IMG/VR virus record: IMGVR_UViG_3300025280_000024
Location: 1 to 64,000 of that record
Length of the DNA stretch: 64,000 bases
Reading direction: 5' to 3' (one strand)
From: a virus
Numbering within the stretch: position 1 is the first letter of the stretch; each line of letters starts with the position of its first letter. Of this stretch, positions 1 to 64,000 are shown piece after piece. Both the position numbers and the translations under genes were made by a program. Below the pieces are notes generated by a model. That model did not search any database. It was given only the letters and a program-made list of their open reading frames with translations, and was not told where the DNA came from.

Positions 1-174
1 GTGTGGTATCTCAACGGGAAACTGCATCGTGAAGATGGACCTGCTTTGATATATGCTGATGGAGCAAAAGCGTGGTGGCTCAACGGGAAACGACATCGTG
101 AAGATGGACCTGCTGTGATATATGCTAATGGAACAAAACGCTGGTTTCTCAACGGAGTACAGCAGCAACAATGA
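1..174 (+). CDS. MORN-like repeat protein (5' end outside window)
   Basis: The reading frame is open from the first base, so the gene is cut by the window edge. What is visible is 57 residues made of 23-residue repeats (69 bp at DNA level) built on a W-[YWF]-L-N-G core followed by H-R-E-D-G-P-A. This resembles the MORN-2-like repeats scattered through large phages and giant viruses; no catalytic residues are seen. The stop overlaps the start of the next gene (ATGA), which carries the same repeats, so the two are tandem paralogues. The function is unknown, possibly a protein or membrane contact surface. Confidence 0.7.
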   Translation: MWYLNGKLHREDGPALIYADGAKAWWLNGKRHREDGPAVIYANGTKRWFLNGVQQQQ

Positions 175-440
175 AACACAACAAAACCACATATGATGCA
201 GCCGAAAGGATCACAACCTTTCACTTTGAAAATGGTCGCACAATGAGACTGTGGAACGACACAACTCAACAGTGGTTTCTCAACGGAGAACCACATCGTG
301 AAGATGGACCTGCTGTGATATGGGCTGATGGAACAAAATCGTGGTATCTCAACGGGAAACGACATCGTGAAGATGGACCTGCTATAATTTTGGCTGGTGG
401 GTTAGAACTTTGGTATCTCAACGGAGAACTGCAGCAATAA
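171..440 (+). CDS. MORN-like repeat protein
   Basis: This 89-residue protein has an N-terminal stretch (about 1-35) without repeats, then W-F-L-N-G / H-R-E-D-G-P-A repeats with a 23-residue period, ending in W-Y-L-N-G-E-L-Q-Q. It is a paralogue of the preceding truncated gene, with which it overlaps by four bases. The repeat DNA is nearly identical between the two genes, indicating recent duplication or recombination. The repeat resembles MORN-like families. No enzyme motif is seen and the function is unknown. Confidence 0.7.
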   Translation: MKHNKTTYDAAERITTFHFENGRTMRLWNDTTQQWFLNGEPHREDGPAVIWADGTKSWYLNGKRHREDGPAIILAGGLELWYLNGELQQ

Positions 441-655
441 TGAAAATCGAAGTTGGCGATATGATCCTAGGGGATCGTGATTATGGAATCATAATAAAGA
501 TCGAAGAAGAATGTGCAGAGGTTCAATGGTTCGACAAAGGCGACCATCAACGACAACGCCGACTTGAAACCCAATTTGGAACATGTTCCTACCGCATTGA
601 CGAACTCACAGACGCGATCGATGGCACATACAACAAGTTGATCAAGGCAAAGTAA
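440..655 (+). CDS. Small MKVGD-family-like protein
   Basis: The ATG at 440 overlaps the preceding stop as TAATG, the usual coupling in this operon, and was preferred over an in-frame ATG at 410 that lies inside the upstream gene. The 71-residue product starts M-K-I-E-V-G-D-M-I and continues with a glycine-centred turn (D-Y-G-I-I-I-K-I) and an E-V-Q-W strand. This is the same pattern as the MKVGDLV array at 3.2-5.2 kb. An SH3-like beta barrel is inferred from the strand pattern only. Function unknown. Confidence 0.6.
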   Translation: MKIEVGDMILGDRDYGIIIKIEEECAEVQWFDKGDHQRQRRLETQFGTCSYRIDELTDAIDGTYNKLIKAK

Positions 656-867
656 TGATAGGCAAACTAGTAAGAATCACTCGCGCAAGCATCGGCGTAC
701 CAAAGGGAACCTTGGGATTAGTCTTGAAAGCAAAAAAAACCGCCTGGAAACTTGAGGATGAAGCCGGGCCGCTGCCAACATGGATGACTTATACTGTTCT
801 TCTGTGTCAGCCCGAACATCGAGAAAGGCGATATATCGCTGAAGATCTTAAAGTGGTGGAAGTATAA
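655..867 (+). CDS. Small SH3-like hypothetical protein
   Basis: A 70-residue protein starting M-I-G-K-L-V-R-I-T, with P-K-G-T-L-G-L-V-L-K and a C-terminal D-L-K-V-V-E-V strand. The order (K-L-V start, G-x-x-G turn, terminal L-K-V-V) matches the small family found along this operon. It overlaps both neighbours through TAATG junctions, so translation is probably coupled. Function unknown. Confidence 0.6.
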   Translation: MIGKLVRITRASIGVPKGTLGLVLKAKKTAWKLEDEAGPLPTWMTYTVLLCQPEHRERRYIAEDLKVVEV

Positions 868-1097
868 TGTTAGGCGTAGGAACACTTTTCAAATACAAGT
901 ATACTCACGGGAGTTGCGAAACGATGTATGGAGTAATTACGAAAAGGCGCGAACAGGAAAACTTAATAGAAATCCAATGGTTAGGTAAAAACTCGTCCTA
1001 TCCAATTTCAGATCTAGCGTTATTGAATTTATTGAAATCGGGTGACGAGAAAAGCGGAATCATCTACAATACGAACGAAAGAGTGAATCATAACTAG
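867..1097 (+). CDS. Small SH3-like hypothetical protein
   Basis: A 76-residue protein with V-G-T-L-F-K-Y near the start, a Y-G-V-I-T-K turn and an I-E-I-Q-W-L-G strand. It is another relative of the MKVGDLV family. The start overlaps the preceding stop (TAATG). The C-terminal ~20 residues are polar and unlike the rest of the family. Function unknown. Confidence 0.55.
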   Translation: MLGVGTLFKYKYTHGSCETMYGVITKRREQENLIEIQWLGKNSSYPISDLALLNLLKSGDEKSGIIYNTNERVNHN

Positions 1098-1106
1098 TTA
1101 TAACGT

Positions 1107-1361
1107 ATGAGTATTTTCAACAAAATCGTTGGTTTCTTCAAGTGGTTTGGTCGAAAACTGAAACCAAAAGAAAAAACCAGATCACTAAATGAAGAAGAAC
1201 TACTGATGATAGGTCAAATTGTAAATACCAATGAAACCCTTTTTCAATTTGTCCTCGACCTTGCGACAGCGAGAGACGACGACGAAATCTTGGATGTTGT
1301 ACAAAGAGCAAAGCAGTGGACAGGCCTGTCCGAAGAACAACTTAATGACTATCTGCACTAA
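1107..1361 (+). CDS. Hypothetical protein with basic N-terminus
   Basis: An 84-residue protein. Residues 1-30 are hydrophobic and basic (I-F-N-K-I-V-G-F-F-K-W-F-G-R-K), which could form an amphipathic membrane-binding helix; the rest is acidic and helical. It is the last gene before a strong promoter at 1369, so it probably ends the first operon. No family recognised. Confidence 0.5.
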   Translation: MSIFNKIVGFFKWFGRKLKPKEKTRSLNEEELLMIGQIVNTNETLFQFVLDLATARDDDEILDVVQRAKQWTGLSEEQLNDYLH

Positions 1362-1368
1362 AAAAACC

Positions 1369-1397
1369 TTGACAAAAACCCCCATTCATGAGATAAT
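1369..1397 (+). promoter_or_regulatory. Sigma70-type promoter
   Basis: TTGACA at 1369-1374, a 17-bp spacer and GATAAT at 1392-1397. The expected start site is near 1404, beside an ATG at 1403, while the likelier start (1424) has its own ribosome binding site. It drives the 1424 gene and tRNA-Lys. Confidence 0.75.
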
Positions 1398-1423
1398 ATA
1401 GTATGAACTTCAAGGAAGACACA

Positions 1424-1624
1424 ATGGATGACCTATTGAAAGAAGCCCTAATTCTCGCAACCGAAAGCGGCGCAAACGCGGTCTTAATGCTTGAGAGAAT
1501 TGTGGACAGCGCCGAGTTCGACGAAGACACTGTAACTCTCGATCCCGAGGTTATGGATGAAGTCCGAAATTTCCTTCATCAATTCAAACCACTAATTGAA
1601 CCGACTTCCAATTACCTTCATTGA
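1424..1624 (+). CDS. Hypothetical acidic protein
   Basis: A 66-residue acidic helical protein. The ATG at 1424 was chosen because AAGGAAG lies just upstream; an in-frame ATG at 1403 falls at the predicted transcription start and would be leaderless. The protein begins M-D-D-L-L-K-E-A-L-I. No family recognised. It is followed directly by tRNA-Lys. Confidence 0.5.
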   Translation: MDDLLKEALILATESGANAVLMLERIVDSAEFDEDTVTLDPEVMDEVRNFLHQFKPLIEPTSNYLH

Positions 1625-1635
1625 AAAGATTACAC

Positions 1636-1708
1636 GGGACGTTAGCTCAGTTGGTAGAGCATCGGGCTTTTAACCCGAGGGTCGAAGGTTCGAGCCCTTC
1701 ACGTCCTA
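1636..1708 (+). tRNA. tRNA-Lys (anticodon UUU)
   Basis: A 73-nt cloverleaf: acceptor GGGACGT pairs with ACGTCCT at the 3' end (one G-U at position 1-72), discriminator A. The anticodon stem TCGGG/CCCGA encloses loop CTTTTAA, giving anticodon TTT. The T arm contains GGTTCGAGCC. No CCA is encoded. It reads AAA/AAG, which suits AT-rich phage codon use. Confidence 0.93.
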
Positions 1709-1730
1709 CTAACGAAACGAAAGAGGAACA

Positions 1731-1913
1731 ATGACTTACAGAGAACTATTAAGAGAACTTAGCGAACTTGACGACAATCGTTTAGACGACGATGTAGCGG
1801 CTCACCTGATCGAAACAGACGAGTTCTATCCAGTTCATTCAGTTTGTGTCGCAGTCGAGGACGAGTGTGACGTGTTGGATCAAGGACACTTGATCTTAGC
1901 AGTCGTAGCATAG
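1731..1913 (+). CDS. Conserved phage hypothetical protein
   Basis: A 60-residue acidic protein with a good ribosome binding site (GAGGAA) before ATG. It starts M-T-Y-R-E-L-L-R-E-L and has L-D-D-D-V and E-T-D-E-F-Y-P-V. Small proteins of this type recur in marine T4-like phages, by memory and not by search. Function unknown. Confidence 0.55.
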   Translation: MTYRELLRELSELDDNRLDDDVAAHLIETDEFYPVHSVCVAVEDECDVLDQGHLILAVVA

Positions 1914-1922
1914 GGAGAAATA

Positions 1923-2276
1923 ATGGGAATTAGAAGCGACGTAGGCATAGCCATCAAAAACGATGTATATGATCAACTACCAGTCAGAACAAAGTTGTTC
2001 ATTCAGGAACACTTTTCACAAGAAGATCATACTGAAGAAGGTGAAGAAGGTGGAAGGTTGTTTCATACTTCTGGTGTCAAATGGCACACCAGCCATTCAG
2101 ATATCTCGAACATTTACGAAGAACTTGAAAAGATTGACGAATGGGGCAACGGTTACTTGATCCTTGAAGGGTGTTATGAATACCCCGAGCACAGTGACAG
2201 CGATGCTGGTAACTGGTATGACAACCCATGGGGAATGTATAGGAATGTCGAAGTCAGTATAGATTGGAGTAGATAA
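1923..2276 (+). CDS. Conserved phage hypothetical protein
   Basis: A 117-residue protein beginning M-G-I-R-S-D-V-G-I-A, preceded by GGGAGAAATA. It is rich in aromatic and acidic residues, with a pattern (H-T-S-G-V-K-W, E-E-L-E-K-I, W-G-N-G-Y) resembling a compact phage protein seen in several myoviruses. No catalytic motif recognised. It overlaps the following gene by one base. Confidence 0.55.
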   Translation: MGIRSDVGIAIKNDVYDQLPVRTKLFIQEHFSQEDHTEEGEEGGRLFHTSGVKWHTSHSDISNIYEELEKIDEWGNGYLILEGCYEYPEHSDSDAGNWYDNPWGMYRNVEVSIDWSR

Positions 2277-2488
2277 TGAGAACGAACGAAGATAGAGCAG
2301 AAGCAGCTAAAGAAGTGATGGATGTTTATGGCGAAAATGTAGGCTATGATCCTTCACGCGGGTTCGATAGCGATTCCATAACGGATCTACTGGTAGACCT
2401 GATGCATGCATTTGGTTCTGAAGTTGTCTTGAATGGCATCGATGTCGCTACGAGACATTACGAATATGAAATCAACTATGAGAGTTAA
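2276..2488 (+). CDS. Hypothetical protein
   Basis: A 70-residue acidic protein translationally coupled to the preceding gene through TAATG. It contains a helical segment (D-L-L-V-D-L-M-H-A-F-G). No recognised family. It is followed by tRNA-Ile. Confidence 0.5.
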   Translation: MRTNEDRAEAAKEVMDVYGENVGYDPSRGFDSDSITDLLVDLMHAFGSEVVLNGIDVATRHYEYEINYES

Positions 2489-2503
2489 ACGAATATGAAC
2501 CGG

Positions 2504-2576
2504 CCGGGGGTAGTTCAACGGTTAGAACGAGTGGCTTATAACCGCTTAATGGCGGGTTCAATTCCCCCTCCCCGGA
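2504..2576 (+). tRNA. tRNA-Ile (anticodon UAU)
   Basis: A 73-nt cloverleaf: acceptor CCGGGGG pairs with TCCCCGG, discriminator A. Anticodon stem AGTGG/CCGCT encloses loop CTTATAA, giving anticodon TAT, which reads the rare AUA codon directly. The T stem has one C-C mismatch. A tRNA for AUA fits an AT-rich phage in a host that uses this codon sparingly (inference). Confidence 0.88.
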
Positions 2577-2621
2577 TTAGAAAATGTTCGACAACACAAA
2601 CCATAAACAGGAGAAAGAACA

Positions 2622-2888
2622 ATGTGTAATGCAGAAGTAGTAGACAGATGGGTACAAGGCAACGAAGGCTTCACCCGTTCATTGCGAACAGATGGAAACA
2701 GCCTATATTCCTACAACCTTCGCATTGGGATCACTGGTCCTAATGAAGAGAAGATTTTATTTGATTTCACAAAGCCCGGCAAGAACTATAAGAGTCAAAC
2801 AACGAGTCAACACGTTGGCTTGGCTCGCGTGTATGCCGACACTATCCACCGAGGCGACAGCCCGATTGCGGAGGCAATGAGCAAGTGA
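2622..2888 (+). CDS. Conserved phage hypothetical protein
   Basis: An 88-residue protein with ribosome binding site AGGAGAAAG before ATG. It contains S-Y-N-L-R-I-G-I-T and a C-terminal H-V-G-L-A-R-V-Y-A-D stretch, a layout common in small phage proteins of unknown function. The stop overlaps the GTG start of the next gene. Confidence 0.5.
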   Translation: MCNAEVVDRWVQGNEGFTRSLRTDGNSLYSYNLRIGITGPNEEKILFDFTKPGKNYKSQTTSQHVGLARVYADTIHRGDSPIAEAMSK

Positions 2889-3235
2889 AGAAGAAACCAC
2901 AGAAGTTCCGAAACCCTATCGCGTATTGCCTCGCAAAGCGCACTGGCAGCGGTTCGGGCAAACATCGCAATCGCGTTCAGGATCTTCGCAAGGGATCATC
3001 GCGTAAGTTGATGCACAAGGCTTTGATCTTTGCTTCTCTTTTGTTTTGCATGAATAGCTCTTCCGCAAATACTTTCATTGATCAAGTTGATGAAGGTTCA
3101 GCCCTTATCTGTTCTAACGATAGTGGCGAGTGGGTTTGCAAGCCGATTTCAGTAGAAGAAATCCGTGAACTTGGATATACCGACGTTGAAGGTTTGATAA
3201 TGATCGAACCAACTGAACTGGAAATAGAGAAATGA
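2885..3235 (+). CDS. Hypothetical protein: basic N-terminus joined to exported domain
   Basis: From a GTG at 2885 that overlaps the upstream stop, the frame encodes 116 residues. Residues 1-42 are strongly basic (R-N-P-I-A-Y, G-K-H-R-N-R), like small stand-alone phage proteins. From residue 43 the sequence looks like a new signal peptide (M-H-K-A-L-I-F-A-S-L-L-F-C-M-N) with a cleavage-like S-S-A-N, followed by an acidic exported domain with two cysteines. An internal start at 3011 would give a normal secreted 74-residue protein. It may be two genes fused, or one frame with two starts. Confidence 0.5.
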   Translation: MKKKPQKFRNPIAYCLAKRTGSGSGKHRNRVQDLRKGSSRKLMHKALIFASLLFCMNSSSANTFIDQVDEGSALICSNDSGEWVCKPISVEEIRELGYTDVEGLIMIEPTELEIEK

Positions 3236-3408
3236 AAGTCGGTGACTTGATAAGACACAAAGATGATCGACGCGATCAATTCTATGTGGTGATCGAAAAT
3301 AATGGCGGCATGACTAAGATAAAACACATAAAACATAGTTGGGAACACTGGTTGTATACAAGGACCTCAGAGGTCCAACAATGGGAGATAGTCTGTGAAA
3401 GTCGGTGA
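3232..3408 (+). CDS. MKVGDLV-family protein
   Basis: A 58-residue protein, M-K-V-G-D-L-I-R at the start and E-I-V-C-E-S-R at the end. It is the first member of a tandem array to 5177. The start overlaps the preceding stop (ATGA). Its last 12 bases, read in another frame, are the start of the next member, so one short DNA word encodes both protein ends. Alternating hydrophobics and G-D-L suggest a small SH3-like barrel. Function unknown. Confidence 0.65.
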   Translation: MKVGDLIRHKDDRRDQFYVVIENNGGMTKIKHIKHSWEHWLYTRTSEVQQWEIVCESR

Positions 3409-3574
3409 CTTGATAAGAAATCCTCGCGCCGGCGCGCTATGGGTCGTGGTAGAAGTGAGCAAAGGCAAAAAATGGCGAGAGGACGGTTATGATATCCTAG
3501 TGATGAGTACCAAAACAGGTTACAAAATGTGGTCATCATCTGATTACTGTTGGAAGATAGTCAATGGCTCTTGA
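3395..3574 (+). CDS. MKVGDLV-family protein (GTG start)
   Basis: 59 residues from GTG at 3395, starting M-K-V-G-D-L-I-R-N and carrying D-I-L-V-M-S-T-K and K-M-W-S-S-S-D-Y. It is nearly identical over its C-terminal half to the member at 3739-3927, so these two are recent duplicates separated by an unrelated gene. This copy ends I-V-N-G-S because the terminal junction was replaced by the start of the next gene. Confidence 0.65.
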   Translation: MKVGDLIRNPRAGALWVVVEVSKGKKWREDGYDILVMSTKTGYKMWSSSDYCWKIVNGS

Positions 3575-3752
3575 GACAAAATGCCTGACAAGTGGTGCTT
3601 ACTTTCTCACCGAAGTCAATGAAAACAGCGTTTCAGTAAAAGTGGATCTTCCCTTTACACTGAACATGACCGAAGAAGAAGCAGAGTTGATTGAACGACT
3701 TATGCACAATCAATTGGAACTTATATTGAGGCCATATTTTGAAAGTCGGTGA
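3564..3752 (+). CDS. Hypothetical protein inserted in MKVGDLV array
   Basis: A 62-residue protein overlapping the previous gene by 11 bases. It is not an MKVGD member: the N-terminal half is beta-like, followed by an acidic helix (M-T-E-E-E-A-E-L-I-E-R-L). Its C-terminus is F-E-S-R, produced by the same junction word (GAAAGTCGGTGA) that opens the next array member. It therefore appears to have been captured between array units. Function unknown. Confidence 0.55.
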   Translation: MALETKCLTSGAYFLTEVNENSVSVKVDLPFTLNMTEEEAELIERLMHNQLELILRPYFESR

Positions 3753-3927
3753 TTTGATAAGAATGGAATATGGCCGCTCACTGTGGGTGGTGACAGAAAT
3801 TTCGCCCGATTCGCCGGGATCTAACGGCATCACAAGTGGTGATATTCTAGTTATGAATACCAAATCAGGTTTGAAAATGTGGTCATCATCTGATTACTGG
3901 TGGGAGATAGTCTGTGAAAGTCGGTGA
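3739..3927 (+). CDS. MKVGDLV-family protein (TTG start)
   Basis: 62 residues from TTG at 3739; the start codon lies in the shared junction. It contains S-L-W-V-V-T-E-I-S, D-I-L-V-M-N-T-K-S-G and K-M-W-S-S-S-D-Y-W, then E-I-V-C-E-S-R. It is a close duplicate of the 3395 member in its second half. Three start codons (ATG, GTG, TTG) are used across the array at the same position. Confidence 0.65.
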   Translation: MKVGDLIRMEYGRSLWVVTEISPDSPGSNGITSGDILVMNTKSGLKMWSSSDYWWEIVCESR

Positions 3928-4102
3928 TCTTGTGAAACCCAGCGACATGATCTGTTGGAGTGACATCGGTGTTATTATGAAAAGATTGTTATCGCCAACG
4001 TGGGAACTCGGCGGTTATGGCGATGTTGTTGTAATGTGGTCTTGCGGATCATATCGAGTGGCTCTTGAATCTAACTTAGTGGTGATATATGAAAGTCGGT
4101 GA
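3914..4102 (+). CDS. MKVGDLV-family protein (GTG start)
   Basis: 62 residues, M-K-V-G-D-L-V-K-P at the start, D-I-G-V-I-M-K-R turn, D-V-V-V-M-W strand, and V-V-I-Y-E-S-R at the end. Both ends are formed by the shared overlap word. Typical family layout; function unknown. Confidence 0.65.
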   Translation: MKVGDLVKPSDMICWSDIGVIMKRLLSPTWELGGYGDVVVMWSCGSYRVALESNLVVIYESR

Positions 4103-4286
4103 TCTTGTAAGAGACAAAGATAACGACATTGGTATAATCGTCGAACTCGACGACACGGTGTCGGATCGCGTGGTTGTTTATTACGCGGCCTTGGGCGAAC
4201 CAGGTGAGCGGGCGACTCTGAACAACGAAGAGAAGTATCAATTCTTGTATGAAGATCAATTAAAGGTGATTTGTGAAGGTCGGTGA
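4089..4286 (+). CDS. MKVGDLV-family protein
   Basis: 65 residues, M-K-V-G-D-L-V-R-D-K-D-N-D-I-G-I-I-V-E-L, a V-V-V-Y-Y strand, and L-K-V-I-C-E-G-R at the end. The junction with the next member is the variant GAAGGTCGGTGA. Function unknown. Confidence 0.65.
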   Translation: MKVGDLVRDKDNDIGIIVELDDTVSDRVVVYYAALGEPGERATLNNEEKYQFLYEDQLKVICEGR

Positions 4287-4440
4287 TCTTGTGAAACTCA
4301 AAGGGACACAACCGTCACAGCTGTATTTCGTCGGCGTTATTATGAAGGTGGGCGAAACATATTGTGATGTGGCGTGGCCTAATGGAAGAAGGTTAATGTT
4401 CAATCGACACTCCTTGGAGGTAATCTGTGAAGGCAAATGA
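4273..4440 (+). CDS. MKVGDLV-family protein (GTG start, short)
   Basis: 55 residues from GTG at 4273: M-K-V-G-D-L-V-K-L-K-G at the start, then F-V-G-V-I-M-K-V-G, D-V-A-W-P-N-G and L-E-V-I-C-E-G-K. The D-V-A-W strand followed by a short turn is the clearest example of the family core. Its 3' end overlaps the GTG start of the next gene, where the reading becomes M-K-A-N-D-L. Confidence 0.65.
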   Translation: MKVGDLVKLKGTQPSQLYFVGVIMKVGETYCDVAWPNGRRLMFNRHSLEVICEGK

Positions 4441-4609
4441 TCTACAATCCTTAAACAACTTAATCGAACAGATTGCTATAATGAAAGAACGAAACTACAG
4501 TTTACTTCCTGAAATGTTAAATAACGAAGAAACATTCAAATCGTTAGAGAGAATACGAGATTATTTTCTTGACTCTCGGCGGCTTTTGTTGTATAATGGA
4601 GAAGAATGA
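4427..4609 (+). CDS. Hypothetical helical protein
   Basis: 60 residues from GTG. The first residues (M-K-A-N-D-L) echo the array start, but the rest is helical and charged (N-N-L-I-E-Q-I-A-I-M-K-E-R, F-K-S-L-E-R-I-R-D-Y-F). It looks like an unrelated gene spliced onto an array junction. Its 3' end contains a complete promoter for the next gene (4569-4597). Confidence 0.5.
   Translation: MKANDLQSLNNLIEQIAIMKERNYSLLPEMLNNEETFKSLERIRDYFLDSRRLLLYNGEE
4569..4597 (+). promoter_or_regulatory. Sigma70-type promoter inside coding sequence
   Basis: TTGACT at 4569-4574, 17-bp spacer, perfect TATAAT at 4592-4597. It lies in the 3' end of the 4427 gene. The next ATG is at 4606, so transcripts from it would start about two bases before the ATG and lose the GGAGAAG ribosome binding site that read-through transcripts keep. 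Confidence 0.7.
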
Positions 4610-4839
4610 GTAATTACCTTCGCGAAGACCAAATCAAAGTTGGCATGTTAGCGAAGTCCTGCTCAAAACCGGACCCCAGTAAATTTTGGATATCAGGCGT
4701 TTCTGTGATTTTGTCTGAACCATTTGAAACCGTGTCGGCCGGGGTGAAGGGCTTAACAGTCAAACTCTTCTCACCGCGTGGAAAAATCGAATATCATAAC
4801 GCCAACTACTTAATTCCGGTGAAAGATGAAAGTCGGTGA
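4606..4839 (+). CDS. Divergent MKVGDLV-family protein with N-terminal extension
   Basis: 77 residues. After a nine-residue extension it reads I-K-V-G-M-L-A-K, then G-V-S-V-I-L-S and L-T-V-K-L-F-S-P-R-G, ending V-K-D-E-S-R from the common junction. This makes it a distant family member. GGAGAAGA precedes the ATG. Confidence 0.55.
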   Translation: MSNYLREDQIKVGMLAKSCSKPDPSKFWISGVSVILSEPFETVSAGVKGLTVKLFSPRGKIEYHNANYLIPVKDESR

Positions 4840-5002
4840 TCTAGTGAAAATAAACCTTAAAAGTCGCGACGACTGGGGCGTTGGAGTTATCGTGAAATTT
4901 GATAATACCTACTTATCGGATGTGCTCGTCGCGTGGTCGAAACTACAGGAAATGTGTTGGGAAATGTCCACCGTATTAGAGGTTATTTATGAAAGTCGGT
5001 GA
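4826..5002 (+). CDS. MKVGDLV-family protein
   Basis: 58 residues: M-K-V-G-D-L-V-K-I-N at the start, W-G-V-G-V-I-V-K-F turn, V-L-V-A-W strand, and L-E-V-I-Y-E-S-R at the end. Both ends are junction-encoded. Family member of typical length; function unknown. Confidence 0.65.
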   Translation: MKVGDLVKINLKSRDDWGVGVIVKFDNTYLSDVLVAWSKLQEMCWEMSTVLEVIYESR

Positions 5003-5177
5003 TCTAGTGAAATACAAAAGCTACCTTCGCGGCAGAGCCTACGAAAATACCTGTGGAACGATTGTTAAAATAGAATATTATGCAAAAGTGGCGTGGTGGG
5101 ACAAAGACAACTTTATTCCAAACCCGACATTTGAAAACCCAAGAGACTTAAAAGTCATTTGTAAAGGAGAACAATAG
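4989..5177 (+). CDS. MKVGDLV-family protein (last of main array)
   Basis: 62 residues: M-K-V-G-D-L-V-K-Y-K-S-Y, C-G-T-I-V-K-I-E, K-V-A-W-W-D-K and L-K-V-I-C-K-G-E-Q. It ends without regenerating the junction word, closing the contiguous array. A real ribosome binding site (AAAGGAGAA) for the next gene overlaps its stop. Confidence 0.65.
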   Translation: MKVGDLVKYKSYLRGRAYENTCGTIVKIEYYAKVAWWDKDNFIPNPTFENPRDLKVICKGEQ

Positions 5178-5498
5178 ATGTTCGTATTAGCACCAGAAGC
5201 AGACATTGCAGGAACAAGTTTTGGAGGAACAATAGAAATTGCTCCAACACGCTTAAATGAACTGTTCGGAAAACCAGAAGAAGGCGATTCATACAAAATA
5301 AGCGGCTTGTATATCTTCAAGGACTGGGGAGATAATGTAGTCACTCTTTATGATTACAAATGTACCAGTCTTTACGACAGTTACTACCCAGATCCAGAGG
5401 AACTGTGGAGCAGTGATGAACCATATGGCTTTCATATCGGGGCATGTACCAGCGAAATAGCAGAAAGGTTCGCAGCGATCTTGTCAGAGATTGATTAA
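5178..5498 (+). CDS. Hypothetical protein
   Basis: A 106-residue acidic, aromatic protein with a strong ribosome binding site (AAAGGAGAACAATAG) before ATG. It is mixed alpha/beta, with a C-terminal helix (S-E-I-A-E-R-F-A-A-I-L). No signal peptide or known motif. It ends the operon before tRNA-Leu. Confidence 0.5.
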   Translation: MFVLAPEADIAGTSFGGTIEIAPTRLNELFGKPEEGDSYKISGLYIFKDWGDNVVTLYDYKCTSLYDSYYPDPEELWSSDEPYGFHIGACTSEIAERFAAILSEID

Positions 5499-5595
5499 AT
5501 GAAAAGATCCTTTTAACACAATGAAAATGCGCTCGGGTGGTGGAACTGGAATACACAAGAGACCATTTTTTCACTATGACTACTTTTATATATAT

Positions 5596-5679
5596 GCGAG
5601 AATGGCGGAATTGGTAGACGCAACGGGCTTAAAACCCGTTGTCCGTAAGGGCGTGGGGGTTCAAGTCCCCCTTCTCGTA
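5596..5679 (+). tRNA. tRNA-Leu (anticodon UAA)
   Basis: An 84-nt class II tRNA. Acceptor GCGAGAA pairs with TTCTCGT (G-U at the end), discriminator A. Anticodon stem ACGGG/CCCGT encloses CTTAAAA, giving TAA. A long variable arm (GTCCGTAAGGGC) follows, and the T arm is GGGGGTTCAAGTCCCCC. It reads UUA/UUG, matching AT-rich codon use. Confidence 0.94.
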
Positions 5680-5721
5680 CTTTATAAGACTGAACGAGCA
5701 AAAATATAAAATATTTTTCTC

Positions 5722-5750
5722 TTGACTTTTTTCACATTTCTTGGTATAAT
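5722..5750 (+). promoter_or_regulatory. Strong sigma70-type promoter
   Basis: TTGACT at 5722-5727, 17-bp spacer, perfect TATAAT at 5745-5750. The next gene's ATG starts at 5757, exactly where transcription should begin, so the mRNA is predicted to be leaderless. Confidence 0.8.
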
Positions 5751-5756
5751 ACTAAT

Positions 5757-6101
5757 ATGAATAAAACACCTATCAAAATTATAGCCGTTCTTTCTTGTCT
5801 CGCAATCCAAGGTTGCCTGTTGGAGATCGGGCCGGTACGACCACATCCAAGCCCAGATGCCCCGTGTCATAGTGATTGGGATTGCCCATATGACACATAT
5901 TGTGAAATTGATGGATTCTGCTACAAACCCTCTAACAATATCGAATGTTATTCTGATCGAAACTGTCCAATGTTTACTTACTGTGGAATGGATGGTTATT
6001 GTTATCAAGAAGGTTATCGCCATTATGAATGCTATTCTGACTGGGATTGTCCAGTGGGTTATTTCTGTGCCATTAACGATGCATGCTATCTTATCCACTA
6101 A
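5757..6101 (+). CDS. Cysteine-rich repeat lipoprotein
   Basis: A 114-residue predicted lipoprotein. The N-terminus is a signal peptide with lipobox L-A-I-Q-G-C (Cys20 becomes the lipidated residue), so the protein should be exported and membrane-anchored. After a proline-rich linker come three copies of a C-x5-C-x5-C-x5-C repeat, starting at Cys37, Cys64 and Cys92, each with S-D-[WR]-[DN]-C-P. Similar disulfide-rich repeats are common in secreted proteins of Myxococcota and relatives (general knowledge). It has its own strong promoter and apparently no leader. A surface role such as superinfection exclusion or host-surface change is only inferred. Confidence 0.75.
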   Translation: MNKTPIKIIAVLSCLAIQGCLLEIGPVRPHPSPDAPCHSDWDCPYDTYCEIDGFCYKPSNNIECYSDRNCPMFTYCGMDGYCYQEGYRHYECYSDWDCPVGYFCAINDACYLIH

Positions 6102-6110
6102 AAGACAACT

Positions 6111-6305
6111 ATGAAAATGGGTGATTTAGTAAAAGTTTCTGATCGTCATGTAATTTCTTACTATGGTATTGGCGTAGTGATTAAAATCCTTGAAGATTCT
6201 GATATTCGTCTGAGGTTTGCAGACAGACGACCGTTGGCAAAAATTTATTGGAGCGTTCCACAAGAAGTACGAACGTGTTATATTCACACTCTGGAGACAC
6301 TGTGA
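6111..6305 (+). CDS. MKVGDLV-family protein
   Basis: 64 residues: M-K-M-G-D-L-V-K-V-S, Y-G-I-G-V-V-I-K-I-L, I-R-L-R-F-A. This is an outlying member of the array family, lying after the lipoprotein gene. Its stop overlaps the GTG of the next member. Confidence 0.6.
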   Translation: MKMGDLVKVSDRHVISYYGIGVVIKILEDSDIRLRFADRRPLAKIYWSVPQEVRTCYIHTLETL

Positions 6306-6511
6306 AAATAGGTGATCTCGTAAGGGTTAAATATCCGCTTCCGACGCACAATAATCTTTTGTATGCATATTGGGTCAAGAAGCTATCACTATCGAGTGTT
6401 CCCGTGCTTCTGTTATATTATGGAGGTATGGGAGGTTATTGTAAGATTTATTACGATGGACACGAGAGGCGTGTTAGCGAAGATATACTGGAGGTAGTCT
6501 ATGAACGATGA
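6302..6511 (+). CDS. MKVGDLV-family protein (GTG start)
   Basis: 69 residues from GTG at 6302, M-K-I-G-D-L-V-R-V-K, with Y-C-K-I-Y-Y-D-G and a terminal L-E-V-V-Y-E-R. An upstream in-frame ATG at 6248 lies inside the previous gene and was rejected because the family start motif and the overlap both place the start at 6302. It overlaps thyX by 11 bases. Confidence 0.6.
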   Translation: MKIGDLVRVKYPLPTHNNLLYAYWVKKLSLSSVPVLLLYYGGMGGYCKIYYDGHERRVSEDILEVVYER

Positions 6512-7235
6512 ACACAAGAACGTAACAAAATTTCTTTATCACGACAACATTGGTAGAATATCACTCGTGCAGCATTGGGGAACTGATGAAACCATCGTTC
6601 GTGCTGCACGAGTAAGTTTTGGACAACACAAAGAAATAGACGAATTGAGCGACAAGGACAAGAAACTGATCAAATACTTGATCAAACACAAACATTCATC
6701 AACGCTTGAGCATTGTGGTGCTACTTTCCTTTTTGTTGTTCCTCTTTTTGTTCGCTCTCAACATCATCGTCATCGTACTTGGTCTTACAATGAGATTTCA
6801 AGACGGTATACTGATGTTGATATTAAGTTTTATTCGCCTCAAGCGTTTAGAACACAGCATAAAAGCAATAGGCAAGCGAGCAATACTGGTGAGTTGATCG
6901 ATCCCAAATTGTCGTTTGACGGAACATCTGCCCTGTTTGAACCGCAACCTGCCTCGATTGTTGTGAAGGGTGCTCATAATGGTTGCTTGGAACTTTACAA
7001 TAAACTTATCGAAGCGGGAGTTTGCCGAGAACAAGCAAGAGGAATTCTACCGCAGAATATGTATACAACTTATTATGGCACAGTGAATCTTAACAACCTC
7101 CTAAAATTCATTCACCTCCGCATGCACGAAGGAGCACAATTTGAAATTCAGAAGGTTGCCGAAGCCTGTCTTGAGATTGCGACTGACCTTTGGCCTGTTG
7201 CTGTCAATTCTTATAGGAAAGTAAATAATGAATAA
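6501..7235 (+). CDS. thyX: FAD-dependent thymidylate synthase ThyX
   Basis: This 244-residue enzyme makes dTMP from dUMP using methylene-tetrahydrofolate, FAD and NADPH, supplying dTTP for phage DNA synthesis. The ThyX signature R-H-R-x-x-S-x-N-E-x-S-x-R-Y is seen intact at residues 90-103. Length is typical. C-terminal L-P-Q-N-M-Y-T and H-L-R-M-H-E-G-A-Q are also typical of the family (dUMP and FAD binding region). The ATG overlaps the preceding small gene. The gene lies far from the other dNTP genes (RNR, dUTPase at 24-35 kb) and on the opposite strand, so it is presumably an early function. Confidence 0.96.
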   Translation: MNDEHKNVTKFLYHDNIGRISLVQHWGTDETIVRAARVSFGQHKEIDELSDKDKKLIKYLIKHKHSSTLEHCGATFLFVVPLFVRSQHHRHRTWSYNEISRRYTDVDIKFYSPQAFRTQHKSNRQASNTGELIDPKLSFDGTSALFEPQPASIVVKGAHNGCLELYNKLIEAGVCREQARGILPQNMYTTYYGTVNLNNLLKFIHLRMHEGAQFEIQKVAEACLEIATDLWPVAVNSYRKVNNE

Positions 7236-7434
7236 AATAGAATTAGATGAAGATTACCAAAAAACCCTTGTGGTACTCCTTTACGAACAGGTTATGTCTC
7301 GTATAAACAAACTCAAAGACGATTTAGAAGAATACGGCGGTGTACACATTGGTTACACCAGAGAATTTTTTGATGACATCGCGAAAATAACTCAAAACAC
7401 TATTAAGGAGGAAAAAGATGAGCGAACCAATTAA
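7228..7434 (+). CDS. Hypothetical helical protein
   Basis: A 68-residue charged helical protein overlapping the end of thyX by eight bases. It has a heptad-like centre (V-M-S-R-I-N-K-L-K-D-D-L-E-E-Y). No family recognised. Confidence 0.5.
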   Translation: MNKIELDEDYQKTLVVLLYEQVMSRINKLKDDLEEYGGVHIGYTREFFDDIAKITQNTIKEEKDERTN

Positions 7435-7627
7435 AATTTTAGAAATTGTTGAAAACGAAGATGGCACAGCAGAAGTCAGCCTCGATATCTCGGACGAATT
7501 CCAGGCTTGGTTCAAAAAGAGCCAGGATTTGCAGCGTTGGAGCCCAAAACGATTTGAAAAATGGTTTATCGAGGCATTGACAAAAGGGTTAATGTTGGTA
7601 AACGAAGAGAGCGATGAGAACGACTAA
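7418..7627 (+). CDS. Hypothetical protein
   Basis: A 69-residue acidic protein preceded by AAGGAGGAAAAAG, one of the strongest ribosome binding sites in this region. It combines beta-like I-K-I-L-E-I-V-E-N and an amphipathic helix with several tryptophans. It is the last gene before tRNA-Arg. Function unknown. Confidence 0.55.
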   Translation: MSEPIKILEIVENEDGTAEVSLDISDEFQAWFKKSQDLQRWSPKRFEKWFIEALTKGLMLVNEESDEND

Positions 7628-7674
7628 CCTTAGAGCTTATAAGCGTTAAAGAAGAAAAATCTGTTATGAATTAT

Positions 7675-7746
7675 GCTTCCGTGGTGAAAGGGAAATCACA
7701 AGGGCCTTCTAAGCCCTTATTCCAGGTTCGAATCCTGGCGGAAGTG
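7675..7746 (+). tRNA. tRNA-Arg (anticodon UCU)
   Basis: A 72-nt cloverleaf: acceptor GCTTCCG pairs with CGGAAGT, discriminator G. D stem GTGA/TCAC. Anticodon stem AGGGC/GCCCT encloses CTTCTAA, giving TCT. T arm CCAGGTTCGAATCCTGG. It reads AGA/AGG. Confidence 0.93.
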
Positions 7747-7755
7747 CTTTTTTAC

Positions 7756-7784
7756 TTGACAAAATAGATGACATATGATATTAT
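7756..7784 (+). promoter_or_regulatory. Sigma70-type promoter
   Basis: TTGACA at 7756-7761, 17-bp spacer, TATTAT at 7779-7784. Unlike the other plus-strand promoters it leaves a normal leader of about 25 nt with CGGAGGAAATA before the GTG at 7815. Confidence 0.75.
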
Positions 7785-7814
7785 ATATATACAATCACAA
7801 CAACGGAGGAAATA

Positions 7815-8285
7815 GTGGGACTGATTGAAAAACTACAAGAAGCAAACTTAAGCAGCAGCACCAGAATCAAGTTGCGTTCGGAATATGGCGAAGATGTTGT
7901 CCATGCATGGGATAACTATGAATACGACGTCATTGAACATTCAGATTTAGTGGCTGAATTGACAGCATTGGCCTTACACCCATCCAATAAGAACACTTAT
8001 ATCCTTAATGACTTGCGTCATGACGGGCTCCTGGACGACTACGAGCGAGGCCTGTGGGAATTCGAGGAATACGTTCACGATGTCATATATGAGGAATGCA
8101 GCAACTATGGATGGATCGAGACAGAAACAGAGCAGTATGACCACAAGCGTGGATTCTGCACAGCTTACGTTGAATATGACACAACTGTTGGCAATCTGTT
8201 AAAAAACCTGAGTGATCACGATTGGAATGGTTGGTCTGGACAAGTCGACACCAACCTCGGATCCCTCAAGATCGACAACTACTAA
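7815..8285 (+). CDS. Conserved phage hypothetical protein
   Basis: A 156-residue acidic protein from GTG with ribosome binding site CGGAGGAAATA. It has helical repeats rich in D/E and aromatic residues (W-D-N-Y-E-Y-D-V, L-W-E-F-E-E-Y). No enzyme motif. First gene of the operon driven by the 7756 promoter. Function unknown. Confidence 0.6.
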   Translation: MGLIEKLQEANLSSSTRIKLRSEYGEDVVHAWDNYEYDVIEHSDLVAELTALALHPSNKNTYILNDLRHDGLLDDYERGLWEFEEYVHDVIYEECSNYGWIETETEQYDHKRGFCTAYVEYDTTVGNLLKNLSDHDWNGWSGQVDTNLGSLKIDNY

Positions 8286-8298
8286 ACACGGAGAAACT

Positions 8299-8550
8299 AT
8301 GAGCAACAAATCAACCACAAAAGAACAACGAATCGAAAATCTAATCAAAGCTTTCCATGAAAATGAACTCGCAATGAAACCGTTTAAGGAATTCCGCTCA
8401 GATCTAAAAAAGAGCTACGTCGAAAACAACTGGCTCTCAAAGTCAGAAGTTTCGGCCGCGATTAAAGTATATCGCTTCCTTAAAAGTGATGCTGATTATG
8501 ATCAGTTTCACAGCATCTACATCGAAATGGAAAAGAAGTTTGGACAATAG
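8299..8550 (+). CDS. Hypothetical helical protein
   Basis: An 83-residue protein. The ATG at 8299 follows ACGGAGAAACT and was preferred over an in-frame upstream ATG within the previous gene. It begins M-S-N-K-S-T-T-K-E-Q and is mostly charged helix. No family recognised. The following gene starts 11 bases before its end. Confidence 0.55.
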   Translation: MSNKSTTKEQRIENLIKAFHENELAMKPFKEFRSDLKKSYVENNWLSKSEVSAAIKVYRFLKSDADYDQFHSIYIEMEKKFGQ

Positions 8551-8908
8551 AAGAAACATATTTGTTTATGGAACACTGCGTAAAGGCGAATACAACAATT
8601 GTCTTTTAAAAGGTGCTACGTTCAAGGGAACTTTTAACACCTTGCCAAGATACGAATTGAGGAACTTTGGTGTATTTCCAGGCTTAATGCTGAATGGTTC
8701 AACTTCTGTAAAAGGCGAAGTTTACGAAGTCGATGATGAAACGTTGGATTACCTAGACTATCATGAAGGGCATCCAACGTTTTATTGTCGCTCGTCAATT
8801 AAATTAAAGGATCACTCTGACAACGTAGAAGCTTATATAATAAACAAACACTCTAAATATAACAAAGAACTACCGATCATCCACAGTGGAGATTGGAAAG
8901 AGAGATAA
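8540..8908 (+). CDS. Gamma-glutamylcyclotransferase-like (AIG2/GGCT fold) protein
   Basis: 122 residues from a probable TTG at 8540. The sequence I-F-V-Y-G-T-L-R-K-G-E near the N-terminus is the hallmark substrate-binding loop of the GGCT-like fold, and G-E-V-Y-E-V with D-Y-H-E-G matches its second half, including the usual catalytic glutamate. Members cyclise gamma-glutamyl amines; in phages the substrate is not known. It overlaps the preceding gene. A start at 8486 would add residues encoded wholly inside the upstream gene, so it was rejected. Confidence 0.8.
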   Translation: MDNRRNIFVYGTLRKGEYNNCLLKGATFKGTFNTLPRYELRNFGVFPGLMLNGSTSVKGEVYEVDDETLDYLDYHEGHPTFYCRSSIKLKDHSDNVEAYIINKHSKYNKELPIIHSGDWKER

Positions 8909-8923
8909 TTCATAATAAACTAC

Positions 8924-9142
8924 ATGAAACAAGAAGAATCATCACCATGTGTAATTTGTTATGGAACGGGCCAACAGGCTCTGTTTACATCAGTTGTTTT
9001 GTGTCAATATTGTGATGGTCTGGGTTGGGAACTCTCAACAAGTTATAAGACTTTTTTTGAACATATGAGCAAGCACCAACCCGATTTATTGCTGTCTATT
9101 TCTAAATACTACCTCAACAAGTTAAAAAAGGCAGCAGAATGA
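8924..9142 (+). CDS. DnaJ-type zinc finger protein
   Basis: 72 residues with two C-x2-C-x-G-x-G knuckles (Cys9/Cys12 and Cys27/Cys30), the zinc-binding pattern of the DnaJ central domain. The rest is helical. Single short DnaJ-like zinc fingers are frequent in phages with unknown roles. No J domain is present, so it is not a co-chaperone by itself. It overlaps the next gene by four bases. Confidence 0.65.
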   Translation: MKQEESSPCVICYGTGQQALFTSVVLCQYCDGLGWELSTSYKTFFEHMSKHQPDLLLSISKYYLNKLKKAAE

Positions 9143-9357
9143 GGGGTTACGTCGTGAGTAAACGAGGCACCTTTGGGGTGGTCCAACGAGAATACCGCAC
9201 AGAGTCGGGGGTCGATATGGTCATAATCCGCTGGGGTCCGCTGGGGTGGATCACGCCGGTTAAGAAAAAAGACTGCAAGCCCCTAGCGTCTCGATATGAG
9301 GCAAAAGCTCTCAAAGAGGCAGAGGAATGGCTTAGGGCATTGGAGGAAGCAGAATGA
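9139..9357 (+). CDS. GC-rich SH3-like hypothetical protein
   Basis: 72 residues: M-R-G-Y-V-V-S-K-R-G-T-F-G-V-V-Q-R, V-I-I-R-W-G, then a charged C-terminal helix ending L-E-E-A-E. The early part resembles the MKVGDLV family. Its DNA is clearly more GC-rich than its neighbours. It starts and ends at copies of AGCAGAATGA, as does the next gene. Confidence 0.5.
   Translation: MRGYVVSKRGTFGVVQREYRTESGVDMVIIRWGPLGWITPVKKKDCKPLASRYEAKALKEAEEWLRALEEAE
9342..9357 (+). repeat. 16-bp direct repeat, left copy
   Basis: GGAGGAAGCAGAATGA, identical to 9779-9794. It encodes the end of one gene and the start of the next and contains the ribosome binding site. The two copies flank the GC-rich 9354 gene. Confidence 0.85.
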
Positions 9358-9794
9358 GTGATCGAACAGAGCCGTACTCCATCTGGGTCCTGCTCAACTG
9401 GGACGAGCGGTCCGGCCAAGCGATGCTGTCCGAGAGCCCGAGCAAGGGGCGGCGGATGGGAGACTACGAACGGTCCGCAATCCACTACGAGGCGCAGGCT
9501 GTAGACGGGCACGGCGATAGCTGCCGGTGCCTACCGTGCAGGAACCAGGGGCACGCCCAGGCCTACCGCAAGCTCATCGAGCTTGAGATGGCGGGCACGC
9601 CCATCCTGCATCCTGCCGCATGGAAGGAGGGAGGCAGCAGACCAGTGAAGGATCTAGTCGCGTACCGGGAGGCACTGACGGCGATTCGAGTCGAGGCGAC
9701 CGGAGCCTGGGATGCCTGTCACCCCGTGCTAGAGAAAATCCGAGACATCTGCACGGCTGCTCTGGCTCACTTGAGCGAGGAGGAAGCAGAATGA
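9354..9794 (+). CDS. GC-rich hypothetical protein, possible recent insertion
   Basis: 146 residues. Cysteines in G-D-S-C-R-C-L-P-C-R could bind metal; the C-terminal part is helical and ends L-S-E-E-E-A-E. Base composition is much more GC-rich than the surrounding phage DNA, and codons end in G/C. The gene is bounded by perfect 16-bp direct repeats (9342-9357 and 9779-9794), so it could have been added or removed by recombination without disturbing neighbours. No family recognised. Confidence 0.6.
   Translation: MSDRTEPYSIWVLLNWDERSGQAMLSESPSKGRRMGDYERSAIHYEAQAVDGHGDSCRCLPCRNQGHAQAYRKLIELEMAGTPILHPAAWKEGGSRPVKDLVAYREALTAIRVEATGAWDACHPVLEKIRDICTAALAHLSEEEAE
9779..9794 (+). repeat. 16-bp direct repeat, right copy
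   Basis: GGAGGAAGCAGAATGA, the second copy. A shorter version (GCAGAATGA) lies at 9134-9142, just before the GC-rich 9139 gene, so the whole 9139-9794 patch is bounded by this word. Confidence 0.85.
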
Positions 9795-9997
9795 AAGTAG
9801 GCACACTACTCAAAAGCTTAGACTACGATGATGTAGGGGTCGTATATAAGACCACTCGAAGCCAAATATTTATACATTGGGGTAAATCCAATAAAAAAGA
9901 GTCAATATATATTATGGATCTCAACAAGTGGATTATCGGTGGATATTTAAAAGTGATAGAAACAAGAAGGACGGATCATGAACAAAGCACAGATTAA
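9791..9997 (+). CDS. MKVGDLV-family protein
   Basis: 68 residues from ATG at 9791 (ATGA overlap): M-K-V-G-T-L-L-K-S, D-V-G-V-V-Y-K-T-T, F-I-H-W-G-K, L-K-V-I-E-T. AT-rich DNA resumes here. This dispersed family member follows the GC-rich insert. A longer in-frame start at 9620 is inside the GC-rich gene and was rejected. Confidence 0.6.
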   Translation: MKVGTLLKSLDYDDVGVVYKTTRSQIFIHWGKSNKKESIYIMDLNKWIIGGYLKVIETRRTDHEQSTD

Positions 9998-10175
9998 CAA
10001 GCGAGCAAAGAGAAAACTTCTTTCAAAACAAAAAAGAAAGCAGCGAAACATTCAAAACGTCAAAAGGAAAAAAGCAGAATCTCACAGAAGAGAAAAGCTT
10101 ATGCAGTTTTTCACTAATTTGTCCAAGACAAAACAGAAAGAAATGCTAAAAAACATTAACAAAGAAGAAGAATAG
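9978..10175 (+). CDS. Highly basic small protein
   Basis: 65 residues with a large Lys/Arg content (K-R-A-K-R-K-L-L-S-K-Q-K-R-K-Q-R) and a helical acidic C-terminus. It could bind nucleic acid, by composition only. It overlaps the preceding gene by 20 bases and has GAAGGACGG upstream. Confidence 0.5.
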   Translation: MNKAQINKRAKRKLLSKQKRKQRNIQNVKRKKAESHRREKLMQFFTNLSKTKQKEMLKNINKEEE

Positions 10176-10198
10176 CATATAAAATTCTAATTACTTAT

Positions 10199-10420
10199 AT
10201 GAAGGCACCGATCATAAATACAGGAGATTTAATCCAGTACTCCAAAGGAGGGTTTGGTATAATTACCAGAGTTAATAAAAAAGACAATCTTTATACTATT
10301 ATCTGGACATCTCAAGAACGTGGCGTCGGGCGAAACCTAATCTATGACAAAAATATAGTGGACCACCTTATAAAAAAAGGTGATTGGAAGCATCTTTTAA
10401 ACAAAGGAAAAACACAATGA
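10199..10420 (+). CDS. MKVGDLV-like protein
   Basis: 73 residues: I-N-T-G-D-L-I-Q-Y-S-K-G-G-F-G-I-I-T-R-V, then Y-T-I-I-W-T-S. The G-D-L, G-x-G-I-I and strand-ending tryptophan are placed as in the array family, with an eight-residue extension at the front. It overlaps the next gene through ATGA. Confidence 0.55.
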   Translation: MKAPIINTGDLIQYSKGGFGIITRVNKKDNLYTIIWTSQERGVGRNLIYDKNIVDHLIKKGDWKHLLNKGKTQ

Positions 10421-10665
10421 ATAGACCTTCTGGAAGCATTAGTCACGAAACAGATATGGGTTTAATGGATATGATAGATTTGGTCAGCACTCAAAAAGAT
10501 ATCATAACATTGCTACGGCGATACGAAGGGCACCAAATGACAGTGACAGAAGAAATCAGTTTTTTTCAATATCTTGTTGATGCCGGCCTTGTTTGGGCTA
10601 TGCCATCCAAATACGTTTCAGTAGCAAAAGAGATGCTTAAAAAAAGATTTATTTATCTCAATTAA
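10417..10665 (+). CDS. Hypothetical protein
   Basis: 82 residues from ATG at 10417, preceded by AAAGGAAAAACACA. Helical, with L-M-D-M-I-D-L-V and E-E-I-S-F-F-Q-Y-L-V. It resembles small phage proteins that follow a similar L-x-x-L-x-R-Y-E-G pattern, but no family can be named. It ends just before the 10669 promoter. Confidence 0.5.
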   Translation: MNRPSGSISHETDMGLMDMIDLVSTQKDIITLLRRYEGHQMTVTEEISFFQYLVDAGLVWAMPSKYVSVAKEMLKKRFIYLN

Positions 10666-10668
10666 CCC

Positions 10669-10697
10669 TTGACAAGTATAACTACCTGTGATATCAT
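10669..10697 (+). promoter_or_regulatory. Sigma70-type promoter
   Basis: TTGACA at 10669-10674, 17-bp spacer, TATCAT at 10692-10697. The ATG of the next gene is at 10704, so the transcript should begin at or within a base of the start codon (leaderless). Confidence 0.75.
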
Positions 10698-10703
10698 TAT
10701 AGA

Positions 10704-11291
10704 ATGAAAGAAAAAATCAACCAACTTACAAAAATAGTAAACCACCTGACTGCAGTGGAACTAGCATTTTTCAACTCAGTCAAATGTAAAACTTCCTTTT
10801 CTCCTCCGCAAACAACAACGATCAACCATCTTTACAGCAAATATTGTGAAGATGGGTGGAGAACAAACTATGATGATAGAAAGCGAAGAATTATGAAGAG
10901 TTGTGCTGAGTTTTGGGTAAACAATCCCCCAAAGCTCAGTGAGTTGGCTGCTCAAGTGCTGAATAATCCCGACTTTGTCCCAACCAAAGATCAATACAAA
11001 GAAATGTGCGAGAGCAAAGAAGCTCGCAACTTTCTCAATCCCGAGGGAGCCAAACCGTTGTATCCTGCCGGGAGCTTAGTTAAAGTTTCGCGCATATCTT
11101 CAGGTCCTGGTCAATGGGGCGAGGCCTTCATAGGAAAATTTGGAGTCGTCATTCGAGTACGAAAGAACGAACAGGTTTACCCAAGTCACAATTCCGATTT
11201 TTTATATCATGTCTTATTGCAAGGATCAACGGGAATGATAATGTTCCCAGAAAGAGACATAAAATTAATTGAGGTTCAAAATGAGAGTTAA
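10704..11291 (+). CDS. Hypothetical protein with C-terminal SH3-like segment
   Basis: 195 residues. The first ~120 are helical with no recognised motif; residues ~122-190 read A-G-S-L-V-K-V-S-R, F-G-V-V-I-R-V-R, L-Y-H-V-L-L-Q-G-S, D-I-K-L-I-E-V, the same ordered elements as the stand-alone MKVGDLV proteins. It therefore looks like a fusion of a helical domain with a family module. No ribosome binding site precedes the ATG; it lies at the promoter's expected start site. Confidence 0.6.
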   Translation: MKEKINQLTKIVNHLTAVELAFFNSVKCKTSFSPPQTTTINHLYSKYCEDGWRTNYDDRKRRIMKSCAEFWVNNPPKLSELAAQVLNNPDFVPTKDQYKEMCESKEARNFLNPEGAKPLYPAGSLVKVSRISSGPGQWGEAFIGKFGVVIRVRKNEQVYPSHNSDFLYHVLLQGSTGMIMFPERDIKLIEVQNES

Positions 11292-11613
11292 TATTACATA
11301 TTCAGTTGAAATGGACAAAATTCCGGAGAAAGTTTCCGACTTTCTTTTAAATGCTGCCGTTAAATCTTCTGAATTAGTTCGTGATTTAAACGAAATGGTG
11401 GTTGACATGTGCAATGACTTTTCAATTGAAAAACATTTAGAACGTATGGATAAAATACGTCTTGAACTTGCCGGCATAGACCATACAATGTTAGATTGTT
11501 CTGAAATATTACACGGATATCAAAAAGCTTTGGTTCAACTAAGAGAACCACAAATATCAACAGAGGAAAATCACCATGACGAAACAAGAAATGAAAAAGC
11601 TGAAGGGGGGTGA
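11281..11613 (+). CDS. Hypothetical helical protein
   Basis: 110 residues from ATG at 11281, with TTGAGGTTC upstream. After a short beta start (M-R-V-N-I-T-Y-S-V) it is helical with heptads, possibly coiled coil. An in-frame ATG at 11269 is weaker. It overlaps the next gene by 38 bases. Confidence 0.5.
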   Translation: MRVNITYSVEMDKIPEKVSDFLLNAAVKSSELVRDLNEMVVDMCNDFSIEKHLERMDKIRLELAGIDHTMLDCSEILHGYQKALVQLREPQISTEENHHDETRNEKAEGG

Positions 11614-11815
11614 TTTAATTTATTTGCCATCTGCGGTAACACTGTATAAATTTAACAAGGAAAACCCCTGTGTACATCAGGCAACCACAACACTTAAGCC
11701 AGTGACAACGGCATTTGTCAACCGATATAATAATCTTTGTGGTGTTCTATATAATGGAGAAATTTGGAGTGTTAACTCTCAAAATATATTTTTAGTAGGG
11801 GAACAACATGATTAA
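11576..11815 (+). CDS. MKVGDLV-like hypothetical protein
   Basis: 79 residues with L-K-G-G-D-L-I-Y-L-P and N-L-C-G-V-L-Y-N-G-E-I-W followed by N-I-F-L-V-G. It is a plausible distant relative of the array family. Preceded by AGAGGAAAATCACC. Function unknown. Confidence 0.45.
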   Translation: MTKQEMKKLKGGDLIYLPSAVTLYKFNKENPCVHQATTTLKPVTTAFVNRYNNLCGVLYNGEIWSVNSQNIFLVGEQHD

Positions 11816-12104
11816 ATTGATTGAAGTATATAGAGAGAAAGGGTTTGGTGGAAGTAGTGGGTTTAAGATGAGAGAAGTATATATAAATCCCAGCCACGTC
11901 ATCTGTATGTATGATGACCTTTCAATGAAAAAGGGTCTTCTTGAGGGGTTGTTACCACAAGACCTCGACAAACGACAACTATTCACCAAGTTGCGTCTTA
12001 ATCAAGGTCAATCCTTGCACCAAATCACTGTTGTCGGCAGCACCAATATCATTAGCGAGAAACTGGGTCGGCGCGCCGACAAACGACAAATACTGCACGA
12101 TTAG
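11808..12104 (+). CDS. Conserved phage hypothetical protein
   Basis: 98 residues: M-I-K-L-I-E-V-Y at the start, R-E-V-Y-I-N-P-S-H-V-I-C-M-Y, and L-H-Q-I-T-V-V-G-S near the end. The sequence of strands resembles small FlbD-like or phage regulator-sized proteins in which an I-N-P-x-x-I strand precedes a V-x-x-S-x-x-x-I strand. Function unknown. GGGGAACAAC precedes the ATG. Confidence 0.5.
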   Translation: MIKLIEVYREKGFGGSSGFKMREVYINPSHVICMYDDLSMKKGLLEGLLPQDLDKRQLFTKLRLNQGQSLHQITVVGSTNIISEKLGRRADKRQILHD

Positions 12105-12149
12105 AGGCACCAACGAAGGTTTTACCAATCTGCCCGCCTAGTTACTTAT

Positions 12150-12533
12150 GTGAGCGATTCGAAGCATACATATAATGCTCCCAATATAACACAAGATCTA
12201 GAAGCCCAAGAAGACTCTTGGGAACAACACGATAACTTAAGCGAAAATCAAAAGCTTTTTCTAGAAGCCTCAAAAGAAACATCAAATAAAATTACACGCG
12301 TTGTGAGTCAACAAAAAATACACTTTGAACAACAGTTACGTCGACAAAAAAACAACACCAAAGGTTTAGTTATCCCTTATTTAGAACCCCACGTTCCAGA
12401 AATAGAAATTAATAAATTAGACTCTGGCGGCTTTGAAGTTAAAGTCACAATCTCTGGCGATGGAGACACTACATCTTCGGCAATCAGAGATTTGATGTTA
12501 ACAACGTTCAAAGTGTTGGAAAAATTGATATGA
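12150..12533 (+). CDS. Hypothetical protein
   Basis: 127 residues from GTG. The N-terminal 80 residues are polar and helical (glutamine and glutamate rich); the C-terminal part has beta strands F-E-V-K-V-T-I-S-G and a final helix. No known family. The stop overlaps the next ATG (ATGA). Confidence 0.5.
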   Translation: MSDSKHTYNAPNITQDLEAQEDSWEQHDNLSENQKLFLEASKETSNKITRVVSQQKIHFEQQLRRQKNNTKGLVIPYLEPHVPEIEINKLDSGGFEVKVTISGDGDTTSSAIRDLMLTTFKVLEKLI

Positions 12534-12739
12534 AAGATGATATCACGTTTAGTAAAATATTATTTTTCATCGTGGCAATAACAGCGTTGCTTTTTATTAT
12601 GTTTGGTTTAAAATGTGATAATAAGAATACAGAACAACTCTTAGATATAAAACCAGTGAGTCAACCAACAATAGAAGGAACTGGAACTTCACCACGGTAT
12701 TGTCGCGAACCTGTCTGTGATCCACTAACTGATAACTGA
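12530..12739 (+). CDS. Small membrane-anchored protein
   Basis: 69 residues with one N-terminal membrane segment (about residues 9-26, I-L-F-F-I-V-A-I-T-A-L-L-F-I), then a polar exported tail with cysteines near the end. It could be a spanin-like or other envelope protein, but there is no clear lipobox and the family is not recognised. It is the last plus-strand gene and meets a small minus-strand gene tail-to-tail, overlapping it by 15 bases. Confidence 0.55.
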   Translation: MKDDITFSKILFFIVAITALLFIMFGLKCDNKNTEQLLDIKPVSQPTIEGTGTSPRYCREPVCDPLTDN

Positions 12740-12856
12740 AGCAAGAATAATGAAAACATCCAATGTATCTACTGGAACAAAGCGTTCAGGTTCGACAAAA
12801 CCACCATTTAGAATTTCAAAAAAATTAATCAAATACTTTTTAATGATATGAATCAT
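12725..12856 (-). CDS. 43-residue hypothetical protein
   Basis: ATG at 12856 preceded by GGGAGG six bases upstream. The product starts M-I-H-I-I-K-K-Y-L-I and is hydrophobic, with P-V-D-T-L-D-V-F-I-I-L-A at the end. The candidate late-promoter word CTATTTAT lies 28 bases upstream. Its 3' end overlaps the converging plus-strand gene. Small but well supported by its signals. Confidence 0.55.
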   Translation of the reverse strand: MIHIIKKYLINFFEILNGGFVEPERFVPVDTLDVFIILASVIS

Positions 12857-12883
12857 GATTTTCCTCCCTTGGAAAATATCTTA

Positions 12884-12891
12884 ATAAATAG
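12884..12891 (-). promoter_or_regulatory. Candidate phage promoter word CTATTTAT
   Basis: CTATTTATTAA on the coding strand, in the leader of the 43-residue gene. It is one of several copies in the same orientation before virion-region genes (others near 16.65, 22.93, 55.04, 58.08 and 62.13 kb). Confidence 0.4.
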
Positions 12892-12920
12892 GTAGTTAAA
12901 AGCAATTTGATTAATTTTTA

Positions 12921-13655
12921 TTATAGTCTCCAACCCGCAGGCAAGGGGCTGAATATATTTAGTCCTTCCGTGACTTCTATTCCAAACGGAGTTCTGCCGG
13001 CTAACATACTATGAAAATATCCAACATATTCTCCCGTAGAGAGAAATACTCCCCCGCCCGATGATCCAAACCAAGCATCGGAATCTGTGAAAACACGAGT
13101 CCTTTCATCGTTGGCGAAGCCAGACACAATACCTTCCGTAAGAATGGCCGGCGCACCTGTTGGGCAGCCAACGACAAAAAGTTCTTCTCCGATTCTAAAA
13201 TCATGAGAAGGCAGTACTTCTTCTGCTGGTTGCGCGCCTCTAGGCCAATAGCTTAATGGAACCAAAGCAGCGTCCATTCCTGGATTCACTCGCGGCAGGC
13301 CGTTGAACTTTTCTCCCAAAACAATATTAACACAATCTTCTTGTCTAGTATATACATTAATATGACAAGCGGTTTGTTTACTCGTCCGGTTTTCTTGAAT
13401 CATGCGTGCAACTACATGAAAAGCTGTCATCATATAAGGTACGCCATCAACATCTACAAGAACCCCAGATCCAATAATTGGTCCGCCCTCGTTAAGCCTG
13501 ACTGCCAATAAAGAAAGCATAATTTTTTCTCCAACGGCAATATTGTCTGATGTTTCGCGAACTGTTTCTGGTGTTATAATGACTGAAGTGCTGGTGCAAC
13601 AGAGTGTTGCGAGAACAAGAAATAATAAAAGAACTGTATGTTTTAATTTAGGCAT
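12921..13655 (-). CDS. Exported trypsin-like serine protease
   Basis: 244 residues. The N-terminus is a signal peptide (K-L-K-H-T-V-L-L-L-F-L-V-L-A-T-L-C-C); the cysteines suggest a possible lipoprotein, though the lipobox is not ideal. The chymotrypsin/HtrA-like triad is visible: His80 in T-A-F-H-V-V, Asp128 in G-M-D-A-A-L-V, Ser199 in G-S-S-G-G. No PDZ domain follows, so it is shorter than HtrA. It should act outside the cytoplasm. A role in lysis, envelope remodelling or host-surface cleavage is inference. Ribosome binding site GAGGGAGAAAAC. Confidence 0.8.
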   Translation of the reverse strand: MPKLKHTVLLLFLVLATLCCTSTSVIITPETVRETSDNIAVGEKIMLSLLAVRLNEGGPIIGSGVLVDVDGVPYMMTAFHVVARMIQENRTSKQTACHINVYTRQEDCVNIVLGEKFNGLPRVNPGMDAALVPLSYWPRGAQPAEEVLPSHDFRIGEELFVVGCPTGAPAILTEGIVSGFANDERTRVFTDSDAWFGSSGGGVFLSTGEYVGYFHSMLAGRTPFGIEVTEGLNIFSPLPAGWRL

Positions 13656-13694
13656 TTGTTTTCTCCCTCTAAGTGTAACTAGAGAGAAAATTAA

Positions 13695-13883
13695 TCAAGG
13701 GCTCTTTTTTAATTTTTCTCCTTTTTGAGAAATTATTAATTCGCCATTTTTTGAAATAGTGTAGTGACAAGCATTATACAACATTGAAGTCACTAAATCA
13801 TGACGACCTTTGTTGCCGGCTAAATATTCAATGATAGCTTCTTCTAGCTCTTCAGAACTTAAACTGTGAAAGATATTATGCAT
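13695..13883 (-). CDS. Hypothetical protein
   Basis: 62 residues with ribosome binding site AGAGGAGAG and a good promoter just upstream (13909-13937). It begins M-H-N-I-F-H-S-L-S-S-E-E-L and looks like an alpha-helical small protein. It is cotranscribed with the downstream protease gene. No family recognised. Confidence 0.5.
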   Translation of the reverse strand: MHNIFHSLSSEELEEAIIEYLAGNKGRHDLVTSMLYNACHYTISKNGELIISQKGEKLKKSP

Positions 13884-13908
13884 CTAGGCTCTCCTCTTTA
13901 ACTTAACG

Positions 13909-13937
13909 AGTATAACAAATTTTTTTTTATTTGTTAA
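13909..13937 (-). promoter_or_regulatory. Sigma70-type promoter (minus strand)
   Basis: On the minus strand TTAACA (13932-13937), 17-bp A-rich spacer, TATACT (13909-13914). It lies over the stop of the 699-residue gene and drives the 13883 gene and probably the protease. The A/T tract with flanking AACAAAT/ATTTGTT may also act as a weak terminator. Confidence 0.55.
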
Positions 13938-16026
13938 CTTTTTCTCCAAGAGGTGGAGCTGACTTTGATCTTTTATAAGAAGGTTTGTTTTTATAGGAGC
14001 CGGCTGTATGCTTACCTTTTCCTTTTCCAATTAATCTTATCTTCATTCTCTTGTGTTTTGCTTTAACTTTTCTTTGGAAAGGTTCTGTTTGTTCTTCGAT
14101 TTCTTTTGGTTCATCGAGTTGCGGCCGCTGTGGGGTGCGTCGTTGAAGATCATCATATTCTTCTTGGGATACAAGCTCGTAACGGCTTGGTTTCTTCTCT
14201 TCTTCCTCTTCTTCATCATCACCAAATATGCCGGCAGTTGTGAAAGCTGCTATCACATTGTCGCTAGCTTTGATCATATTCGGTAGATCGTGCAGCAAAT
14301 CTTCTCCAAACTCTCTGAATCCATCCGGATCGAGTTTGTATCCTTCGGTCAGAATATCTATCCTTGCTTCTACTGATCCTCCAGCGCGATGGAGGAAATC
14401 GCGATCTGGAACGATTTGTGCAGTCAGTATTTCGATCGCAGAGATATGCTTCTCGAATATATCGTGTATTTCATCATCCAAGTTCCTATAGCCCATTATG
14501 GTCCCGAACAGGTTATCTTCTATTGTTTTCTTTCCCTTCTTTGTCATCGATGAATTAGAAAAGACCATTTTAAAAGTAGCATAAAAATGCAATGGGGTGG
14601 CCTTGTCCCAGTGGCGTGTACTTATCCTTTGATCAACTTGCAAGTAGGCGCCCGGGGGAATCGTCTCCCATGGCGTGGATGGAGTCATCCACCTATGTTG
14701 TGGTGGGATCCTCTTTATAATGTCATCATAAATTTCTTGGCTAGCAGCTTTCCATTCCTTTAATGGGCGACCATACCAAACTGAAGGTTCAATAATCTTT
14801 CCTTGATCATTTTTGTATGCAGCGCGATACTTGTATAACTTTTTCGGATTGAACATGTTGTTGAACAGTTCGCTGTCTGGGCTATCTTCATAAGATCCAC
14901 CCATACGAATAAAGTCAGTTATTTCTGGACGGTTTCTTATCTCATCTTTTCCAAATACAAGTTCTCTCTGTTCTTCGGCGGCCCAGTCAGTTAAAAACCC
15001 CATAAAACCAGGCATACGATCAAAACCATATTCTGTCTTATCTGGAAGAGCCAAGTCATAGTTGTCGACCTTGTTGAAATATCTTCTCAATCTTTTTCTC
15101 GCGACTGGTTGAACTCGGGCACCCTTTAGTCCAGTCGCCGTAGGTCTTTGCTCATCCATAAAAATCTCATCAGCATCTATATCAATCCCTTCCAATTCTT
15201 TTGTCTTTACAACATAAGCAATCATACCAAAGTCCTCTGCTTCGGCTGTAGCACAATGGCCATGAGTGGAATTTAAAGAATGACAAGACGTAATACCTAG
15301 GTGATCACTCATACGGTATATGTCAACTGGATGCCTGGAAATAACTGTAGAATATTTCTCCGTTGCTTTCGCGACCGTGAAAACGTTTTTCTTGTTGTTG
15401 TATTCTCCTGCATTGTTGTTCCAAGCTTCTATGACCTCGGGTCTATCTTTGAATTCTTGGGCAAGAACTTTTCCTAACTTTATCTTGCGAACGCCCCTTT
15501 TTTTGTGTCTCACTAATTGATCGGTAGCTTCGGCATATGCCTTTGCTTCTGGATTGTCTAGGTTTTCTTTGGCCCATGAATCTAACCTGTTTGGCGGGCC
15601 AGAGCCCTTGAAGGACGGAGCAGCTGCGGCCTCTGCATCATCCATGGTTCTTATATATACCTGATACAGTTTAGCATCGCGTTCAATCCAAGAGTCTTTG
15701 TCCTTTTTCTTTATAACCATCCAAGCAGGAGAAACCTGCTTTGCCGACGTGGCATGCCACCCCAAGCCCACGCGCGGTGATGGGGGTATGGGCGACACAT
15801 ATTCCAGTTCGTGCCCCAACTCTTCCATCTTCGCAGCGATATCCCTCAAGTACCCATATTCTTTTGGAGCATATGGGATAACCATTCTCCATTTACCTTT
15901 AAAAATATTATCAAATGGCGCTTCAGATGGTTTTATTCTGGAAAGTCGATCAAGAAAGCGATCAACATCCTCTTGCCGCGCTTCTCCAATCAGAAATTTA
16001 TTCCATTTTCTTGTTGAGAAGTTCAT
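13927..16026 (-). CDS. Large conserved-looking phage protein of unknown function
   Basis: 699 residues from ATG at 16026, which overlaps the preceding stop as TAATG with AAGGAG at good spacing (an ATG at 16032 is too close to it). It starts M-N-F-S-T-R-K-W-N-K-F-L. The middle has H-L-G-I-T-S-C-H-S-L and G-H-C-A-T-A-E, conserved-looking Cys/His positions. The C-terminus has a run of seven acidic residues after F-G-D and then a Lys-rich tail. No enzyme family recognised. Size and position suggest an internal virion or ejected protein, by inference only. Confidence 0.6.
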   Translation of the reverse strand: MNFSTRKWNKFLIGEARQEDVDRFLDRLSRIKPSEAPFDNIFKGKWRMVIPYAPKEYGYLRDIAAKMEELGHELEYVSPIPPSPRVGLGWHATSAKQVSPAWMVIKKKDKDSWIERDAKLYQVYIRTMDDAEAAAAPSFKGSGPPNRLDSWAKENLDNPEAKAYAEATDQLVRHKKRGVRKIKLGKVLAQEFKDRPEVIEAWNNNAGEYNNKKNVFTVAKATEKYSTVISRHPVDIYRMSDHLGITSCHSLNSTHGHCATAEAEDFGMIAYVVKTKELEGIDIDADEIFMDEQRPTATGLKGARVQPVARKRLRRYFNKVDNYDLALPDKTEYGFDRMPGFMGFLTDWAAEEQRELVFGKDEIRNRPEITDFIRMGGSYEDSPDSELFNNMFNPKKLYKYRAAYKNDQGKIIEPSVWYGRPLKEWKAASQEIYDDIIKRIPPQHRWMTPSTPWETIPPGAYLQVDQRISTRHWDKATPLHFYATFKMVFSNSSMTKKGKKTIEDNLFGTIMGYRNLDDEIHDIFEKHISAIEILTAQIVPDRDFLHRAGGSVEARIDILTEGYKLDPDGFREFGEDLLHDLPNMIKASDNVIAAFTTAGIFGDDEEEEEEKKPSRYELVSQEEYDDLQRRTPQRPQLDEPKEIEEQTEPFQRKVKAKHKRMKIRLIGKGKGKHTAGSYKNKPSYKRSKSAPPLGEKVNK

Positions 16027-16271
16027 TAACATTTCTCCTTTGGATCATAGTTCCAATATTGATAATCTGTGTCTGGGTCGACGGTGCTCGGTTGGTTATA
16101 GTCGATGTTAGTTGGTTTAGCAGTGTTCTCATATTCATCACCAAAAAATATCATATTTAAGATATCATCGATGTGTTCTACATCCAGGAGTATCTGCATT
16201 TCGTTTAAGTTTTTCCAAGCTTCATTAGCTGTTAGTTTTCCCTCTTGATACTCTACACAAATTATACACAT
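16026..16271 (-). CDS. Hypothetical acidic protein
   Basis: 81 residues from ATG at 16271, with GGAGAAATAAT directly upstream. An earlier in-frame start lacks a ribosome binding site. It begins M-C-I-I-C-V-E-Y-Q-E-G and contains a helix (A-N-E-A-W-K-N-L-N-E-M). The tail is Asp/Tyr/Asn-rich. The stop overlaps the start of the 699-residue gene. No family recognised. Confidence 0.55.
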   Translation of the reverse strand: MCIICVEYQEGKLTANEAWKNLNEMQILLDVEHIDDILNMIFFGDEYENTAKPTNIDYNQPSTVDPDTDYQYWNYDPKEKC

Positions 16272-16272
16272 A

Positions 16273-16611
16273 TTATTTCTCCAACAGTTTCGGCGTTCCA
16301 ATTATTGAAAAAGACACCAACCCATAAGTTTGAAGCTTACGAAAACTTGTTTCAAGATTCCATATGAAATTTTTAATAGGCGTTCCATATGGAACAAACT
16401 TAATTCTATAAGTTATCTTTTCAAATGTTCCAAATTCTTTTTTAGTTCCTGCTTTGGCACTCACAATTGCAACACCTTTAATTGCGCGTATATCTGTTTT
16501 GATCTGCTCAAAGTTGGCATCTTGTCTAATTTTCATACGATAAAAGACTTCATATATTTGTCGAGTTACCCTTACTTCGTTTAGGTTTCTTTTCCGAATC
16601 ATTATTTTCAT
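16273..16611 (-). CDS. Hypothetical protein with ACT-like layout
   Basis: 112 residues, basic. The segment I-R-A-I-K-G-V-A-I-V-S followed by T-Y-R-I-K-F-V-P-Y resembles a beta-alpha-beta-beta ACT-like ligand-binding module, by pattern only. It is the first gene after the hsp20 terminator and has the candidate promoter word CTATTTAT 38 bases before its ATG. Confidence 0.5.
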   Translation of the reverse strand: MKIMIRKRNLNEVRVTRQIYEVFYRMKIRQDANFEQIKTDIRAIKGVAIVSAKAGTKKEFGTFEKITYRIKFVPYGTPIKNFIWNLETSFRKLQTYGLVSFSIIGTPKLLEK

Positions 16612-16648
16612 GCAGGCAGTCCTTGACTCATCTCATACAAGTCCAAAT

Positions 16649-16656
16649 ATAAATAG
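16649..16656 (-). promoter_or_regulatory. Candidate phage promoter word CTATTTAT
   Basis: AACTATTTATA on the minus strand, 38 bases upstream of the 16611 start and just downstream of the hsp20 terminator, which is where a new transcription unit would be expected. Confidence 0.45.
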
Positions 16657-16668
16657 TTTGTTAAAAAC

Positions 16669-16696
16669 AAAAGGGCCGGCAAATGCCGGCCCTTTT
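16669..16696 (-). terminator. Rho-independent terminator after hsp20
   Basis: A perfect 12-bp stem (AAAAGGGCCGGC / GCCGGCCCTTTT) with a 4-base loop. On the minus strand it is followed by T-rich DNA (TTTTGTTTTT). It contains two GCCGGC palindromes. Confidence 0.9.
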
Positions 16697-16715
16697 CAAG
16701 AGAAGAAAAATGAAG

Positions 16716-17141
16716 TTATTTGATGGAAATGATTTTTACGGGGATTTTGACAGGAATAGTCTTATTAACACTAACAGTCAACACACCCGAATCATAACCT
16801 GCATTAATATCCTTTTCGGTTGTCCCTTTGGGAAGAGTCCAAGATTTAATGAAAGATGAATAACTCACTGTGGTGTTTCCATCTTCAGAAGGCGATTCAT
16901 AAGAAATCGTTAGAGTCTGATCGTCTAGAGAAACGCTCAAGTCTTCTTTATTAAGACCTGGGACAATCACATTGATTTCGCAGCGATCATCAAAATTGTT
17001 GACTTTTGTGGTGGGATACTGACTAAATGTTGTGCGGGGAAAAATTGCGAAATCATCAAAAAATGAGTCGAAAAAACTTCGTCGGTTATCTCTAGCTAGA
17101 ATTCCGCGACGTGGTTGTTGAAATAAAGCAAGCGTGTTCAT
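16716..17141 (-). CDS. Hsp20 small heat-shock protein
   Basis: 141 residues, an ATP-independent holdase of the alpha-crystallin family. The conserved domain runs from about residue 45 (T-T-K-V-N-N-F-D-D) to 130, with the family marker G-V-L-T-V-S-V and C-terminal I-P-V-K-I-P-V-K-I residues that act as oligomer anchors in the family. The N-terminal F-F-D-S-F-F-D-D-F segment is also typical. It has its own promoter, a strong ribosome binding site (AGGAGGAA) and a strong terminator, so it is a single-gene unit. Hsp20 occurs in several marine phages; with GroEL and a GroES-like protein nearby it suggests phage control of protein folding. Confidence 0.92.
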   Translation of the reverse strand: MNTLALFQQPRRGILARDNRRSFFDSFFDDFAIFPRTTFSQYPTTKVNNFDDRCEINVIVPGLNKEDLSVSLDDQTLTISYESPSEDGNTTVSYSSFIKSWTLPKGTTEKDINAGYDSGVLTVSVNKTIPVKIPVKIISIK

Positions 17142-17178
17142 ATATATTCCTCCTATGAATGTAGTTTAGCCGGCGTAT

Positions 17179-17208
17179 ATAATGTAATCACGAATTATCT
17201 ATTGTCAA
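17179..17208 (-). promoter_or_regulatory. Sigma70-type promoter of hsp20
   Basis: Minus strand TTGACA (17203-17208), 18-bp spacer, CATTAT (17179-17184). It lies about 40 bases before the hsp20 ATG. Confidence 0.55.
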
Positions 17209-17213
17209 GTATT

Positions 17214-17495
17214 TTAAGGAGAAATAATAAGATTCCAGAAACTAGCTGCTGTGAGACCAATCATTGCTGTGACGATAATCCAAATAAGTTTTGTTGAATT
17301 CTTCTTCCAAGCTTCCAATTCTCTGAGGCGGGCATACAACCCTTCATCGGGATTATAAACAGCTTCTTTGATCTTAACAACATCGTGGGCCATCGTGTCC
17401 TGTTTTTCTTTTACGGAATCGATCCCATGCATCAACTTCTCCATTTTTGCATTTAAATCGATAAGGACAGAAGCATCGTTACATTCATCAGGCAT
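17214..17495 (-). CDS. XhlA-like coiled-coil membrane protein (holin candidate)
   Basis: 93 residues: a charged coiled coil (about 8-65, K-M-E-K-L-M-H-G-I-D-S-V-K-E-K) followed by one membrane segment (about 70-90, L-I-W-I-I-V-T-A-M-I-G-L-T). This arrangement matches the XhlA haemolysin/holin-associated family. The endolysin gene lies only 3 kb away in the same direction, which supports a lysis role. It could instead be another membrane-tethered coiled-coil protein. Confidence 0.6.
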   Translation of the reverse strand: MPDECNDASVLIDLNAKMEKLMHGIDSVKEKQDTMAHDVVKIKEAVYNPDEGLYARLRELEAWKKNSTKLIWIIVTAMIGLTAASFWNLIISP

Positions 17496-17533
17496 CGAAA
17501 AGTCTCCTCACTTTAATTAGTGAACAATTCTTC

Positions 17534-19102
17534 TTATGTCTCAACGATGGCAAAATTTGATGTAATAATTGCGCCGGCAACAGACGCAGCGTTCTGGAGA
17601 GCACAACGAGTGACCTTTGTTGGATCTATAATACCGTTATCAATCATGTGAGTTGGAGTTCCACTGGTAAAATCCCAACCATATTCATAATTTTCATCAT
17701 AAACAGTTGCAAGAACAAGATCAGCCGATTCTCCAGCATTAATAGCCATTTGTCTTATCGGCTCTTCAACAGATTTTTGAATGATTTTAACTCCCAACTT
17801 TTGATCTTCAGTGTCAACTTCAATTTTAAGATCGTGAGCAGCACGAATTAGAGCAACACCACCACCAGGAACAACACCTTCTTGTTGAGCAGACTTAACT
17901 GCTTCTAAAGCATCATCAATTCTATGTCTCTTTTCAATCATCTCAATCTCGGTTGCAGCGCCAACTCTAATCACTGCAATTCCACTGGCAAGTTTTGTGA
18001 TTCGCTCTTGAATCTTTTCACACTCGTGAATTTCTTCTGTTTGACCGATCTCAACTTTGTATGCTTCAATTCTTTTTTCGATCTCTTCCCAATCACCTTT
18101 GCCGCCGGCAATTGTTGTTCTGTTCTTGAAACTTTCAATTTTGCCGGCGAGACCCAAATGTTCAAGTTTAACTTCGCGAAGTTTTAATCCGGACAATCTT
18201 GAAACAAAGGTTGCTCCAGTTGATAAAGCAAGGTCTTGCAAGATCGCTCGTCGTTCTTCACCATACCTTGGAGCTTTGATTGCTGCGACCTTCATTGTAC
18301 CCCTAACGGCGTTCATGATGAGCGCCGCCAAAGCTTGTCCTTCTATATCCTCTGCGACAATGATGAACGGTTTTGCTTCTCTCGCAGCAACCTCAAGAAT
18401 TGGATAAATATCCTCAACGGTTTCGATCTTATAATCTGTGACAAGAATCAGAGGATCGTCGTATACAACTGCTTGTTTTCTTTCATCAGTAACAAAATGA
18501 CCGGCAACATAACCAGAATCGAAGATGAAACCTTCAATCAACTCCAGACTGGTTTCTAATGATCTTGCCTCTTCGACTGAAATTGCTCCATCTTTGCCGG
18601 CGCTATCGACAGCAGTGGCAATAAGGTTTCCAATGGATTCGTCTCCGTTTGCTGAAATGGTTGCGATATGTGCTACGTCTTGTTCACTGGAAATTGGAAC
18701 AGATAGATCCTCTAACTTCTCGACAATAGCCTTGACTGCCTTGTCGATCCCTCTCTTGAGTTCGATAGGAGATGCGCCGGCCATCAAGTATCGTTGTGCT
18801 TGTTTGAGGATAGCTCTGGCAAGTACAGTTGAAGTTGTCGTGCCATCGCCGGCCTCTATGTTGGTTTGTTCGGCAGCTTGTTTGAGAATTTGTGCTCCAA
18901 CATTTTGGATTGGATCATCAAGTTCAACAAACTTCGCTACAGTTACACCGTCTTTTGTTGTGATTGGGTTTTTTCCTTTTTGATAAAGGATAACGTTGCG
19001 ACCTCTGGGGCCGAGAGTTGATGCGACATTGTCTGTTAGAATATCAACTCCTTCTAGGATCTTTTTGTGTAGTTCTGTTTCACTACAATATTGTCTGGAC
19101 AT
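17534..19102 (-). CDS. groEL: GroEL-type chaperonin
   Basis: 522 residues, full-length Cpn60 without the GGM tail (ends A-I-I-T-S-N-F-A-I-V-E-T). Nucleotide-binding G-D-G-T-T-T near residue 86 and the hydrolytic aspartate in H-R-I-D-D-A-L-E-A are present, as are L-G-P-R-G-R-N-V near the start and G-V-V-P-G-G-G-V. All three domains are recognisable, so it should be an active ATP-driven folding ring. Some large phages of Pseudomonas and Aeromonas also carry GroEL. The start overlaps the end of the 544-residue gene. A GroES-like gene lies at 32.2 kb, not beside it. Confidence 0.97.
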   Translation of the reverse strand: MSRQYCSETELHKKILEGVDILTDNVASTLGPRGRNVILYQKGKNPITTKDGVTVAKFVELDDPIQNVGAQILKQAAEQTNIEAGDGTTTSTVLARAILKQAQRYLMAGASPIELKRGIDKAVKAIVEKLEDLSVPISSEQDVAHIATISANGDESIGNLIATAVDSAGKDGAISVEEARSLETSLELIEGFIFDSGYVAGHFVTDERKQAVVYDDPLILVTDYKIETVEDIYPILEVAAREAKPFIIVAEDIEGQALAALIMNAVRGTMKVAAIKAPRYGEERRAILQDLALSTGATFVSRLSGLKLREVKLEHLGLAGKIESFKNRTTIAGGKGDWEEIEKRIEAYKVEIGQTEEIHECEKIQERITKLASGIAVIRVGAATEIEMIEKRHRIDDALEAVKSAQQEGVVPGGGVALIRAAHDLKIEVDTEDQKLGVKIIQKSVEEPIRQMAINAGESADLVLATVYDENYEYGWDFTSGTPTHMIDNGIIDPTKVTRCALQNAASVAGAIITSNFAIVET

Positions 19103-20736
19103 TAGCCCTCCTGTTTCCGAACTTCTCTGGTCTTGGCTTCAATATTTTGTGAAGACTCGATAGCTTTATCAGCTAGGGTTGAATCTTCCATGGCATTGGC
19201 AAAGTACGTCTGCAAGCTATCAGACACAACTTTAATATTTTGAAATATCTCAAACACCGATTCGTTAACCGAAGTTATCATCTTGTCTAACATCTTTTGT
19301 ATTGATTCTTGGCCAATTTCTAACTGGCCAATGTGTACACTATTTTGATCTTTTGGAAAAACCTTTAGGCCCCGAGCTTTTTTCTGAATGTTATATATGT
19401 CCGATTTTCTTAATTCGTATTGGATCCCGCCACGTTGATAGCCGAAGGTAAACATGAGAGCCCTTCGCTTTTCCCTCATGGGTAAGCTATTATAGAACGT
19501 TACCGACTCCGAAGCGCTGGCATATGCGGCGCCTTTTCCGCGAATAGATAAAATAGCTCGTCGGGCTGAAATCGCTTCTTCTCTAGCAAGATCGTTGGCG
19601 GCATTAATAATGTTCCATATCTCCCGAGTATCCATACTTTTTTCTTGTTCGTTCAAAAACTCCCACACTTTATCCAAAAGAGGAACCACTGTCGTTCTTG
19701 CAGCCAAGCCTTTCAATTTTCCCAACCCGGCCTTGGGGGGGTCCTTAAATAACTTGTCCTGTGAACCATAGTCGATTATTTTCACAACCTCTTCTGCAAG
19801 GTCGTCGTTCCCGAAGCCGTTACGAATTTCGTCGTCGAACATTTGTTTAACGTCGGAAAAAGCCGGAATTTCCGGAACCTTAAATGACAAACCACCATAC
19901 CCGTACACACGATCAATCACCCTGCGAGGCAACCTAATCAACCAGTCATTTTGGTCGGATGCACTCCAATATAATATATTAAAAATGTTATCAATGGTCA
20001 AATTGTATCGATAAAAGTCAATTGTCCCCGCTCTTTGTGTGGCCTTGCCTGAAAGGTTTTTTGCAACAACAATATATTGCATATAGTGGGGAGAACGAAT
20101 CAAATCGCCTATCAAATCAGCATAACTACCCCCAGCCTTAAGGCCCTTCTCTGCATACAATTTGAGACTAATCGGACGTCTGTTTTCATCAGTAATATCT
20201 GCAATCGTTTTGGCGCCGGCCGCTGGTATCTGTTCTCCACCAAGAAGAACAGCCAAAAATGCTTCGAAATTAAAGCCGGCCGATGCTGCATTAAAGTTTG
20301 TAATAACCGAAGTCAAAGTTTTGAAAAAGATTAAGTACGAAAGAGTGGCTGCTATTTTAGACGCATATGTATCCCCAAACAGCGAAATTAGCCCCATTGC
20401 GTGTTCTGGGTCGTTGAGCACTTTCGATAAGTTTTTAATTTTAATTCGAAGATCCTGTTCTGGAGCAATGCGACTTATAAATTGTTCCAATTGTTCTCTC
20501 GTACCTTGCGCTGCTTTATCGTTACTCTCCAAAGAAGCCCACGCTAATTCAGAAACAGGCATGAACGGGATTGCTGTCCAATCAAACTTGACTGTCTGCT
20601 TTTTTCCCGTACCTACTTCTTGTAAGATATTTGCATGCTTGAATTCATCAATCTGCTTCTCAACCATCTCCATTAACACCTGCAGTGGTCCTGCCTGTGG
20701 AAAATGTTTTTCTACTAGTTTATCAAACGCATCCAT
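19102..20736 (-). CDS. Large hypothetical protein, possible virion component
   Basis: 544 residues. Predicted mostly helical, with a hydrophobic alanine-rich stretch around residues 125-175 (Y-L-I-F-F-K-T-L, A-F-L-A-V-L-L-G-G) and R-R-A-I-L-S-I-R-G-K-G. It sits between the endolysin and GroEL genes and overlaps both, so it shares their transcript. No family recognised; it could be an internal head or membrane-interacting protein. Confidence 0.55.
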   Translation of the reverse strand: MDAFDKLVEKHFPQAGPLQVLMEMVEKQIDEFKHANILQEVGTGKKQTVKFDWTAIPFMPVSELAWASLESNDKAAQGTREQLEQFISRIAPEQDLRIKIKNLSKVLNDPEHAMGLISLFGDTYASKIAATLSYLIFFKTLTSVITNFNAASAGFNFEAFLAVLLGGEQIPAAGAKTIADITDENRRPISLKLYAEKGLKAGGSYADLIGDLIRSPHYMQYIVVAKNLSGKATQRAGTIDFYRYNLTIDNIFNILYWSASDQNDWLIRLPRRVIDRVYGYGGLSFKVPEIPAFSDVKQMFDDEIRNGFGNDDLAEEVVKIIDYGSQDKLFKDPPKAGLGKLKGLAARTTVVPLLDKVWEFLNEQEKSMDTREIWNIINAANDLAREEAISARRAILSIRGKGAAYASASESVTFYNSLPMREKRRALMFTFGYQRGGIQYELRKSDIYNIQKKARGLKVFPKDQNSVHIGQLEIGQESIQKMLDKMITSVNESVFEIFQNIKVVSDSLQTYFANAMEDSTLADKAIESSQNIEAKTREVRKQEG

Positions 20737-21616
20737 CGTCGTGATTCCTTATGTCTTCTAGGATTTTATCTAGTTCAAGACCAGCAGTGTCTTTCTTACG
20801 CCTCGTCAGATGATAGTGACAAACCACACCTTCAAAGTCGCCGGCAGTTGCTGTGTCATCGACTGTACTAAGTAGTTCGCCATCTTCATCAAGAGGACAT
20901 TCAAGTTTAATTCCATAGTGATTACTTAAGCCTTTGACCAGTGCCTTGTATGCTTCAAGTTGAATTGGATAATAACCCAAGAAAGGATCTAGAGTCCTGC
21001 CGTGCATCTTTACATCTTCAAGTATAGGTCTTTCTCCGAAACCTCTTCGCACATACCAGTTCTGATACTTGGTATAATAAGCATTGGAAAAGTCGACACC
21101 AATACTGTTTGTGTTAACACTTCGAATCCCTGCGTGCCATCCAACGTGTTGTGTGTCAACCATCTGATAAATGGTTCCATCATTGTCGATAATAAAATGA
21201 GAGGAGATTCCTCGTTTCTTTAAAATTCTATAACAAGAATCCGCAGACAAAGCAGCGTCCCAATGAGTCACAATCATCGTCGGCCAACGAACCTTGCGAT
21301 AGTCTGCATAACAATCATCAGAGAGAGGTTTACCATCTTTGTGATGAAGATTAATTGTCTTGTCCCAATCAATCCAAACCTTTTCGCCATTACAAATAAT
21401 ATGGTTTGTATCTTCGTTTGCCTCTCTCTCTGTTAACTTTCGAGCAAAGGTCATTGGACCACAGAGGCCATCGGGAGTTAAATCGTGTTCTTCTTGAAAC
21501 TCTATAATCTTTTCAATTAGCTCTTCATCGAATTCGTCAGCATCAAACCACGTCGGCTCCCATCCATGCTGATGTGCTGATCTTACATTGTATTCTATTT
21601 TATCGTCCAAGTGCAT
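20723..21616 (-). CDS. Endolysin: N-acetylmuramoyl-L-alanine amidase
   Basis: 297 residues. Residues ~1-60 form a peptidoglycan-binding-1-like helical domain (I-I-E-F-Q-E-E-H-D-L, D-G-L-C-G-P). The rest is an Amidase_2 (PGRP-like) catalytic domain: zinc ligand His118 in T-H-W-D, the strand pair S-H-F-I-I-D-N-D-G-T-I-Y-Q, V-G-W-H-A-G, and a second histidine in C-H-Y-H-L-T near the end. It cleaves the bond between MurNAc and the stem peptide, releasing progeny. There is no signal peptide, so a holin is needed (candidate at 17214). Confidence 0.88.
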   Translation of the reverse strand: MHLDDKIEYNVRSAHQHGWEPTWFDADEFDEELIEKIIEFQEEHDLTPDGLCGPMTFARKLTEREANEDTNHIICNGEKVWIDWDKTINLHHKDGKPLSDDCYADYRKVRWPTMIVTHWDAALSADSCYRILKKRGISSHFIIDNDGTIYQMVDTQHVGWHAGIRSVNTNSIGVDFSNAYYTKYQNWYVRRGFGERPILEDVKMHGRTLDPFLGYYPIQLEAYKALVKGLSNHYGIKLECPLDEDGELLSTVDDTATAGDFEGVVCHYHLTRRKKDTAGLELDKILEDIRNHDDGCV

Positions 21617-21666
21617 ATAGTAATTAGTCTCCTGCTATAAGATTATAATGGTTCTTATCGATTTTG

Positions 21667-22305
21667 TTAATTACTTTCTAGTATATTTAGAACTTCATGA
21701 ATCTCTGGAACAGTTCTTCTTCTGGCGTGATAAAGGTAAAACTTTTTGATTAAGTATTGTTTGAATGGAAACATCCAATAATATCCTGGGCCGGCAAAGT
21801 TTCTATTAACTGTTGCACAGATATGACTATCGATGTCTATATTGTCTTTAAAAAAATGAGCCCAAACTGCAAAGGTCATTCGATATCCACGAAACTCTAA
21901 CCAAGCTCTCGTTGGGCTGGGTATTGGAAGCAAGAATAAAACACACAGAAACCACCATGGATTAATAAATCCAAACAGAGAAAACAAAGAAAGGTTTTGA
22001 GGAAACAAATAGAGAAAGTTAAAGAACAACCACATTCTCTTTCGATCTTTTAAATGAACATATTCGTGCGCAAGAGTGGCCATGGCGTTGATGTGATCGT
22101 TTTCTCGCCATGGCCACTCAGGCACATAGACTTTGGGATATAAAGTGGTCACATAACCGGTTAGAAACGTTTTGTTAAAAAAGAGAAACTTAGAGATAAC
22201 TTTTATGAGGAAACTTTCTTTTTTACTTAAAATTTCAAAACCAGGTATCTGCTTTTTGAAATGTTTTGTTAGTCTTTCTCTTTTCGCGACTAACGAACTA
22301 GCCAT
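21667..22305 (-). CDS. Membrane HEXXH metallopeptidase-like protein
   Basis: 212 residues. H-E-Y-V-H at 80-84 is the zinc-protease HEXXH motif, embedded in M-A-T-L-A-H-E-Y-V-H-L. Two or more hydrophobic segments follow (about 92-130) and R-A-W-L-E-F-R-G-Y lies beyond them; a glutamate there could be the third zinc ligand. The layout recalls M48-like or minigluzincin membrane proteases. Its substrate is unknown; a role at the envelope during lysis or assembly is possible. It overlaps the upstream acidic gene. Confidence 0.6.
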   Translation of the reverse strand: MASSLVAKRERLTKHFKKQIPGFEILSKKESFLIKVISKFLFFNKTFLTGYVTTLYPKVYVPEWPWRENDHINAMATLAHEYVHLKDRKRMWLFFNFLYLFPQNLSLFSLFGFINPWWFLCVLFLLPIPSPTRAWLEFRGYRMTFAVWAHFFKDNIDIDSHICATVNRNFAGPGYYWMFPFKQYLIKKFYLYHARRRTVPEIHEVLNILESN

Positions 22306-22891
22306 TCTTCAGCCGGCGAACAATTCTTTCAGCCAATCTAGAGGCCATTTTATCCGATCGACTTTCTTTTACTAGCCGTGAGGCAACGCGGCGCGCCAGG
22401 CGCTCTTCGAGGTCTTTGGAGCCTTTTTCATCTTCATCTTCCTGAAGTTCGATGTCTTCTTTCTCAAGATCTTCATACATCTCATTTCCCGGGGGCAACT
22501 CTTCCTCTTCACCTCCCTCTTCCGGAAACTCATCAATTGGCTCGTCAAGAGGCATATCTTCCTCTCCTTCGGCCTCGCCGCCAACATCGATGTCAACACC
22601 AGTCATTCTACTGACGACGCCCATCAGGGTCTCAACTGCGTCAGTTAATTCAACAACATCACTTTCGGCGCCGCCTTCTGGCTCTTCATCTGGTTCTGGA
22701 GGAAGCTCGGGCTCTTCTTCCATTTCCGCGCCCAGTTCAGCTGGCTCAAAGGGCTCTTCGTCTTGTTCATTAATTGCAAACTTGCCCGGATGATCACTAA
22801 TAAAAGTTTCACTAAGTGAATCAATCTCTGCTAGTTTCATGAAACGACGAATCGTATTTTCATTCAATAATTTCTTTCTGTTCTTGCTCAT
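22298..22891 (-). CDS. Highly acidic scaffold-like protein
   Basis: 197 residues: N-terminal basic helix with L-L-N-E-N-T-I-R-R-F-M-K-L-A, a long Glu/Pro/Asp-rich middle (residues ~40-160), and a basic helical C-terminus with repeated R-L-A-x-R-x-A-S-R. The layout resembles prohead core proteins, and the N- and C-terminal motifs echo the scaffold protein at 61 kb. The candidate promoter word CTATTTATAAGAGAAA precedes it, as it does the sheath gene, supporting late virion expression. Function is inference. Confidence 0.55.
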   Translation of the reverse strand: MSKNRKKLLNENTIRRFMKLAEIDSLSETFISDHPGKFAINEQDEEPFEPAELGAEMEEEPELPPEPDEEPEGGAESDVVELTDAVETLMGVVSRMTGVDIDVGGEAEGEEDMPLDEPIDEFPEEGGEEEELPPGNEMYEDLEKEDIELQEDEDEKGSKDLEERLARRVASRLVKESRSDKMASRLAERIVRRLKNG

Positions 22892-22928
22892 TATCTCTAA
22901 GCCTCCTCGTATAAAAGAACTTTCTCTT

Positions 22929-22936
22929 ATAAATAG
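22929..22936 (-). promoter_or_regulatory. Candidate phage promoter word CTATTTAT
   Basis: CACTATTTATAAGAGAAA on the minus strand, 38 bases before the 22891 start. The same 18 bases occur before the tail sheath gene at the same distance. Confidence 0.6.
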
Positions 22937-22965
22937 TGTTAAATTCTATAAAACGCTTTTTTAAA

Positions 22966-23202
22966 TCACTTGATGCTTTTCATCCTTTTAAGCATTTTTT
23001 TGAATGCAACATCCTGTATCTGTTTCACTCTTACAAAACTTATTCCTAATCTATCAGAGACCTCTCTCAAGGTCATAGTTTTTTGTTTCTGCACGGCAAT
23101 TAACGTACAGTTCGAATCTTCTTTGTAGTCAATCCACAAACGACATTCTTTACATGGACAACTTACATCATATTCCATTAAACTTTTAGCACATTCTCTC
23201 AT
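22966..23202 (-). CDS. Sigma-region-4-like transcription protein
   Basis: 78 residues. The C-terminal half, M-T-L-R-E-V-S-D-R-L-G-I-S followed by R-V-K-Q-I-Q and a basic helix, matches the helix-turn-helix of sigma70 region 4 (the -35 binding module). The N-terminal half has four cysteines (C-P-C-K-E-C and a later C) that could bind zinc. It lacks region 2, so it is not a complete sigma factor; it may replace or block region 4 of the host sigma, or activate late promoters. It overlaps the upstream gene. Confidence 0.75.
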   Translation of the reverse strand: MRECAKSLMEYDVSCPCKECRLWIDYKEDSNCTLIAVQKQKTMTLREVSDRLGISFVRVKQIQDVAFKKMLKRMKSIK

Positions 23203-23540
23203 AAATCTGGATGTTCCTCCTCCAACATATCAAAAATACTCTCGACTTCCTTGTTTCCCAAGGCAAATTTTGTTTTTGCCTCCTTTTCTTTCTTTCTTAT
23301 CTTTGCTTGTGTTCTCAACTTTGTTTTATGTAGCACTTCGTTGTCTTTTTTATATGCTTCTAAAAACTTCATAAAGTTCTCTTCTTTCTCTAAATAGGCT
23401 GTCAAAACCGCTCTGTAGAATTCGCTTTGTTTTAAATTGTCATATTGCAACCTAATTTTTAAATCTGCATGTCTTTTGTCTGTATCATAAAAAACAATCT
23501 TCTTGTAATCTTCACCATATTTTGGAAGTTTCTTTGGCAT
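23199..23540 (-). CDS. Hypothetical basic protein with ribbon-helix-helix-like segment
   Basis: 113 residues. A-D-L-K-I-R-L-Q-Y followed by K-Q-S-E-F-Y-R-A-V-L-T-A-Y-L resembles a ribbon-helix-helix DNA-binding unit, then a Lys-rich coiled coil and an acidic end. AGGAGG precedes the start and overlaps the stop of the 39-residue gene. It lies directly upstream of the sigma-like gene and overlaps it, so a paired role in transcription is plausible. Confidence 0.5.
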   Translation of the reverse strand: MPKKLPKYGEDYKKIVFYDTDKRHADLKIRLQYDNLKQSEFYRAVLTAYLEKEENFMKFLEAYKKDNEVLHKTKLRTQAKIRKKEKEAKTKFALGNKEVESIFDMLEEEHPDL

Positions 23541-23543
23541 AAT

Positions 23544-23663
23544 TCACCTCCTCAAGATATTATTTAAATACAATATCGCCTTCAGGGTCATCAACATTCC
23601 AATATACGATGTAATGGAAAAAACCATTAGTTGTTCAATAATTTTCGAAATGAAATCTTTCAT
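23544..23663 (-). CDS. 39-residue membrane-type small protein
   Basis: ATG at 23663 with AAGGAGGTAAAATA upstream; the stop lies within the next gene's ribosome binding site, so spacing is tight on both sides. The product is hydrophobic in the middle (L-M-V-F-S-I-T-S-Y-I-G-M-L-M-T-L) and probably crosses the membrane once. Function unknown. Confidence 0.55.
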   Translation of the reverse strand: MKDFISKIIEQLMVFSITSYIGMLMTLKAILYLNNILRR

Positions 23664-23667
23664 TATT

Positions 23668-24666
23668 TTACCTCCTTAAAATATGAGTTGAGCTTTCAAC
23701 CTGCCCCGCTGGTGTCTGCTTTATAAACTGTGCTTTAAATTGTAATGCATAAATGGTCCTGGCACCGGAATAAGAAAGACCACTGCGAATACCATTTTCT
23801 AATTCTTCTAAAACGCCGGCGACTGAACCTTTACATGCAACCGTTGTTGAGATACCTTCATTTGAAGAATAAGTTCCTCTCCAATCTTTCTGTGCTGCTT
23901 TGGATGCCATCCCGCGATATACTTTATACTTCTTTCCTCTTTTGTTCACGAACGATTCTCCCGGTGTTTCAGCTGTGCCGGCGAGGAGAGAACCAAGCAT
24001 TACGAAATCTGCGCCAGCAGCCAGGGCTTTCACGATATCACCCGCTGTTCTTATGCCTCCATCAGCAATAATGGTTGTGTTGAGATCTGCTCGGGCACAA
24101 TCCAAAATAGATTGAAACACAGGCATGCCGTGACCGGTGTGAATTCGAGTAGAACATATAGAACCACCTCCAAGGCCGACACGAACACTGTCTGCTCCCC
24201 AATCGGATAAACGCTCATATGCATTACGACACGCAACGTTGCCGGCCATAAGGTGGATCTCTGCCCCATATTCTTTTTTGAGATTTTCAATCGCATCTCG
24301 CATTAGAAAATGATCTCCGTGAGCAATATCCAAACAAAAGATACGAATGCCGGCACCATATAACGCTGACGCACGTTCAAGGTAGTCACCTGTTACACCA
24401 ATTGCTGCAGCACGAACATTTTCATAGCTAACAAACCCAATTTGTTCTGCGATGGAACAATAGCGATGAATGATTCCCAAACCGCCGGCATCATTCATAG
24501 CCAAAGCCATTTCAGTTTCAGTAATTGTATCCATTGGGCTAGAGATAACAGGCAGTGGAAACGAAGTATTTCCCAGCCTGTTTTCTAGATTTACTTCTGA
24601 TCTGCTTTTAATGTCCGAATACTGTGGAACTAGCAGTACGTCATCGTAAGATAAACATTTTCTCAT
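23668..24666 (-). CDS. guaC: GMP reductase / IMP dehydrogenase family enzyme
   Basis: 332 residues, TIM-barrel IMPDH/GMPR family without CBS domains. The catalytic loop G-G-G-S-I-C-S-T-R places the nucleophile at Cys171; A-D-G-G-I-R and F-V-M-L-G-S are phosphate-binding features. The short flap S-S-N-E-G resembles the A-S-E-G of GMP reductases, and the length fits GMP reductase, which converts GMP to IMP with NADPH. A CBS-less IMPDH, running the opposite way, cannot be excluded. Either would tilt purine pools during infection. It is first in a run of nucleotide and redox genes with DUF3310, glutaredoxin and dUTPase genes. Confidence 0.85.
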   Translation of the reverse strand: MRKCLSYDDVLLVPQYSDIKSRSEVNLENRLGNTSFPLPVISSPMDTITETEMALAMNDAGGLGIIHRYCSIAEQIGFVSYENVRAAAIGVTGDYLERASALYGAGIRIFCLDIAHGDHFLMRDAIENLKKEYGAEIHLMAGNVACRNAYERLSDWGADSVRVGLGGGSICSTRIHTGHGMPVFQSILDCARADLNTTIIADGGIRTAGDIVKALAAGADFVMLGSLLAGTAETPGESFVNKRGKKYKVYRGMASKAAQKDWRGTYSSNEGISTTVACKGSVAGVLEELENGIRSGLSYSGARTIYALQFKAQFIKQTPAGQVESSTHILRR

Positions 24667-24932
24667 TCTTCCTGCGCCTCATATGCTTTGACCATCCCAT
24701 AAATTGATTGAAACTTTTGTTCTTCATAGGTTTCAATCAACCTGTCTATGTACCATCGAGCTTTTTTTAGATCGTCCATTGGTTCATCTTTAAATTTATG
24801 ACGGGCAACATATTTTATAATATTGCCAGTAGCAAAATCAAAATCCCAAGACTCAATGAAATCAATTACTTCTATTCCCTTGTTATAGTGGTCCGGATGA
24901 TTAACTGTTTCTTTAGTCTTTTTCTTCGACAT
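24663..24932 (-). CDS. DUF3310 family protein (T7 gp1.7-like)
   Basis: 89 residues from ATG at 24932. The family signature is clear: V-N-H-P-D-H-Y then E-V-I-D-F-I-E-S, G-N-I-I-K-Y-V-A-R-H-K and D-L-K-K-A-R-W-Y-I-D. This is the DUF3310 domain of many phages, related to T7 gp1.7, a nucleotide kinase. It lies between the purine enzyme and a redoxin, consistent with nucleotide metabolism. It overlaps both neighbours. Confidence 0.85.
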   Translation of the reverse strand: MSKKKTKETVNHPDHYNKGIEVIDFIESWDFDFATGNIIKYVARHKFKDEPMDDLKKARWYIDRLIETYEEQKFQSIYGMVKAYEAQEE

Positions 24933-25212
24933 TTTCTTCTGGTTCCTCAAAGTGCTTAGTCAAGTCATCACTTCCTCCAACAAGCATTGGATGTGGAACT
25001 GGTGTATCCTGCCATGGAACCTCTTTGTGAACAATATATTGAACAATTGGCACAGTGGTCATTTCGTTCTGTTTCTTGACTTCATCCAGAAGTTCTGGAT
25101 TGTGAGTAAGATTCCCAATCATAAATAGCTGTTCGTGTTCTCTCAATGTCCCAATTGCCTTGTCACAATGTGAACACCCGTCTGTTGTGTATACGATATA
25201 ATAGTCTTTCAT
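24913..25212 (-). CDS. Glutaredoxin/thioredoxin-like protein
   Basis: 99 residues with the redox motif C-S-H-C (Cys13, Cys16) after the first strand, T-T-V-P-I-V with the family's cis-proline, and L-V-G-G-S-D-D-L near the end. This is the glutaredoxin-like fold. The likely job is re-reducing the phage class II ribonucleotide reductase at 32-35 kb. Ribosome binding site GGAGGCAAG. The acidic tail is unusual. Confidence 0.85.
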   Translation of the reverse strand: MKDYYIVYTTDGCSHCDKAIGTLREHEQLFMIGNLTHNPELLDEVKKQNEMTTVPIVQYIVHKEVPWQDTPVPHPMLVGGSDDLTKHFEEPEENVEEKD

Positions 25213-25685
25213 CTTGCCTCCATTGTTTTGATGATAGTTTGTGGTTCTGATTCAAATATAATAACTGCCGATGGGAATGGTGCGCAATTTTCGCTATTTC
25301 CAAACTTCAGTCTTCCTTTTACGAAGTGTATTTCTTTTGCTCTCATACAATATTCGTGCCAATACTTAGTATCTGTTCTGGCCGGAATAAGGCAGACAAC
25401 TTTTGTATTCGGCTTTAATGATTCTCTATATGCTTTCTCGATCCAAGCAGAGATTTCACGGCCATAAGGAGGGTTCATAAATACTGTCTGCTTCTCCCAA
25501 GACTGAGACAGTCCATTGTCCAATGGTGTGAAATAACATTCAGAAACTTTGGTTGTCTCTTCTGTTGCGCAAGGGTCAAGCGTAAATGGCCCGAACTCTT
25601 CATTTAGTTTTTCATAAAAATCTTGTGGTGTTTCCCAGTCCTTAGATTTAGAACTGAACATCACTTCTTGTGTTTGTTTATCCAT
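25209..25685 (-). CDS. Phage DNA N6-adenine methyltransferase
   Basis: 158 residues. SAM-binding F-T-L-D-P-C-A (about 34-40) and the catalytic N-P-P-Y-G at 71-75 define the phage Dam-like N6-adenine methyltransferase family (PF05869). W-E-T-P-Q-D-F-Y near the start is also typical. It probably methylates adenines in phage DNA to evade restriction. No cognate endonuclease is nearby, so it is an orphan. Confidence 0.92.
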   Translation of the reverse strand: MDKQTQEVMFSSKSKDWETPQDFYEKLNEEFGPFTLDPCATEETTKVSECYFTPLDNGLSQSWEKQTVFMNPPYGREISAWIEKAYRESLKPNTKVVCLIPARTDTKYWHEYCMRAKEIHFVKGRLKFGNSENCAPFPSAVIIFESEPQTIIKTMEAR

Positions 25686-26031
25686 TTGTCCTCCAAAACG
25701 CTTGAATACTTACGATAGTTAATGATAACATAATACAGATCATTGTTTTAGGTGAAAACATGCTTTCTTTAAGTAGAATCCAAGTTAACGCTGGGAATAT
25801 CATATATGATGCTCCGAATGCCGATAAACGTATCGACCAAAGTTCTTTGATTTCCCCATATCCTATTTTTGTTGCCCACCAGAAACAGATTAAAGCCGGC
25901 ACCCCAAAGCACCCAACAGCCAATACCATTTTATTTTCCCAGAATCTCCAGACTAGCTGCGAATTGTTCGCAAACCAAGTGAATGTGTGACCCAAAGCGA
26001 ACAGACAAAACATTAATCCAAAATTACTCAT
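25678..26031 (-). CDS. Four-helix membrane protein
   Basis: 117 residues with about four hydrophobic segments (around 5-22, 35-55, 70-88 and 96-112). The topology resembles half of a DMT/EamA-type transporter but no motif fixes this. It overlaps both the methyltransferase and dUTPase genes, so it is cotranscribed. Function unknown. Confidence 0.6.
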   Translation of the reverse strand: MSNFGLMFCLFALGHTFTWFANNSQLVWRFWENKMVLAVGCFGVPALICFWWATKIGYGEIKELWSIRLSAFGASYMIFPALTWILLKESMFSPKTMICIMLSLTIVSIQAFWRTNG

Positions 26032-26479
26032 CCGTACTCCCTAGTGCCCCATCCCCTCGGCTACTATGAACTTTAACCCGTGAATACAAATTATCTTGAT
26101 CGAATTCAACTGGAGTGGCGTGAATTACTGGAATAAGCACTGCTTGTGCAATACGTTCACCAGGTTCAATTATCTGTGTCTGTTGTCCAATGTTGTGAAG
26201 GTTGATAAACACTTCACCATCATATCCAGCATCCACAACGTGAGCGCCGACAATCAATGAACGCTTTGCTGCAACACTGGAACGATTCATAATTTGGAGC
26301 ATGTATCCATGTGGAACCCCAAACTTCAAACCAGTGGGGCAAATTGCACCTTCCCGGGGATGAATTGTAACAGGTTCTCCTGAACTTGGCGCAAACGCTA
26401 AATCCATGCCGGCATCCGATGGGTTGGCACGACGTGGTGCCTTCGCTGTTTCTCTGATTTTAAAATATTCAATATTCAT
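26024..26479 (-). CDS. dut: dUTPase
   Basis: 151 residues, trimeric dUTP pyrophosphatase. Motifs seen: D-A-G-M-D-L (22-27), N-R-S-S (65-68), V-D-A-G-Y-D-G-E (motif 3, catalytic Asp), G-E-R-I-A-Q (motif 4) and the C-terminal R-G-D-G-A-L-G-S-T (motif 5). It hydrolyses dUTP to dUMP, keeping uracil out of DNA and supplying ThyX. The usual F of the C-terminal loop is replaced by L. Confidence 0.96.
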   Translation of the reverse strand: MNIEYFKIRETAKAPRRANPSDAGMDLAFAPSSGEPVTIHPREGAICPTGLKFGVPHGYMLQIMNRSSVAAKRSLIVGAHVVDAGYDGEVFINLHNIGQQTQIIEPGERIAQAVLIPVIHATPVEFDQDNLYSRVKVHSSRGDGALGSTDE

Positions 26480-26488
26480 TTTCCTCCT

Positions 26489-29400
26489 TTAGTTTGGCAA
26501 CATCTTAAAGTTTCTTCCTAACTTTCCATATGAACTAAATCCCCAGTTTTCACTGTATTTCAATTTAGCCATATATGGTCGATTAAGCTCGATATGATCT
26601 TTATTCGTAATTCCCCAGCACCATATTGTTGATGTCGCTGAAGTATCGTCTATTGCTTTAACAAGGAAGTATTCTCTTCCATTGCTGGCAACTCTTCTTG
26701 TAACTTCTCTCGGAATAAACCAGCATACCTGCAAATCAACATCATAATGGCTGATCGATGGGATATACAGCTCTTCCAGCTTTTCTCTTGATTTCTCGGA
26801 TAAAACTAGATCCATCGGGAACATTCCAGTCAAATCTGAAAGATATTCGACCTTCTCTTGTAGGAGAAGATCTCCCTCTATGGCATATTCCTCGATATTC
26901 TTATCCAGCGCTTTCTTGGTCTTTGGCCGATCATTTGCCACAGCCATCCAAAAATGCCGCATTCCAGTAAACCTTTCATCCATCAAACAGTTCAAAGTTT
27001 GACTGCGAACGAGAACATCCAATGCCTTTTTGTTCAACTTCGAATAAACGATGTTTTCGTCAAACAACAAGTCTTCAATCGTCTCAAATGGTCGATTGTC
27101 GATGATCTGCTCAATTGCTTTGTCTCCCAATCCCTTGATTGAGGACAGCGGTTGAATGAGAGTCTTGCCGTCTTCGGAAATCTCCCATGTTTCACCGGAT
27201 GTGTTGATATTCAATGTTTCGATGTTGAAACCAAATGACTTTGCAGTGTTGATTGCGCGTTCTTTCTTTTTCTCCGATTCGTGTGAAAGCACGCTCGCCA
27301 TCCACTCTGCCGGATAATAGTTGAGCAACCAAGCACACTGAAAGGAAATTATAGTATAACAGACGGCATGACTCTTGTTGAAGCCATACTTACTGAAATA
27401 AGCCATCTTCTCCCAAAAGTCGCTAGCTTGATCTGTGGTTAGTCCCTTGTCCACGCAGCCTTTTACGAACTTCTCATAAAGTCGCCCATTTCCGGCCTCG
27501 GATCCCTTTTTGATCAAAAGCTTTCGCAGCTTGTTGCCCTCATCGAGCGTAATGTTATCACCAAGTTTGTGAGCGAGTTCTGCAATATCCTCTTGAAAGA
27601 TGATGAACCCATAATTGTCACCAAGTACTTCCTCAATAATCGGATGTTCATATGTGACCATATCTGGGTGTCTTTTGGCCTCCAAATAGCTTCTATCGAC
27701 TTTTGCCCCCAGTGGACCCGGTCGATAAACACTAGTAACCATTGCGAGATCTGACAAGGAGACTGGTACAACGTTCTTGCAGAAGTTCTGCGCTCCCGAC
27801 TCGCTAAACTGAAAAACACCGCCAAATTTCCCTTTCTGGAAGATATTCTCACAAACCTCTTGATCGTCAAAATCAATAACGTCTGGATGGAGGTGTTTAT
27901 CGTAATACTCTCTTATGTCTTTAAATGCCGGCTTTTCTATATTGTGGTGGCGTTTAAGGATGTGAGTGATTGCTCCATTAATCATTTCCAACGTCGTGAG
28001 GCCGAGAATGTCAAACTTAATGAAACCCATTGGTTCCAAGTGTCTTACGTTCTGCCCCTCCGACCATGGCGTCTGCGTGACTCCTCCAGTCTTGATTAGG
28101 GGCATATGCTCATTTAGATTCTCGGCAATCACAACGCCGCCGGCATGTCTAGACGAAGATCTGATTTGACCGTGCAAAACATCAATATGATCGGAAATCT
28201 GGGAATTCCTTTGAAGAAAATTTTTCAGGCTTTCGCTATATTTCTTTAACTCTTCAAACGTGGGAGAATAGACCCCTGCTGTGATGCCGTGGTCCTTCTT
28301 GGCTTGTGGTGTAGCCTCTCTGATCATTTTGCTGGTAACTTTGTTGACTTCAGCAAAAGGAATGTCAAAGAACTTTGATATGTCTTTAATAAGAGACCGG
28401 AGCTTAAGCGTGTTCCAATTAGTGATGGGAACAACGGTGTTCGCTCCCCACTCCTCAATCAGCTTCTCCTTGAACTCTTGTGGCCTCTCTACGTCGTAGT
28501 CGATATCAGGCATACCAATCTTGGCTTGATTAGCCGACATAAACCTCTCAAATAGCAGACCGAACCTAATCGGATCAACCTGAGTAATGCCGAGCACATA
28601 AGAAGTCAAAGCACCAGCGGCGCTGCCCCTGCCGGCGCCAACCAGCCTATCCATCCTGGCTCTGTCTGCAATCGCTTTCATGGTAAGAAAGTATTTCGCA
28701 AATCCCTGATCGTTGATGATTTTCAACTCATGTGCTAGCCTATCAATGTATTCTTTCTTTTTGTGAAGATCACGCCGGCGTAACCCTGTTTGACAGAAAA
28801 ACTTCAATGCTTGCTCTGGAGTTTTACCCTTTGGAACAACAAAATCAGGTAATCTTATTTTGGTTTCTGGCGTATAGTCTTCAATAAGAGTGTGTGCGAT
28901 GTAGTGAGTTCTTTCTATTGATTGACGCACTAAGTCATCATCATAGTTAACTTCCATCTTTTCACAACATGTTTTGTAGGAATCAAAAACCTGATCGCCA
29001 TTCTTGACAAACAGTTCACACTGTGTTTCTTCGATGGACTCTGGCAAAGGATCGATGTCACTGGCTTTCTTCTTTCCTAACCAGGCCAAACGCTTGTATA
29101 GTTCTCTATCGATCCACTTCTCTTTCACTGAATAATGACAGTCAGCCGCAGTGACCAAAGGTACATCAAATTCTTTTGCGATTTTAATGACAAGCTTATT
29201 TAATTCATGCTGTTCTGGTATTATATTCCATTGGATCTCGGCATGCCAGCGATCACCAAAGATTGCCAGCATCCTGCGAGTTGTCTCCCTCATAGCGTCT
29301 AACACAGCCTCTTCGCCCTCTTCGCGGAGTTCCCAGTAGCTGCCGGCATAAATGCCACCTAGGCACGCAGAGGTCGCGACGATGCCTTCATTGTGTTTCT

Positions 29401-29896
29401 CCAGCATAGCATAGTCAATTCGCGGAAAACGATAAAAGTTGGGCGACTGATAAGACTTCGAGACCATTTTGAAGAGATTGTTTAAACCAGTCTGGTTTTG
29501 TGCCAGCAGTACAAGGTGCCTTCTCTTGTTGAGAGGGTTTCTCTTATTGTTTGGCCTCTCACCCTCTTCTACAAGAGTGGTTGCAACCTTCTCTTTCTTC
29601 TTTTGTTTTTTCTCGTTGTATAGCTCTTCCCATTCTTCAATAGAGGGATGAAAATATGCTTCAACACCATAAATTGCTTTAAATTCTTTTCCCTGCTCCT
29701 TCATCTCTTTTTCGTGGAGAAGCATATAAGGAAGTGAACTCATGTTTCCATGATTTGTGATTGCGTGAGCATCTAATCCTAGATCATACGCTGTGTCAAA
29801 ATGTTCTTGTGGATATCCTAAACCATCACCAACTGAATAGACATCGTGTGCGTGTAGATTTACAAATGGAATTGTTGGTCGATATCGTTCAGTCAC
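26489..29896 (-). CDS. dnaE: DNA polymerase III alpha subunit (DnaE)
   Basis: 1135 residues, a bacterial-type family C replicative polymerase. An N-terminal PHP domain is present (H-A-H-D near residue 15, A-I-T-N-H-G-N). The catalytic core shows G-A-G-R-G-S-A-A-G, M-P-D-I-D-Y-D (two catalytic Asp) and I-K-F-D-I-L-G-L (third Asp). F-N-K-S-H-A follows, then a helix-hairpin-helix region and an OB-like C-terminal part. It is close to the length of bacterial DnaE but probably lacks the full tau-binding tail. It would make the phage independent of host Pol III. Overlaps the next upstream gene by eight bases. A family A polymerase is also encoded, at 40.7 kb. Confidence 0.96.
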   Translation of the reverse strand: MTERYRPTIPFVNLHAHDVYSVGDGLGYPQEHFDTAYDLGLDAHAITNHGNMSSLPYMLLHEKEMKEQGKEFKAIYGVEAYFHPSIEEWEELYNEKKQKKKEKVATTLVEEGERPNNKRNPLNKRRHLVLLAQNQTGLNNLFKMVSKSYQSPNFYRFPRIDYAMLEKHNEGIVATSACLGGIYAGSYWELREEGEEAVLDAMRETTRRMLAIFGDRWHAEIQWNIIPEQHELNKLVIKIAKEFDVPLVTAADCHYSVKEKWIDRELYKRLAWLGKKKASDIDPLPESIEETQCELFVKNGDQVFDSYKTCCEKMEVNYDDDLVRQSIERTHYIAHTLIEDYTPETKIRLPDFVVPKGKTPEQALKFFCQTGLRRRDLHKKKEYIDRLAHELKIINDQGFAKYFLTMKAIADRARMDRLVGAGRGSAAGALTSYVLGITQVDPIRFGLLFERFMSANQAKIGMPDIDYDVERPQEFKEKLIEEWGANTVVPITNWNTLKLRSLIKDISKFFDIPFAEVNKVTSKMIREATPQAKKDHGITAGVYSPTFEELKKYSESLKNFLQRNSQISDHIDVLHGQIRSSSRHAGGVVIAENLNEHMPLIKTGGVTQTPWSEGQNVRHLEPMGFIKFDILGLTTLEMINGAITHILKRHHNIEKPAFKDIREYYDKHLHPDVIDFDDQEVCENIFQKGKFGGVFQFSESGAQNFCKNVVPVSLSDLAMVTSVYRPGPLGAKVDRSYLEAKRHPDMVTYEHPIIEEVLGDNYGFIIFQEDIAELAHKLGDNITLDEGNKLRKLLIKKGSEAGNGRLYEKFVKGCVDKGLTTDQASDFWEKMAYFSKYGFNKSHAVCYTIISFQCAWLLNYYPAEWMASVLSHESEKKKERAINTAKSFGFNIETLNINTSGETWEISEDGKTLIQPLSSIKGLGDKAIEQIIDNRPFETIEDLLFDENIVYSKLNKKALDVLVRSQTLNCLMDERFTGMRHFWMAVANDRPKTKKALDKNIEEYAIEGDLLLQEKVEYLSDLTGMFPMDLVLSEKSREKLEELYIPSISHYDVDLQVCWFIPREVTRRVASNGREYFLVKAIDDTSATSTIWCWGITNKDHIELNRPYMAKLKYSENWGFSSYGKLGRNFKMLPN

Positions 29897-30149
29897 GCCG
29901 GCCCTCTAATTCATATATTTCTTTCTTCAATTTTCTGCATTCTATCTCTGCCACTGCCAAGTCTCTTTCTAGATCTGAAACTGTCAGTTCAAGATCAGTG
30001 ATTACGTTTTCAATACTGTCTTCATAGTTCTCAGCAAAAGAATCAACAAAATATTTCTGCTCAACTGATAATTCATCATAATAAAAAGGAAACCCTATAT
30101 CATCTTTAATGTAATATACAATTGAGTTGTAGTTTTCTTCATTCGTCAT
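29889..30149 (-). CDS. Hypothetical acidic coiled-coil protein
   Basis: 86 residues. The C-terminal half has heptads (I-T-D-L-E-L-T-V-S-D-L-E-R-D-L) typical of a coiled coil; the N-terminal half is acidic and aromatic. It overlaps dnaE and the upstream 306-residue gene. No family recognised. Confidence 0.5.
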   Translation of the reverse strand: MTNEENYNSIVYYIKDDIGFPFYYDELSVEQKYFVDSFAENYEDSIENVITDLELTVSDLERDLAVAEIECRKLKKEIYELEGRRD

Positions 30150-31059
30150 CGAGTGGTTCTCCTAGTTTGTTCCATTCTCTATAGTGAAGCATCCTTTTCG
30201 AAGGTCTCTTCATTGTCTTACGTTCATCTGATGCTATATAATAACAGTATTTCTCCCATTTGTCAACATTAAAATACCATGGAATCTCTAAAATCGTATC
30301 TTTTTCTGTATTTATCTCTATAATATCAAAAACATCCTCCAAAGTGAAAAACCGGCCTGAATATCTTTCTTCTTTTGGCAATCTTTTCTTTTTTTCTCCG
30401 AATGGAGTAGGTTTTACCCAATTAGTTGTAGCTTTTTTTCTAAAATTCTTTGTGAACTTTTTGATGTCGGCCGTTTTAAATGTAAAGCCTAAATATTCCC
30501 CATCTTTGATTGTCTTTCCTTGATAAGAAAGAAAAAACCCTTTCTTGTTTGAAATTTTGTTCTTTTCTCTCTGATTTCTCACGATCCATGGTTGATATAT
30601 GCCATAAGGGAATGCTACGTAACACCGGCCAGGCACTACCCATCTGCTGATCAAACTGCTAATCTTGCAGGCAGCTATAGCACCATATAACACACTCCAA
30701 GAAAGACAATCTCTCTTCTCTACATCTTTAGATGGTACTGGAACATAAAATATTGGTATTGCTTTCTTGGATTTACCTGGTTTTGGATCCATATATCGAT
30801 AATTCCAGACAGGATCTTCTACCATATCTCCGAGCCTATACCTTATCAAAGGTTGTATATCATCGTTGCAAATGATCCAAATTGTTTTACAGCCGGCATA
30901 GGCACATTCAACAACTGCCCTCTCGACTGCAAGATAATTTTGTGCAATTGGCATCATTGCATCGTGCCATGGCATATTAAAATCTAAGTCTTGCCCGGAA
31001 ACGGGTATAATACCGGCCAAATGAAAAAATTTGTCTTCATTTATTTCTTCTATATTCAT
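30139..31059 (-). CDS. Nucleotidyltransferase-like (GT-A fold) protein
   Basis: 306 residues. The opening H-L-A-G-I-I-P-V-S-G, then M-M-P-I-A-Q-N-Y-L-A-V-E-R-A-V and A-G-C-K-T-I-W-I-I-C-N-D-D follow the order of sugar nucleotidyltransferases: a first strand ending in a glycine loop, a helix after a proline motif, and a second strand. The classical G-x-G-T-R signature is missing, so activity is unclear. The C-terminal half is basic and unrecognised. It overlaps the 311-residue Rossmann-like gene, so the pair probably works together. Confidence 0.5.
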   Translation of the reverse strand: MNIEEINEDKFFHLAGIIPVSGQDLDFNMPWHDAMMPIAQNYLAVERAVVECAYAGCKTIWIICNDDIQPLIRYRLGDMVEDPVWNYRYMDPKPGKSKKAIPIFYVPVPSKDVEKRDCLSWSVLYGAIAACKISSLISRWVVPGRCYVAFPYGIYQPWIVRNQREKNKISNKKGFFLSYQGKTIKDGEYLGFTFKTADIKKFTKNFRKKATTNWVKPTPFGEKKKRLPKEERYSGRFFTLEDVFDIIEINTEKDTILEIPWYFNVDKWEKYCYYIASDERKTMKRPSKRMLHYREWNKLGEPLDDE

Positions 31060-31972
31060 TCCAATCCATTTTTCGATTAACTTTGTATGAATAACTCTGA
31101 TTATCGATGAAATATTTATTAATTATGTCTTCTTCGCTGTCGTGTACAAATTCAATAGACTTAGTATCTTCATATAAATTTATCTGCAGAGGTATTGTCT
31201 CCCTTCTTTCAGATTCAATCTTTAAAGCATAATATTTATACTTTGTTTTATCCAGCATATCACGACCATTGCGGGCGCCCCTTATGCCGGCAGCTTTCAT
31301 AATATCCAACACTTTAAACTTCACATATGTGTCTGAATAGTTACTATCTTGAAGTTGCTTTTCAGTTAAATAAGAAACAGCTACAGCATCCTTTCTTTCT
31401 GGATGATAACCATCATACCTTTCTGTGCAATAGAGAAAAACTTCATTCACGAAATCATCTGATGTCTCAAAGTATTCATAAGAATGAGTTGTGCAACTTT
31501 TCATTTTGATCCAATCAAGGACTTTGTATAAACCTTCGTTAATATTGTCTATTTTGTCAGGTAAACCATGAATATTGGCATCATCGAAAATAAACAACTG
31601 TTCATACTTAAAACCAATCTGTGATCTTTCTGTTATGACACGTAGTATATTGTTGTCATCCAGTCTAATAGAAACAACTTTATCTGATAGCGGGTTCAAG
31701 CCGGCGAGTGATAAGACAAAAAGAAGATGTTTATAAGTATCTACCTTGGAAACTCCAAAGTTTATTTTTCCTTCTTTTCCCTGCAGTGATATTTTTTCTT
31801 CAGGAATAATCAAAGACGACAGGTTGTCAGTGTGGGCAAAAAAATCAAACCTAAAAGGTATCCTAAGTTCATTGTTTATAAGCGTATAGTTGTTTAAATA
31901 AGCAAACAGTACTGCGTTTAAACCATTACCAATAACAAGATTATCAACATCATAAACGATCTTGTTCAACAT
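31037..31972 (-). CDS. Hypothetical protein with Rossmann-like start
   Basis: 311 residues. L-V-I-G-N-G-L-N-A-V-L-F-A-Y resembles the G-x-G-x-x-A turn of FAD/NAD-binding proteins, followed by a helix and a short strand (Y-T-L-I-N-N). No second cofactor motif is recognised, so dinucleotide binding is a guess. It overlaps the nucleotidyltransferase-like gene by 23 bases. Confidence 0.45.
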   Translation of the reverse strand: MLNKIVYDVDNLVIGNGLNAVLFAYLNNYTLINNELRIPFRFDFFAHTDNLSSLIIPEEKISLQGKEGKINFGVSKVDTYKHLLFVLSLAGLNPLSDKVVSIRLDDNNILRVITERSQIGFKYEQLFIFDDANIHGLPDKIDNINEGLYKVLDWIKMKSCTTHSYEYFETSDDFVNEVFLYCTERYDGYHPERKDAVAVSYLTEKQLQDSNYSDTYVKFKVLDIMKAAGIRGARNGRDMLDKTKYKYYALKIESERRETIPLQINLYEDTKSIEFVHDSEEDIINKYFIDNQSYSYKVNRKMDWNEYRRNK

Positions 31973-32156
31973 TTCTCTTTTTTAATTCTTCTTCTAGCCT
32001 TGACAGTTTGTTTCTTTCAATTACGCGCTGCAGCTTCTTTGGTTTCTCTTTTTTAATTTTTTCTTTTTGTGCATCGATGAGTAGTTGTAAACTGTAATCG
32101 GTTAATTGACTAAGCGTTTTTCTTACAACTTTCTTCTCGGGTATTGTGGGATTCAT
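31950..32156 (-). CDS. Small basic coiled-coil protein
   Basis: 68 residues, very Lys/Glu-rich, with a long predicted helix (I-D-A-Q-K-E-K-I-K-K-E-K). It overlaps the GroES-like gene at its start and the 311-residue gene at its end. No family recognised. Confidence 0.5.
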   Translation of the reverse strand: MNPTIPEKKVVRKTLSQLTDYSLQLLIDAQKEKIKKEKPKKLQRVIERNKLSRLEEELKKRNVEQDRL

Positions 32157-32440
32157 TCAAAAACTCCCACTATATAATTCTCCAATATCAAATAAAAAGT
32201 TGATTCATTCAAAACAACCTCTTGAATCATAGAAGAATCAACCATTACTGACATTCCATTTAGAGAACGAAATTCCGTTTTACAATCTTGTGCAACTTTA
32301 ATTATTTTAACCGCTACATAGGGCTCTGTCGCTGCCATTTTATAACCTTCTGGCAACAAAACGGATACTTGTTCTTTTTCTTTAACCTCGGCCTTAATTG
32401 GCTTTATCAATAAGTGTCTATTTACTGGTCTTAAGCTCAT
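32153..32440 (-). CDS. GroES-like co-chaperonin
   Basis: 95 residues, close to GroES length. It opens L-R-P-V-N-R-H-L-L-I-K-P, matching the first strand of GroES (R-P-L-x-D-R-x-x-V), and closes F-Y-L-I-L-E-N-Y-I-V-G-V, matching the family's last strand. The stretch at ~20-35 (K-E-K-E-Q-V-S-V-L-L-P-E-G) would be the mobile loop that docks on GroEL. The middle is diverged, like T4 gp31. It likely partners the phage GroEL at 17.5 kb. The gene has TAGGAGGAAAA upstream and lies just after the RNR gene in the operon. Confidence 0.75.
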   Translation of the reverse strand: MSLRPVNRHLLIKPIKAEVKEKEQVSVLLPEGYKMAATEPYVAVKIIKVAQDCKTEFRSLNGMSVMVDSSMIQEVVLNESTFYLILENYIVGVFE

Positions 32441-32448
32441 TTTTCCTC

Positions 32449-35400
32449 CTATAGCTCACAGTAGTCGCCGTCACAGAACTTTGTTCCATTGCCGGCATTG
32501 TTTGTCTTAATTCTCTGAATTGGTATGACATCTTTAATCATTTCCTTATATTGTTCTCTTGTGATCGGTTCGTATGGTGCCTGCACATAGCCAGTCTCCT
32601 TGTATTTTAGAAATGAGACCGCCTTCAGTCTTGTTTCATACATTTCCAAAGCAGATTTAATGTCTTTTGCTTCTTCGGGTTGAAACGTGCAAGTGATACT
32701 CACAGAATTGTCTGCCCAATAATGTTGATATTGCGCAGCAATCTCAAGCTGTTCCCAAATGCTAACATCTTTCTTTCCTTTCTCGAAAAACGGTTCGTGA
32801 ATGGGAAACTCCACAACCTTTGTGTTTGGCGAGTATTCATCATCTTCGATCTTGAAGCCGTGCTCTCCAATAGTCTTAAGAAGATCAGAATCAGCTGAGA
32901 AGCGAATGCGACGAATATAGAACTCTGATTCGGGAAAATGAATCCCAGGTGTTGAGCCGTTGAGCAGTGATACTGTTCCCGATGGTTTGATGCTCGTTGT
33001 GCGCACAGAGCGAGGGACGCACAGCCAATCTGAATAACCCTTATCTAGTTTTCTCACTTCTTCGTAAGCATTATCACACCAGTTATATAGCTCTCTTCGG
33101 CCGTGCTTGTTGAAAGCTTGAACAACGCCCGACTGTGAAAGTCCGATGCGGCGATTCTTCAACATAATGCCGTTTGTCTCTGGCCAATGCGTATTAACCA
33201 GTGTGACTGTTTTCCCGTACATATAAGCAATCTTCAATGTCTTCAAGTAATCTTCATAGTCGTCGTGCTTGGCCGGAAACGTCTCTACTAAGCAGCATAA
33301 TTCTGCATCTTCCAACTGTTGTTCGACACAATTGTGAGCATACAACCCGTTTGCATCAAAAGCGTGTACTTCTGCAACCGTAATATCATATACAGGTTCT
33401 TCTCCCAAGCCAGTAATCGAACTAACTGTTGCCAAGAATTTAGTCTTATTGGGTTTACGCTTATATTCCGAAAGCAAAGTCTTTAACTTAAGACGCTTTG
33501 AGTCGTGAGAAAAGCCAATTCTTTCTTCATAATAAAATAAGTCTTCACCAGAAATCACAAGCTCATGTGATGCCTTTGTATCATACCAAGCATTTCCACC
33601 CTTTCCATCGGGTAGATATGATTTGCCGGCAACTCTTCTGTTTTGATAAATTCGACTGGAAATCCCCATTCTCAATAACATTCTTTGAACAGCTTGTAAC
33701 CTTTCTGTGTTAGACTGAGATAATCTTATCGATACACCGTTGGCTTGTGTACCTTGAACACTACCATCAGCATCAAAAAACCCACGAAGATAGCCGGAAT
33801 AGAACTCACAAGATGTTTGTTCAATATTCTCAGTAACTCGCTTAGTTCTGTCAATATTATAAGAGGAGGCTAACTTGTTCAATTCACCTAAACGCAGCCT
33901 GCTCTCGTTCCTTGAAGTTATATGAGACCAACCCTTGAAATCTTTACGCTTTTTCATTGGGGCAATTGAATTTAACACTTCTGTCATAATGCCAGTGTGA
34001 GATTCATCGTCTTCATGCCAAACGGATAAAATCGCCTGCTCTTTCGCAAACGTTCCGTCTCCCGTCAAAAGCCCAAGAAGATATCCCTCACCAAAAATCC
34101 CTTCACCTTTCCACTGATAGCCGCGATGATCGTTCAACACGATTTTATCATCGACGGAAATCTCCGACAATGGAAGCCACCCTTTCGAAGTCATAAGTTT
34201 GTGATTATCGGTTAGTTTAAGAGTGTGACCTTCAGCAGTCTCAATCTCAAAAACTTTCTTAATTCCTGTTTTCCAAAACCCATTACTGGTTGACTCGTAC
34301 TCTTTGCCGTCGACAATGATTTTCCCAAAATCAACATTCTGAATCATATCGCGAACTTGCCTGGGTCCAGTCGAAGTGTGTATCCAAGTATCGACTGTAA
34401 CACATGGATTGAAACCTGCGACATTAATGTCATCATCTCTATATCCGTCCTTCATCCTGCCACGAGTTTTGGCATTATCTAGCCAGATGTATCCTGGTTC
34501 TCCGTTCTTTTGTGATTGTTCTGAATGCCAAGTATAATCCATCCCAACATAGGCATTAAAAGAGTTGTTTGATCCCCATCGATGTGAATACAACTTCTTC
34601 TCATCATTCTTCATTGAAAGATAATCCATGTCGTTGTATTCACCCAGAGCTAACGCAGCAGATCGTCGAACGTTGCCGGCAACAACACATTTGCCAATGA
34701 GGTTTTCTGTGTCAACGATTGTTGTTGAGCGGATTTCTTTTCCTATCCGTTCGTCATAAAGCTCTTTGAGATCATCGTGAAGTTGCTTCAAAGGTTTGTA
34801 TCCAGAAGAGGTACCGCCGAATCCCTTGATTGGGGCACCATATTCTCGGATCTTGCTGTAATCAAACCTTGGAACTCTTTGACCGAAGAAATACCCATCC
34901 AACAAAATCTGAACTGATTCACACCAGCCTTCGCGGTCGTCTGGAACATAATGTACTTCGTCTATCCATTCGGGTTGCTTTACCGTGAGCTTTCTGGACC
35001 CGAGAGTATCAAAACCAACGCCCACGCCAAGCATAAGAGCGTCCATAATCCAACGGAATAGATAACCACCTTTGGTGTCGATTTCGCGTGTTGATCTAAA
35101 AGAACAGTTAAATAGTCCTGCACCGGTGCGTTCCTCCACGAATTTTGTGCCCATCATCCACAGCCCTCGGCCGGGTGGAGTCCATTTGAGGTTAAATAGT
35201 CGATCATAAGCTTCTTTTGCTGTCTTCTGTGCTTTTGTATCGTTCCATTCCAATCCAAGACTGGCAACGTGTTTCTTCTGAATCGTGAACATCCCTTCGA
35301 TGACTCTGCGACAGGTTTGAAACCACTCTTCCGTGCCTTCTGTTCCTGGATCAAATTCATCTAGCCGACGCGCATAAGTCCTCTTGTATGTAATATAGCC

Positions 35401-35499
35401 AACAGGACCCCATGGGACTTCTTCATGTCTATATTGATCAATGAAAACCTCCGATAAGCGAAACCTTCTTACTGTCTGTTGGTATGGATCATATTTCAT
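32449..35499 (-). CDS. nrdJ: Class II (B12-dependent) ribonucleotide reductase with intein
   Basis: 1016 residues as translated, about 658 after removing a 358-residue intein (residues 366-723). The exteins match adenosylcobalamin-dependent ribonucleoside-triphosphate reductase: N-C-S-F-R near residue 131, G-N-V-R-R-S, then F-N-P joined to C-V-E-Q-Q-L-E-D-A-E-L-C-C-L, where the C is the radical-bearing cysteine, and P-S-G-T-V-S-L-L-N-G-S-T-P-G in the C-terminal half. It makes dNTPs without oxygen and without a second subunit but needs cobalamin from the host. It overlaps the helicase gene by four bases. Confidence 0.93.
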   Translation of the reverse strand: MKYDPYQQTVRRFRLSEVFIDQYRHEEVPWGPVGYITYKRTYARRLDEFDPGTEGTEEWFQTCRRVIEGMFTIQKKHVASLGLEWNDTKAQKTAKEAYDRLFNLKWTPPGRGLWMMGTKFVEERTGAGLFNCSFRSTREIDTKGGYLFRWIMDALMLGVGVGFDTLGSRKLTVKQPEWIDEVHYVPDDREGWCESVQILLDGYFFGQRVPRFDYSKIREYGAPIKGFGGTSSGYKPLKQLHDDLKELYDERIGKEIRSTTIVDTENLIGKCVVAGNVRRSAALALGEYNDMDYLSMKNDEKKLYSHRWGSNNSFNAYVGMDYTWHSEQSQKNGEPGYIWLDNAKTRGRMKDGYRDDDINVAGFNPCVTVDTWIHTSTGPRQVRDMIQNVDFGKIIVDGKEYESTSNGFWKTGIKKVFEIETAEGHTLKLTDNHKLMTSKGWLPLSEISVDDKIVLNDHRGYQWKGEGIFGEGYLLGLLTGDGTFAKEQAILSVWHEDDESHTGIMTEVLNSIAPMKKRKDFKGWSHITSRNESRLRLGELNKLASSYNIDRTKRVTENIEQTSCEFYSGYLRGFFDADGSVQGTQANGVSIRLSQSNTERLQAVQRMLLRMGISSRIYQNRRVAGKSYLPDGKGGNAWYDTKASHELVISGEDLFYYEERIGFSHDSKRLKLKTLLSEYKRKPNKTKFLATVSSITGLGEEPVYDITVAEVHAFDANGLYAHNCVEQQLEDAELCCLVETFPAKHDDYEDYLKTLKIAYMYGKTVTLVNTHWPETNGIMLKNRRIGLSQSGVVQAFNKHGRRELYNWCDNAYEEVRKLDKGYSDWLCVPRSVRTTSIKPSGTVSLLNGSTPGIHFPESEFYIRRIRFSADSDLLKTIGEHGFKIEDDEYSPNTKVVEFPIHEPFFEKGKKDVSIWEQLEIAAQYQHYWADNSVSITCTFQPEEAKDIKSALEMYETRLKAVSFLKYKETGYVQAPYEPITREQYKEMIKDVIPIQRIKTNNAGNGTKFCDGDYCEL
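33331..34404 (-). other. Intein with LAGLIDADG homing endonuclease, inside nrdJ
   Basis: 358 residues. It begins with Cys (C-V-T-V-D-T-W-I) after F-N-P and ends H-A-F-D-A-N-G-L-Y-A-H-N, with the next extein residue Cys, so all splicing residues are present (Cys1, penultimate His, final Asn, Cys+1). Block B T-x-x-H is seen as T-D-N-H. Two LAGLIDADG motifs, Y-L-L-G-L-L-T-G-D-G and Y-L-R-G-F-F-D-A-D-G, show an intact endonuclease. It interrupts the reductase exactly at the active-site cysteine, a common homing site. Confidence 0.95.
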
Positions 35500-36902
35500 T
35501 CTTCTTCCTCTTCCTTGTTTAATTTGTATTTTACTGTATTGTCGGATTTTAGTTTGCTCCCGACGTATTCTTTGTATTTCTCTCTCAACATGTCTTTTCT
35601 CTGCGATTGCGACAGGCTTTCGCGAAACTCTTCCTGTCCTAAAACATCAATACTTACATTAGCGGGATCCATAGACACAGAATAGACCAACCCATCTGGG
35701 CCAAATCGATTCTTGGCTATAAAGAATCTTCCTTTGTTTTTGGCTTTATCAGCCATTGTTCTGGAGAGTGAAAAGATGAAATCCGCAACAAAACACTTGG
35801 CGAACGCCTCCGAGATAGAATTCATTGTAATAATTTCTTGATTCAATCCTTGCCTGTTCGTTTGAGACACCGACCAAAGAGGGCAGACAAAATTTTGTGC
35901 TAGTCCTCTAAGCTCTTCATAAATAGACTCCAGTTCTCTTCTTTTCTCATTATATCTCGACATTGGGGCAAGTAAATCTGCATAGTCAACAATAATCATA
36001 TCGACATTGTTACCTTTCTTGATTATTCTCTCTAGATGATTTTTTATTGTTTTCGTTGTGGCCTTTTTTGTAGGATATTCCTTGATAATCAAGTTGCCGG
36101 GAACATTTTTAATGATTTGATAGACATCATCTTTTCTCTCTCTCAAATCGTTGATTGGGATACCAGAAATGCAACTATCATATCGAGATCCAATGACCGT
36201 ATCGGCAAGTTCTAGTGTATAATGAACCACGTTTTTGCCGGCCTGGAGAGCTTTAGCCCCTAGATGAACCAGCAACATACTTTTGCCCGTGCCGGATGGC
36301 GCAATACCTATCCCAAGTTCTCCTTGACCCAAACCGCCATCACAAATATCATCAATGTCTGACCACCCAGTTGAAATTGCGTTTCTTGTTTTGATCTCAA
36401 ATCTTTTTTCAAAGTCGTTGATCCAGTCGTATCCAAAGTTGGTGTCAGTGCCGAGCTTCAGAGCTTCATTGATGACATGACTGATTTCATCGAACGATGA
36501 TTTTTGAAGAAGAGAAATAGATTTGATCATTGCTTCTTTAAGTTTCTGTCTTTTCGCAAAGTCCAACGCTGTCTCTTTAACAAAATCAGCATCCTCTACA
36601 TGCGACTTATATATTCTAACAAGAAACGTATGCACTTGTTTAATTAAAACTTCGTTTTCGTCCTGAAAGCTTGTTCGAAAAATGGTTGTGATTGCATCGT
36701 GAGTAGGATGTAGTTTATACTTCTCTTTATATTTAAAAATCTCTTCAACAATCAAACGAAGATATTGCACATCAAAATATGTTTCATCCAAAACCTCTTC
36801 AATTCGATCAGCAAATGATCGATCTTCCAAAATTATCTGGACCAACTTTTGTTGAAAGGTAATACCAAAATTTTTAAATGTGGTTTTATTCTCCGTGGTC
36901 AC
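35496..36902 (-). CDS. Replicative DNA helicase (DnaB/gp41-like)
   Basis: 468 residues. The RecA-fold core has Walker A A-P-S-G-T-G-K-S (201-208) and Walker B M-I-I-V-D-Y-A-D-L; W-S-V-S-Q-T-N-R is the DnaB-family H3 motif. The N-terminal ~170 residues are a helical domain and the C-terminus is acidic. It is a hexameric 5'-3' helicase that unwinds ahead of the phage polymerase. No primase gene is seen in this window. It overlaps both nrdJ and the exonuclease gene. Confidence 0.92.
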   Translation of the reverse strand: MTTENKTTFKNFGITFQQKLVQIILEDRSFADRIEEVLDETYFDVQYLRLIVEEIFKYKEKYKLHPTHDAITTIFRTSFQDENEVLIKQVHTFLVRIYKSHVEDADFVKETALDFAKRQKLKEAMIKSISLLQKSSFDEISHVINEALKLGTDTNFGYDWINDFEKRFEIKTRNAISTGWSDIDDICDGGLGQGELGIGIAPSGTGKSMLLVHLGAKALQAGKNVVHYTLELADTVIGSRYDSCISGIPINDLRERKDDVYQIIKNVPGNLIIKEYPTKKATTKTIKNHLERIIKKGNNVDMIIVDYADLLAPMSRYNEKRRELESIYEELRGLAQNFVCPLWSVSQTNRQGLNQEIITMNSISEAFAKCFVADFIFSLSRTMADKAKNKGRFFIAKNRFGPDGLVYSVSMDPANVSIDVLGQEEFRESLSQSQRKDMLREKYKEYVGSKLKSDNTVKYKLNKEEEEE

Positions 36903-37848
36903 TTATGATCCTGTTGAAGTTTTGAAAAAGATTTTCAAAGTTATACTCTCCGAACCCGTCTTTCGTGGACATTCTCAGGAATTCTGTTTTGTTGAACTCT
37001 GGAATGAATCCTCCAACTGTCTCTTTGACATATCGTCTGCTTTGAGGAGAAATCGTTGATGTATATAACTGCATCAGCTTATAATTTTCCTCCAAAAGAT
37101 CTATATTGTCTAACACGCGATCGTAAACCTTTAGTTTGGCTTCTTGTTGCTTGCAGTACTTTATCAGATCATCAATCAGATATGATTTTTCTTCTTTCAA
37201 AAACGGAAACCGTTTTGCTACTGTTGGCAAACCAATTGTTGGAATACCAGAAATATTGTCACTGCGATCTCCGACCATCGCTCTGGCCAAGGTAAAATTG
37301 TTTGGATGAATGCCAAACTTCTCGACAATATTGTTCTTGTTTAAAGTTTCTTTCTGAATTGGTCGATGTAACACGGTGTCTTCACTGAGAAGCTGAAAGA
37401 AGTCCTTATCACTGGACACTATCACTTTCTGAAGACCCGAATAAACATTCGACATACACAAGTATCCAATAATATCGTCTGCTTCTACATTGTCGATCAT
37501 CAATTGAATCACAGGCATCTGATTGAAGAATTCTGAAACTCTGGTCAATTGCCAAATCTTGTTTTGAAGTTCTTCGTTCTCTGAAAGATTGCGAATACTT
37601 CGATTAAGCCGAATAGGTTTTCGGCCGGCCTTGTAGTCTTTTTTTAATGTTTTTCTTTTCTTGGATCCTCCGATTCCATCCCAACAAATAACAATTTCAT
37701 GTGGTCTGGATTCTCGAACCAACTTTTGTAATGACTTGATGCTTCCCTTTAAACCTCCAATGGGTTGACCATTGGAAGAAAGAGAGGGATCGACAATATA
37801 GTTTCTCAAAAACAAATTGAGATAGTCAATGATTAATACTCTTTTCAT
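36886..37848 (-). CDS. 5'-3' exonuclease / FEN-type nuclease
   Basis: 320 residues from ATG at 37848, where AAAGG sits at good spacing; an in-frame start at 37875 falls in the promoter/terminator region. It starts M-K-R-V-L-I-I-D-Y-L-N. The N-terminal metal-site Asp, W-D-G, K-K-D-Y-K-A-G-R and the cluster V-E-A-D-D-I-I-G-Y are typical of T4 RNase H/T5 FEN nucleases, as is V-S-S-D-K-D-F-F-Q-L. It removes RNA primers and 5' flaps. It is transcribed from a promoter embedded in the recA terminator. Confidence 0.9.
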   Translation of the reverse strand: MKRVLIIDYLNLFLRNYIVDPSLSSNGQPIGGLKGSIKSLQKLVRESRPHEIVICWDGIGGSKKRKTLKKDYKAGRKPIRLNRSIRNLSENEELQNKIWQLTRVSEFFNQMPVIQLMIDNVEADDIIGYLCMSNVYSGLQKVIVSSDKDFFQLLSEDTVLHRPIQKETLNKNNIVEKFGIHPNNFTLARAMVGDRSDNISGIPTIGLPTVAKRFPFLKEEKSYLIDDLIKYCKQQEAKLKVYDRVLDNIDLLEENYKLMQLYTSTISPQSRRYVKETVGGFIPEFNKTEFLRMSTKDGFGEYNFENLFQNFNRIISDHGE

Positions 37849-37867
37849 GTTTACCTTTGATAAAAAA

Positions 37868-37895
37868 GCCCTCATCTAGTATACCAGATGAGGGC
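37868..37895 (-). terminator. Rho-independent terminator after recA
   Basis: A 10-bp stem (GCCCTCATCT / AGATGAGGGC) with an 8-base loop, followed on the minus strand by TTTTTT. It ends the SSB-recA transcript. The loop contains the -10 box of the next promoter. Confidence 0.85.
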
Positions 37896-37906
37896 CTATA
37901 AGTCAA
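37878..37906 (-). promoter_or_regulatory. Sigma70-type promoter embedded in terminator
   Basis: Minus strand TTGACT (37901-37906), exactly 17 bp, TATACT (37878-37883). The spacer is one arm of the terminator hairpin and the -10 box is in its loop. It drives the exonuclease-helicase-RNR operon. Confidence 0.75.
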
Positions 37907-37920
37907 TAGTTATTTATTAA

Positions 37921-39042
37921 TTATTCACTGTCATAAAATTGAGAAGCATCACCCTCTCTTTTGTCGAACTTATGAATAATCTCTTCATCAATAATTTGAA
38001 GAACTTGTTTCTTGAATTCCGGTTCAATAATCTTCTCTGGCCATCTGCTAGGTTGAAACTTTACAGCCTCACCATTATCATATTCCAGAGTATACCAAGA
38101 ACCAGCAGTCGTCACTCGATCAGAGTTTTTGATTGCATCAAGTAAACTTTCATCATCCATAATGCCAACGTCGGTACCACCCCACAAAATTTTGAAGTTA
38201 CATGTACGCCCCTGTGAGCCAAACCTTGACTTCTCAAGTTTTGCTTTGACTTCCGAACCAACACGGAATCCGTTATCATCAGTTACAAAAGATGATTTTG
38301 CCTTTCTGCCTGTGAGCCAGATACGCAGGGAATATGCATATGCTACTGCTTTTCCGCCAGGAGTTACATAAGGTGTCGTCATCGCCACAACATGAGCATT
38401 GATACCAGTCGGAATGTTGGTCTTCAACTGGTTCAAGATCAAAAGCGCTGATCTTGAGTTTGCAATCGGGACTGTCAGTTTCGACATTCCCTTTGCCAAG
38501 ATTCTTGCTTTCAACGCTACGCTTGATTGAGGATTGAAATCTCCTTCAAGATCCGAGATAGCAGGGGTGTTTGCCAAGCTGTCCCAAATAAACAACATTT
38601 TGTTTTCATTGGATTCAAGCAGTGTTTCAATTGTCTCTAAAACAAATTCCACACTAGTTGCCTGAATATATAACAGTTTTGACAAATCACACCCTGCTGC
38701 CTCGATGAAGGTAGGATCCATGGCTGACTCTGAATCAAAGTAGACAACATCAATACCCATTTTTTGAGCATTGCTAGCAATTTGTACAGCCATGTACGAT
38801 TTACCAGTTGACTCTAAACCAGCGATCTCCGTGATCTTTCCGACAGGTATGCCGGCGAGCCGGCCTTTGGCTATGATACTATCAAGCCATCTTGAGCCGG
38901 TAGGAATCCATTCCTTAACTAAGGTGGGACAATCTTCATCCTTGAGATCGTGGGCTACTTCCATACCTGCCTTTTTGTTGATGATCGAGCGTAGATCTTC
39001 TATCGATAGTTTGCCAACTTTGGTGCTCTTTCGTTTGGCCAT
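37921..39042 (-). CDS. RecA/UvsX-family recombinase
   Basis: 373 residues, bacterial RecA-like. Walker A G-L-E-S-T-G-K-S at 75-82, Walker B-like M-L-F-I-W-D-S-L-A, and L-L-I-L-N-Q-L-K in the ssDNA-binding region are visible. It forms filaments on ssDNA for strand exchange and probably supports recombination-dependent replication. It follows the SSB gene closely (AGGAGG ribosome binding site) and ends at a strong terminator, so SSB and RecA form one unit. Confidence 0.95.
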   Translation of the reverse strand: MAKRKSTKVGKLSIEDLRSIINKKAGMEVAHDLKDEDCPTLVKEWIPTGSRWLDSIIAKGRLAGIPVGKITEIAGLESTGKSYMAVQIASNAQKMGIDVVYFDSESAMDPTFIEAAGCDLSKLLYIQATSVEFVLETIETLLESNENKMLFIWDSLANTPAISDLEGDFNPQSSVALKARILAKGMSKLTVPIANSRSALLILNQLKTNIPTGINAHVVAMTTPYVTPGGKAVAYAYSLRIWLTGRKAKSSFVTDDNGFRVGSEVKAKLEKSRFGSQGRTCNFKILWGGTDVGIMDDESLLDAIKNSDRVTTAGSWYTLEYDNGEAVKFQPSRWPEKIIEPEFKKQVLQIIDEEIIHKFDKREGDASQFYDSE

Positions 39043-39062
39043 TGGATCCTCCTACAAGTGTG

Positions 39063-39797
39063 TTAAGCGTTAAGCAGTTCGTTGAATGAACTTTCGATTG
39101 AAGAATCTCCAGAATTCGAATCTGCAGCAGAATTAGCAGGATTGTCGACAATGAGGAATTGGTCGAGAGTTTCCTGAACTTCCGCAGAAGACTTGCGCTC
39201 AAAAAGCGCACCAAAGTCTGGAATGTTATCAATTGCAGCCTTGATCTGGTCTTTATCATCGAAGAGTGCTGTCTTATGCGGACGGACTCGAATTTCTGTC
39301 ATGGGGAATCGACGACCAGCAGGCTTGCTATAAATAAGTCGAATGTCGTTTCCTTCCATAACATCAGTGATATCACCATAATCTGGATCAAACACCAGGT
39401 TGAGCAACTGTTCATACACAGTTTTGCTATAACCCCAAACCTTCGGGGTATCATGTTGTTCACGGATAATTACAGGTGAGAAGAATCGTTGCTTTGCGAA
39501 AAGCTTTTTGGCTTCTTCGCCGGCATCTGCGTCTCCGTTGGTATGAGAATTCCACAGTTGTGAAGCAAAAGAACAAACAGGGCATTCATCCCCAAAGTTA
39601 CGCTTCGGACAGAGAAATCCCCGAGCCTCTCCCACGCCATAGTGAAACCAGTAATCCTTAAAAGGATCACCGTCTTCCATGGGAACAATACGAATGACTT
39701 GTTCACCCTCTTCGGGTTTCCAAAAGTCATTGCCATTCCCGCCTCTGCCCTGTAGAGAAGCTTGTCGTTGTTTCATTTTTTCTAGGTCTAGTGCCAT
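39063..39797 (-). CDS. Single-stranded DNA-binding protein (gp32-like)
   Basis: 244 residues. The T4 gp32 layout is recognisable: an N-terminal basic/helical multimerisation arm, a zinc site His52, Cys63, Cys72, Cys75 (F-H-Y-G-V-G, E-C-P-V-C) within an OB core, and an acidic C-terminal tail ending S-S-F-N-E-L-L-N-A for partner binding. It coats ssDNA at the fork and during recombination. It has its own promoter and the ribosome binding site AAGGAGGAAT, so strong expression is expected. Confidence 0.93.
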   Translation of the reverse strand: MALDLEKMKQRQASLQGRGGNGNDFWKPEEGEQVIRIVPMEDGDPFKDYWFHYGVGEARGFLCPKRNFGDECPVCSFASQLWNSHTNGDADAGEEAKKLFAKQRFFSPVIIREQHDTPKVWGYSKTVYEQLLNLVFDPDYGDITDVMEGNDIRLIYSKPAGRRFPMTEIRVRPHKTALFDDKDQIKAAIDNIPDFGALFERKSSAEVQETLDQFLIVDNPANSAADSNSGDSSIESSFNELLNA

Positions 39798-39823
39798 TGA
39801 TTCCTCCTTAATTGGTAGTCACT

Positions 39824-39852
39824 ATTATAACAGTTCTCTTCACAATTGTAAA
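39824..39852 (-). promoter_or_regulatory. Sigma70-type promoter of ssb-recA
   Basis: Minus strand TTTACA (39847-39852), 17-bp spacer, perfect TATAAT (39824-39829), overlapping the 3' end of the tubulin-like gene. Confidence 0.7.
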
Positions 39853-40685
39853 GCCTTTTTTTCTGTTTCTCGAAGTTGGATCAAAGAGGAATGCGCAACA
39901 CAATACACATAATCTTCATCATATTTGGTCGAATATATACCATATGACGTTTTGATATCGTGATTTTCGATGTTGTCAGTTATCATCTTGAACAATGCCG
40001 TATCTGTCTTGAGCCTTTCATCATTGATACCATAATAATACACCATTTCACGCACGTTGTCAAGTAAAAAAAACATTTTTTGTTCGTTTTTTAGAGAAGA
40101 AATTCCAAAGGTCGATATTCTTGCTATTTCGTGCGGTTCAGAGAAATTTCCTACAATAAAATCAGAATGATTGAAAACATTAATCATATGAATAGTGGAA
40201 ACAATCAGTTCATTCAATTTATCATAGTATCCCATGACGGCGACACCACCTAAAATTTCTTCAAGACAAGGGTTTGAAACCAAATACAATCGCTTAATCA
40301 GACCAGACCTAGCATATTCCTGCAATACATAATAAACCAGTCTTTCTTGCTGCCTCTTTTTCTCTCCCAAAAGCGCGATATTCGGCTGAATATACAGCAC
40401 ATTAGCCTGATGAGACCCGAGTTGCTCAAGCAGTCGTAAAGCCCCTCCACTGACGTTTCCTGACCCTCCCAGGATAAACAGTATATCAGTATCTATCTTA
40501 TTGAAAACGTTTGTATAGTCGCTTAGATGGTCCTCGTACTCTTCCGGTGTTTCAAAACGAGGCAGAAAATAACAATTCTCTCCATAGATGTCGACGTCGA
40601 ATTTTATGATTTTATACTGAGGGTGCTTTGCGAATCTGTCTGCTATGTTGCAGCCGGCAGATCCCAGACCAATTATAGTTTCCAT
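39840..40685 (-). CDS. Divergent tubulin/FtsZ-superfamily GTPase-like protein
   Basis: 281 residues. It opens I-I-G-L-G-S-A-G-C-N-I-A-D-R-F, as FtsZ does (G-x-G-x-x-G-x-N). After a predicted strand comes G-G-S-G-N-V-S-G-G (73-81), in the place of the tubulin signature G-G-G-T-G-[ST]-G. Next are Y-I-Q-P and E-K-K-R-Q-Q-E-R, where FtsZ has its K-P-F-x-x-E-G-x-x-R region, and L-V-S-N-P-C-L-E-E-I near the FtsZ nucleotide loop. It lacks a long FtsZ tail. It may form filaments that position phage DNA, like PhuZ, but both signature loops are altered, so GTP use is uncertain. It overlaps the polymerase gene by 13 bases. Confidence 0.6.
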   Translation of the reverse strand: METIIGLGSAGCNIADRFAKHPQYKIIKFDVDIYGENCYFLPRFETPEEYEDHLSDYTNVFNKIDTDILFILGGSGNVSGGALRLLEQLGSHQANVLYIQPNIALLGEKKRQQERLVYYVLQEYARSGLIKRLYLVSNPCLEEILGGVAVMGYYDKLNELIVSTIHMINVFNHSDFIVGNFSEPHEIARISTFGISSLKNEQKMFFLLDNVREMVYYYGINDERLKTDTALFKMITDNIENHDIKTSYGIYSTKYDEDYVYCVAHSSLIQLRETEKKALQL

Positions 40686-41710
40686 TCTTTCATCTCTCCA
40701 TAGTTTTTGCCGATCTTCACTAAGATCGGAAAATCTCCAAAAATTGTCTGAGAAAAATTTTCGCGAATCTCGTTTATTTGATTTAGATCTCGTTTGTCGA
40801 AATCAATGACCAAACTGTCATGTATTAAGAATGCTATATTTGATCTCTCAAGAAACTTATGAAGTTTGACTGCTTGTTGCATAAACAGGTCGCTGGCAGT
40901 GCTCTGTACGATATAATTGAAGGCATGGTAATCATCTGATTCTATCTTTCTGTTGAAGATCGTCTTGACTTCGCCATTGGAATAAAAGCGTTCCTTTATT
41001 TTGCCTCGATCATAATAACGGTTCGTTAATTTGTCTTCTGAGTTGGGGTTATAGAGCCACGCAAACACTCTCTTCTTGGCCTCTTCTCTTGTCCCTAGGC
41101 CTCGGTATATATTCTCGACGTTCCACTCGTGTAGGTCCATTGAGGGCTGCTCCTGGCCCATTAGAGCCAGCAAAACCCGAAGCTCAAAAGCATTGAAATC
41201 CATTTCCAAGAAGCAGTCCTTTTGGGGCTGAATAATTGAACGATATTCTTTGTTCAAAGTCAATATAGGAAAGCTGCCTGGTTTGGTCGTGAGTCTCCCT
41301 GTTTTGGTTCCGAACATATTATAATTGACAATTGGACTGGTTTTTCTAATCTTCTGCAAAAACTCACGATTGCTTGGTGTAAATTTTACGCGTGTTGCGT
41401 CAATTTGAAGCTCTTGCTGTTTTATATCACCGATAAGTCTGTCGAGATCACATAAAAAATCATAATTCTTTGGTTTTTCACAGTTTTTCAAAACGTGATC
41501 CTGAATTTGATCCTTTACTTCTTGATATTTAATGTATAACTTCTCTGGAAGGATATCTTGAATAGAAAATTCATTTAGAGACAGCTTTGCCTCTATGAAT
41601 GCTCTCTGATGGGCAGAAATTTCATCAGAGAGGCTCTGCCATTTGTTTTTCAGTTCTTCCGGACAAAATTCCGTAGGTTGCCTGCCCCGACAATATAGAT
41701 TAAGCTGCAT
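40673..41710 (-). CDS. Short family A DNA polymerase
   Basis: 345 residues with a Pol I polymerase core but no exonuclease domain. T-G-R-L-T-T is at 138-142, motif A M-D-F-N-A-F-E-L-R has catalytic Asp171, motif B K-x3-F-x3-Y is Lys212, Phe216, Tyr220, and V-Q-S-T-A-S-D-L-F follows. Motif C is H-D-S (297-299) in place of H-D-E. The first ~125 residues are a reduced thumb region. The genome also has DnaE, so this may serve gap filling, primer removal or recombination. It could also be one half of a split polymerase whose 3'-5' exonuclease is elsewhere. Confidence 0.85.
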   Translation of the reverse strand: MQLNLYCRGRQPTEFCPEELKNKWQSLSDEISAHQRAFIEAKLSLNEFSIQDILPEKLYIKYQEVKDQIQDHVLKNCEKPKNYDFLCDLDRLIGDIKQQELQIDATRVKFTPSNREFLQKIRKTSPIVNYNMFGTKTGRLTTKPGSFPILTLNKEYRSIIQPQKDCFLEMDFNAFELRVLLALMGQEQPSMDLHEWNVENIYRGLGTREEAKKRVFAWLYNPNSEDKLTNRYYDRGKIKERFYSNGEVKTIFNRKIESDDYHAFNYIVQSTASDLFMQQAVKLHKFLERSNIAFLIHDSLVIDFDKRDLNQINEIRENFSQTIFGDFPILVKIGKNYGEMKEWKL

Positions 41711-41718
41711 TCACCCTC

Positions 41719-42879
41719 TTACACAGTTGGAACCAGTTGTCCCAAAAACTTACTATTAATATACACTATTGCTCTGCGAATGTCAAGGTATTTCCGAATA
41801 TTTTTTGCTCTTTCTACAACTCTGTCAAAATCCAGCTTATTTAGCTTGTCAACCACCTCACTTTGTCTAATTTTGGCATACAACCAGATCCAATAATCAG
41901 TATTGTATCTTCTTTCATATTCTGCATCAGTTAACACAGATCGATTCAACGTTGTATCATCTTGAAACCTGATTGTAGGCCGAGAAGAAATAAAAGAATT
42001 ATAAAACTGCCTAAAATAAATCCTCAAAGCTGGAATGTCGTATAAATAAGATTTAATATAATATTGTCTATGTAAATTGTCTGGTGAGGCTCCATATCTA
42101 CTCATATACTGTTGCATATATTGAGAATCCAAGTCTGCAACCAGTCGCCATGGCGCATTTTTATCAACAAAAAAACCATTCTTTTCTGCTGCATCTAAAT
42201 AACCATAATAAAACTTACTTTTAAAAATATCGTTGTGCTTATTAAAATCAACAGAATAATCTTCAAGTGCAAACTCAACACAAAGCCCAGAAATATTTGG
42301 CGTACACCATAAGTTGGATATAATGCCGGTTCTAGTCATTGGAGACATGGTACCAACCAGATCAAAAAATTCTAAAAACTTTTCTACAAAATCACCAAAA
42401 GACACCACTTGTTCCGATCGAGTTGAATTATTTCGAAGATACTGATCAACAAACGCTTTATATGTGTTTGAAACTTGGTTGTGAAACATTACATTAACGC
42501 TGGTCCAACCTTTCTTTGGTATAAGCTCTGTAGGAGAAAGGTATTTTTCTTTCAAAAACTCAGGATCGTTTCGATATTTCAAAGTAAATGTATCAATAAA
42601 ATTATCATATGCATCAACAACAAAATTTAATGCATAAACTCCTTCACTACCTCTAAATTCTTTAAAGTTGGTTTCTGTGGGATATATAGAATTTCCCCGA
42701 GAATCAATTCTTCCATATAAAGTTTGTTTATACCAGAAATCAATTGTGTTCTTTTTCTCACTATGTGAAAGTTTATATAGACTTCGTTGTTTATATAGAT
42801 CTTTAGATTTTAATTCATTTGTTCCTAATGGAATCTGCTGCCGTTTAAGCATTTGTAATATTGAATTTCGACTTGCCAT
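41719..42879 (-). CDS. Hypothetical structural protein
   Basis: 386 residues, rich in Tyr/Phe/Asn, with no signal peptide. The sequence is evenly mixed alpha/beta and has no enzyme motif (F-W-Y-K-Q-T-L-Y-G-R, M-T-R-T-G-I-I-S-N-L-W). It begins the virion gene block, immediately downstream of the 911-residue baseplate-type gene. A tail or baseplate role is inferred from position. Confidence 0.55.
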   Translation of the reverse strand: MASRNSILQMLKRQQIPLGTNELKSKDLYKQRSLYKLSHSEKKNTIDFWYKQTLYGRIDSRGNSIYPTETNFKEFRGSEGVYALNFVVDAYDNFIDTFTLKYRNDPEFLKEKYLSPTELIPKKGWTSVNVMFHNQVSNTYKAFVDQYLRNNSTRSEQVVSFGDFVEKFLEFFDLVGTMSPMTRTGIISNLWCTPNISGLCVEFALEDYSVDFNKHNDIFKSKFYYGYLDAAEKNGFFVDKNAPWRLVADLDSQYMQQYMSRYGASPDNLHRQYYIKSYLYDIPALRIYFRQFYNSFISSRPTIRFQDDTTLNRSVLTDAEYERRYNTDYWIWLYAKIRQSEVVDKLNKLDFDRVVERAKNIRKYLDIRRAIVYINSKFLGQLVPTV

Positions 42880-42898
42880 ATTAATGTATCATGGTTCC

Positions 42899-45634
42899 CT
42901 AACGATCGGTGCAGGGATTCGCTTGGTCATCAAAACAACCTGGCTCGCCGGCACCAACCCACAAAGTATTTAGTATTGTTTCATAAGTATTATCACTTAT
43001 TGCACTATCAACAGTAATAATTTGATGATATCCACCTATTCCCAAGACAGATGACAAATGTGTTGCAAAGCCCGGAGATTGTAGTCCAACAACAGTGGGA
43101 TTAAGATAAATTAATTGGCCGGGTTGAAAAAGGCCGTTTCCAAACAGTGTTATGTCGGCATTATATTTATCTCGCAATTGTCCCAATCCAATCGATCCCT
43201 CTCTTTCCATTCTTGCTTCGCGCATTCCAGGTTGATCATCTTTTTTGAATTTGATACTTTTTACTATGCCCCGGGGGTTTCCGATGTTTAACCAATATAT
43301 TCCTTCTTGTGCGTCCCATGTGGGGGATTCTGGATCCATAGCATTACGACCAGCAGAATTAAAATTGTTCGCTTGTAGAATGAGATAGTGAAACAGTTTA
43401 CGATCAGAAAGACGACCGTTATAAGTCGCTATTGGTACGATGTCTTGATCAAATACTCTCGGCATTCGGTTATCCCACCGACCCTGATCATCCCGGTCGA
43501 CGTCGGGGCCCGATCCAGGACGAACACGATTTTCATTGTTTTCATCTCCATAAGCACTAACGTGTAATATATCAATATTTGGTCGAACAACTCTAGAACG
43601 TTCAGCACATTCCGTGCCCATGGATGGGTATATCAAATAAGAAAAAAGTTCTTGTAAAAATGTTCTAAAGGTCCACTCAGTTCTATTTCTGGCAATAACC
43701 CTGTCAGTAAAAAACTGAAAAAATAAATTCAAAGATATTGGTAAATCAGCCATATTCATCAACGCTGTTGGGGCTGCTAAGGCGAAGGCTTCTCGATCAG
43801 CCTCTCGGACTTCGGCGCCGAACCGCCATGGCCGTTCGGGTGCGGCCCGAAACTTTGGCAAGTGCAAAAAAATAGTACCAAGCAGCATATTAATATCTCC
43901 AAATTCTTGAGGATTGCCATCTCTTTTGAGAATATTTAAAGCAACATCTAACAAATCTCCCAAATAAAAATAATAAATTCTTTTTTGATCGTCACCAATT
44001 GTCGGCGTCTCGAAACCGGCGGGCTCTCCGGCGTCGTCATCAGCTAACGCCTCAGCCATGGCCGCGTTATAGGTAGCGGTGCGTTCGAACCCGGCAGCTG
44101 CGCCGCGCCCTCTTTGAATCTGGAATGTCTGATTATCTAAACCTCTTTGGTACCTAGAAAATGCGCTGCGGACGGTGCCGGGCTCGTCGGAGAAAATAGC
44201 GTCCGGTACATCAACATAAAAAATTCCGGTGCCGCCTCTCAGATTAATCAATCCCCTAAGAAATCTGGAGTATGTCTCAGACACTATTCTATTTCTTAAG
44301 CTGTTGACCGCGACTAGATCTGCTTCTACTAATTGTTCGATATCGAGCCCAATTCCGAACCAACCCCCAATACCGGTTTCTTCACTTACGCGTACGCGTT
44401 CGGGGTCTTCTTCACAGTCGGATTCTGTTGACATATCGGGCGTGGGGCCCGATTCGCCTGCAGCTGCAGCGTCTTCGTCGTCGATTCGAACGGCTTGTAG
44501 TTCGTTTTGTAAATTTATCAATTCGCTATCCAACAAAGCCAACAAATCATTTGCGCTAAGTCTGGGAATATCGGTGGAGTCGAGACCGGCGTCGACGAGT
44601 ATTCTGAAGACTGGGTGGGCCGGGTTCAGTATGCGGACGCCTCCGGAATATTCATCGGTGTCGGCTTGCAACAAATTACTGGCCGGCCCTGTTAACATAC
44701 TTTCAACTGCAGCATGATATTCTAAATCTAATTCAATTGTTCCGTCTTCTCTAAAATCAATAGAATGACTCAACAAACTCAAAAGCAAAGTTGTGCCAAC
44801 AGAATTAATTTTATCAGCCAACCGAGCAGTAAATAATTTACCAGGGCCTATTATGTTTTTATCAACAGTCCACCCAAGAACAACTTTGATTCGATAGTAT
44901 CTCTCGTTAAAATCGCCGGTCTCGCCACCAAACTTTTGAGAACGAAAAATTAAATCTAAATAGTTTGCCTCATCATAAGGCAACGCGGCATCTAGATTCT
45001 GATTTCTTTGACACAGAGTAAAAGTTTCCAAAGATTCAGCACTAATCAAATCTTTGAAATTTTGAAAATATAATTTTAAATTTGCTTTAATATTGTTATC
45101 AACTTCTGCAGTGTTTGTACCCAATAATTCCCACTCAAAACTTTTTAATGCGACACCGCTGCCGCGGCCGGCGCGATTCTGCGTCATCTCTTTAATATTC
45201 TCTGGATCATAAGATCCATCAAAAATAAATTCAACATCTTTAGATGGACCGTCTTCACCTTCAAGGTATACCATTTTAAAAATTCTAATTTTTGGCATTA
45301 CAGCCGACATTTGATCTGGTCGAAGATTAAAAAACTCGGCCAATCCCTCATCTGTAACCAACCGACCAATCAACGAACTTGGATTCGATGTCATGACACA
45401 AGTAAAATTCTCATACATTTTTGATCCGCTAGCAAGATTAAAATCCTCGATTTCGATATTCCGCACACGGCGGAATTCCTCGCGAATTCGCTTTAACATC
45501 ACTTCTTCGGAATCAGGTTGATTCCACTCGCTTCCCGCTTCTTTGTTAGCTTCTGCAAAAAGATCGACAAACGAAGACAAAAAACACTGTTCCCGAGATC
45601 TTGCGTCGTTTCCACTTATAAAACTCCGAGCCAT
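42899..45634 (-). CDS. Large putative baseplate/tail structural protein
   Basis: 911 residues. The C-terminal ~150 residues contain F-G-N-G-L-F-Q-P-G-Q-L-I-Y-L-N-P, L-G-I-G-G-Y-H-Q-I-I and Y-E-T-I-L-N-T-L-W-V. This pattern is shared with C-terminal parts of large tail/baseplate proteins in T4-like marine phages (recognised by pattern). The middle has acidic, low-complexity and Ala-rich stretches (residues ~390-430 and 510-560). It is sandwiched between gp53-like and unknown structural genes. The exact baseplate position is unknown. Confidence 0.6.
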   Translation of the reverse strand: MARSFISGNDARSREQCFLSSFVDLFAEANKEAGSEWNQPDSEEVMLKRIREEFRRVRNIEIEDFNLASGSKMYENFTCVMTSNPSSLIGRLVTDEGLAEFFNLRPDQMSAVMPKIRIFKMVYLEGEDGPSKDVEFIFDGSYDPENIKEMTQNRAGRGSGVALKSFEWELLGTNTAEVDNNIKANLKLYFQNFKDLISAESLETFTLCQRNQNLDAALPYDEANYLDLIFRSQKFGGETGDFNERYYRIKVVLGWTVDKNIIGPGKLFTARLADKINSVGTTLLLSLLSHSIDFREDGTIELDLEYHAAVESMLTGPASNLLQADTDEYSGGVRILNPAHPVFRILVDAGLDSTDIPRLSANDLLALLDSELINLQNELQAVRIDDEDAAAAGESGPTPDMSTESDCEEDPERVRVSEETGIGGWFGIGLDIEQLVEADLVAVNSLRNRIVSETYSRFLRGLINLRGGTGIFYVDVPDAIFSDEPGTVRSAFSRYQRGLDNQTFQIQRGRGAAAGFERTATYNAAMAEALADDDAGEPAGFETPTIGDDQKRIYYFYLGDLLDVALNILKRDGNPQEFGDINMLLGTIFLHLPKFRAAPERPWRFGAEVREADREAFALAAPTALMNMADLPISLNLFFQFFTDRVIARNRTEWTFRTFLQELFSYLIYPSMGTECAERSRVVRPNIDILHVSAYGDENNENRVRPGSGPDVDRDDQGRWDNRMPRVFDQDIVPIATYNGRLSDRKLFHYLILQANNFNSAGRNAMDPESPTWDAQEGIYWLNIGNPRGIVKSIKFKKDDQPGMREARMEREGSIGLGQLRDKYNADITLFGNGLFQPGQLIYLNPTVVGLQSPGFATHLSSVLGIGGYHQIITVDSAISDNTYETILNTLWVGAGEPGCFDDQANPCTDR

Positions 45635-45635
45635 A

Positions 45636-45968
45636 TTAAATTCCTAAATATCTCAGCATCATTTCTAAAGGTTGAGGAATGAAGATGATGTCTCCCAACA
45701 AAACATGAGATTCGGTTGGTCTTTTATTGTACCAAGCTATTGCCCACCAATATTTCGAATCACCATAGTGTTCATGTGCTAATTTATAAAATCGATCTCC
45801 AATCTTCCAAACATGAGGAATTCTGCTTAACTTGCGAATTTGAGCAGGGTTAATGTGTTTTAGCCTAGGAGTACTGTATTGTTCTATTTTGTTTAAATCT
45901 CTTTTCTCCAAAACCTCTTTGTAGGTTTCAGAAGTATTAGTAAAAACTGATCGTATTGAATATCTCAT
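45636..45968 (-). CDS. Baseplate wedge protein with LysM-like domain (gp53-like)
   Basis: 110 residues. The second half, V-W-K-I-G-D-R-F-Y-K-L-A, Y-G-D-S-K-Y-W-W-A-I-A and L-L-G-D-I-I-F-I-P, is the LysM-like/GpX fold used by T4 gp53-type baseplate proteins. The front half is a short extension. It is located one base upstream of the 911-residue gene, as expected in a baseplate cluster. Confidence 0.75.
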   Translation of the reverse strand: MRYSIRSVFTNTSETYKEVLEKRDLNKIEQYSTPRLKHINPAQIRKLSRIPHVWKIGDRFYKLAHEHYGDSKYWWAIAWYNKRPTESHVLLGDIIFIPQPLEMMLRYLGI

Positions 45969-46008
45969 TTAAATTTCTTCCTTGTGTTATCAAGCACAAC
46001 TGGTAGTC

Positions 46009-46887
46009 TTAATCCCCCCCGTATCCCTGCGCCGGCGAGTAGTATCCATCCCCAAGAATTTCTGCGCTTTCAGCAAAGACTTCCTGTTGCACGTTTGGCG
46101 GGAGCTGCAGCAACAGATCCATCGACTGGCTATAAGCCACGTCTGCCGCTCGTTGGGCGGCCGGCGTGCCGTCGTCTGCGCTGACGATATCGACGAGGGG
46201 CAGAAGTTGGCGGTTTATGTAGGTCCCCAGTTGTGCATCCGTCATAGTATTTTTATACGGATAATCACTCTCACTTAACCAAACCCCATGTTGATCCCAT
46301 CCTATATCATGCGTATGCAAAACGGTAAAAGTACAAGACATTTGCATTGCTTTGGGAAATATGCTTGAACTAGTTTCTATAAAACCTTCATCCAATATTG
46401 GAGCGTGTGTAAACCCATCAACGTATCCCAATAACCCACTATCACTGACACTCGATCCCACGCCTCCACCACCTTTTGCATCCCTTATCAAATTCATGAA
46501 CTTCAACTTTAACAATGGAGGACCAGATATATGAGTAGTGCTGGGACGGGCTGGACCACTGGCGCGGGCACCGCCAGTATTATAAGAAGGATAAAGCATT
46601 CGAATCAACTTTGAAATATCCTCCAAATTTTTTGCAGCGCTAGTTGAATCTTCAGCTATGATTTCCCATCCCAAACTAATATTACGAGTTGTTCTTTTAA
46701 AAGTAGATATTGGATCCATTCGACCAAAAGCTTCTTCTGTGTTCCAATCAGAACTAAACTTGTCTTCAAATTGAGTAACGAAAGCACGAAACGCTACACT
46801 GGTTCCACTTACCAAATGAAAAAACTCAATATATTGGCCATTGTTCGATAAACCACTGGGTATTGAACCGTCGTTCCAAAAAGGCAT
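46009..46887 (-). CDS. Tail-tube/baseplate-associated structural protein
   Basis: 292 residues. I-E-F-F-H-L-V-S-G, A-F-V-T-Q-F-E-D, E-E-A-F-G-R-M-D-P-I-S-T-F and T-R-N-I-S-L-G-W form a pattern seen in T4-like phage proteins at the baseplate-tail tube junction (gp48/gp54-like position). L-Y-P-S-Y and P-P-L-L-K-L-K-F follow. Its position directly after the tape measure gene fits that assignment. The C-terminal 70 residues are variable. Confidence 0.65.
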   Translation of the reverse strand: MPFWNDGSIPSGLSNNGQYIEFFHLVSGTSVAFRAFVTQFEDKFSSDWNTEEAFGRMDPISTFKRTTRNISLGWEIIAEDSTSAAKNLEDISKLIRMLYPSYNTGGARASGPARPSTTHISGPPLLKLKFMNLIRDAKGGGGVGSSVSDSGLLGYVDGFTHAPILDEGFIETSSSIFPKAMQMSCTFTVLHTHDIGWDQHGVWLSESDYPYKNTMTDAQLGTYINRQLLPLVDIVSADDGTPAAQRAADVAYSQSMDLLLQLPPNVQQEVFAESAEILGDGYYSPAQGYGGD

Positions 46888-46902
46888 CTTTATTTTCTCC
46901 TA

Positions 46903-49893
46903 TTATGAGGCATTTAAATTATATCTCTCATTAACTAGATCAACAACCGTTCTTCCCAATTGTCTTCTGTCTAATTCTAGTACTACGGTTGTGCCACCGC
47001 CGCCGGCTGCAGCGCCGGCAGTTGGGGCGGTGGCGCCCTTTAAGACTCTTATCAAATTATCAATAGCTTTGTCCCACATTAACACACTAGCAAAACCTAT
47101 TTTAATAGAAGCAACTTCTTTGATTACATCTGTCATTTTCTTTGCTGATTCTACTGCGGCTGGTGTGGCAATCGTTGCGACCTCTGCCATTTTTTCCATT
47201 GTGTGAGCCAGGGCAAGACTTTTAAATACAGGCACATCGTCTATTGAGCCGGCAATTTCTTCTATTCCTTCTCCGACCATCCACAAATTAACGCCCACGT
47301 TTTTATCCATATCTTTCATTTGACTTGTGAATCTTTCAAATGCAGCAATTTTTTCCAAAGACATATCTTTGAAAGCCGCACCAATAGCATAGAGGCCGGC
47401 AGCGAACACAGCCAAACCAACGCTGACAAAAGGCAGCATCATAATAAAACCAATAGCTGCGAAAGCCAAAGCCAAGGCCACCAACGCTATAGCTAATGCA
47501 AACAATTGTGCCGGTTCAACTGATACCAAGCTATCAAGCATCGCTGCAATGCCCTGGGCGGCTATCCAAACTCCAAGACCCATCAGAGCTACGGCGGCAC
47601 CAACCATAAGAGCGGCAAGACCAAATATTAACATTGGTGGGCCGGCCCCACTAGATGCAGCTGCAAGAGCCCACATACCAGCTGCAAGAATAAAAATACC
47701 AATATAGAGGGGCGGCGAATGCATGGATGCCATGATTGCTGCGCCTATGGCCAACAATATCGAAACTATTAATATGGCTTTACCCAGTGCCATCTTTTGG
47801 GCCATGGCATATAAGAGCCAAGCAGCGGCTAGGGTAGCAATTATTGCGGCGAGTTCTGGGCCCAATTTTTTAAACACCATAAAAACAGCAATTAGAACAC
47901 CAGCAACTAATAAAGTTCTAGCCATGACTATCTGCAAGCGCGCGTGAGCGAATGTTAATTTAGTTGTTGACAACACCAGCTGAATATTTTGTAGGTTCCA
48001 GATCGCCAACGCAAAAGCCTGCAGCTTACTTAAAAATAAAGATATTTTTGCTATCTTGGTGAAAGCATAGAAGACACCAATTAAACCAAACATAGTCGGT
48101 ATAAGCATATTGCCTAAAACACCATTAACTTTTAAAAGACCCTTCATTATTAAATTAAACCCATCGACAATCGGGCCAATCACAATTGCCAGTGATTCGA
48201 ACATGATCTTCAAAGATTCTTGTGCTGAAGCATTGAGCAGAGCCCTTTCTTCCATATCTTCTTGACTCATTGCGCTGGCTTCAGCAGCGGCTTGTTGTTG
48301 ATCATAAGCAGACAAACTTTGGCTAAACAATTGATTTGCTGCTGTCATATCTGTAATGCCGGCAGCACTGGCCACAGCTTGACGCTCAAACCTTCCCATA
48401 GCTTCCCAACTTCTACCAGAAAGTTCTATGGATTGGATCAACATTCGAATTCTTTCATCATCAGAAGCATTCAGAAGATCCACAGAGTTTAACAAATCCC
48501 CACCCAATATGGCATTTAAGCGACCAGCAGCTTCAGCAGCACCTTGGAATGTATCAAACTGACCAGTAATACCAAGCAGTTGACTAATTTCTAAACCAGT
48601 TACTTTGGCGGCCGCGGCGAGACCCTTGAAAACATCAATTGCTTGATTGCCAAACTTGGCCAGTTGTGGCATTGCTTCATTAAACCCAGCCACCAACTCT
48701 TCGATCGGTCGACCCAAAGCTGCAGCCGTGGCAACTAGTTCTCTTTGTGCTGTCATGGCGCCGGCGGTGGTCATATTCAATGATTTTGTTGCAAGGTTCA
48801 TGAACGTGGCCGTTGTTTGCGAAGCAACTCCCAAGCGACCCATGGAAGCTGAAAATCCGGCCAGTTCTGTTTGTGCTTCTTCACTCATGCCGGCAAAGTC
48901 GCGCATGCCGACATACAATTCTTGTGTTGCTTCCACAGCTTCAGCAAAAGAAACTCCCAACCCTGCTGTGTTGGTGCGAACATCTAACATGACATCATCC
49001 ATCGTGCCCATGGCGCCGGTTGTTCGATTAAAAGAAGCAAAAGCAGAATCTGCAGCGAGAACCATGGCTATTGTTGATTCTTTAACTTTTAATAATGTCC
49101 CCTGAAACACATTGGCAGGATGAAACGATTTAGCAAATTGAGAAGCAATATCTCCCAAATAATTTGTAAAGCTGCCGGCTTCTTTAATGTTTTGCTGCAT
49201 CTGACCGATCCAGCCCTCACTGAATTCACTGGCAAGACCGGTTAATTTCGTTATTTTGGATGCTGTCTGTTCTTGAACCCTGTTAAACGCACGCTGGCGC
49301 TTAACTTTTTTTGCGTGAAGTTTTTCTGCGTCTCTTGCATACCCGTCGGCGCCCATGGCGACTATCTGGGCCTGGTTGTCAACGTTTTTAAGTGCATCAA
49401 TTTCGGCCTCTAATTCAGCGCTGGGACCGGCGCCGTCAGGTGCTGATAATTTTTTTTGTAATTTTTCTAATTTCTCCAGCGCTGCTTCTTTTTCTTTAGC
49501 TATAGCTAATGCTTCATCGGCAATTTTTCTCGCGGCAGAAGCTAGTGCTTCCTGTTCAACGACTTCATTAGCAATCGCCCTTGCTCTATCATCTAGGTTG
49601 GCAAGTAGTTTTTCGCCGGCAAGAGCGCGTCGATGTTCTTCATCAGCAATCGCTTTGGTTTTAATTGCTGTCGCCGCTACAAGATCCCCTATATCCTTTT
49701 GAAGACGTACTTCTTTTTCTTTTAGATCGTTTAAACGTTCCAGGGCCTTTTCTTGGGTGCGCGCAGCCGCAGCAGCGCGGGCGTCGGCGGCGGCGGCCTT
49801 CTCGGCGGGGGTCAGGGTCTTCGGCGCGCTTGCAAACGCAGGTATACCCAGAAGTGTCGCGAGAATTATAATTATAAGGACGGCTGCTAGCAT
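46903..49893 (-). CDS. Tape measure protein
   Basis: 996 residues. It begins with a hydrophobic signal-like segment (L-I-I-I-I-L-A-T-L-L-G-I-P), then an Ala/Lys/Glu coiled coil (25-180) and long helical regions. A block of several hydrophobic segments lies at about 600-850 (L-I-A-V-F-M-V-F, L-L-A-I-G-A-A-I-M-A). The mix of coiled coil and membrane-like segments, its length and its place between tail and baseplate genes mark it as the tail length ruler that also helps DNA cross the host membrane. Confidence 0.85.
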   Translation of the reverse strand: MLAAVLIIIILATLLGIPAFASAPKTLTPAEKAAAADARAAAAARTQEKALERLNDLKEKEVRLQKDIGDLVAATAIKTKAIADEEHRRALAGEKLLANLDDRARAIANEVVEQEALASAARKIADEALAIAKEKEAALEKLEKLQKKLSAPDGAGPSAELEAEIDALKNVDNQAQIVAMGADGYARDAEKLHAKKVKRQRAFNRVQEQTASKITKLTGLASEFSEGWIGQMQQNIKEAGSFTNYLGDIASQFAKSFHPANVFQGTLLKVKESTIAMVLAADSAFASFNRTTGAMGTMDDVMLDVRTNTAGLGVSFAEAVEATQELYVGMRDFAGMSEEAQTELAGFSASMGRLGVASQTTATFMNLATKSLNMTTAGAMTAQRELVATAAALGRPIEELVAGFNEAMPQLAKFGNQAIDVFKGLAAAAKVTGLEISQLLGITGQFDTFQGAAEAAGRLNAILGGDLLNSVDLLNASDDERIRMLIQSIELSGRSWEAMGRFERQAVASAAGITDMTAANQLFSQSLSAYDQQQAAAEASAMSQEDMEERALLNASAQESLKIMFESLAIVIGPIVDGFNLIMKGLLKVNGVLGNMLIPTMFGLIGVFYAFTKIAKISLFLSKLQAFALAIWNLQNIQLVLSTTKLTFAHARLQIVMARTLLVAGVLIAVFMVFKKLGPELAAIIATLAAAWLLYAMAQKMALGKAILIVSILLAIGAAIMASMHSPPLYIGIFILAAGMWALAAASSGAGPPMLIFGLAALMVGAAVALMGLGVWIAAQGIAAMLDSLVSVEPAQLFALAIALVALALAFAAIGFIMMLPFVSVGLAVFAAGLYAIGAAFKDMSLEKIAAFERFTSQMKDMDKNVGVNLWMVGEGIEEIAGSIDDVPVFKSLALAHTMEKMAEVATIATPAAVESAKKMTDVIKEVASIKIGFASVLMWDKAIDNLIRVLKGATAPTAGAAAGGGGTTVVLELDRRQLGRTVVDLVNERYNLNAS

Positions 49894-49905
49894 TCTTTAG
49901 ATTCC

Positions 49906-50241
49906 TTATTTAAAAGGCCATTTGATTCCTGTATCTCTTTCAAACTGAGAAGTCGCTTTTGTCAATTCAGACTTGGAACGAAAAGTTCTGGGGTTGTCTA
50001 AACCATATTTCTCAAGAGCTGAGATATAGTTCCTTTCTCCTCCCAAAGCACGCGTAAAAGATCGAACATCAGACGAAGTGCCCTTTACTTGAACTGGAAA
50101 TGAAACATTCCCAAACATTGCTTTGAGAATCCCTTTAATATTTTCTCCAAACATTCTCAACCAACTTTCATCAATGTTATTTTTCTGCGTTAAGTCAATA
50201 ACGATTGGAGCTAACTTATCTTCTTGTATGGTGTTTTCCAC
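49906..50241 (-). CDS. Hypothetical tail-associated protein
   Basis: 111 residues from GTG at 50241, chosen because GGAGGG lies six bases upstream; an open extension to 50292 would run into the terminator. It contains L-A-P-I-V-I-D-L-T, a helix with W-L-R-M-F-G and G-I-K-W-P-F-K at the C-terminus. It is the first gene after a terminator and upstream of the tape measure gene. A tail assembly role is inferred from position. Confidence 0.5.
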   Translation of the reverse strand: MENTIQEDKLAPIVIDLTQKNNIDESWLRMFGENIKGILKAMFGNVSFPVQVKGTSSDVRSFTRALGGERNYISALEKYGLDNPRTFRSKSELTKATSQFERDTGIKWPFK

Positions 50242-50297
50242 AATCTTCCCTCCAGAACATACAGTTCTTTTATAATTAGTCGAATGACACAAAAAAA

Positions 50298-50317
50298 GGC
50301 CGGGAATACTCCCAGCC
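50298..50317 (-). terminator. Rho-independent terminator
   Basis: GGCTGGGA-GTAT-TCCCGGCC on the minus strand (one G-U type imperfection) followed by TTTTTTT. It closes the sheath-tube-baseplate hub transcript after the 50349 gene. Confidence 0.85.
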
Positions 50318-50348
50318 TAATTTTGTGAATCAAGTGATTTACTAGTCT

Positions 50349-50513
50349 TTACTTTTTGTTTGCTTTTTTCATTTGTTCGTTTTCATCTTCGATCTGTTTT
50401 ACCAATCGTTCAGTAAACCATGTTCTCAATCCAATCGGGAGATTGTATGCTTCTGTGAAACTCCAGCCGCCGTGATATTTTAAGAAGAAGAATTGTTCAT
50501 AAACATTCTTCAT
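50349..50513 (-). CDS. Small conserved tail/baseplate-associated protein
   Basis: 54 residues from ATG at 50513, directly after the upstream stop (translational coupling). A longer open frame to 50573 overlaps the conserved C-terminus of the gp26-like gene and is less likely. L-K-Y-H-G-G-W-S-F-T-E-A-Y-N-L-P followed by W-F-T-E-R-L is a pattern seen after gp26-like genes in marine T4-like phages. It may help assemble the baseplate hub. Confidence 0.55.
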   Translation of the reverse strand: MKNVYEQFFFLKYHGGWSFTEAYNLPIGLRTWFTERLVKQIEDENEQMKKANKK

Positions 50514-50517
50514 ATAG

Positions 50518-51375
50518 TCATTGCCTAGGCCAAAAAAACTCCGCTGAAAGCGGGACCTCCATTGCTGCTTCATAGTCGCAGCTGTTACAATAAAATTTCT
50601 GACTCATATCAACGTTTGGAACAACACTTTCGTAAACTGTTCTCAAATATCGAGAATCGCTTGCCGGCATATTGTTTACAAAGTCGTTAATCGCTTGTTT
50701 TTCTGTGTGTCCATTCAACGAAACAATAAAAATTCTAAACTGATCAGTCAAAGAAGAATCTGGTAAATTGTTTTTACGCTTCATTGATGTAGCGTCTGCA
50801 AGAAACTTTTCATCTTGGCCGTTTAACAATCGAACCTCAACGTGAACTTTGGTTTTGGGAAGAGTGATAATAAAATTATTTCCTTCTTCCCTAATTCCCT
50901 CTTCGATGTCTTCAGCGTATTTAACTCCAAGCTCTTCGAGATTAAAACCATATTTAGAATTATTCATACAAGCAGGGCAAGTAACCTGAGTTTCATAATC
51001 CGCTCCATAAGCAGAAATACGCGCTGCAATAATGATTGCGTTTTTATCTCCAATAAGAAGTGTGTCTACATTAACACTATTATCAACAATAATGTTCTGT
51101 AACATTCTGTTGATTGCTAGACCTTTCTTGAGAAGACTCCTAGAAGTAAGAATATCTTCTTCTTTTGCAGTCATGTGTCTAATTTCAATTGTTTCTTGGC
51201 CACACAAAGGGTGGCCCTTGTCGTAATATTTCCCTTTGGAGGGAAGCTCAACAAACTCTGTTGGTACTACATATGAAAAAATGGAAGTTGAAGTGTCCTG
51301 TTGGACTTGCGGGATAGGCGAAGAAACATCTGGGTTTGTTGCCCCCAAACGTTCTTCGTTATTTCGAATCGACAT
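50518..51375 (-). CDS. Baseplate hub protein, gp26-like
   Basis: 285 residues. H-M-T-A-K-E-E-D-I-L-T-S, L-L-I-G-D-K-N-A-I-I-I-A-A-R and a zinc-like C-P-A-C-M-N-N with C-N-S-C-D-Y near the end match the T4 baseplate hub family (PF12322) of T4-like cyanophages. The N-terminal ~60 residues are a variable extension. It is transcribed with the sheath and tube genes. Confidence 0.75.
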   Translation of the reverse strand: MSIRNNEERLGATNPDVSSPIPQVQQDTSTSIFSYVVPTEFVELPSKGKYYDKGHPLCGQETIEIRHMTAKEEDILTSRSLLKKGLAINRMLQNIIVDNSVNVDTLLIGDKNAIIIAARISAYGADYETQVTCPACMNNSKYGFNLEELGVKYAEDIEEGIREEGNNFIITLPKTKVHVEVRLLNGQDEKFLADATSMKRKNNLPDSSLTDQFRIFIVSLNGHTEKQAINDFVNNMPASDSRYLRTVYESVVPNVDMSQKFYCNSCDYEAAMEVPLSAEFFWPRQ

Positions 51376-51399
51376 TATTCCTCCGTGTCGTGTTGTGGT

Positions 51400-51996
51400 T
51401 TACCCTTCGGTTGAGAATACCGAACGTCCATCTGTAATGCGGCCTGGGCCCGTAGTGGTTTCGCCAACATAAGGCGTAGGATCGAAACCGCCGCGACCAC
51501 CCTTAATTGGCATGGTAACGAAATCATATCTGATTTCTATAGATATATCTAATAGATTATCGCTTTCATAATCAAGCTCACCAAAATCTGCTTTAGAGAG
51601 CCAAGCGTTCACAAATGTAAACTGATCTACTATATCTCCTTCAGCACCAATTTGCGAAATTAAAACATTTCCCAAGGCTGCAGTGGCATTCTTCTTAGAA
51701 ATAGTTTGCCTTGAATTAGCATCGGTAGGAATCATATATCCTGCACCCTGTAAAATCCCCATCATGATAGCAGTAGCATCCGGATCAATAGGATCAACAA
51801 GAGTAATAGAACTCTTCTCATATTCTACCCTACCTGGATAATAGAAAGTGTGATTTAAATATTTATGAGTTGCTTCCGTAATATTATATCCGGGTTTCTT
51901 CACTTTTTTGATGAGCCATTGCGGAACACCACCCATGTTCATAACCCATCGATATTGTCTCTTAGGAGATACTCCTGGTGACGACCAAAATGCCAT
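51400..51996 (-). CDS. Tail tube protein (gp19-like)
   Basis: 198 residues. R-W-V-M-N-M-G-G near the start, W-L-I-K-K-V-K-K-P-G-Y and L-N-H-T-F-Y-Y-P-G-R match tail tube proteins of T4-like phages, as does I-E-I-R-Y-D-F-V near the end. Hexamers of it line the tube inside the sheath. It immediately follows the sheath gene, as in T4. Confidence 0.85.
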   Translation of the reverse strand: MAFWSSPGVSPKRQYRWVMNMGGVPQWLIKKVKKPGYNITEATHKYLNHTFYYPGRVEYEKSSITLVDPIDPDATAIMMGILQGAGYMIPTDANSRQTISKKNATAALGNVLISQIGAEGDIVDQFTFVNAWLSKADFGELDYESDNLLDISIEIRYDFVTMPIKGGRGGFDPTPYVGETTTGPGRITDGRSVFSTEG

Positions 51997-52054
51997 GTTT
52001 TCTTTTCCTCCGTATTCTAATTAGTTATTACTTTAAAAAAAACTATTAAACTTA

Positions 52055-54997
52055 TCAATCTTCAAACGATGCACCGGAATTTGTAATCGTGAAATCCAAT
52101 GCGATAAACTCAATTGCTCTAGCTGGTTTCAAGAAAATTTTAGCATACAAGATATTCCGATCAATCAGGTCTGGAGTTGTCGTTGTTTCATCCAACACAA
52201 CCTTGAAGGCAGTTAAACCAAACCTAATTTTGATATCTCTCAAAAATGGTTTAACCATACCCAAGAAACGATTCCAGGTAGCCTGAACGTTTTGGTCAAA
52301 AAGGACCCGGGTAGCCATTCTGGAAATTTCCTTCTTAACATGAATCATCAATCGACGAACGTTGATTCTGTCAAGAGCAGACGGCGTTACCTGCAGTGTC
52401 TTCTGTCCAAAGATTACAATACCTTCTGCCGGAAATGTAGCAATAGGATTAATATTGACTGCATATAGCGTATCTCTATTATCTGCAGTCAATCTGTCAG
52501 CCACATTAACAACCGGAAGTCCCGCAGAACCTTCAGTTAAGCCACCCCGATTAAAACCAGCCGGAGCAAACCACAATTCCGCTTTCTTCTCAGAACTCGC
52601 CATGGTTCCCAAGGCAACAACCGAGGGCGGCACCCAAACATAGTTGCCGGCCTGTGGATCACGTACCTGAACCCAAGGATAATAGCAACAACCATAACTT
52701 GTGTTGAGCGCTCTATTTTCGAGATTAGTAACTACATCGAGTACGGTTCCTTTTCTGTTTTCTGCAGTATTACTATTCTCTGTAAATGGTTTGTAATCAC
52801 CTTTTAAATCAATAATAGCCATGGCATCGCCGCGATCTTCACAAACGTTTATCATGTGTGATGTAAGACCTTCGTGGGTAATACCAGGTGCTAGCATTAA
52901 ATTGTATTCTGCCACTTCCGGATCGGACACTGTATCGATAGCTCTTTTAATAGAGTTGTATGCATAGTTATTGTGTTCAACCGGTGTCAAACCACTCGAT
53001 AAATCCAAAAACCTATTACTAAATGGCTCTTTCTCTCTAATGTCCAACCCATCAAATCCACCGTGTAAACTCATCGTAAATCTATCGACGCCGGTTTTTA
53101 ACAATACGTCGAGTGAAGCAGATGTTGCACCAGTGGGAATACCATCTCCTGTCGCAGTGCCTCTAAAAGAGGTTCCTAGGGCGCGAGAACCAGAAATGTA
53201 GTGCAAAACTCCACCGCCGGCGCTTGTAGGTAAACTAGCACTAACATTATCCAATGTAAACACATAAGAATCTTCAATTCCAGTTCCGCTTCTATCGCCA
53301 CTACTAGGGGCGGCACCGCCTAAAATGCGAGTCATGTCGTAGTAACTTGGATCAAAGGCCGAAGAGCCCGATCTGAAAGTTGCAATACCCCAATAACAAT
53401 TCTTCAAACTTGGCGGGGTGCCCTCTGAAGAATCAACTCTTAACTGCGGAGCGGGAAACACATATTTATCAATAGTTCCAGATCCGGCACAAACTTCATA
53501 ATTCGCGTGTAAGATTGAAGCCGATAAGGGAGCCGACGAGGCCGAAAGAACGAAGGTTGCATCGCTCGTTGGAGACACGTTTGTTTGCGTACTATAAACA
53601 CTAACTTGCGCTTGACCAAATGTACCCGCAGCTGAACCGGTAGATACAACTGCAAATCTCTTAAATCTTGGCGCGCCAAAGAATCCAAACGGTACCCAGG
53701 ATGAATTTCCTGCGCCATTATCTAGATCAACATTCATATCCATGCGAATGTATTTTGAAACACTAGGAAATTTACCATACCATCGGTGTCGACGATCGGT
53801 ATCACTCCAAACAGAATATGTATCACCAATTCTTTTCGAAATATAATCTGTAGAATTTGGATTCAAATTAACGTTTGAATATCTCTCAACTATTGCTGGA
53901 GCATTGTCACTATCATTAGCCATACGAATAACAACTGTAAACGTGCCATAGGGATTGTCTACAGAAGTTGATTTCTTGATATCCATAATTGAAATCTTAA
54001 GATTTTGCTGTTCCCATTCGCCATTCTCAAGAGCAATGAATCTAAAAAGTTTAGACATCGCCTCGGGATTATAGCTGGAAGTATCCTCTGTAGTTAAGTG
54101 TTGATGAATTACCCATCCAGTTCGAGAGGGATTCGCGCTGAATCTTTTGTTCGCAGCATTGACCGTTGATAATTGCAACGCTGCTATCCAAGCGTGCTGC
54201 GAAGAGGCGGCTGTACTAGTGACATACCTTTTTACGGCGCCCTCATAACTTTCGCCAAGCCAATATGTTTCTGCTGTTCCCGCAGTAATATTGCTATTAG
54301 TCTTAGTCGGATTTGTATTCAAGACTTTTCTGATATAGAAAGGAGAAGTATCAGTAAAGTTAATACGATGATTTTTTGCACCAGAAGAATCTGAAACAAC
54401 CAGGATAAACTCTTTATCTGCAACATTTTTAACATATGTTCCAGCTGCGGGAGTAGTGGCAGAACCACTTGCTCTCGTACCAGAAAGAGCAAAAGCGGTG
54501 CCCTGTACAGCATAAAGAATAGCCGCTAGAGTACCAGTTTGAGCGGACGTGCCGCTGTTGGCCATAAACAGGCCGTAAGCGCCACCGTTTGCAGCAACAG
54601 TCGCGGCTGCAGCAGTAGCTACACCGGTGTTCCAGCCGGCTTGTCCATAAAGGGTTGTAGATGTAGTCTTATTTGTATGTTCGTATCCCATAAGACGAAC
54701 AATTGTTGCGGCATTATTGTTTTTCAACCACGCTTGTGCTGCATATGCAGCATATGTTGGTGCAAGATAGTTACCATTTCTCCAAACATCAGTAGAATCT
54801 CCACCAGGAACGGGATTCCCAAAAACTTCAACAAATTCTGAAAACGAATTAACCTTCACGGCTTGCATCGCTGGGCCGCGTTGTGTTCTACCTATAATAA
54901 CCGGCCCAATATCTCCAGGAACTTTTGGTAATTGTGAATTGTCTATCTCATCAATAAAAACTCCAGGTGAGACAAATTTAAACTTTCTTTCTGACAT
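52055..54997 (-). CDS. Contractile tail sheath protein (gp18-like)
   Basis: 980 residues, much longer than T4 gp18 (about 660), with extra beta-rich insertions around 130-700. The N-terminal F-V-S-P-G-V-F-I-D-E-I-D-N-S and C-terminal V-R-R-L-M-I-H-V-K-K-E-I, F-G-L-T-A-F-K-V-V-L-D-E, A-R-A-I-E-F-I-A-L-D-F are classic sheath ends. It contracts during infection to drive the tube through the envelope. Expressed from the candidate promoter word at 55036. Confidence 0.95.
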   Translation of the reverse strand: MSERKFKFVSPGVFIDEIDNSQLPKVPGDIGPVIIGRTQRGPAMQAVKVNSFSEFVEVFGNPVPGGDSTDVWRNGNYLAPTYAAYAAQAWLKNNNAATIVRLMGYEHTNKTTSTTLYGQAGWNTGVATAAAATVAANGGAYGLFMANSGTSAQTGTLAAILYAVQGTAFALSGTRASGSATTPAAGTYVKNVADKEFILVVSDSSGAKNHRINFTDTSPFYIRKVLNTNPTKTNSNITAGTAETYWLGESYEGAVKRYVTSTAASSQHAWIAALQLSTVNAANKRFSANPSRTGWVIHQHLTTEDTSSYNPEAMSKLFRFIALENGEWEQQNLKISIMDIKKSTSVDNPYGTFTVVIRMANDSDNAPAIVERYSNVNLNPNSTDYISKRIGDTYSVWSDTDRRHRWYGKFPSVSKYIRMDMNVDLDNGAGNSSWVPFGFFGAPRFKRFAVVSTGSAAGTFGQAQVSVYSTQTNVSPTSDATFVLSASSAPLSASILHANYEVCAGSGTIDKYVFPAPQLRVDSSEGTPPSLKNCYWGIATFRSGSSAFDPSYYDMTRILGGAAPSSGDRSGTGIEDSYVFTLDNVSASLPTSAGGGVLHYISGSRALGTSFRGTATGDGIPTGATSASLDVLLKTGVDRFTMSLHGGFDGLDIREKEPFSNRFLDLSSGLTPVEHNNYAYNSIKRAIDTVSDPEVAEYNLMLAPGITHEGLTSHMINVCEDRGDAMAIIDLKGDYKPFTENSNTAENRKGTVLDVVTNLENRALNTSYGCCYYPWVQVRDPQAGNYVWVPPSVVALGTMASSEKKAELWFAPAGFNRGGLTEGSAGLPVVNVADRLTADNRDTLYAVNINPIATFPAEGIVIFGQKTLQVTPSALDRINVRRLMIHVKKEISRMATRVLFDQNVQATWNRFLGMVKPFLRDIKIRFGLTAFKVVLDETTTTPDLIDRNILYAKIFLKPARAIEFIALDFTITNSGASFED

Positions 54998-55035
54998 TAG
55001 TTATTTCTCCTTGTAACAAAGAACTATTTTCTCTT

Positions 55036-55043
55036 ATAAATAG
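55036..55043 (-). promoter_or_regulatory. Candidate phage promoter word CTATTTAT
   Basis: CACTATTTATAAGAGAAA on the minus strand, 39 bases before the sheath ATG, identical over 18 bases to the copy at 22.93 kb. Confidence 0.65.
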
Positions 55044-55069
55044 TGTATTAAACACCCAAAGGGAAAAAA

Positions 55070-55945
55070 TCATTCTTTATAAAAACCTCGTTTATCGATA
55101 TGTTCTGGGATATCTCCAAATACAACTCTTTCACGGGGAAATTTCACTTCTACAGCGTTTTCTCTTATAACAATTTTTGGTTGTTCTGCGTTCTTGTCCT
55201 CGCCATTAATATATCCGAGAACTTTTACATCAATTTTTGATTCATATTTTCTATATTCAGTTTCCATAGAAGCAATGTTATTATCCAAGCCAACATCTCC
55301 TTGAATAAACGCTTCATACATATGATTTTCATTTTTCATAACAAAATAATTTAATCCATCTGTTTTTGTCATAAAAGGTGTAACCAAATCATTCATTTGT
55401 TGCTGATATTCCGTTTTAATAATAATGCTATATGTAATATCCAAATAAACTGGCAGGGGCATTGTTATCGTTTCATAAACAATCTTTTTATTCTCAATGA
55501 GACGCCCAAGAGAATCACGTTTTGGATAAGTTGATTGTTTGTTGCCGGCAACCCCTCCTCTTAACCTTCTGGAATCAGCATTGGCAAAATTTGAGGTTTT
55601 ATCTTGTTTTATTCTTCTCGCAATTGTTATCGAGCCGCCTTTTTCGTCGTTGATCCTTTGTATGTTGCCCCAAACAGAGCCTTTTTTGGCCAGATCTTTC
55701 ACCACACTGGTCCTATCTATTATAATACGTGGAAAAATAAGCGTACCATCTTGATCTCTCAAGGTATTATCTTCTTTTGATTGAATAGCGCGTTCAGCTG
55801 TTGCCCAAATAATCGGAACCTTCTTCCAGCCTTTATTTGTTGTAGTGTGAATATCTAATTCTTCATTCAACCAATTATGTACAGCATAATCAATCGTCTC
55901 AAGTGTTGAAGGCATGAATGGTATTTCTCTTAGTTTAGCTACCAT
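55070..55945 (-). CDS. Tail sheath terminator/stabiliser (gp15-like)
   Basis: 291 residues from ATG at 55945 (AAGGGA upstream, overlapping the gp14-like stop). R-E-I-P-F-M-P-S-T-L-E-T-I-D-Y-A-V and K-V-P-I-I-W-A-T-A-E-R follow the gp15 pattern of T4-like cyanophages, as does the block T-I-T-M-P-L-P-V-Y-L-D-I-T-Y. It caps the sheath and joins tail to neck. An in-frame start at 56011 lies inside the previous gene. Confidence 0.8.
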   Translation of the reverse strand: MVAKLREIPFMPSTLETIDYAVHNWLNEELDIHTTTNKGWKKVPIIWATAERAIQSKEDNTLRDQDGTLIFPRIIIDRTSVVKDLAKKGSVWGNIQRINDEKGGSITIARRIKQDKTSNFANADSRRLRGGVAGNKQSTYPKRDSLGRLIENKKIVYETITMPLPVYLDITYSIIIKTEYQQQMNDLVTPFMTKTDGLNYFVMKNENHMYEAFIQGDVGLDNNIASMETEYRKYESKIDVKVLGYINGEDKNAEQPKIVIRENAVEVKFPRERVVFGDIPEHIDKRGFYKE

Positions 55946-56423
55946 CAAATAGTCCCTTACGTGCTCTAATACATTTTGCGGAAATTTCCATTTTGTGATC
56001 AACTTGGCCAAAAATCTGTTTTGTCTCGTTCAATGTCACGATTTCATAATAATGAGATCCATATAACACAAAATCACCCTCTCTGACGAACAAATCTTGA
56101 TCTTCGGTCAATCTTCTTTTGTGAAAATGAACAGTGATGCTTGACCTTCGATCAATTCCAGCACTAGTGTTCGTTGTTTCATGGCCTTCCCACTCAACTA
56201 GAGCATATACCCTAACCGGTGGCAGAAAGGTCTTCTCTATTGCCTCTCTATAAAGAGAATGAAAATCTGTATGATCTTTGCTTATTGGATAATACAGCAC
56301 TTGTTGGCCAACAACTCGCTCAATGAGTTCATCATTGACCTGTTTAACTAGATTTCTCTCCTTCTCTCCTAAAAACAGAGGAGGTGGAGGATTTGCTGGT
56401 TGTGACCATTTGTTGTCAGCCAT
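55935..56423 (-). CDS. Neck protein (gp14-like)
   Basis: 162 residues. K-Q-V-N-D-E-L-I-E-R, Q-V-L-Y-Y-P-I-S, a central domain with H-F-H-K-R-R-L and G-D-F-V-L-Y-G-S-H-Y-Y-E-I are consistent with T4-like neck protein gp14. Its order (capsid, gp13-like, gp14-like, gp15-like, sheath, tube) matches T4-like gene order. Confidence 0.75.
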   Translation of the reverse strand: MADNKWSQPANPPPPLFLGEKERNLVKQVNDELIERVVGQQVLYYPISKDHTDFHSLYREAIEKTFLPPVRVYALVEWEGHETTNTSAGIDRRSSITVHFHKRRLTEDQDLFVREGDFVLYGSHYYEIVTLNETKQIFGQVDHKMEISAKCIRARKGLFDGS

Positions 56424-56429
56424 TGTCTA

Positions 56430-57710
56430 TTACCCCACAAATATTCCACCCGGAATTGAAGAGTTGACCTTATTGACATTTTCTGTTATTGTTGCCTCTT
56501 GTTCAGCTAGCTTGGCATAAACCATTTCATCGAGAACTGTTTTAAGTTCTTCCCTGAGTTTTTCTTGCTCTTCTTTTGCCTGCGAAAGCAGTTCAGAATG
56601 GTTTAATGTAACTGATTCTCCCGGTATTGGTATAGTGGAAAACTTTCCTCTAACTTGTCCCAACGTTTCCTTTGAAAGTGCCAGAGCAAACCTTCGAACC
56701 CACTGCTTACCAATAGAGTTGATATTCTTATATGGAAGATTCTCGAATGGAAGAGTGTTCATATTGTTGATGCCTTTGACACTATCACGATATGCTGCAT
56801 TAGGCTCCCAAGGATCTTCATCAATTGTAAAATTTATCCACATCTTCTTTGGATGAGATATAGTAACATCTGGAAACAATCTTAGTTTATTGTTTTTGAT
56901 CTCGAAAGAGTAATGTGAAGTCCTAGTCCACAAGTTTGATTCAAAAGCCATGGCTTGAAGTTTGTTCTGCCAAGCCGGCACCAGTTCAAAATTGGCATCA
57001 TCGGCAAACTGACCATATTGGTGAAGATTTCCTACGGTATTTAAACCTCCGTAATATCCATAAAACCTCCACATAGCGTGCGGAGTCTTATAAAATACTT
57101 TTCGAATTGTTATTCTTCGATCTGTCACATTTCCAAAATAAGGAACGGCGCTGTCAGTAGCTGCAGAAGATGAAACTATTGACTGCAAATCATAATCCTG
57201 TGTACCAACCGAAGTATTAAAAGACGCCGAATATATAGTTTGTTGTCCACCAATACCGACTTCAGTAGAAGTAGCATCTCCTACGCGTTTGGCAAAACCA
57301 AATTGAAATTTAGGAAATGCAAGAGCAATGTTACTTCCGGATAATCCATCTCCTGAGAGAAGTTGACCTTGGTGATCAAACGAACCAGTGGTTCTACCCA
57401 ACAAAGTATCCAATACATTTTTAGATTGATGAGAATTGACTAGGTAACTATATTCCAACACTGACTCTTCATAAGAAGCATAAACGTTTTGTGTTGTTAT
57501 CTCTATATCTAAAATGTCTCCACCAAGTTTCCTATATGTATAGGATACTTGCTCAACTGCTCCAGAGACAAAGTTTGTGTCTGCTAGCGCACCATCGGTA
57601 GCATAATAACCAAATGGTAAATTTGCTAATGTAACGTCACCATGCGTACCTGTAGATGGCAACTTGATAGCGCTAGTTGTGCTTGATGGTGTTAAGGTTG
57701 GAACCGCCAT
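56430..57710 (-). CDS. Neck protein (gp13-like)
   Basis: 426 residues, longer than T4 gp13. V-S-Y-T-Y-R-K-L-G-G-D-I-L-D-I-E-I-T and S-V-L-E-Y-S-Y are the family start: a strand, R-x-L-G turn and a helix pair. The middle is beta-rich with many aromatics. The C-terminal coiled coil (K-E-E-Q-E-K-L-R-E-E-L-K) is unusual. It is placed before gp14-like and gp15-like genes. Confidence 0.7.
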   Translation of the reverse strand: MAVPTLTPSSTTSAIKLPSTGTHGDVTLANLPFGYYATDGALADTNFVSGAVEQVSYTYRKLGGDILDIEITTQNVYASYEESVLEYSYLVNSHQSKNVLDTLLGRTTGSFDHQGQLLSGDGLSGSNIALAFPKFQFGFAKRVGDATSTEVGIGGQQTIYSASFNTSVGTQDYDLQSIVSSSAATDSAVPYFGNVTDRRITIRKVFYKTPHAMWRFYGYYGGLNTVGNLHQYGQFADDANFELVPAWQNKLQAMAFESNLWTRTSHYSFEIKNNKLRLFPDVTISHPKKMWINFTIDEDPWEPNAAYRDSVKGINNMNTLPFENLPYKNINSIGKQWVRRFALALSKETLGQVRGKFSTIPIPGESVTLNHSELLSQAKEEQEKLREELKTVLDEMVYAKLAEQEATITENVNKVNSSIPGGIFVG

Positions 57711-57755
57711 TAAACTATATCTCCTCGGGTATAATTAGTTGCCGGCGTTACAAAA

Positions 57756-58058
57756 CTACTTATCTTTCTTTATAGTAGTTCGTTTGGATCTTTTTCTGGT
57801 TTTACGAGTTGTGGATGTTTTCTTTGCGATCTTAGGAACGGGTTTTTCTGCCACTGGTTTTGACTCGACAATCGAAGCCTTTTCAACAATTGTGGATGTT
57901 TTCTTTGTGATCTTAGGAACGGGTTTTTCTGCCACTGGTTTTGACTCGACAATTGATTCTACTTTTTCGTGGCTTTTCAACCTCGCAATTGTTGCTCTCA
58001 AACCGGCATACTTCTTAGCATACTTGGGGCTTGTCAGTTTTCTTCTTCTCTTTCCCAT
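57756..58058 (-). CDS. Basic repeat protein
   Basis: 100 residues from ATG at 58058 (CAGGAGGTATT upstream). Very rich in Lys, Arg, Pro, Val and Thr. A 27-residue unit with V-E-S-K-P-V-A-E-K-P-V-P-K-I is present twice, and the tail (R-K-T-R-K-R-S-K-R) is extremely basic. It resembles histone-H1-like or DNA-binding tails, so packaging or capsid-interior binding is possible. It lies between the capsid and neck genes. Confidence 0.6.
   Translation of the reverse strand: MGKRRRKLTSPKYAKKYAGLRATIARLKSHEKVESIVESKPVAEKPVPKITKKTSTIVEKASIVESKPVAEKPVPKIAKKTSTTRKTRKRSKRTTIKKDK
57811..57956 (-). repeat. 81-bp tandem repeat (two copies)
   Basis: The copies begin at about 57811 and 57892 and differ by only a few bases over their shared part. 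They encode the repeated 27-residue unit of the basic protein. Confidence 0.85.
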
Positions 58059-58078
58059 AATACCTCCTGGGTTGTATA

Positions 58079-58086
58079 ATAAATAG
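58079..58086 (-). promoter_or_regulatory. Candidate phage promoter word CTATTTAT
   Basis: ACTATTTATTATA on the minus strand, 21 bases before the ATG of the basic repeat protein and just downstream of a terminator. Confidence 0.5.
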
Positions 58087-58102
58087 TTGATTTTCAATAA
58101 AA

Positions 58103-58131
58103 AACCCCACGCCGTTGAAAACGTGGGGTTT
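58103..58131 (-). terminator. Rho-independent terminator
   Basis: Stem AACCCCACG / CGTGGGGTT with a ~10-base loop and TTTTTT on the minus strand. It closes the transcript after the 58158 gene. Confidence 0.85.
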
Positions 58132-58157
58132 GATATTAACAAGGTTTTTAATTATTA

Positions 58158-58601
58158 TTAAGCATTAGTGGCGGCGTCTGCAAATAATGTATCAGACGCA
58201 TCGATTATGAAGCCGTGGGCAACATATCTGTCCCCCAGACAAACGATTCTCACCAATTCACCAGAAGTACCGGCGGTCTTCCATCCAATAAAATTATTGC
58301 TCGTTCCATTGCCGATAGAGCCGCCCCCGCCGTCAGCAGCACAGAGAATTCCAGTAAAAAAAGTTCCATCTCCTACGGTTACATTAATATTATTGTCCAT
58401 AGTATCGCCATCTTCTTCGTCTGCCATCACTTCGCACCACCAGCCTTTGCCAGCATCGGCGGCAGCTGGTAGTGTCAAAGTCACATCAGCTGCAGGATTC
58501 ACGTTAAAAAGCGTTCCACAATCAGCTATTGTGATAGTCTTAGACGCGGTTAATTCTTCAATCTTAATCCGGTTAGCTGCATATCTTCCTGATTTACTCA
58601 T
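58158..58601 (-). CDS. Virion protein, decoration-like (paralogue 1)
   Basis: 147 residues. It starts M-S-K-S-G-R-Y-A-A-N-R, has a Gly/Thr/Ala-rich beta core (V-T-L-T-L-P-A-A-A-D-A-G-K-G) and no cysteines pointing to export. It is a paralogue of the adjacent 58653 gene (same start, D-C-G-T-L-F / E-C-G-T-I-F, same length). Sitting just downstream of the major capsid gene, both are probably capsid surface or fibre-like proteins. Confidence 0.6.
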   Translation of the reverse strand: MSKSGRYAANRIKIEELTASKTITIADCGTLFNVNPAADVTLTLPAAADAGKGWWCEVMADEEDGDTMDNNINVTVGDGTFFTGILCAADGGGGSIGNGTSNNFIGWKTAGTSGELVRIVCLGDRYVAHGFIIDASDTLFADAATNA

Positions 58602-58652
58602 CTTTTTTAAATCTCCTTTTGATTTAGGCTATTCGCCTTAATTTGTTTCATA

Positions 58653-59117
58653 TTAACCGTCCGAACCAGTTATAGCTCCACTACCACTCACAACACCATT
58701 AGCGATCCACCCATCGAGGCCGCCATACTGGGAGTTTGGAATTGCCACCAATTCTAATGTATCCCCTAGGGCCCCTTTGGCAACAACAAACGAAGCAGTC
58801 GCGTTCCCCGGGAAGTTCTGTCCAGCCGGATTGCCTTCGAGAGCGGAGGCGGCAACCGAACCCAAAATATAATTAGTAGTAGCCTCCGGCGCAACGCGGA
58901 TATTCACGTTCCCATAGGCGCTCTCAAAGGCCGTCAGGATAAATTTATACCAACAACCTTTTCCAGCAGTGTCGATGTCTGGCAAAATAACACTATATGC
59001 TGTAGAGGATGCTGAAAGTTCAAATATTGTTCCACATTCTGAAACCTTAACAGTCTTTGCTGCGGAAATAGTTTTTATCTTTTTTCTATCTGCTGAATAT
59101 CTTCCTAACTTGCTCAT
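58653..59117 (-). CDS. Virion protein, decoration-like (paralogue 2)
   Basis: 154 residues: M-S-K-L-G-R-Y-S-A-D-R at the start, E-C-G-T-I-F-E-L, D-T-A-G-K-G-C-W-Y-K. Tandem paralogue of the 58158 gene with much DNA divergence, so the duplication is old. It lies between the capsid terminator and its paralogue. The promoter-like variant at 59157 would transcribe it. Confidence 0.6.
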   Translation of the reverse strand: MSKLGRYSADRKKIKTISAAKTVKVSECGTIFELSASSTAYSVILPDIDTAGKGCWYKFILTAFESAYGNVNIRVAPEATTNYILGSVAASALEGNPAGQNFPGNATASFVVAKGALGDTLELVAIPNSQYGGLDGWIANGVVSGSGAITGSDG

Positions 59118-59156
59118 CCTTTTAATTCCCCTTTTGATTTAGTTATTCGTTTCATA

Positions 59157-59164
59157 TTAAATAG
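59157..59164 (-). promoter_or_regulatory. Variant of candidate promoter word (CTATTTAA)
   Basis: GACTATTTAATATGAAACGAA on the minus strand reads as a one-base variant of the CTATTTAT word, 40 bases before the 59117 start and just after the capsid terminator. Confidence 0.35.
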
Positions 59165-59200
59165 TCGTGACTTGTTTAAACTTCCAAAAGAAATACAAAA

Positions 59201-59226
59201 AAAGCCCGCCCTGACGGGCGGGCTTT
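59201..59226 (-). terminator. Strong rho-independent terminator after capsid gene
   Basis: Perfect GC-rich stem (AAAGCCCGCC / GGCGGGCTTT) with a short loop; the minus strand continues TTTTTT. It ends the major capsid transcript. Confidence 0.92.
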
Positions 59227-59246
59227 AATTGTTAGTTAGCTATTGT

Positions 59247-61064
59247 TTAGCTAGCTCCACTCTCTCCGAGCAAGCCGCGAACAACAACCAGACCATACAT
59301 ATCAGGTCTGACCATCTTCTTAGCATAACGAGTCATCACGCCCTTGCGAGGCACGAAGTCTTCGATACCGAAGATCGTCGGAGTAACCTGCAGCGGTACA
59401 TAAGGAGCATAAACATAGCCGCTCTCAAGGAACGAACCACCCTTACGACCAACCAAGACGAGGTTACGAGGGAAATAGGGGTCAACATAGACGTCCCACT
59501 TCTTACTCATAGCGCCAACCTTGACAGTTCCGACAGTGCCACGATCGTCATCAGCAGTCACACTAGCTCGAAAGCCAGAGGTAAACTCAAGGACGTTCGC
59601 AACTTCAGGAGAAGTAACAATAAAGTTAGCTCCACCACGAAGTGTCTTACGATGAATCTGTGCAGACACATCATTAATGGTCTCAGCAAGAGTCTCATAC
59701 CACTCACTAACTGTACCCGTGAAATCGGGAGCAGCTGCTGTAGCACCAAGCTCGGTGCCGGTTGCTCGATTAACGAACAGACCAGGCGAGCGCGACCAGT
59801 AATACGTTCCAGCAGTAGCCAGTCGTACAAGATCATTAAGAATCTCCCGGTCAATCTCAAGAGCAATCTGCTCAGAGAGAATACTCGTAAGTTCAACCTC
59901 TGCATCCAAGTTGTGATAAGCGTTGAGATCCTGGCCAAGTTCCGGAGTCCACTTCGCTTTCAGCTTCTTAGTTACAGCAGTGACACTCACCGAATCGACC
60001 TTGATGTCGATCTCGGGAATTTCTGTGTTATTCTCTAGACCCCACGTAGTGGTTCCAGCAATAGCACCAATAGCATTGGCGTCACCAGCAGCTGCAGTAC
60101 CATCAAAAGCATCCTTTTCCGGATAATGAACTGTAATTGCCACTGCTGTATCCGCAGCTGCAGCTGTTGAATCACCGTGCATAGTAAACTCAACGGTAGC
60201 TACATCAACACGTCTAGTCAATCGACGAACTGGGCGAATATCTTCATTTGCATCCAGACCAAATGCAACGCCAGATCCGCTAGCCTGTGGGCGAATATCA
60301 AGGAGAATCATGTTTTCCATATTGATATTCGCCTGTTGAGCGGCAGTAAGAGTAACATGTACCTGTTGAACTTTATCAGTACTCTCGGCGTTCAAAAGAT
60401 CCGGATCAAAACGCAAGTCTTTCTTCTGAGCTTCCGACAGCGCGCTGATTGCAGTAAAAGCTGCCAAGTTAGCGGTTGCACCCGGGAAGCCGTTTGCAGC
60501 AGTAACTGCGGCGGCAGGGGCAATTGCGCTAGCTGCAAGAGGAAGCGTTCCAGATGGCGAAGAATAACCTTGGTTAAGGTTGTAAAACCCCTTATCAGCA
60601 TTATCTCCAGTAGAGGTAACACCCGCATCACGAGCTTCTTGACTAAGGTCCACACCACCAGTGATCTCCTGGCCAACCCTTCCACCACCGTATAATGAAT
60701 CATTTGCACGATAATCATATCTCGCAGCCGTATACTGAAAATCAAGGAAGAAGATCAGTCCAGAGGGCAAACTCATGGGCTGAACACTTACAAGATCATT
60801 TGCAATAAGTCCACCGAACACTCGACGGACGATCGGAAACGCGACGGCCGCGAAACCCTCGACGTCACCACCAGCCATAGACGAAGCTTCCTTCAGAAGC
60901 TGCTTGGCCTGGTTTTCAAGAAGGCGTGCCATAGTAGACTTCTTTCGATCTCCTCCGAGACCTTCAAGAAGGCCAGTTGCCTCCCACTTATTAAGAAGGG
61001 CATCGCCCTCCTTTTGAAGATCTCGATCAACGATACCTTCAGTTAATTTTTCTAAAATACTCAT
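59247..61064 (-). CDS. Major capsid protein (gp23-like)
   Basis: 605 residues, HK97-fold capsid of the T4 gp23 family. The N-terminal ~60 residues (L-L-E-N-Q-A-K-Q-L-L-K-E-A-S) are the propeptide-like part removed in T4. G-L-I-A-N-D-L-V-S-V-Q-P-M and G-L-I-F-F-L-D-F are the conserved N-arm; C-terminal L-V-V-V-R-G-L-L-G-E matches the family end. Codons and base use here differ from most of the window: no GCCGGC palindrome is seen, as if tuned for high expression. Preceded by the scaffold gene. Confidence 0.93.
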   Translation of the reverse strand: MSILEKLTEGIVDRDLQKEGDALLNKWEATGLLEGLGGDRKKSTMARLLENQAKQLLKEASSMAGGDVEGFAAVAFPIVRRVFGGLIANDLVSVQPMSLPSGLIFFLDFQYTAARYDYRANDSLYGGGRVGQEITGGVDLSQEARDAGVTSTGDNADKGFYNLNQGYSSPSGTLPLAASAIAPAAAVTAANGFPGATANLAAFTAISALSEAQKKDLRFDPDLLNAESTDKVQQVHVTLTAAQQANINMENMILLDIRPQASGSGVAFGLDANEDIRPVRRLTRRVDVATVEFTMHGDSTAAAADTAVAITVHYPEKDAFDGTAAAGDANAIGAIAGTTTWGLENNTEIPEIDIKVDSVSVTAVTKKLKAKWTPELGQDLNAYHNLDAEVELTSILSEQIALEIDREILNDLVRLATAGTYYWSRSPGLFVNRATGTELGATAAAPDFTGTVSEWYETLAETINDVSAQIHRKTLRGGANFIVTSPEVANVLEFTSGFRASVTADDDRGTVGTVKVGAMSKKWDVYVDPYFPRNLVLVGRKGGSFLESGYVYAPYVPLQVTPTIFGIEDFVPRKGVMTRYAKKMVRPDMYGLVVVRGLLGESGAS

Positions 61065-61097
61065 TTCTTTTAAACCTCCTATTGTTTTAAAAATAAA

Positions 61098-62096
61098 CTA
61101 TTTAATTCCCGCAAGCTTTCGCATGCGATCTCGGACCGGATTTGGTAAGCCGGAATCACGCGTCTTTTGACGATTAACCCTAAGCACAGAATTCCTTCTT
61201 TCCAAAGCTTCGTTCAGTGATTTTGGTTCTTTTTTTCTTGAAAAGTTGGAACCCACTGCACTTTGAAGCGTTTCGTAAAGAACTCTAGCTTCTTCTACCG
61301 TATCCGCTTTTGAAATAGCTTCGACAATTTTTCTTTTTTGTCGCTCATTCAGGGAGGTGCTACTTAAAATCTTGTTTGAATAAAGCAATCTAGCGTTTGA
61401 TGATACCATTTCTTCGAGCTTTTCTTTAAGCATCATCACTGCTTTCTTGTGTTGCTTCGTGTTACTAACTAGTTGTTTGTTTGTCTTAATTACTTTTTTA
61501 AGACTTTCTTTTAATTCTTCGTTTTCTTCTTTGTATTCAGAACTTTGCATTCGGGCGAGATCTAAATCTTTCTCAAACTCCAATTCTGCTTCGGGCCTGC
61601 CTGCCCACCCACTCATTTGAGGAGACATATCAACAAGAAGCTTTTCAATCAATTCTTCATCGATCTCGATATCTTCTTCTAATGCAAAAAGTTCTTCGTC
61701 TTCTTCTGGCATCTGCAACCCGGCAGTCACTTCAGCAGCTGCTTCTTCCTCTGTCTCTTCTGGTACACCCTCTTCTTCACTTATAGCTTTCTGAAGAGCG
61801 CTCAAATCCATGGTCACGATGGCTTCATCATCTGGACAAGGACAAAGATCTTCGCCGGCGGTGGCTGCATCGGCAACATCTACATCATCAAATGTTTCTC
61901 CTCCACCTTCTAATGGTGCTAATGGTGCTGCTTCTCCTCCCAACAACTCTTCCTCTTCGGGTTGTTCTAGAAGAGATTCGACTGCCTCTTTAATATCGGC
62001 AGAATACTTTTCAATAATTGTTTGTTCTGCGTTTTTGACAGCGGCTTCTTTTAATGCACTAGCATCGACAATCGCCTGTTCTAACATTGATGACAT
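61098..62096 (-). CDS. Prohead core/scaffold protein (gp22-like)
   Basis: 332 residues, predominantly helical. The first ~150 residues are acidic with Glu/Ala runs (E-E-A-A-A-E-V). The region 170-260 is a coiled coil (E-E-N-E-E-L-K-E-S-L-K-K), and the basic C-terminus ends R-M-R-K-L-A-G-I-K. Position directly before the capsid gene and this composition match T4-like internal scaffold gp22. Two candidate promoter words lie upstream. Confidence 0.8.
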   Translation of the reverse strand: MSSMLEQAIVDASALKEAAVKNAEQTIIEKYSADIKEAVESLLEQPEEEELLGGEAAPLAPLEGGGETFDDVDVADAATAGEDLCPCPDDEAIVTMDLSALQKAISEEEGVPEETEEEAAAEVTAGLQMPEEDEELFALEEDIEIDEELIEKLLVDMSPQMSGWAGRPEAELEFEKDLDLARMQSSEYKEENEELKESLKKVIKTNKQLVSNTKQHKKAVMMLKEKLEEMVSSNARLLYSNKILSSTSLNERQKRKIVEAISKADTVEEARVLYETLQSAVGSNFSRKKEPKSLNEALERRNSVLRVNRQKTRDSGLPNPVRDRMRKLAGIK

Positions 62097-62121
62097 ATAT
62101 AACTCCTTGAATACATTATTA

Positions 62122-62129
62122 ATAAATAG
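62122..62129 (-). promoter_or_regulatory. Candidate phage promoter word CTATTTAT (copy 1)
   Basis: ATCTATTTATTAATAATG on the minus strand, 26 bases before the scaffold ATG. Confidence 0.45.
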
Positions 62130-62139
62130 ATGTTCACAA

Positions 62140-62147
62140 ATAAATAG
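62140..62147 (-). promoter_or_regulatory. Candidate phage promoter word CTATTTAT (copy 2)
   Basis: TACTATTTATTTGTGAAC on the minus strand, 44 bases before the scaffold ATG. A pair of copies fits the very high expression expected for scaffold and capsid. Confidence 0.5.
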
Positions 62148-62223
62148 TATTTAGTTCTTTAAAATGACTATATGTGTTGATTTTCTGTTATCTCCGACTT
62201 TCATATAGTTACTCTACTTTATC

Positions 62224-63432
62224 CTATAGCTCAATAAAATCTGGTGAAGGACTGAAAAATATCAAATCTACATCAATTGAATGTCCTATAACTCTGACAA
62301 CTTCTCCAGAACCCGATGGTATTACAGTTGTATATTGACCGGCAACAAAGCTGGCATATACTTGTCCTCCAATATCAAAGGCGCCTGGGCCAGCAGATCC
62401 AGTAATAAGAGAGCTTGTTAGTTGACACAACCCACGAGTAAGAACTCCTTTGGAATGTGGTGGAGCAGTGTCACCGACAATTGCAATAAAAGCTGCATCG
62501 CCGGAACCAGTTGCAGCTGCATTAACTAAGCTCCATTGTTTTGTTGAATCTAAATAAACCAAATGGCCGGCGGCTACTCCAGCTGCGGAACCAGTGCCTG
62601 CAAATAGTATATCACCAGATTGATCGTATGCGCTAGTGAACGATGAAGAGTGAGTCTTAAGACCAACCCCGAAACCAGGCGAGAATATAGCTGCATTACC
62701 TATGGTCACATTGCCGCCACTCATTTCAACACTGCCAGTAAATTGATAATTGGCACTTTCTCTAAAGATTATGCTTCCAGTTGCTCCAGTGCCGTCTCCG
62801 ACACCGCCGATTAACACAATGTCTCCACCATCATCATTTGTTACACTGGCTTCCGACCCTTGAATCTTAAATTCGCCAGTGGTCATGCCAAATAAAGCGG
62901 CAGGCTGAATTTTAGTCTCAGTGGGTCCAGCCTTAAGCTTGAGAAGATTCAGGCCTCCAGCAGTATTCCTCCCGCCTATTGCGATCTCGACTCGGTGATC
63001 AGCAGCAGGAAGTATTGAATTGTTTCCGAAAATATATATTTCTTCTGGATTGGCCGAAGAGGTCATTCTAAAATGAGCCCCTTCAAAGTCGGCATCGTAT
63101 TCCAAACTGGTCTTGACTCCAGCTTTATCTATAGACAAAGTTGAAGCACTTATTTCAACACTGCCAGTAAATTGGTGAGTGTCGCCGGTGTCATTACCAA
63201 ATTTTGTATCACCTAAATAAGTGGTTGTAGTGATCGTTTCGAACGCATATGATGTAATTGTTCCAGAAACATCTAAACCTCCAGAAAGTACAAGTTTATC
63301 GTTGGTATAATCATATGTAAAGTTGCTAGATCCACTAAGAGTAGATCCTGAATTGAATTGAACGTGTGTGTCGGCGCCACCCACAGTTGCAGCCGCGGCA
63401 CCCGATATATATGCCCATCCTAAATTTGGCAT
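62224..63432 (-). CDS. Fibre-like structural protein
   Basis: 402 residues, beta-rich with many Gly/Thr/Ser repeats. It contains S-G-S-S-N-F-T-Y-D-Y, K-L-V-L-S-G-G-L-D-V-S-G-T-I and two T-G-S-V-E-[IM]-S units (residues ~89-95 and ~238-244), typical of trimeric phage fibres. The end (G-Q-V-Y-A-S-F-V-A-G-Q-Y) resembles the DUF2190-like tip found on virion proteins. Probable tail fibre or head fibre. Confidence 0.6.
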   Translation of the reverse strand: MPNLGWAYISGAAAATVGGADTHVQFNSGSTLSGSSNFTYDYTNDKLVLSGGLDVSGTITSYAFETITTTTYLGDTKFGNDTGDTHQFTGSVEISASTLSIDKAGVKTSLEYDADFEGAHFRMTSSANPEEIYIFGNNSILPAADHRVEIAIGGRNTAGGLNLLKLKAGPTETKIQPAALFGMTTGEFKIQGSEASVTNDDGGDIVLIGGVGDGTGATGSIIFRESANYQFTGSVEMSGGNVTIGNAAIFSPGFGVGLKTHSSSFTSAYDQSGDILFAGTGSAAGVAAGHLVYLDSTKQWSLVNAAATGSGDAAFIAIVGDTAPPHSKGVLTRGLCQLTSSLITGSAGPGAFDIGGQVYASFVAGQYTTVIPSGSGEVVRVIGHSIDVDLIFFSPSPDFIEL

Positions 63433-63585
63433 TAGATATTATTCTCCTATAATAACATAATTAGTTCGTAATCAGTTATAAGCTATATCGATTGTCTAAA
63501 ATTAGTTCCAAGTTGAAGATTGATGATTGGCAGAGTTCACAGAGGATAGTGAATATCTGATTTGAATTATTGTTCATTCGTCATG

Positions 63586-64000
63586 TTAAAAAGTGGAGCA
63601 TGCGGCAAAGATATTAACTTCACCAGAATCTTCGTGAACAAAAGCAACCCTATCTATTCCCACTATATGATAAACTCGATATTCTCTGGCGCTTGGAACT
63701 TGACTCGCCACAGCGACTTCGGAATCAGCCACTGTTATAGAAGCAGCTGTTGGATTGGTGTTGTCACCAACTGGAAAAGGAGCTGACTCTGGTATCTCAA
63801 ACCACCTTAAAAAAGCATGACAATATCCAAATATAGTCAACGCAGCTGGCGTGGTATCATGCGCATCTTCAACAAGGACATGCAAATATCTTTGATTTTC
63901 TGTAGCATAACCCTCAGTTGATGCAGTAATACCTTGTAAGTTGTTTGTATTCGCCAAAGGTGTAACCGTCCCACCTTGACTGCCGGCTAAATTCTTGGGG
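63586..64000 (-). CDS. Structural-type hypothetical protein (5' end outside window)
   Basis: The frame is open to the window edge, so the N-terminus is missing; 138 residues are visible. Beta-rich, with R-Y-L-H-V-L-V-E-D and A-L-T-I-F-G-Y-C-H. No family recognised. It lies upstream of the fibre-like gene in the same direction, so a virion role is likely. Confidence 0.55.
   Translation of the reverse strand, partial: PKNLAGSQGGTVTPLANTNNLQGITASTEGYATENQRYLHVLVEDAHDTTPAALTIFGYCHAFLRWFEIPESAPFPVGDNTNPTAASITVADSEVAVASQVPSAREYRVYHIVGIDRVAFVHEDSGEVNIFAACSTF

Follow-up and report, generated by a model that had tools for sequence, protein, structure and literature searches.

We analysed a window of 64,000 nt (positions 1 to 64,000 of the virus record IMGVR_UViG_3300025280_000024) and found in it a tandem series of mini-genes that very probably forms an array of gene cassettes primed for recombination, in a T4-like phage of probably marine origin, with units exchanged at a shared word that is read in two frames. 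Each unit is one gene, ~150-220 nt from start word to start word, encoding a hypervariable SH3/KOW-like mini-protein. Besides the anatomy of the array, we observed a word conserved across many contigs, breakpoints of homology at the words, scrambled gene order, one-gene differences, unrelated genes at the joints and purifying selection on the gene bodies. The case bears on how phages keep and reshuffle a large stock of unknown small genes and, since the joint is visible, the units can be counted and near-identical natural phages differ by single units, the rate and the route of exchange become measurable.

Anatomy of the array and of its joint word

An earlier note on this DNA had described at least eight mini-proteins of ~55-65 residues lying head to tail and, in fact, eight MKVGDL-type genes of 55-65 aa, all of them open, follow one another on the plus strand at 3232-5177. 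The features of the region are the following.

3232..3408, +: array member 1 (MKVGDLIRHKDD..., 58 aa, ATG; family profile 6e-10), entered via a 4-nt ATGA overlap
3395..3408, +: joint word GTGAAAGTCGGTGA, in which member 1 stops (CESR*) and member 2 starts
3395..3574, +: array member 2 (59 aa, GTG; family profile 2e-9)
3564..3752, +: non-family gene inside the array (MALETKCL..., 62 aa), 3' end in the joint word (FESR*)
3739..3927, +: array member 3 (62 aa, TTG; family profile 4e-11)
3914..4102, +: array member 4 (62 aa, GTG; family profile 2e-12)
4089..4286, +: array member 5 (65 aa, ATG; family profile 3e-13)
4273..4440, +: array member 6 (55 aa, GTG; family profile 1e-15), joint word with one mismatch (TGAAGGTCGGTGA)
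4427..4609, +: non-family gene (MKANDLQSL..., 60 aa), degenerate joint (GTGAAGGCAAATGA), GGAGGT ribosome-binding site as at the words
4569..4597, +: sigma-70-like promoter TTGACT-17-TATAAT (11/12, consensus match only), inside the array and just 5' of ORF 4606
4606..4839, +: ORF of 77 aa, 3' end in the joint word (KDESR*), family membership unsupported (E 0.23)
4826..5002, +: array member 7 (58 aa, ATG; family profile 6e-15), predicted SH3-like barrel (pLDDT 93)
4989..5177, +: array member 8 (62 aa, ATG; family profile 2e-13), C-terminus CKGEQ*, outside the word
6111..6305, +: detached family member (MKMGDLV..., 64 aa; profile 2e-10), 4-nt overlap with the 6302 gene
6302..6511, +: detached family member (MKIGDLV..., 69 aa, GTG; profile 3e-7)

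The word shared by the junctions is [AGT]TGAAAGTCGGTGA. As had been claimed, it encodes both the end of one gene (ESR-stop) and the MKVGD start of the next in two frames, with ATG, GTG or TTG as start codon, and this holds at seven 14-nt overlaps, six exact and one with a mismatch (3232/3395, 3564/3739, 3739/3914, 3914/4089, 4089/4273, 4606/4826 and 4826/4989). The further claim that every junction is identical did not stand, because member 1 is entered through the ATGA overlap and the junctions 3395/3564, 4273/4427 and 4427/4606 are joints other than the word. On the plus strand, 7 exact copies of TGAAAGTCGGTGA and 1 copy with one mismatch lie at 3233-5002; allowing for at most 2 mismatches, 13 matches to the word were observed vs a mean of 1.9 in dinucleotide-preserving shuffles of the window.

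The consensus of the whole joint is ~27-35 nt in length, TTGGAGGTNATCA-RTGAAAGTCGGTGA-TTTGGT, and is read in two frames. The codons for L-E-V-I upstream of the word double as Shine-Dalgarno site, so that ~27 nt hold ribosome-binding site, start, last strand and stop. Precisely, the upstream protein takes its last beta-strand (LEVI), its short ESR tail and its stop from the joint, and from the same bases the next gene takes its Shine-Dalgarno site, its start codon and its first residues (MKVGD). Both conserved ends of the family are thus readings of a single DNA word, and an RNA signal (Shine-Dalgarno) together with a DNA repeat apparently shape the protein termini. This arrangement suggests a polycistronic mRNA with local initiation at each word.

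In the viral loci fetched with the word we counted ~900 copies of it, a frequency that is inflated because the contigs were retrieved by the word itself; the removal of one GTC word per locus is a partial correction only. Among the related contigs, 434 of the 658 scorable MK[VI]GD starts are 14-nt overlaps, 408 pairs of adjacent units overlap by 14 nt, and the upstream consensus is TGGAGGT, ~6 nt 5' of the start. The Glu codon of LEV is GAG in 97% of the word-ending members, vs 83% of the other members and 44% in the background; GTC for Val3 stands at 76% vs 21%, and GGT for Gly4 at 90% vs 30%. Some arrays have separate spacers of ~52 nt with a TATAAT-like box. We tested for concerted evolution of the word inside single genomes and saw none: the identity of the 14-nt core is 0.924 within and 0.915 between contigs, values that give no indication of local homogenisation.

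The genes at 3564 and 4427 had been called unrelated to the family, in agreement with their family scores below 0. Proteins similar to the 3564 product, for which a Pfam search gave no match, likewise end in the joint word at two other loci (L060 and L016). Members 3395 and 3739 had been considered recent duplicates, which fits their 3' half (89% over 73 nt) and their first 24 nt (96%) and fails for the middle, which cannot be aligned. As for the dispersed relatives that had been proposed, E-values computed for a set of 22 proteins are good for 6111 (2e-10) and 6302 (3e-7), weak for 10199, 440 and 9791 (1e-5 to 1e-4), borderline for 655, 867 and the C-terminal part of 10704 (~1e-3), and give no support to 4606, 9139 and 11576 (0.2-1.2). 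Promoter-like and terminator-like sites of the array region were not clearly above shuffled sequence, and Rfam models matched only tRNAs near the array. The array sits in an accessory region with tRNA genes.

Exchange of units between related contigs

Recombination or annealing between any two words would delete, insert, swap or reorder whole genes. Since units begin and end in the word, word-word recombination would restore the ribosome-binding site, the start, the stop and both frames. The comparison of related contigs supports the idea, put forward in the earlier note, that whole genes are gained, lost and swapped via common junctions without frame breakage; the variation that it expected among related phages is present, both as one-gene differences and as scrambled order. 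These changes are inferred between contigs, no single isolate having been observed changing its array.

Both ends lie at words in 116 of the 260 short homologous blocks, the shifted control giving 1.3 ± 1.1 (maximum 4 in 300 shifts), and non-collinear blocks amount to 0.91 per kb inside arrays vs 0.17 outside; in both cases the data are metagenome assemblies and the contig pairs are non-independent. The units numbered 0, 3, 5, 6, 9 and 10 reappear in differing order in four contigs (L063, L151, L161 and L030). Genes unrelated to the family are also found at the joint, encoding DUF2061 (with the word on both ends), DUF3310 and GIY-YIG domains.

The closest comparison is between L015 and L018, which are 99.5-100% identical and differ by 176 nt, that is, by exactly one member. 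In L015 unit 56 and the extra member overlap by 4 nt, and in L018 unit 56 overlaps unit 55 by the 14-nt word, as predicted by word-to-word recombination. One-unit differences were found too in L151/L153 and L036/L045.

Ordinary mosaicism is an unlikely explanation of these data. According to it, illegitimate recombination occurs anywhere and selection keeps the breaks at gene boundaries, and the word is kept as a compact, efficient, ancestral site of translational coupling and does not guide recombination. Selection against breaks inside genes would likewise put breakpoints at gene boundaries, the joint holds a strong Shine-Dalgarno site, and gene-boundary indels free of the word do exist (L070/L105, L082/L110). 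Homology also breaks at 42% (139/332) of the other nearby gene starts (within 600 nt) and at 22% of distant gene starts. However, it breaks at 78% of words, and whichever identity threshold is applied, the break frequency of words is 1.9 to 2.7 times that of the non-word starts next to them (0.78/0.42, 0.57/0.25 and 0.35/0.13). Moreover, the two words involved in the L015/L018 difference have 20 exact nt in common, and the change from a 4-nt overlap with the unit present to a 14-nt word overlap with the unit absent amounts to direct word-to-word joining.

We also considered that assemblers, misled by short repeats in mixed metagenomes, could have fused different phages at the word, producing false orders and indels. 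All the array data are metagenomic and the word is a repeat, but the exact repeats between adjacent words are nearly always <30 nt, below the usual read size, and arrays came up repeatedly, in numerous data sets as well as in deposited MAG contigs. Units that are shared but have different neighbours diverge up to ~20-25%, so those rearrangements are old, and the dN/dS of the bodies is as for real genes. An artefact is thus very improbable. We give equally little credit to a dedicated site-specific system (integron-like integrase, invertase or homing endonuclease) moving units with the word as target, because, even if units act as cassettes between common sites and one array gene (L062) has a GIY-YIG domain, this domain was seen in a single inserted gene only and the common site is wholly coding, the 14-nt overlap of the neighbouring pairs leaving no space for attC-like elements.

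Exchange at the word would instead use the homology of the word itself; the array-bearing phage encodes RecA-family and gp32-like proteins.

The encoded proteins and their distribution

The dN/dS of the bodies is 0.20, and such purifying selection supports translation of the array genes, as far as can be judged from sequence. For member 7 (4826) AlphaFold2 predicted strands at 6-9, 19-25, 33-37, 42-46 and 51-55 (pLDDT 93); in this model residues 51-55 form the last strand and the ESR tail lies outside the barrel strand. The model of member 3 (3739) is a five-stranded barrel with the same strand order (pLDDT 87). Foldseek neighbours of the barrel are KOW, Tudor, PWWP and YorP structures, none below E 0.001, and a profile match to NusG KOW has E 5e-4. 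The guess of an SH3-like barrel is thereby supported, and the models support a family of hypervariable SH3/KOW-like barrels. In Pfam and NCBIfam the family passed no cutoff: the best Pfam value was 8e-4 (SH3_15, one member), and KOW was matched by 3 of 89 members with a best E of 0.002. The best PHROG match (1.4e-5) is a family of unknown function.

Among cultured phages, neither one consensus nor a query of 12 concatenated members had a tblastn match at E ≤ 1, and a second consensus gave scattered matches only (E 0.08-10). A 37-nt joint query reached 80% coverage in no record. A 19-nt joint match in Salmonella phage Det7 was rejected, being antisense to an annotated gene. The family profile, run against eight whole records including the nearest gp23 relatives (Immutovirus, Mel-JY01, RM378, S-SSM4 and B23), revealed no array; two of the records had a single weak match each. 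Most of the matches in bacterial genome collections are probably of viral origin; a Halobacteriovorax MAG contig is exactly as long as an IMG/VR contig (101,404), and a WOR-3 'chromosome' continues, across N gaps, into DNA that carries a phage terminase-like gene. Two of the 12 matches in these collections (L131, L138) are without a family member at the site. Among 17 relatives found via the neighbouring ThyX gene, 14 have no family members in the DNA covered, hence ThyX is no marker of the locus. A literature search with few subscription papers in its scope gave no account of such an array.

The family, being frequent in viral metagenome contigs and not found in the cultured phages searched, may represent a large class of phage effectors that is still unstudied. 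On balance, we lean towards a previously undescribed platform, that is, a pool of hypervariable mini-genes common to many marine phages, with a two-frame coding joint as recombination site, in which any unit, captured unrelated genes included, could be spliced into any array and expressed at once. More tentatively, the products could be early host-targeting binders whose repertoire is reshuffled against changing hosts. Small size, hypervariability, promoter-like sites and an accessory region with tRNA genes bear on a host-takeover role only indirectly.

Comparison with known systems

The predicted fold resembles the C-terminal domain of NusG (2xhc, 2lq8) and uL24, which are also small SH3-like/KOW beta-barrels, but the array proteins have neither the partner NGN domain nor a ribosomal context. 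The best solved-structure match in Foldseek was YorP of Bacillus subtilis (2heq; E 0.0095, TM 0.77 on the query), also a small barrel protein, with an identity of 18%, so that the likeness is of fold only. YorP belongs to the SPbeta prophage and is not known to lie in an array.

The PeSL (promoter-early stem-loops) cassettes of T4-like phages consist of a promoter and a stem-loop motif between genes and reportedly mediate modular gene shuffling (Arbiol et al. 2010 and Comeau et al. 2014, as summarised in PMC4503421). As that summary presents them, they are similar to the present arrays in having a short repeated motif between small T4-like phage genes where modules are exchanged, and they differ in that PeSLs are intergenic, whereas the joint lies wholly inside two overlapping reading frames, with ribosome-binding site, start and stop. 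Some of the arrays analysed here also have short promoter-like spacers.

Integron arrays are tandem single-gene units at a common site, variable in order and content, which accept unrelated genes. The arrays described here are alike in all these respects: single-gene units stand in tandem at a common site, their order and content vary, and unrelated genes are taken in. Unlike in integrons, directly joined units have no intergenic sequence and therefore no non-coding attC-like site, the site being coding in two frames; the exchange is likely to proceed by homologous recombination and not by an integrase.

The coding joint of the array

The array lies within a small-gene region:
3232-5177, + strand (rightward): eight array ORFs of 55-65 codons each

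At seven junctions we found 14-nt overlaps with a common word, (T)GTGAAAGTCGGTGA, read as C-E-S-R-stop in the upstream frame and as M-K-V-G-D in the downstream frame. The word is present in seven exact copies and one with one mismatch, against a far lower shuffled expectation, which bears out the two-frame joint word of a tandem array proposed in an earlier note on this DNA.

Comparison loci (L-numbers below) were retrieved from IMG/VR using the word as query. The first set comprised at least 670 MK[VI]GD starts and at least 602 different proteins of suitable length, which fell into at least 373 clusters (45% identity), and 434 of the 658 scorable starts among the matches listed had 14-nt overlaps. 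The joint extends beyond the shared word. Precisely, the bases 5′ of the start, TTGGAGGTNATCA, are conserved, encode L-E-V-I-(S) in the protein upstream and double as a Shine-Dalgarno sequence at normal distance from the start. The Glu of LEV is GAG in 304 of 314 word-ending members versus 159 of 192 other members (background 44%), and Glu occupies this position in 81% and 56% of them, respectively. Judging from this excess of GAG and Glu, the ribosome-binding site (RBS) is probably responsible, in part, for the conserved C-terminal motif. At the starts, Val3 is GTC in 76% of cases versus 21% in gene bodies and Gly4 is GGT in 90% versus 30%, figures for which one GTC word per locus was dropped in order to lessen the word-search bias, a residue of which remains.

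Homology breaks and exchange of units

Two contigs with 99.5-100% identity across 11 kb, L015 and L018, differ by 176 nt, corresponding to one complete member. Their unit orders are [55]=[18]-[56] and [55]=[56], respectively (bracketed numbers, unit types; =, word overlap; -, 4-nt overlap), and both words involved have exactly 20 nt in common. One-unit differences of this kind were also found between L151 and L153 and between L036 and L045; array copy number hence varies among related phages. In several contigs a common deck of units occurs in differing orders (L063 [5]=[0]; L161 [0]=[6]; L151 [0]=[3]=[9]; L173 [15]=[0]), and the longest run of directly chained members reaches 13 (L161).

Within the arrays of all loci we considered 260 homologous blocks of 80-900 nt, mostly 150-250 nt in size, equal to one gene. 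Both ends fell at a word in 116 of them, compared with a mean of 1.3 and a maximum of 4 in 300 random shifts. Out-of-order blocks amounted to 0.91 per kb of homologous sequence in arrays versus 0.17 elsewhere. These block ends and the differing unit orders support the gain and loss of whole genes at junctions that the earlier note had suggested.

In order to compare the word with ordinary gene boundaries, genes were called and homology ending at, or continuing through, each gene start was counted. Homology ended at 78% of words, 42% of non-word starts lying no more than 600 nt from a word and 22% of distant starts, and at ≥95% identity at 35%, 13% and 5%, respectively, the contig pairs behind these frequencies being not independent. 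The excess of breaks at words over nearby non-word starts indicates that the word is a preferred break site over and above the instability of the region at large; gene boundaries also matter as such. Unrelated genes are found at joints as well:
L048: DUF2061 membrane protein, word at both ends
L058: DUF3310
L062: GIY-YIG protein
window, 3564: non-family gene at an array junction, as previously described; relatives in L060 and L016 likewise end in the word

Array proteins, expression and distribution

AlphaFold2, run on the 4826 member with an 89-sequence alignment as input, gave a confident SH3-like barrel (pLDDT 93), with a similar barrel for the 3739 member (pLDDT 87), in agreement with the fold anticipated earlier. 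In the predicted model the LEVI motif forms the last strand, with the ESR tail outside that strand. Foldseek matched YorP of B. subtilis and KOW, Tudor and PWWP domains, every one with E > 0.001; the family profile matched NusG KOW at E 5e-4, and Pfam and NCBIfam searches of the family returned no match above family cutoff. Structural matches in BFVD were numerous small uncharacterised viral proteins. Many of the top ones have neighbouring accessions (A0A516MB52, MB64, MB67, MB72; A0A516M735, M749, M778; A0A516LBZ1, LC03, LC12), and it looks as though several stem from single viral genomes. Between related unit pairs, body dN/dS was 0.20, with values of 0.04 for the seven initial codons and 0.32 for the eight terminal ones; the frames are therefore under protein-level constraint, which means that they are translated.

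Since units in direct junction leave no gap between genes, promoters must lie upstream, within genes or in the spacers that occur now and then. Several arrays contain a spacer, about 52 nt long, that carries a TATAAT-like box; nearly identical in L063, L151, L153, L161 and L030, where it precedes different units per contig, it is perhaps a mobile promoter cassette inside arrays. In the window, a single consensus match, TTGACT-17-TATAAT, stands directly before ORF 4606 of the array region, and the total count of promoter-like sites was not clearly above shuffles. Such sites would fit early expression driven by promoters of the host type.

No array was found in cultured phages by tblastn or joint-DNA search, nor by profile in eight whole cultured-phage records, including the nearest gp23 relatives. 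Genome collections gave 12 matches, mostly viral-looking MAG contigs, and the family sample from viral contigs is a lower bound, the actual family being larger. In one locus (L205; CP070664.1, ~2.140-2.149 Mb), a deposited WOR-3 chromosome is seemingly linked over N gaps to phage sequence with a terminase-like gene and joint words, and this junction is possibly a scaffolding chimera.

The virus record is 102 kb long, the window being its first 64 kb, and the phage encodes a T4-type gp23 capsid protein, a gp32-like protein, a RecA-family protein and a DnaB-type helicase. Other ORFs observed in the window were:
1-440: two neighbouring ORFs with W-Y-L-N-G-K-R-H-R-E-D-G-P-A-type repeats, MORN-like by eye
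5757-6101: probably secreted protein carrying three cysteine-rich repeats of the CYSDxDCPxxxYC type, unusual in phage; weak Dickkopf_N match (5.5e-4, below cutoff)
12921-13655, - strand: lipoprotein-like ORF resembling trypsin-type serine proteases (SDAWFGSSGGG)
17534-19102, - strand: phage-encoded GroEL-like chaperonin
32449-35499, - strand: ribonucleotide-reductase-like ORF that an intein seems to interrupt (CVTVDTWIHTSTG...HAFDANGLYAHNC)
39840-40685, - strand: possible FtsZ/tubulin-like protein (GLGSAGCN...GGSGNVSGG), adjoining the gp32-like gene

Proposed mechanism and known systems

The words are direct repeats spaced by 150-220 nt. We propose that recombination or annealing between two of them, within one genome or across genomes, would add, remove or replace the intervening units. 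Since the word itself contains RBS, start and stop and sets both frames, the recombinant would keep them all. The phage's own RecA-family and gp32-like proteins are candidates for the exchange. From the breakpoint positions we infer that repeat homology at the words drives it. The array proteins are putative early binding proteins directed at host or defence, a tentative reading, possible rather than probable, which we based on their small size, hypervariability, binding-type fold without evident catalytic motif, and presence/absence polymorphism between near-identical phages.

Integrons are a known case of modular shuffling at repeated motifs. PeSL of T4-like phages is another, as cited in PMC4503421. 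The present arrays likewise shuffle modularly at a repeated motif, but, differently from both systems, the joint here is wholly coding, is read in two frames and contains RBS, start and stop. In the literature searched we found no joint of this type.

Follow-up and report, generated by a model that had tools for sequence, protein, structure and literature searches.

The window analyzed here, the whole 64,000-nucleotide stretch, corresponds to bases 1 to 64000 of virus record IMGVR_UViG_3300025280_000024 (102,045 bp). The record was extended with near-identical overlapping contigs to a species sequence of 170,092 bp, which is not a closed genome. Contigs 99.8 to 100% identical to the phage in the window were found in several other metagenomes, so that it represents a real population and no assembly error. 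The phage is large and probably marine, and its source samples, judged by accession numbers, are presumably deep Pacific seawater. The ORF set was mechanical, consisting of the longest nonoverlapping frames without curated annotation.

The gene content places the phage among the T4-like phages with contractile-tail genes and includes a major capsid protein, a tail sheath, a T4 baseplate protein, a T4 portal, a prohead protease, and a terminase. The capsid gene lies at positions 59247 to 61064 on the minus strand (PHROG major head protein). The nearest named capsids belong to an uncultured phage, Flavobacterium phage immuto, Microcystis phage Mel-JY01, and Rhodothermus phage RM378, all less than 60% identical. 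The tail sheath (positions 52055 to 54997, minus strand) has 980 amino acids, and a match to a 496-position tail sheath profile spans residues 7 to 978, which suggests a large insertion.

Four tRNAs of the phage lie at positions 1636 to 1709, 2504 to 2576, 5596 to 5680, and 7675 to 7747. A B12-type ribonucleotide reductase (positions 32449 to 35499, minus strand) carries an intein with a LAGLIDADG domain at about residues 381 to 723. The phage carries a gene for a DnaE-like polymerase III alpha (positions 26489 to 29896) together with a short fragment of a family-A DNA polymerase (positions 40673 to 41710), both on the minus strand. The phage GroEL (positions 17534 to 19102, minus strand) is full-length and shares at most about 47% identity with its nearest relatives in the phage collection; the species also encodes an Hsp20-family protein and a Clp protease family protein. 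At the left end (positions 1 to 655, plus strand), similar stretches such as CTCAACGGGAAA and AAGATGGACCTGCT recur, suggesting a short repeat protein.

Number and distribution of GCCGGC sites

The palindrome GCCGGC occurs 72 times in the window, 116 times in the 102-kb record, and 185 times in the 170,092-bp species sequence (1.09 per kb). The original prediction had estimated about 70 copies in the window where four or five were expected, and both figures hold, as base composition predicts 4.7. Markov models of order 1 and order 2 predict 5.0 and 8.3 copies, respectively, and no other 6-mer in the window comes close to GCCGGC in strength. A maximal-order Markov model expects 53.6 copies, a value that is circular because its 5-mers come from GCCGGC itself. 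A codon null was also applied, in which all proteins were held fixed and synonymous codons were redrawn from codons outside GCCGGC sites. Across the genes of the species, this null predicts 17.9 copies, compared to 180 observed, and GCCGGC is again the strongest word. An expectation from codon or dinucleotide use close to the observed count, which would have spoken against the original prediction, was thus not obtained.

When sorted by reading frame, 140, 10, and 30 copies were observed, compared to 13.5, 0.85, and 3.5 expected under the codon null, the first being the Ala-Gly frame. Each reading frame is therefore enriched 8- to 12-fold, whereas an excess driven by proteins or codon pairs would sit in one. 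Copies also occur between genes. Free-standing intergenic sites, read directly and outside the ORF set, are located at 17169 to 17174 and at 57741 to 57746. Since all frames are enriched and copies lie between genes, the signal belongs to the DNA and not to the proteins. The noncoding sites named at the outset are all real, but the pair at 16675 and 16685 has to be set aside. Both of its members are stem arms of a terminator-like hairpin (positions 16669 to 16696, minus strand) composed of AAAAGGGCCGGCATTTGCCGGCCCTTTT followed by GTTTTTAACA with a 12-pair stem, and they provide no independent evidence because hairpin formation explains both.

The excess is largely specific to this word. Words of the same composition are about five times rarer in the species (38 copies of GGCGCC and 35 of CGGCCG, versus 185 of GCCGGC). 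Other all-GC palindromes are raised 2.4 to 3 times above the codon null, so that a 2.4- to 3-fold part of the excess reflects general G+C clustering and the rest is specific. Observed-to-expected (O/E) ratios under the codon null equal 9.7 for GCCGGC, 1.3 for GCCGGT/ACCGGC, 1.8 for ACCGGT, and 3 for GGCGCC. The core of the cyanobacterial palindrome HIP1, CGATCG, is near expectation in the species (30 versus 23).

In the 102-kb record, 89 of the 111 coding sites read Ala-Gly, in agreement with the original observation that most sites in genes do so, and GCCGGC spells 89 of the 198 Ala-Gly dipeptides. The palindrome could in principle be a chance product of codon usage and the Ala-Gly-rich proteins of this phage family, in which relatives often show a mild surplus of GCCGGC and GGCGCC alike; the raised all-GC palindromes point the same way. 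As a main cause, however, this explanation is refuted by the codon null, and it also conflicts with the enrichment of all frames alike, the free-standing intergenic copies, and the rarity of GGCGCC and CGGCCG, which together make it highly unlikely.

The 72 sites span positions 3428 to 63987, with no strand assigned. They start at 3428, 10582, 11470, 12996, 13147, 13815, 13999, 14230, 16675, 16685, 17169, 17573, 18104, 18143, 18596, 18776, 18848, 20215, 20275, 20840, 21790, 22312, 23815, 23977, 24241, 24349, 24484, 25895, 26408, 27927, 28139, 28631, 28774, 29342, 29897, 30892, 31286, 31700, 32491, 33625, 34675, 36237, 37624, 38851, 38859, 39519, 40653, 42947, 44682, 45167, 46031, 46160, 47002, 47014, 47248, 47395, 47641, 48358, 48760, 48889, 49174, 49615, 50663, 52646, 53216, 54635, 55544, 56974, 57741, 61854, 62566, and 63982. 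Exactly three (3428, 10582, and 11470) fall in the plus-strand first 12.9 kb, as had been counted by eye. The accompanying remark that the sites lie mainly in the minus-strand part does not reflect a strand feature. The codon null expects 0.5 copies in the first 12.9 kb and assigns 17.5 of 18.5 expected copies to the minus-strand genes of the species. With the gene-by-gene expectation, all regions have O/E ratios of 5 to 15, so the bias is a capacity effect, reflecting which genes can hold GCCGGC.

At the level of single genes, the most copies in the window (10) are found in an ORF of 996 amino acids (positions 46903 to 49893, minus strand). The capsid gene has none, as originally noted; this is within chance and not significant, with 0.3 copies expected by the codon null and about 3 at genome-wide enrichment. 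The spacing of the sites is that of random points, and their position within genes is uniform.

Methyltransferases, relatives, and host search

GCCGGC had been proposed as a possible methylation target, which is plausible, and the contigs of the species were analyzed for a matching enzyme. Direct family search of the 170 kb, a genome that is not closed, revealed no C5 or N4 methyltransferase (PF00145, PF01555) and no Vsr. Of the 45 Pfam families at the far right of the species sequence, 25 were listed, and absences there hold for the families searched directly. The phage contigs yielded a single DNA methyltransferase, a Dam-type adenine enzyme (positions 25209 to 25685, minus strand; PF05869, E value 2.2e-28), which is no candidate for GCCGGC because the palindrome contains no adenine. 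A signature of 5-methylcytosine decay was also looked for in the one-off neighbors of the word, which are not cleanly informative. The 2-fold increase of GTCGGC has counterparts of similar size in ACCGGT and other G+C words, and no such signature is claimed.

These data bear on the possibility that a modification system encoded by the phage itself targets GCCGGC and that the excess follows from it. The cyanophages A1 and CL131, which bear HIP1 and were searched whole, both encode C5 methyltransferases, and in the phage studied here the unclosed genome and the partial family listing leave room for such a gene. However, the families expected of it are missing from the contigs, and a relative that does encode a C5 cytosine methyltransferase (G011, also L101; PF00145, E value 3e-49, G011:17312-18364) has no GCCGGC in 39.8 kb. 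We therefore consider phage-encoded modification unlikely.

Related phages show how the sites turn over. Among relatives with sufficient sequence, G013 is the nearest; its capsid is 79% identical to that of the phage, and it carries 22 GCCGGC in 20 kb. In 17.1 kb of codon-aligned DNA, a small sample, the phage and G013 have 18 and 21 sites, of which 1 is shared. A second relative, L007, yields the same picture in smaller numbers, with 6 sites in each phage and none shared. The density is kept while the positions turn over, and sites are both made and lost. This argues against a function of single sites and favors a process that creates sites continually across the genome. A comparison of SNPs at GCCGGC sites within the species had no power, as its contigs are 99.8 to 100% identical.

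Packaging, partition, or regulatory marks along the genome, as suggested at first for packaging and partition, would agree with sites spread over most of the genome. Such marks should be clustered, evenly spaced, or positionally conserved, yet the 185 sites are randomly spaced, mostly intragenic, uniform within genes, and unconserved in position, so that none of the three roles is supported. In addition, T4-like terminases package by a headful mechanism, for which frequent sites are not needed. The packaging and partition readings were consequently rejected, together with strand-related ones, on the basis of the random spacing, the single shared site among 18 and 21, and the capacity effect; of all explanations weighed, this one is the least credible.

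Turnover also weighs on a selective explanation, in which GCCGGC is recognized by a protein of the phage or the host and the phage gains from having about one site per kb. Possible roles would include a chi-like protective site, a DNA-protection site, or a self mark read by a nuclease. The strong specificity of the word, a weak preference for TGCCGGCA in its flanks, and the occurrence of the excess in only this species and its closest relatives are consistent with selection. Ala-Gly dipeptides are over-represented 1.3 times and Gly-Ala dipeptides are not, so that protein sequences themselves may be shifted by the motif; this is weak evidence, however, since Ser-Gly and Ala-Ala are over-represented too. 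Against selection stand the unconserved positions and random spacing, no protein recognizing GCCGGC was identified, and we know of no palindromic chi sites. Selection in the phage thus seems possible but doubtful.

Beyond the nearest kin, the excess fades. The codon-null O/E ratio is 9.7 in the species of the window, 5.5 in L007, 4.1 in G013, and 2.7 in G002, where it equals that of GGCGCC, and it is 0 in both L028 and L071. Across the wider family, many contigs exceed composition, most of them being about equally rich in GGCGCC, and others lack GCCGGC altogether. Only the species of the window, L007, and G013 show a clear specific excess; L100 is one of the weaker cases. Family-wide inheritance of the excess was rejected, because GCCGGC-rich and GCCGGC-poor contigs are scattered on the capsid tree and most of the rich relatives are equally rich in GGCGCC. 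Insensitive scans of viral contigs for clustered sites gave no unrelated phage with an excess of comparable strength among the matches listed. The best match, G067 (IMGVR_UViG_3300037400_003374; L285 to L288), has 39 GCCGGC in 73.7 kb, 25 of them outside ORFs, and one CGGCCG. Its pattern looks like dispersed noncoding repeats, a different phenomenon.

A capsid and ribonucleotide reductase search of bacterial genome contigs returned one match, in a deltaproteobacterial MAG. The matching contig looks phage derived and has no GCCGGC near the match, and 46 genomes of that unrelated phylum showed no comparable excess, with GCCGGC/CGGCCG ratios of at most 2.6.

Separately, four hexamers, GAGCTC, CTCGAG, GTGCAC, and CACGTG, are absent from the 170 kb of the species, with about 14 to 23 copies expected of each. 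Across the family, with the relatives L007 to L102 included, GAGCTC is nearly absent (6 copies versus 224 expected), and CTCGAG and CACGTG are also strongly avoided. This pattern looks like restriction-site avoidance of long standing within a common host group. The idea that avoidance of the four hexamers marks lineages rich in GCCGGC was rejected for lack of correlation (rho, 0.09). Extreme restriction-site avoidance is also seen in 50 kb of Microcystis phage Mel-JY01 (L104, positions 1 to 50000), which contains no GATC (159 expected) and no TTATAA, GAATTC, GATATC, or TTCGAA.

GCCGGC and the HIP palindromes

Highly iterated palindromes (HIPs) occur in cyanobacteria at 1,000 to 2,000 copies per Mb, and their saturation has been modeled near one per 1,000 nucleotides (Elhai 2015, PMC4390886). 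It was proposed there that mutations giving rise to new sites are retained through mismatch repair guided by G-methyl-C, until a density of about one per kb is reached (PMC4390886). Three cyanobacteria carry replacement HIPs, including rCCGGy, and each has a methyltransferase covering its palindrome; GCCGGC is itself named as a HIP form under the rCCGGy methyltransferase of Oscillatoria PCC 10802 (PMC4390886).

Cyanophages served as a control for whether phage DNA can bear such a signal. The HIP1 octamer, GCGATCGC, occurs 209 times in 112.8 kb of CL131 (L294) and 39 times in 68.3 kb of A1 (L292), while a reversed control word is absent from both. PaV-LD (L299) and 2AV2 (L300) contain 27 and 20 copies, each in 50 kb, with fewer than 0.4 expected in each case and all frames represented; two Microcystis phages have 1 and 0 copies. 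Four of the six cyanophages tested thus bear HIP1, at about 0.4 to 1.9 per kb. Phages can carry a HIP, though not always, and the host-signature reading moves from analogy to precedent.

The excess of GCCGGC is a property of the DNA, independent of reading frame and about tenfold, with its density held and its positions free. We propose, with a probability of roughly 60%, that GCCGGC represents a HIP and that the host supporting replication of this T4-like phage imposes it. The host would mark GCCGGC; the simplest agent would be an orphan cytosine-5 methyltransferase, which is also the proposal for cyanobacterial HIPs. New mutations that give rise to a marked site would then be retained by the mismatch repair of the host or by some similar conversion process, and phage DNA copied in such a host would gather the host motif, with no single site functional by itself. 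A host source is simpler because PF00145, PF01555, and Vsr are all missing from the phage contigs. Counting against it, A1 and CL131 encode C5 methyltransferases of their own and the phage genome is not closed; moreover, distant relatives have no specific excess or no GCCGGC, and part of the signal is G+C clustering. Of the readings first offered, the HIP1 comparison and the host genome signature are favored by the all-frame DNA excess, the density of about one per kb, the turnover, and the HIP1 precedent in cyanophages.

A more far-reaching version, which we advance only tentatively, is that GCCGGC is a signal in active use by a noncyanobacterial lineage and that the phage carries it so that its DNA is replicated and repaired like that of the host. 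In such a lineage, the palindrome might serve, for example, as the reference mark of a MutH-less mismatch repair or as a self-recognition mark. If this were true, HIPs would be a general, convergent form of DNA marking that can be read from phage genomes, and only with a noncyanobacterial host that uses the mark would the finding exceed the known HIP kind.

HIPs have so far been an unexplained cyanobacterial peculiarity, and another palindrome at HIP density in a phage suggests that viral DNA is subject to such a process as well, perhaps in a different host lineage. With close relatives that keep the density at other positions and distant ones without GCCGGC, the gain and loss of sites become testable. 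The palindrome further provides a barcode toward finding the host of the phage, and it looks worthwhile to survey cyanophages systematically for HIP1 and to compare the counts with the HIP1 and methyltransferase content of their hosts.

Among known systems, DNA uptake sequences and chi-like words are likewise short, enriched genome-wide, and present in coding and noncoding DNA. These words are nonpalindromic and act in an orientation-dependent or strand-wise manner, in contrast to GCCGGC, a perfect palindrome. The resemblance to HIP1 of cyanobacteria and cyanophages that had been noted from the start is closer. Like HIP1, GCCGGC is a perfect palindrome found far above expectation and above all words of its size, in all coding frames and in noncoding DNA, and its 185 copies in 170,092 bp lie within the HIP density range; the all-frame excess, the turnover, and the cyanophage control support the likeness. 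The HIP1 octamer itself is not the enriched word. The word of the phage has six letters, all G+C, and the phage contigs yielded no C5 methyltransferase, unlike A1 and CL131. The rCCGGy HIP of Oscillatoria PCC 10802, which has a DmtD-type methyltransferase, includes GCCGGC and has a similar density range, but in that cellular genome the enrichment covers three of the four rCCGGy words (PMC4390886), whereas GCCGGC alone is enriched in the phage. Finally, Calothrix PCC 7103 uses a single all-G+C palindrome, GGCGCC, in place of HIP1 (PMC4390886), as the phage does with GCCGGC; the word there is a different one in a cyanobacterial genome, and in the phage it is only 3-fold above the codon null.
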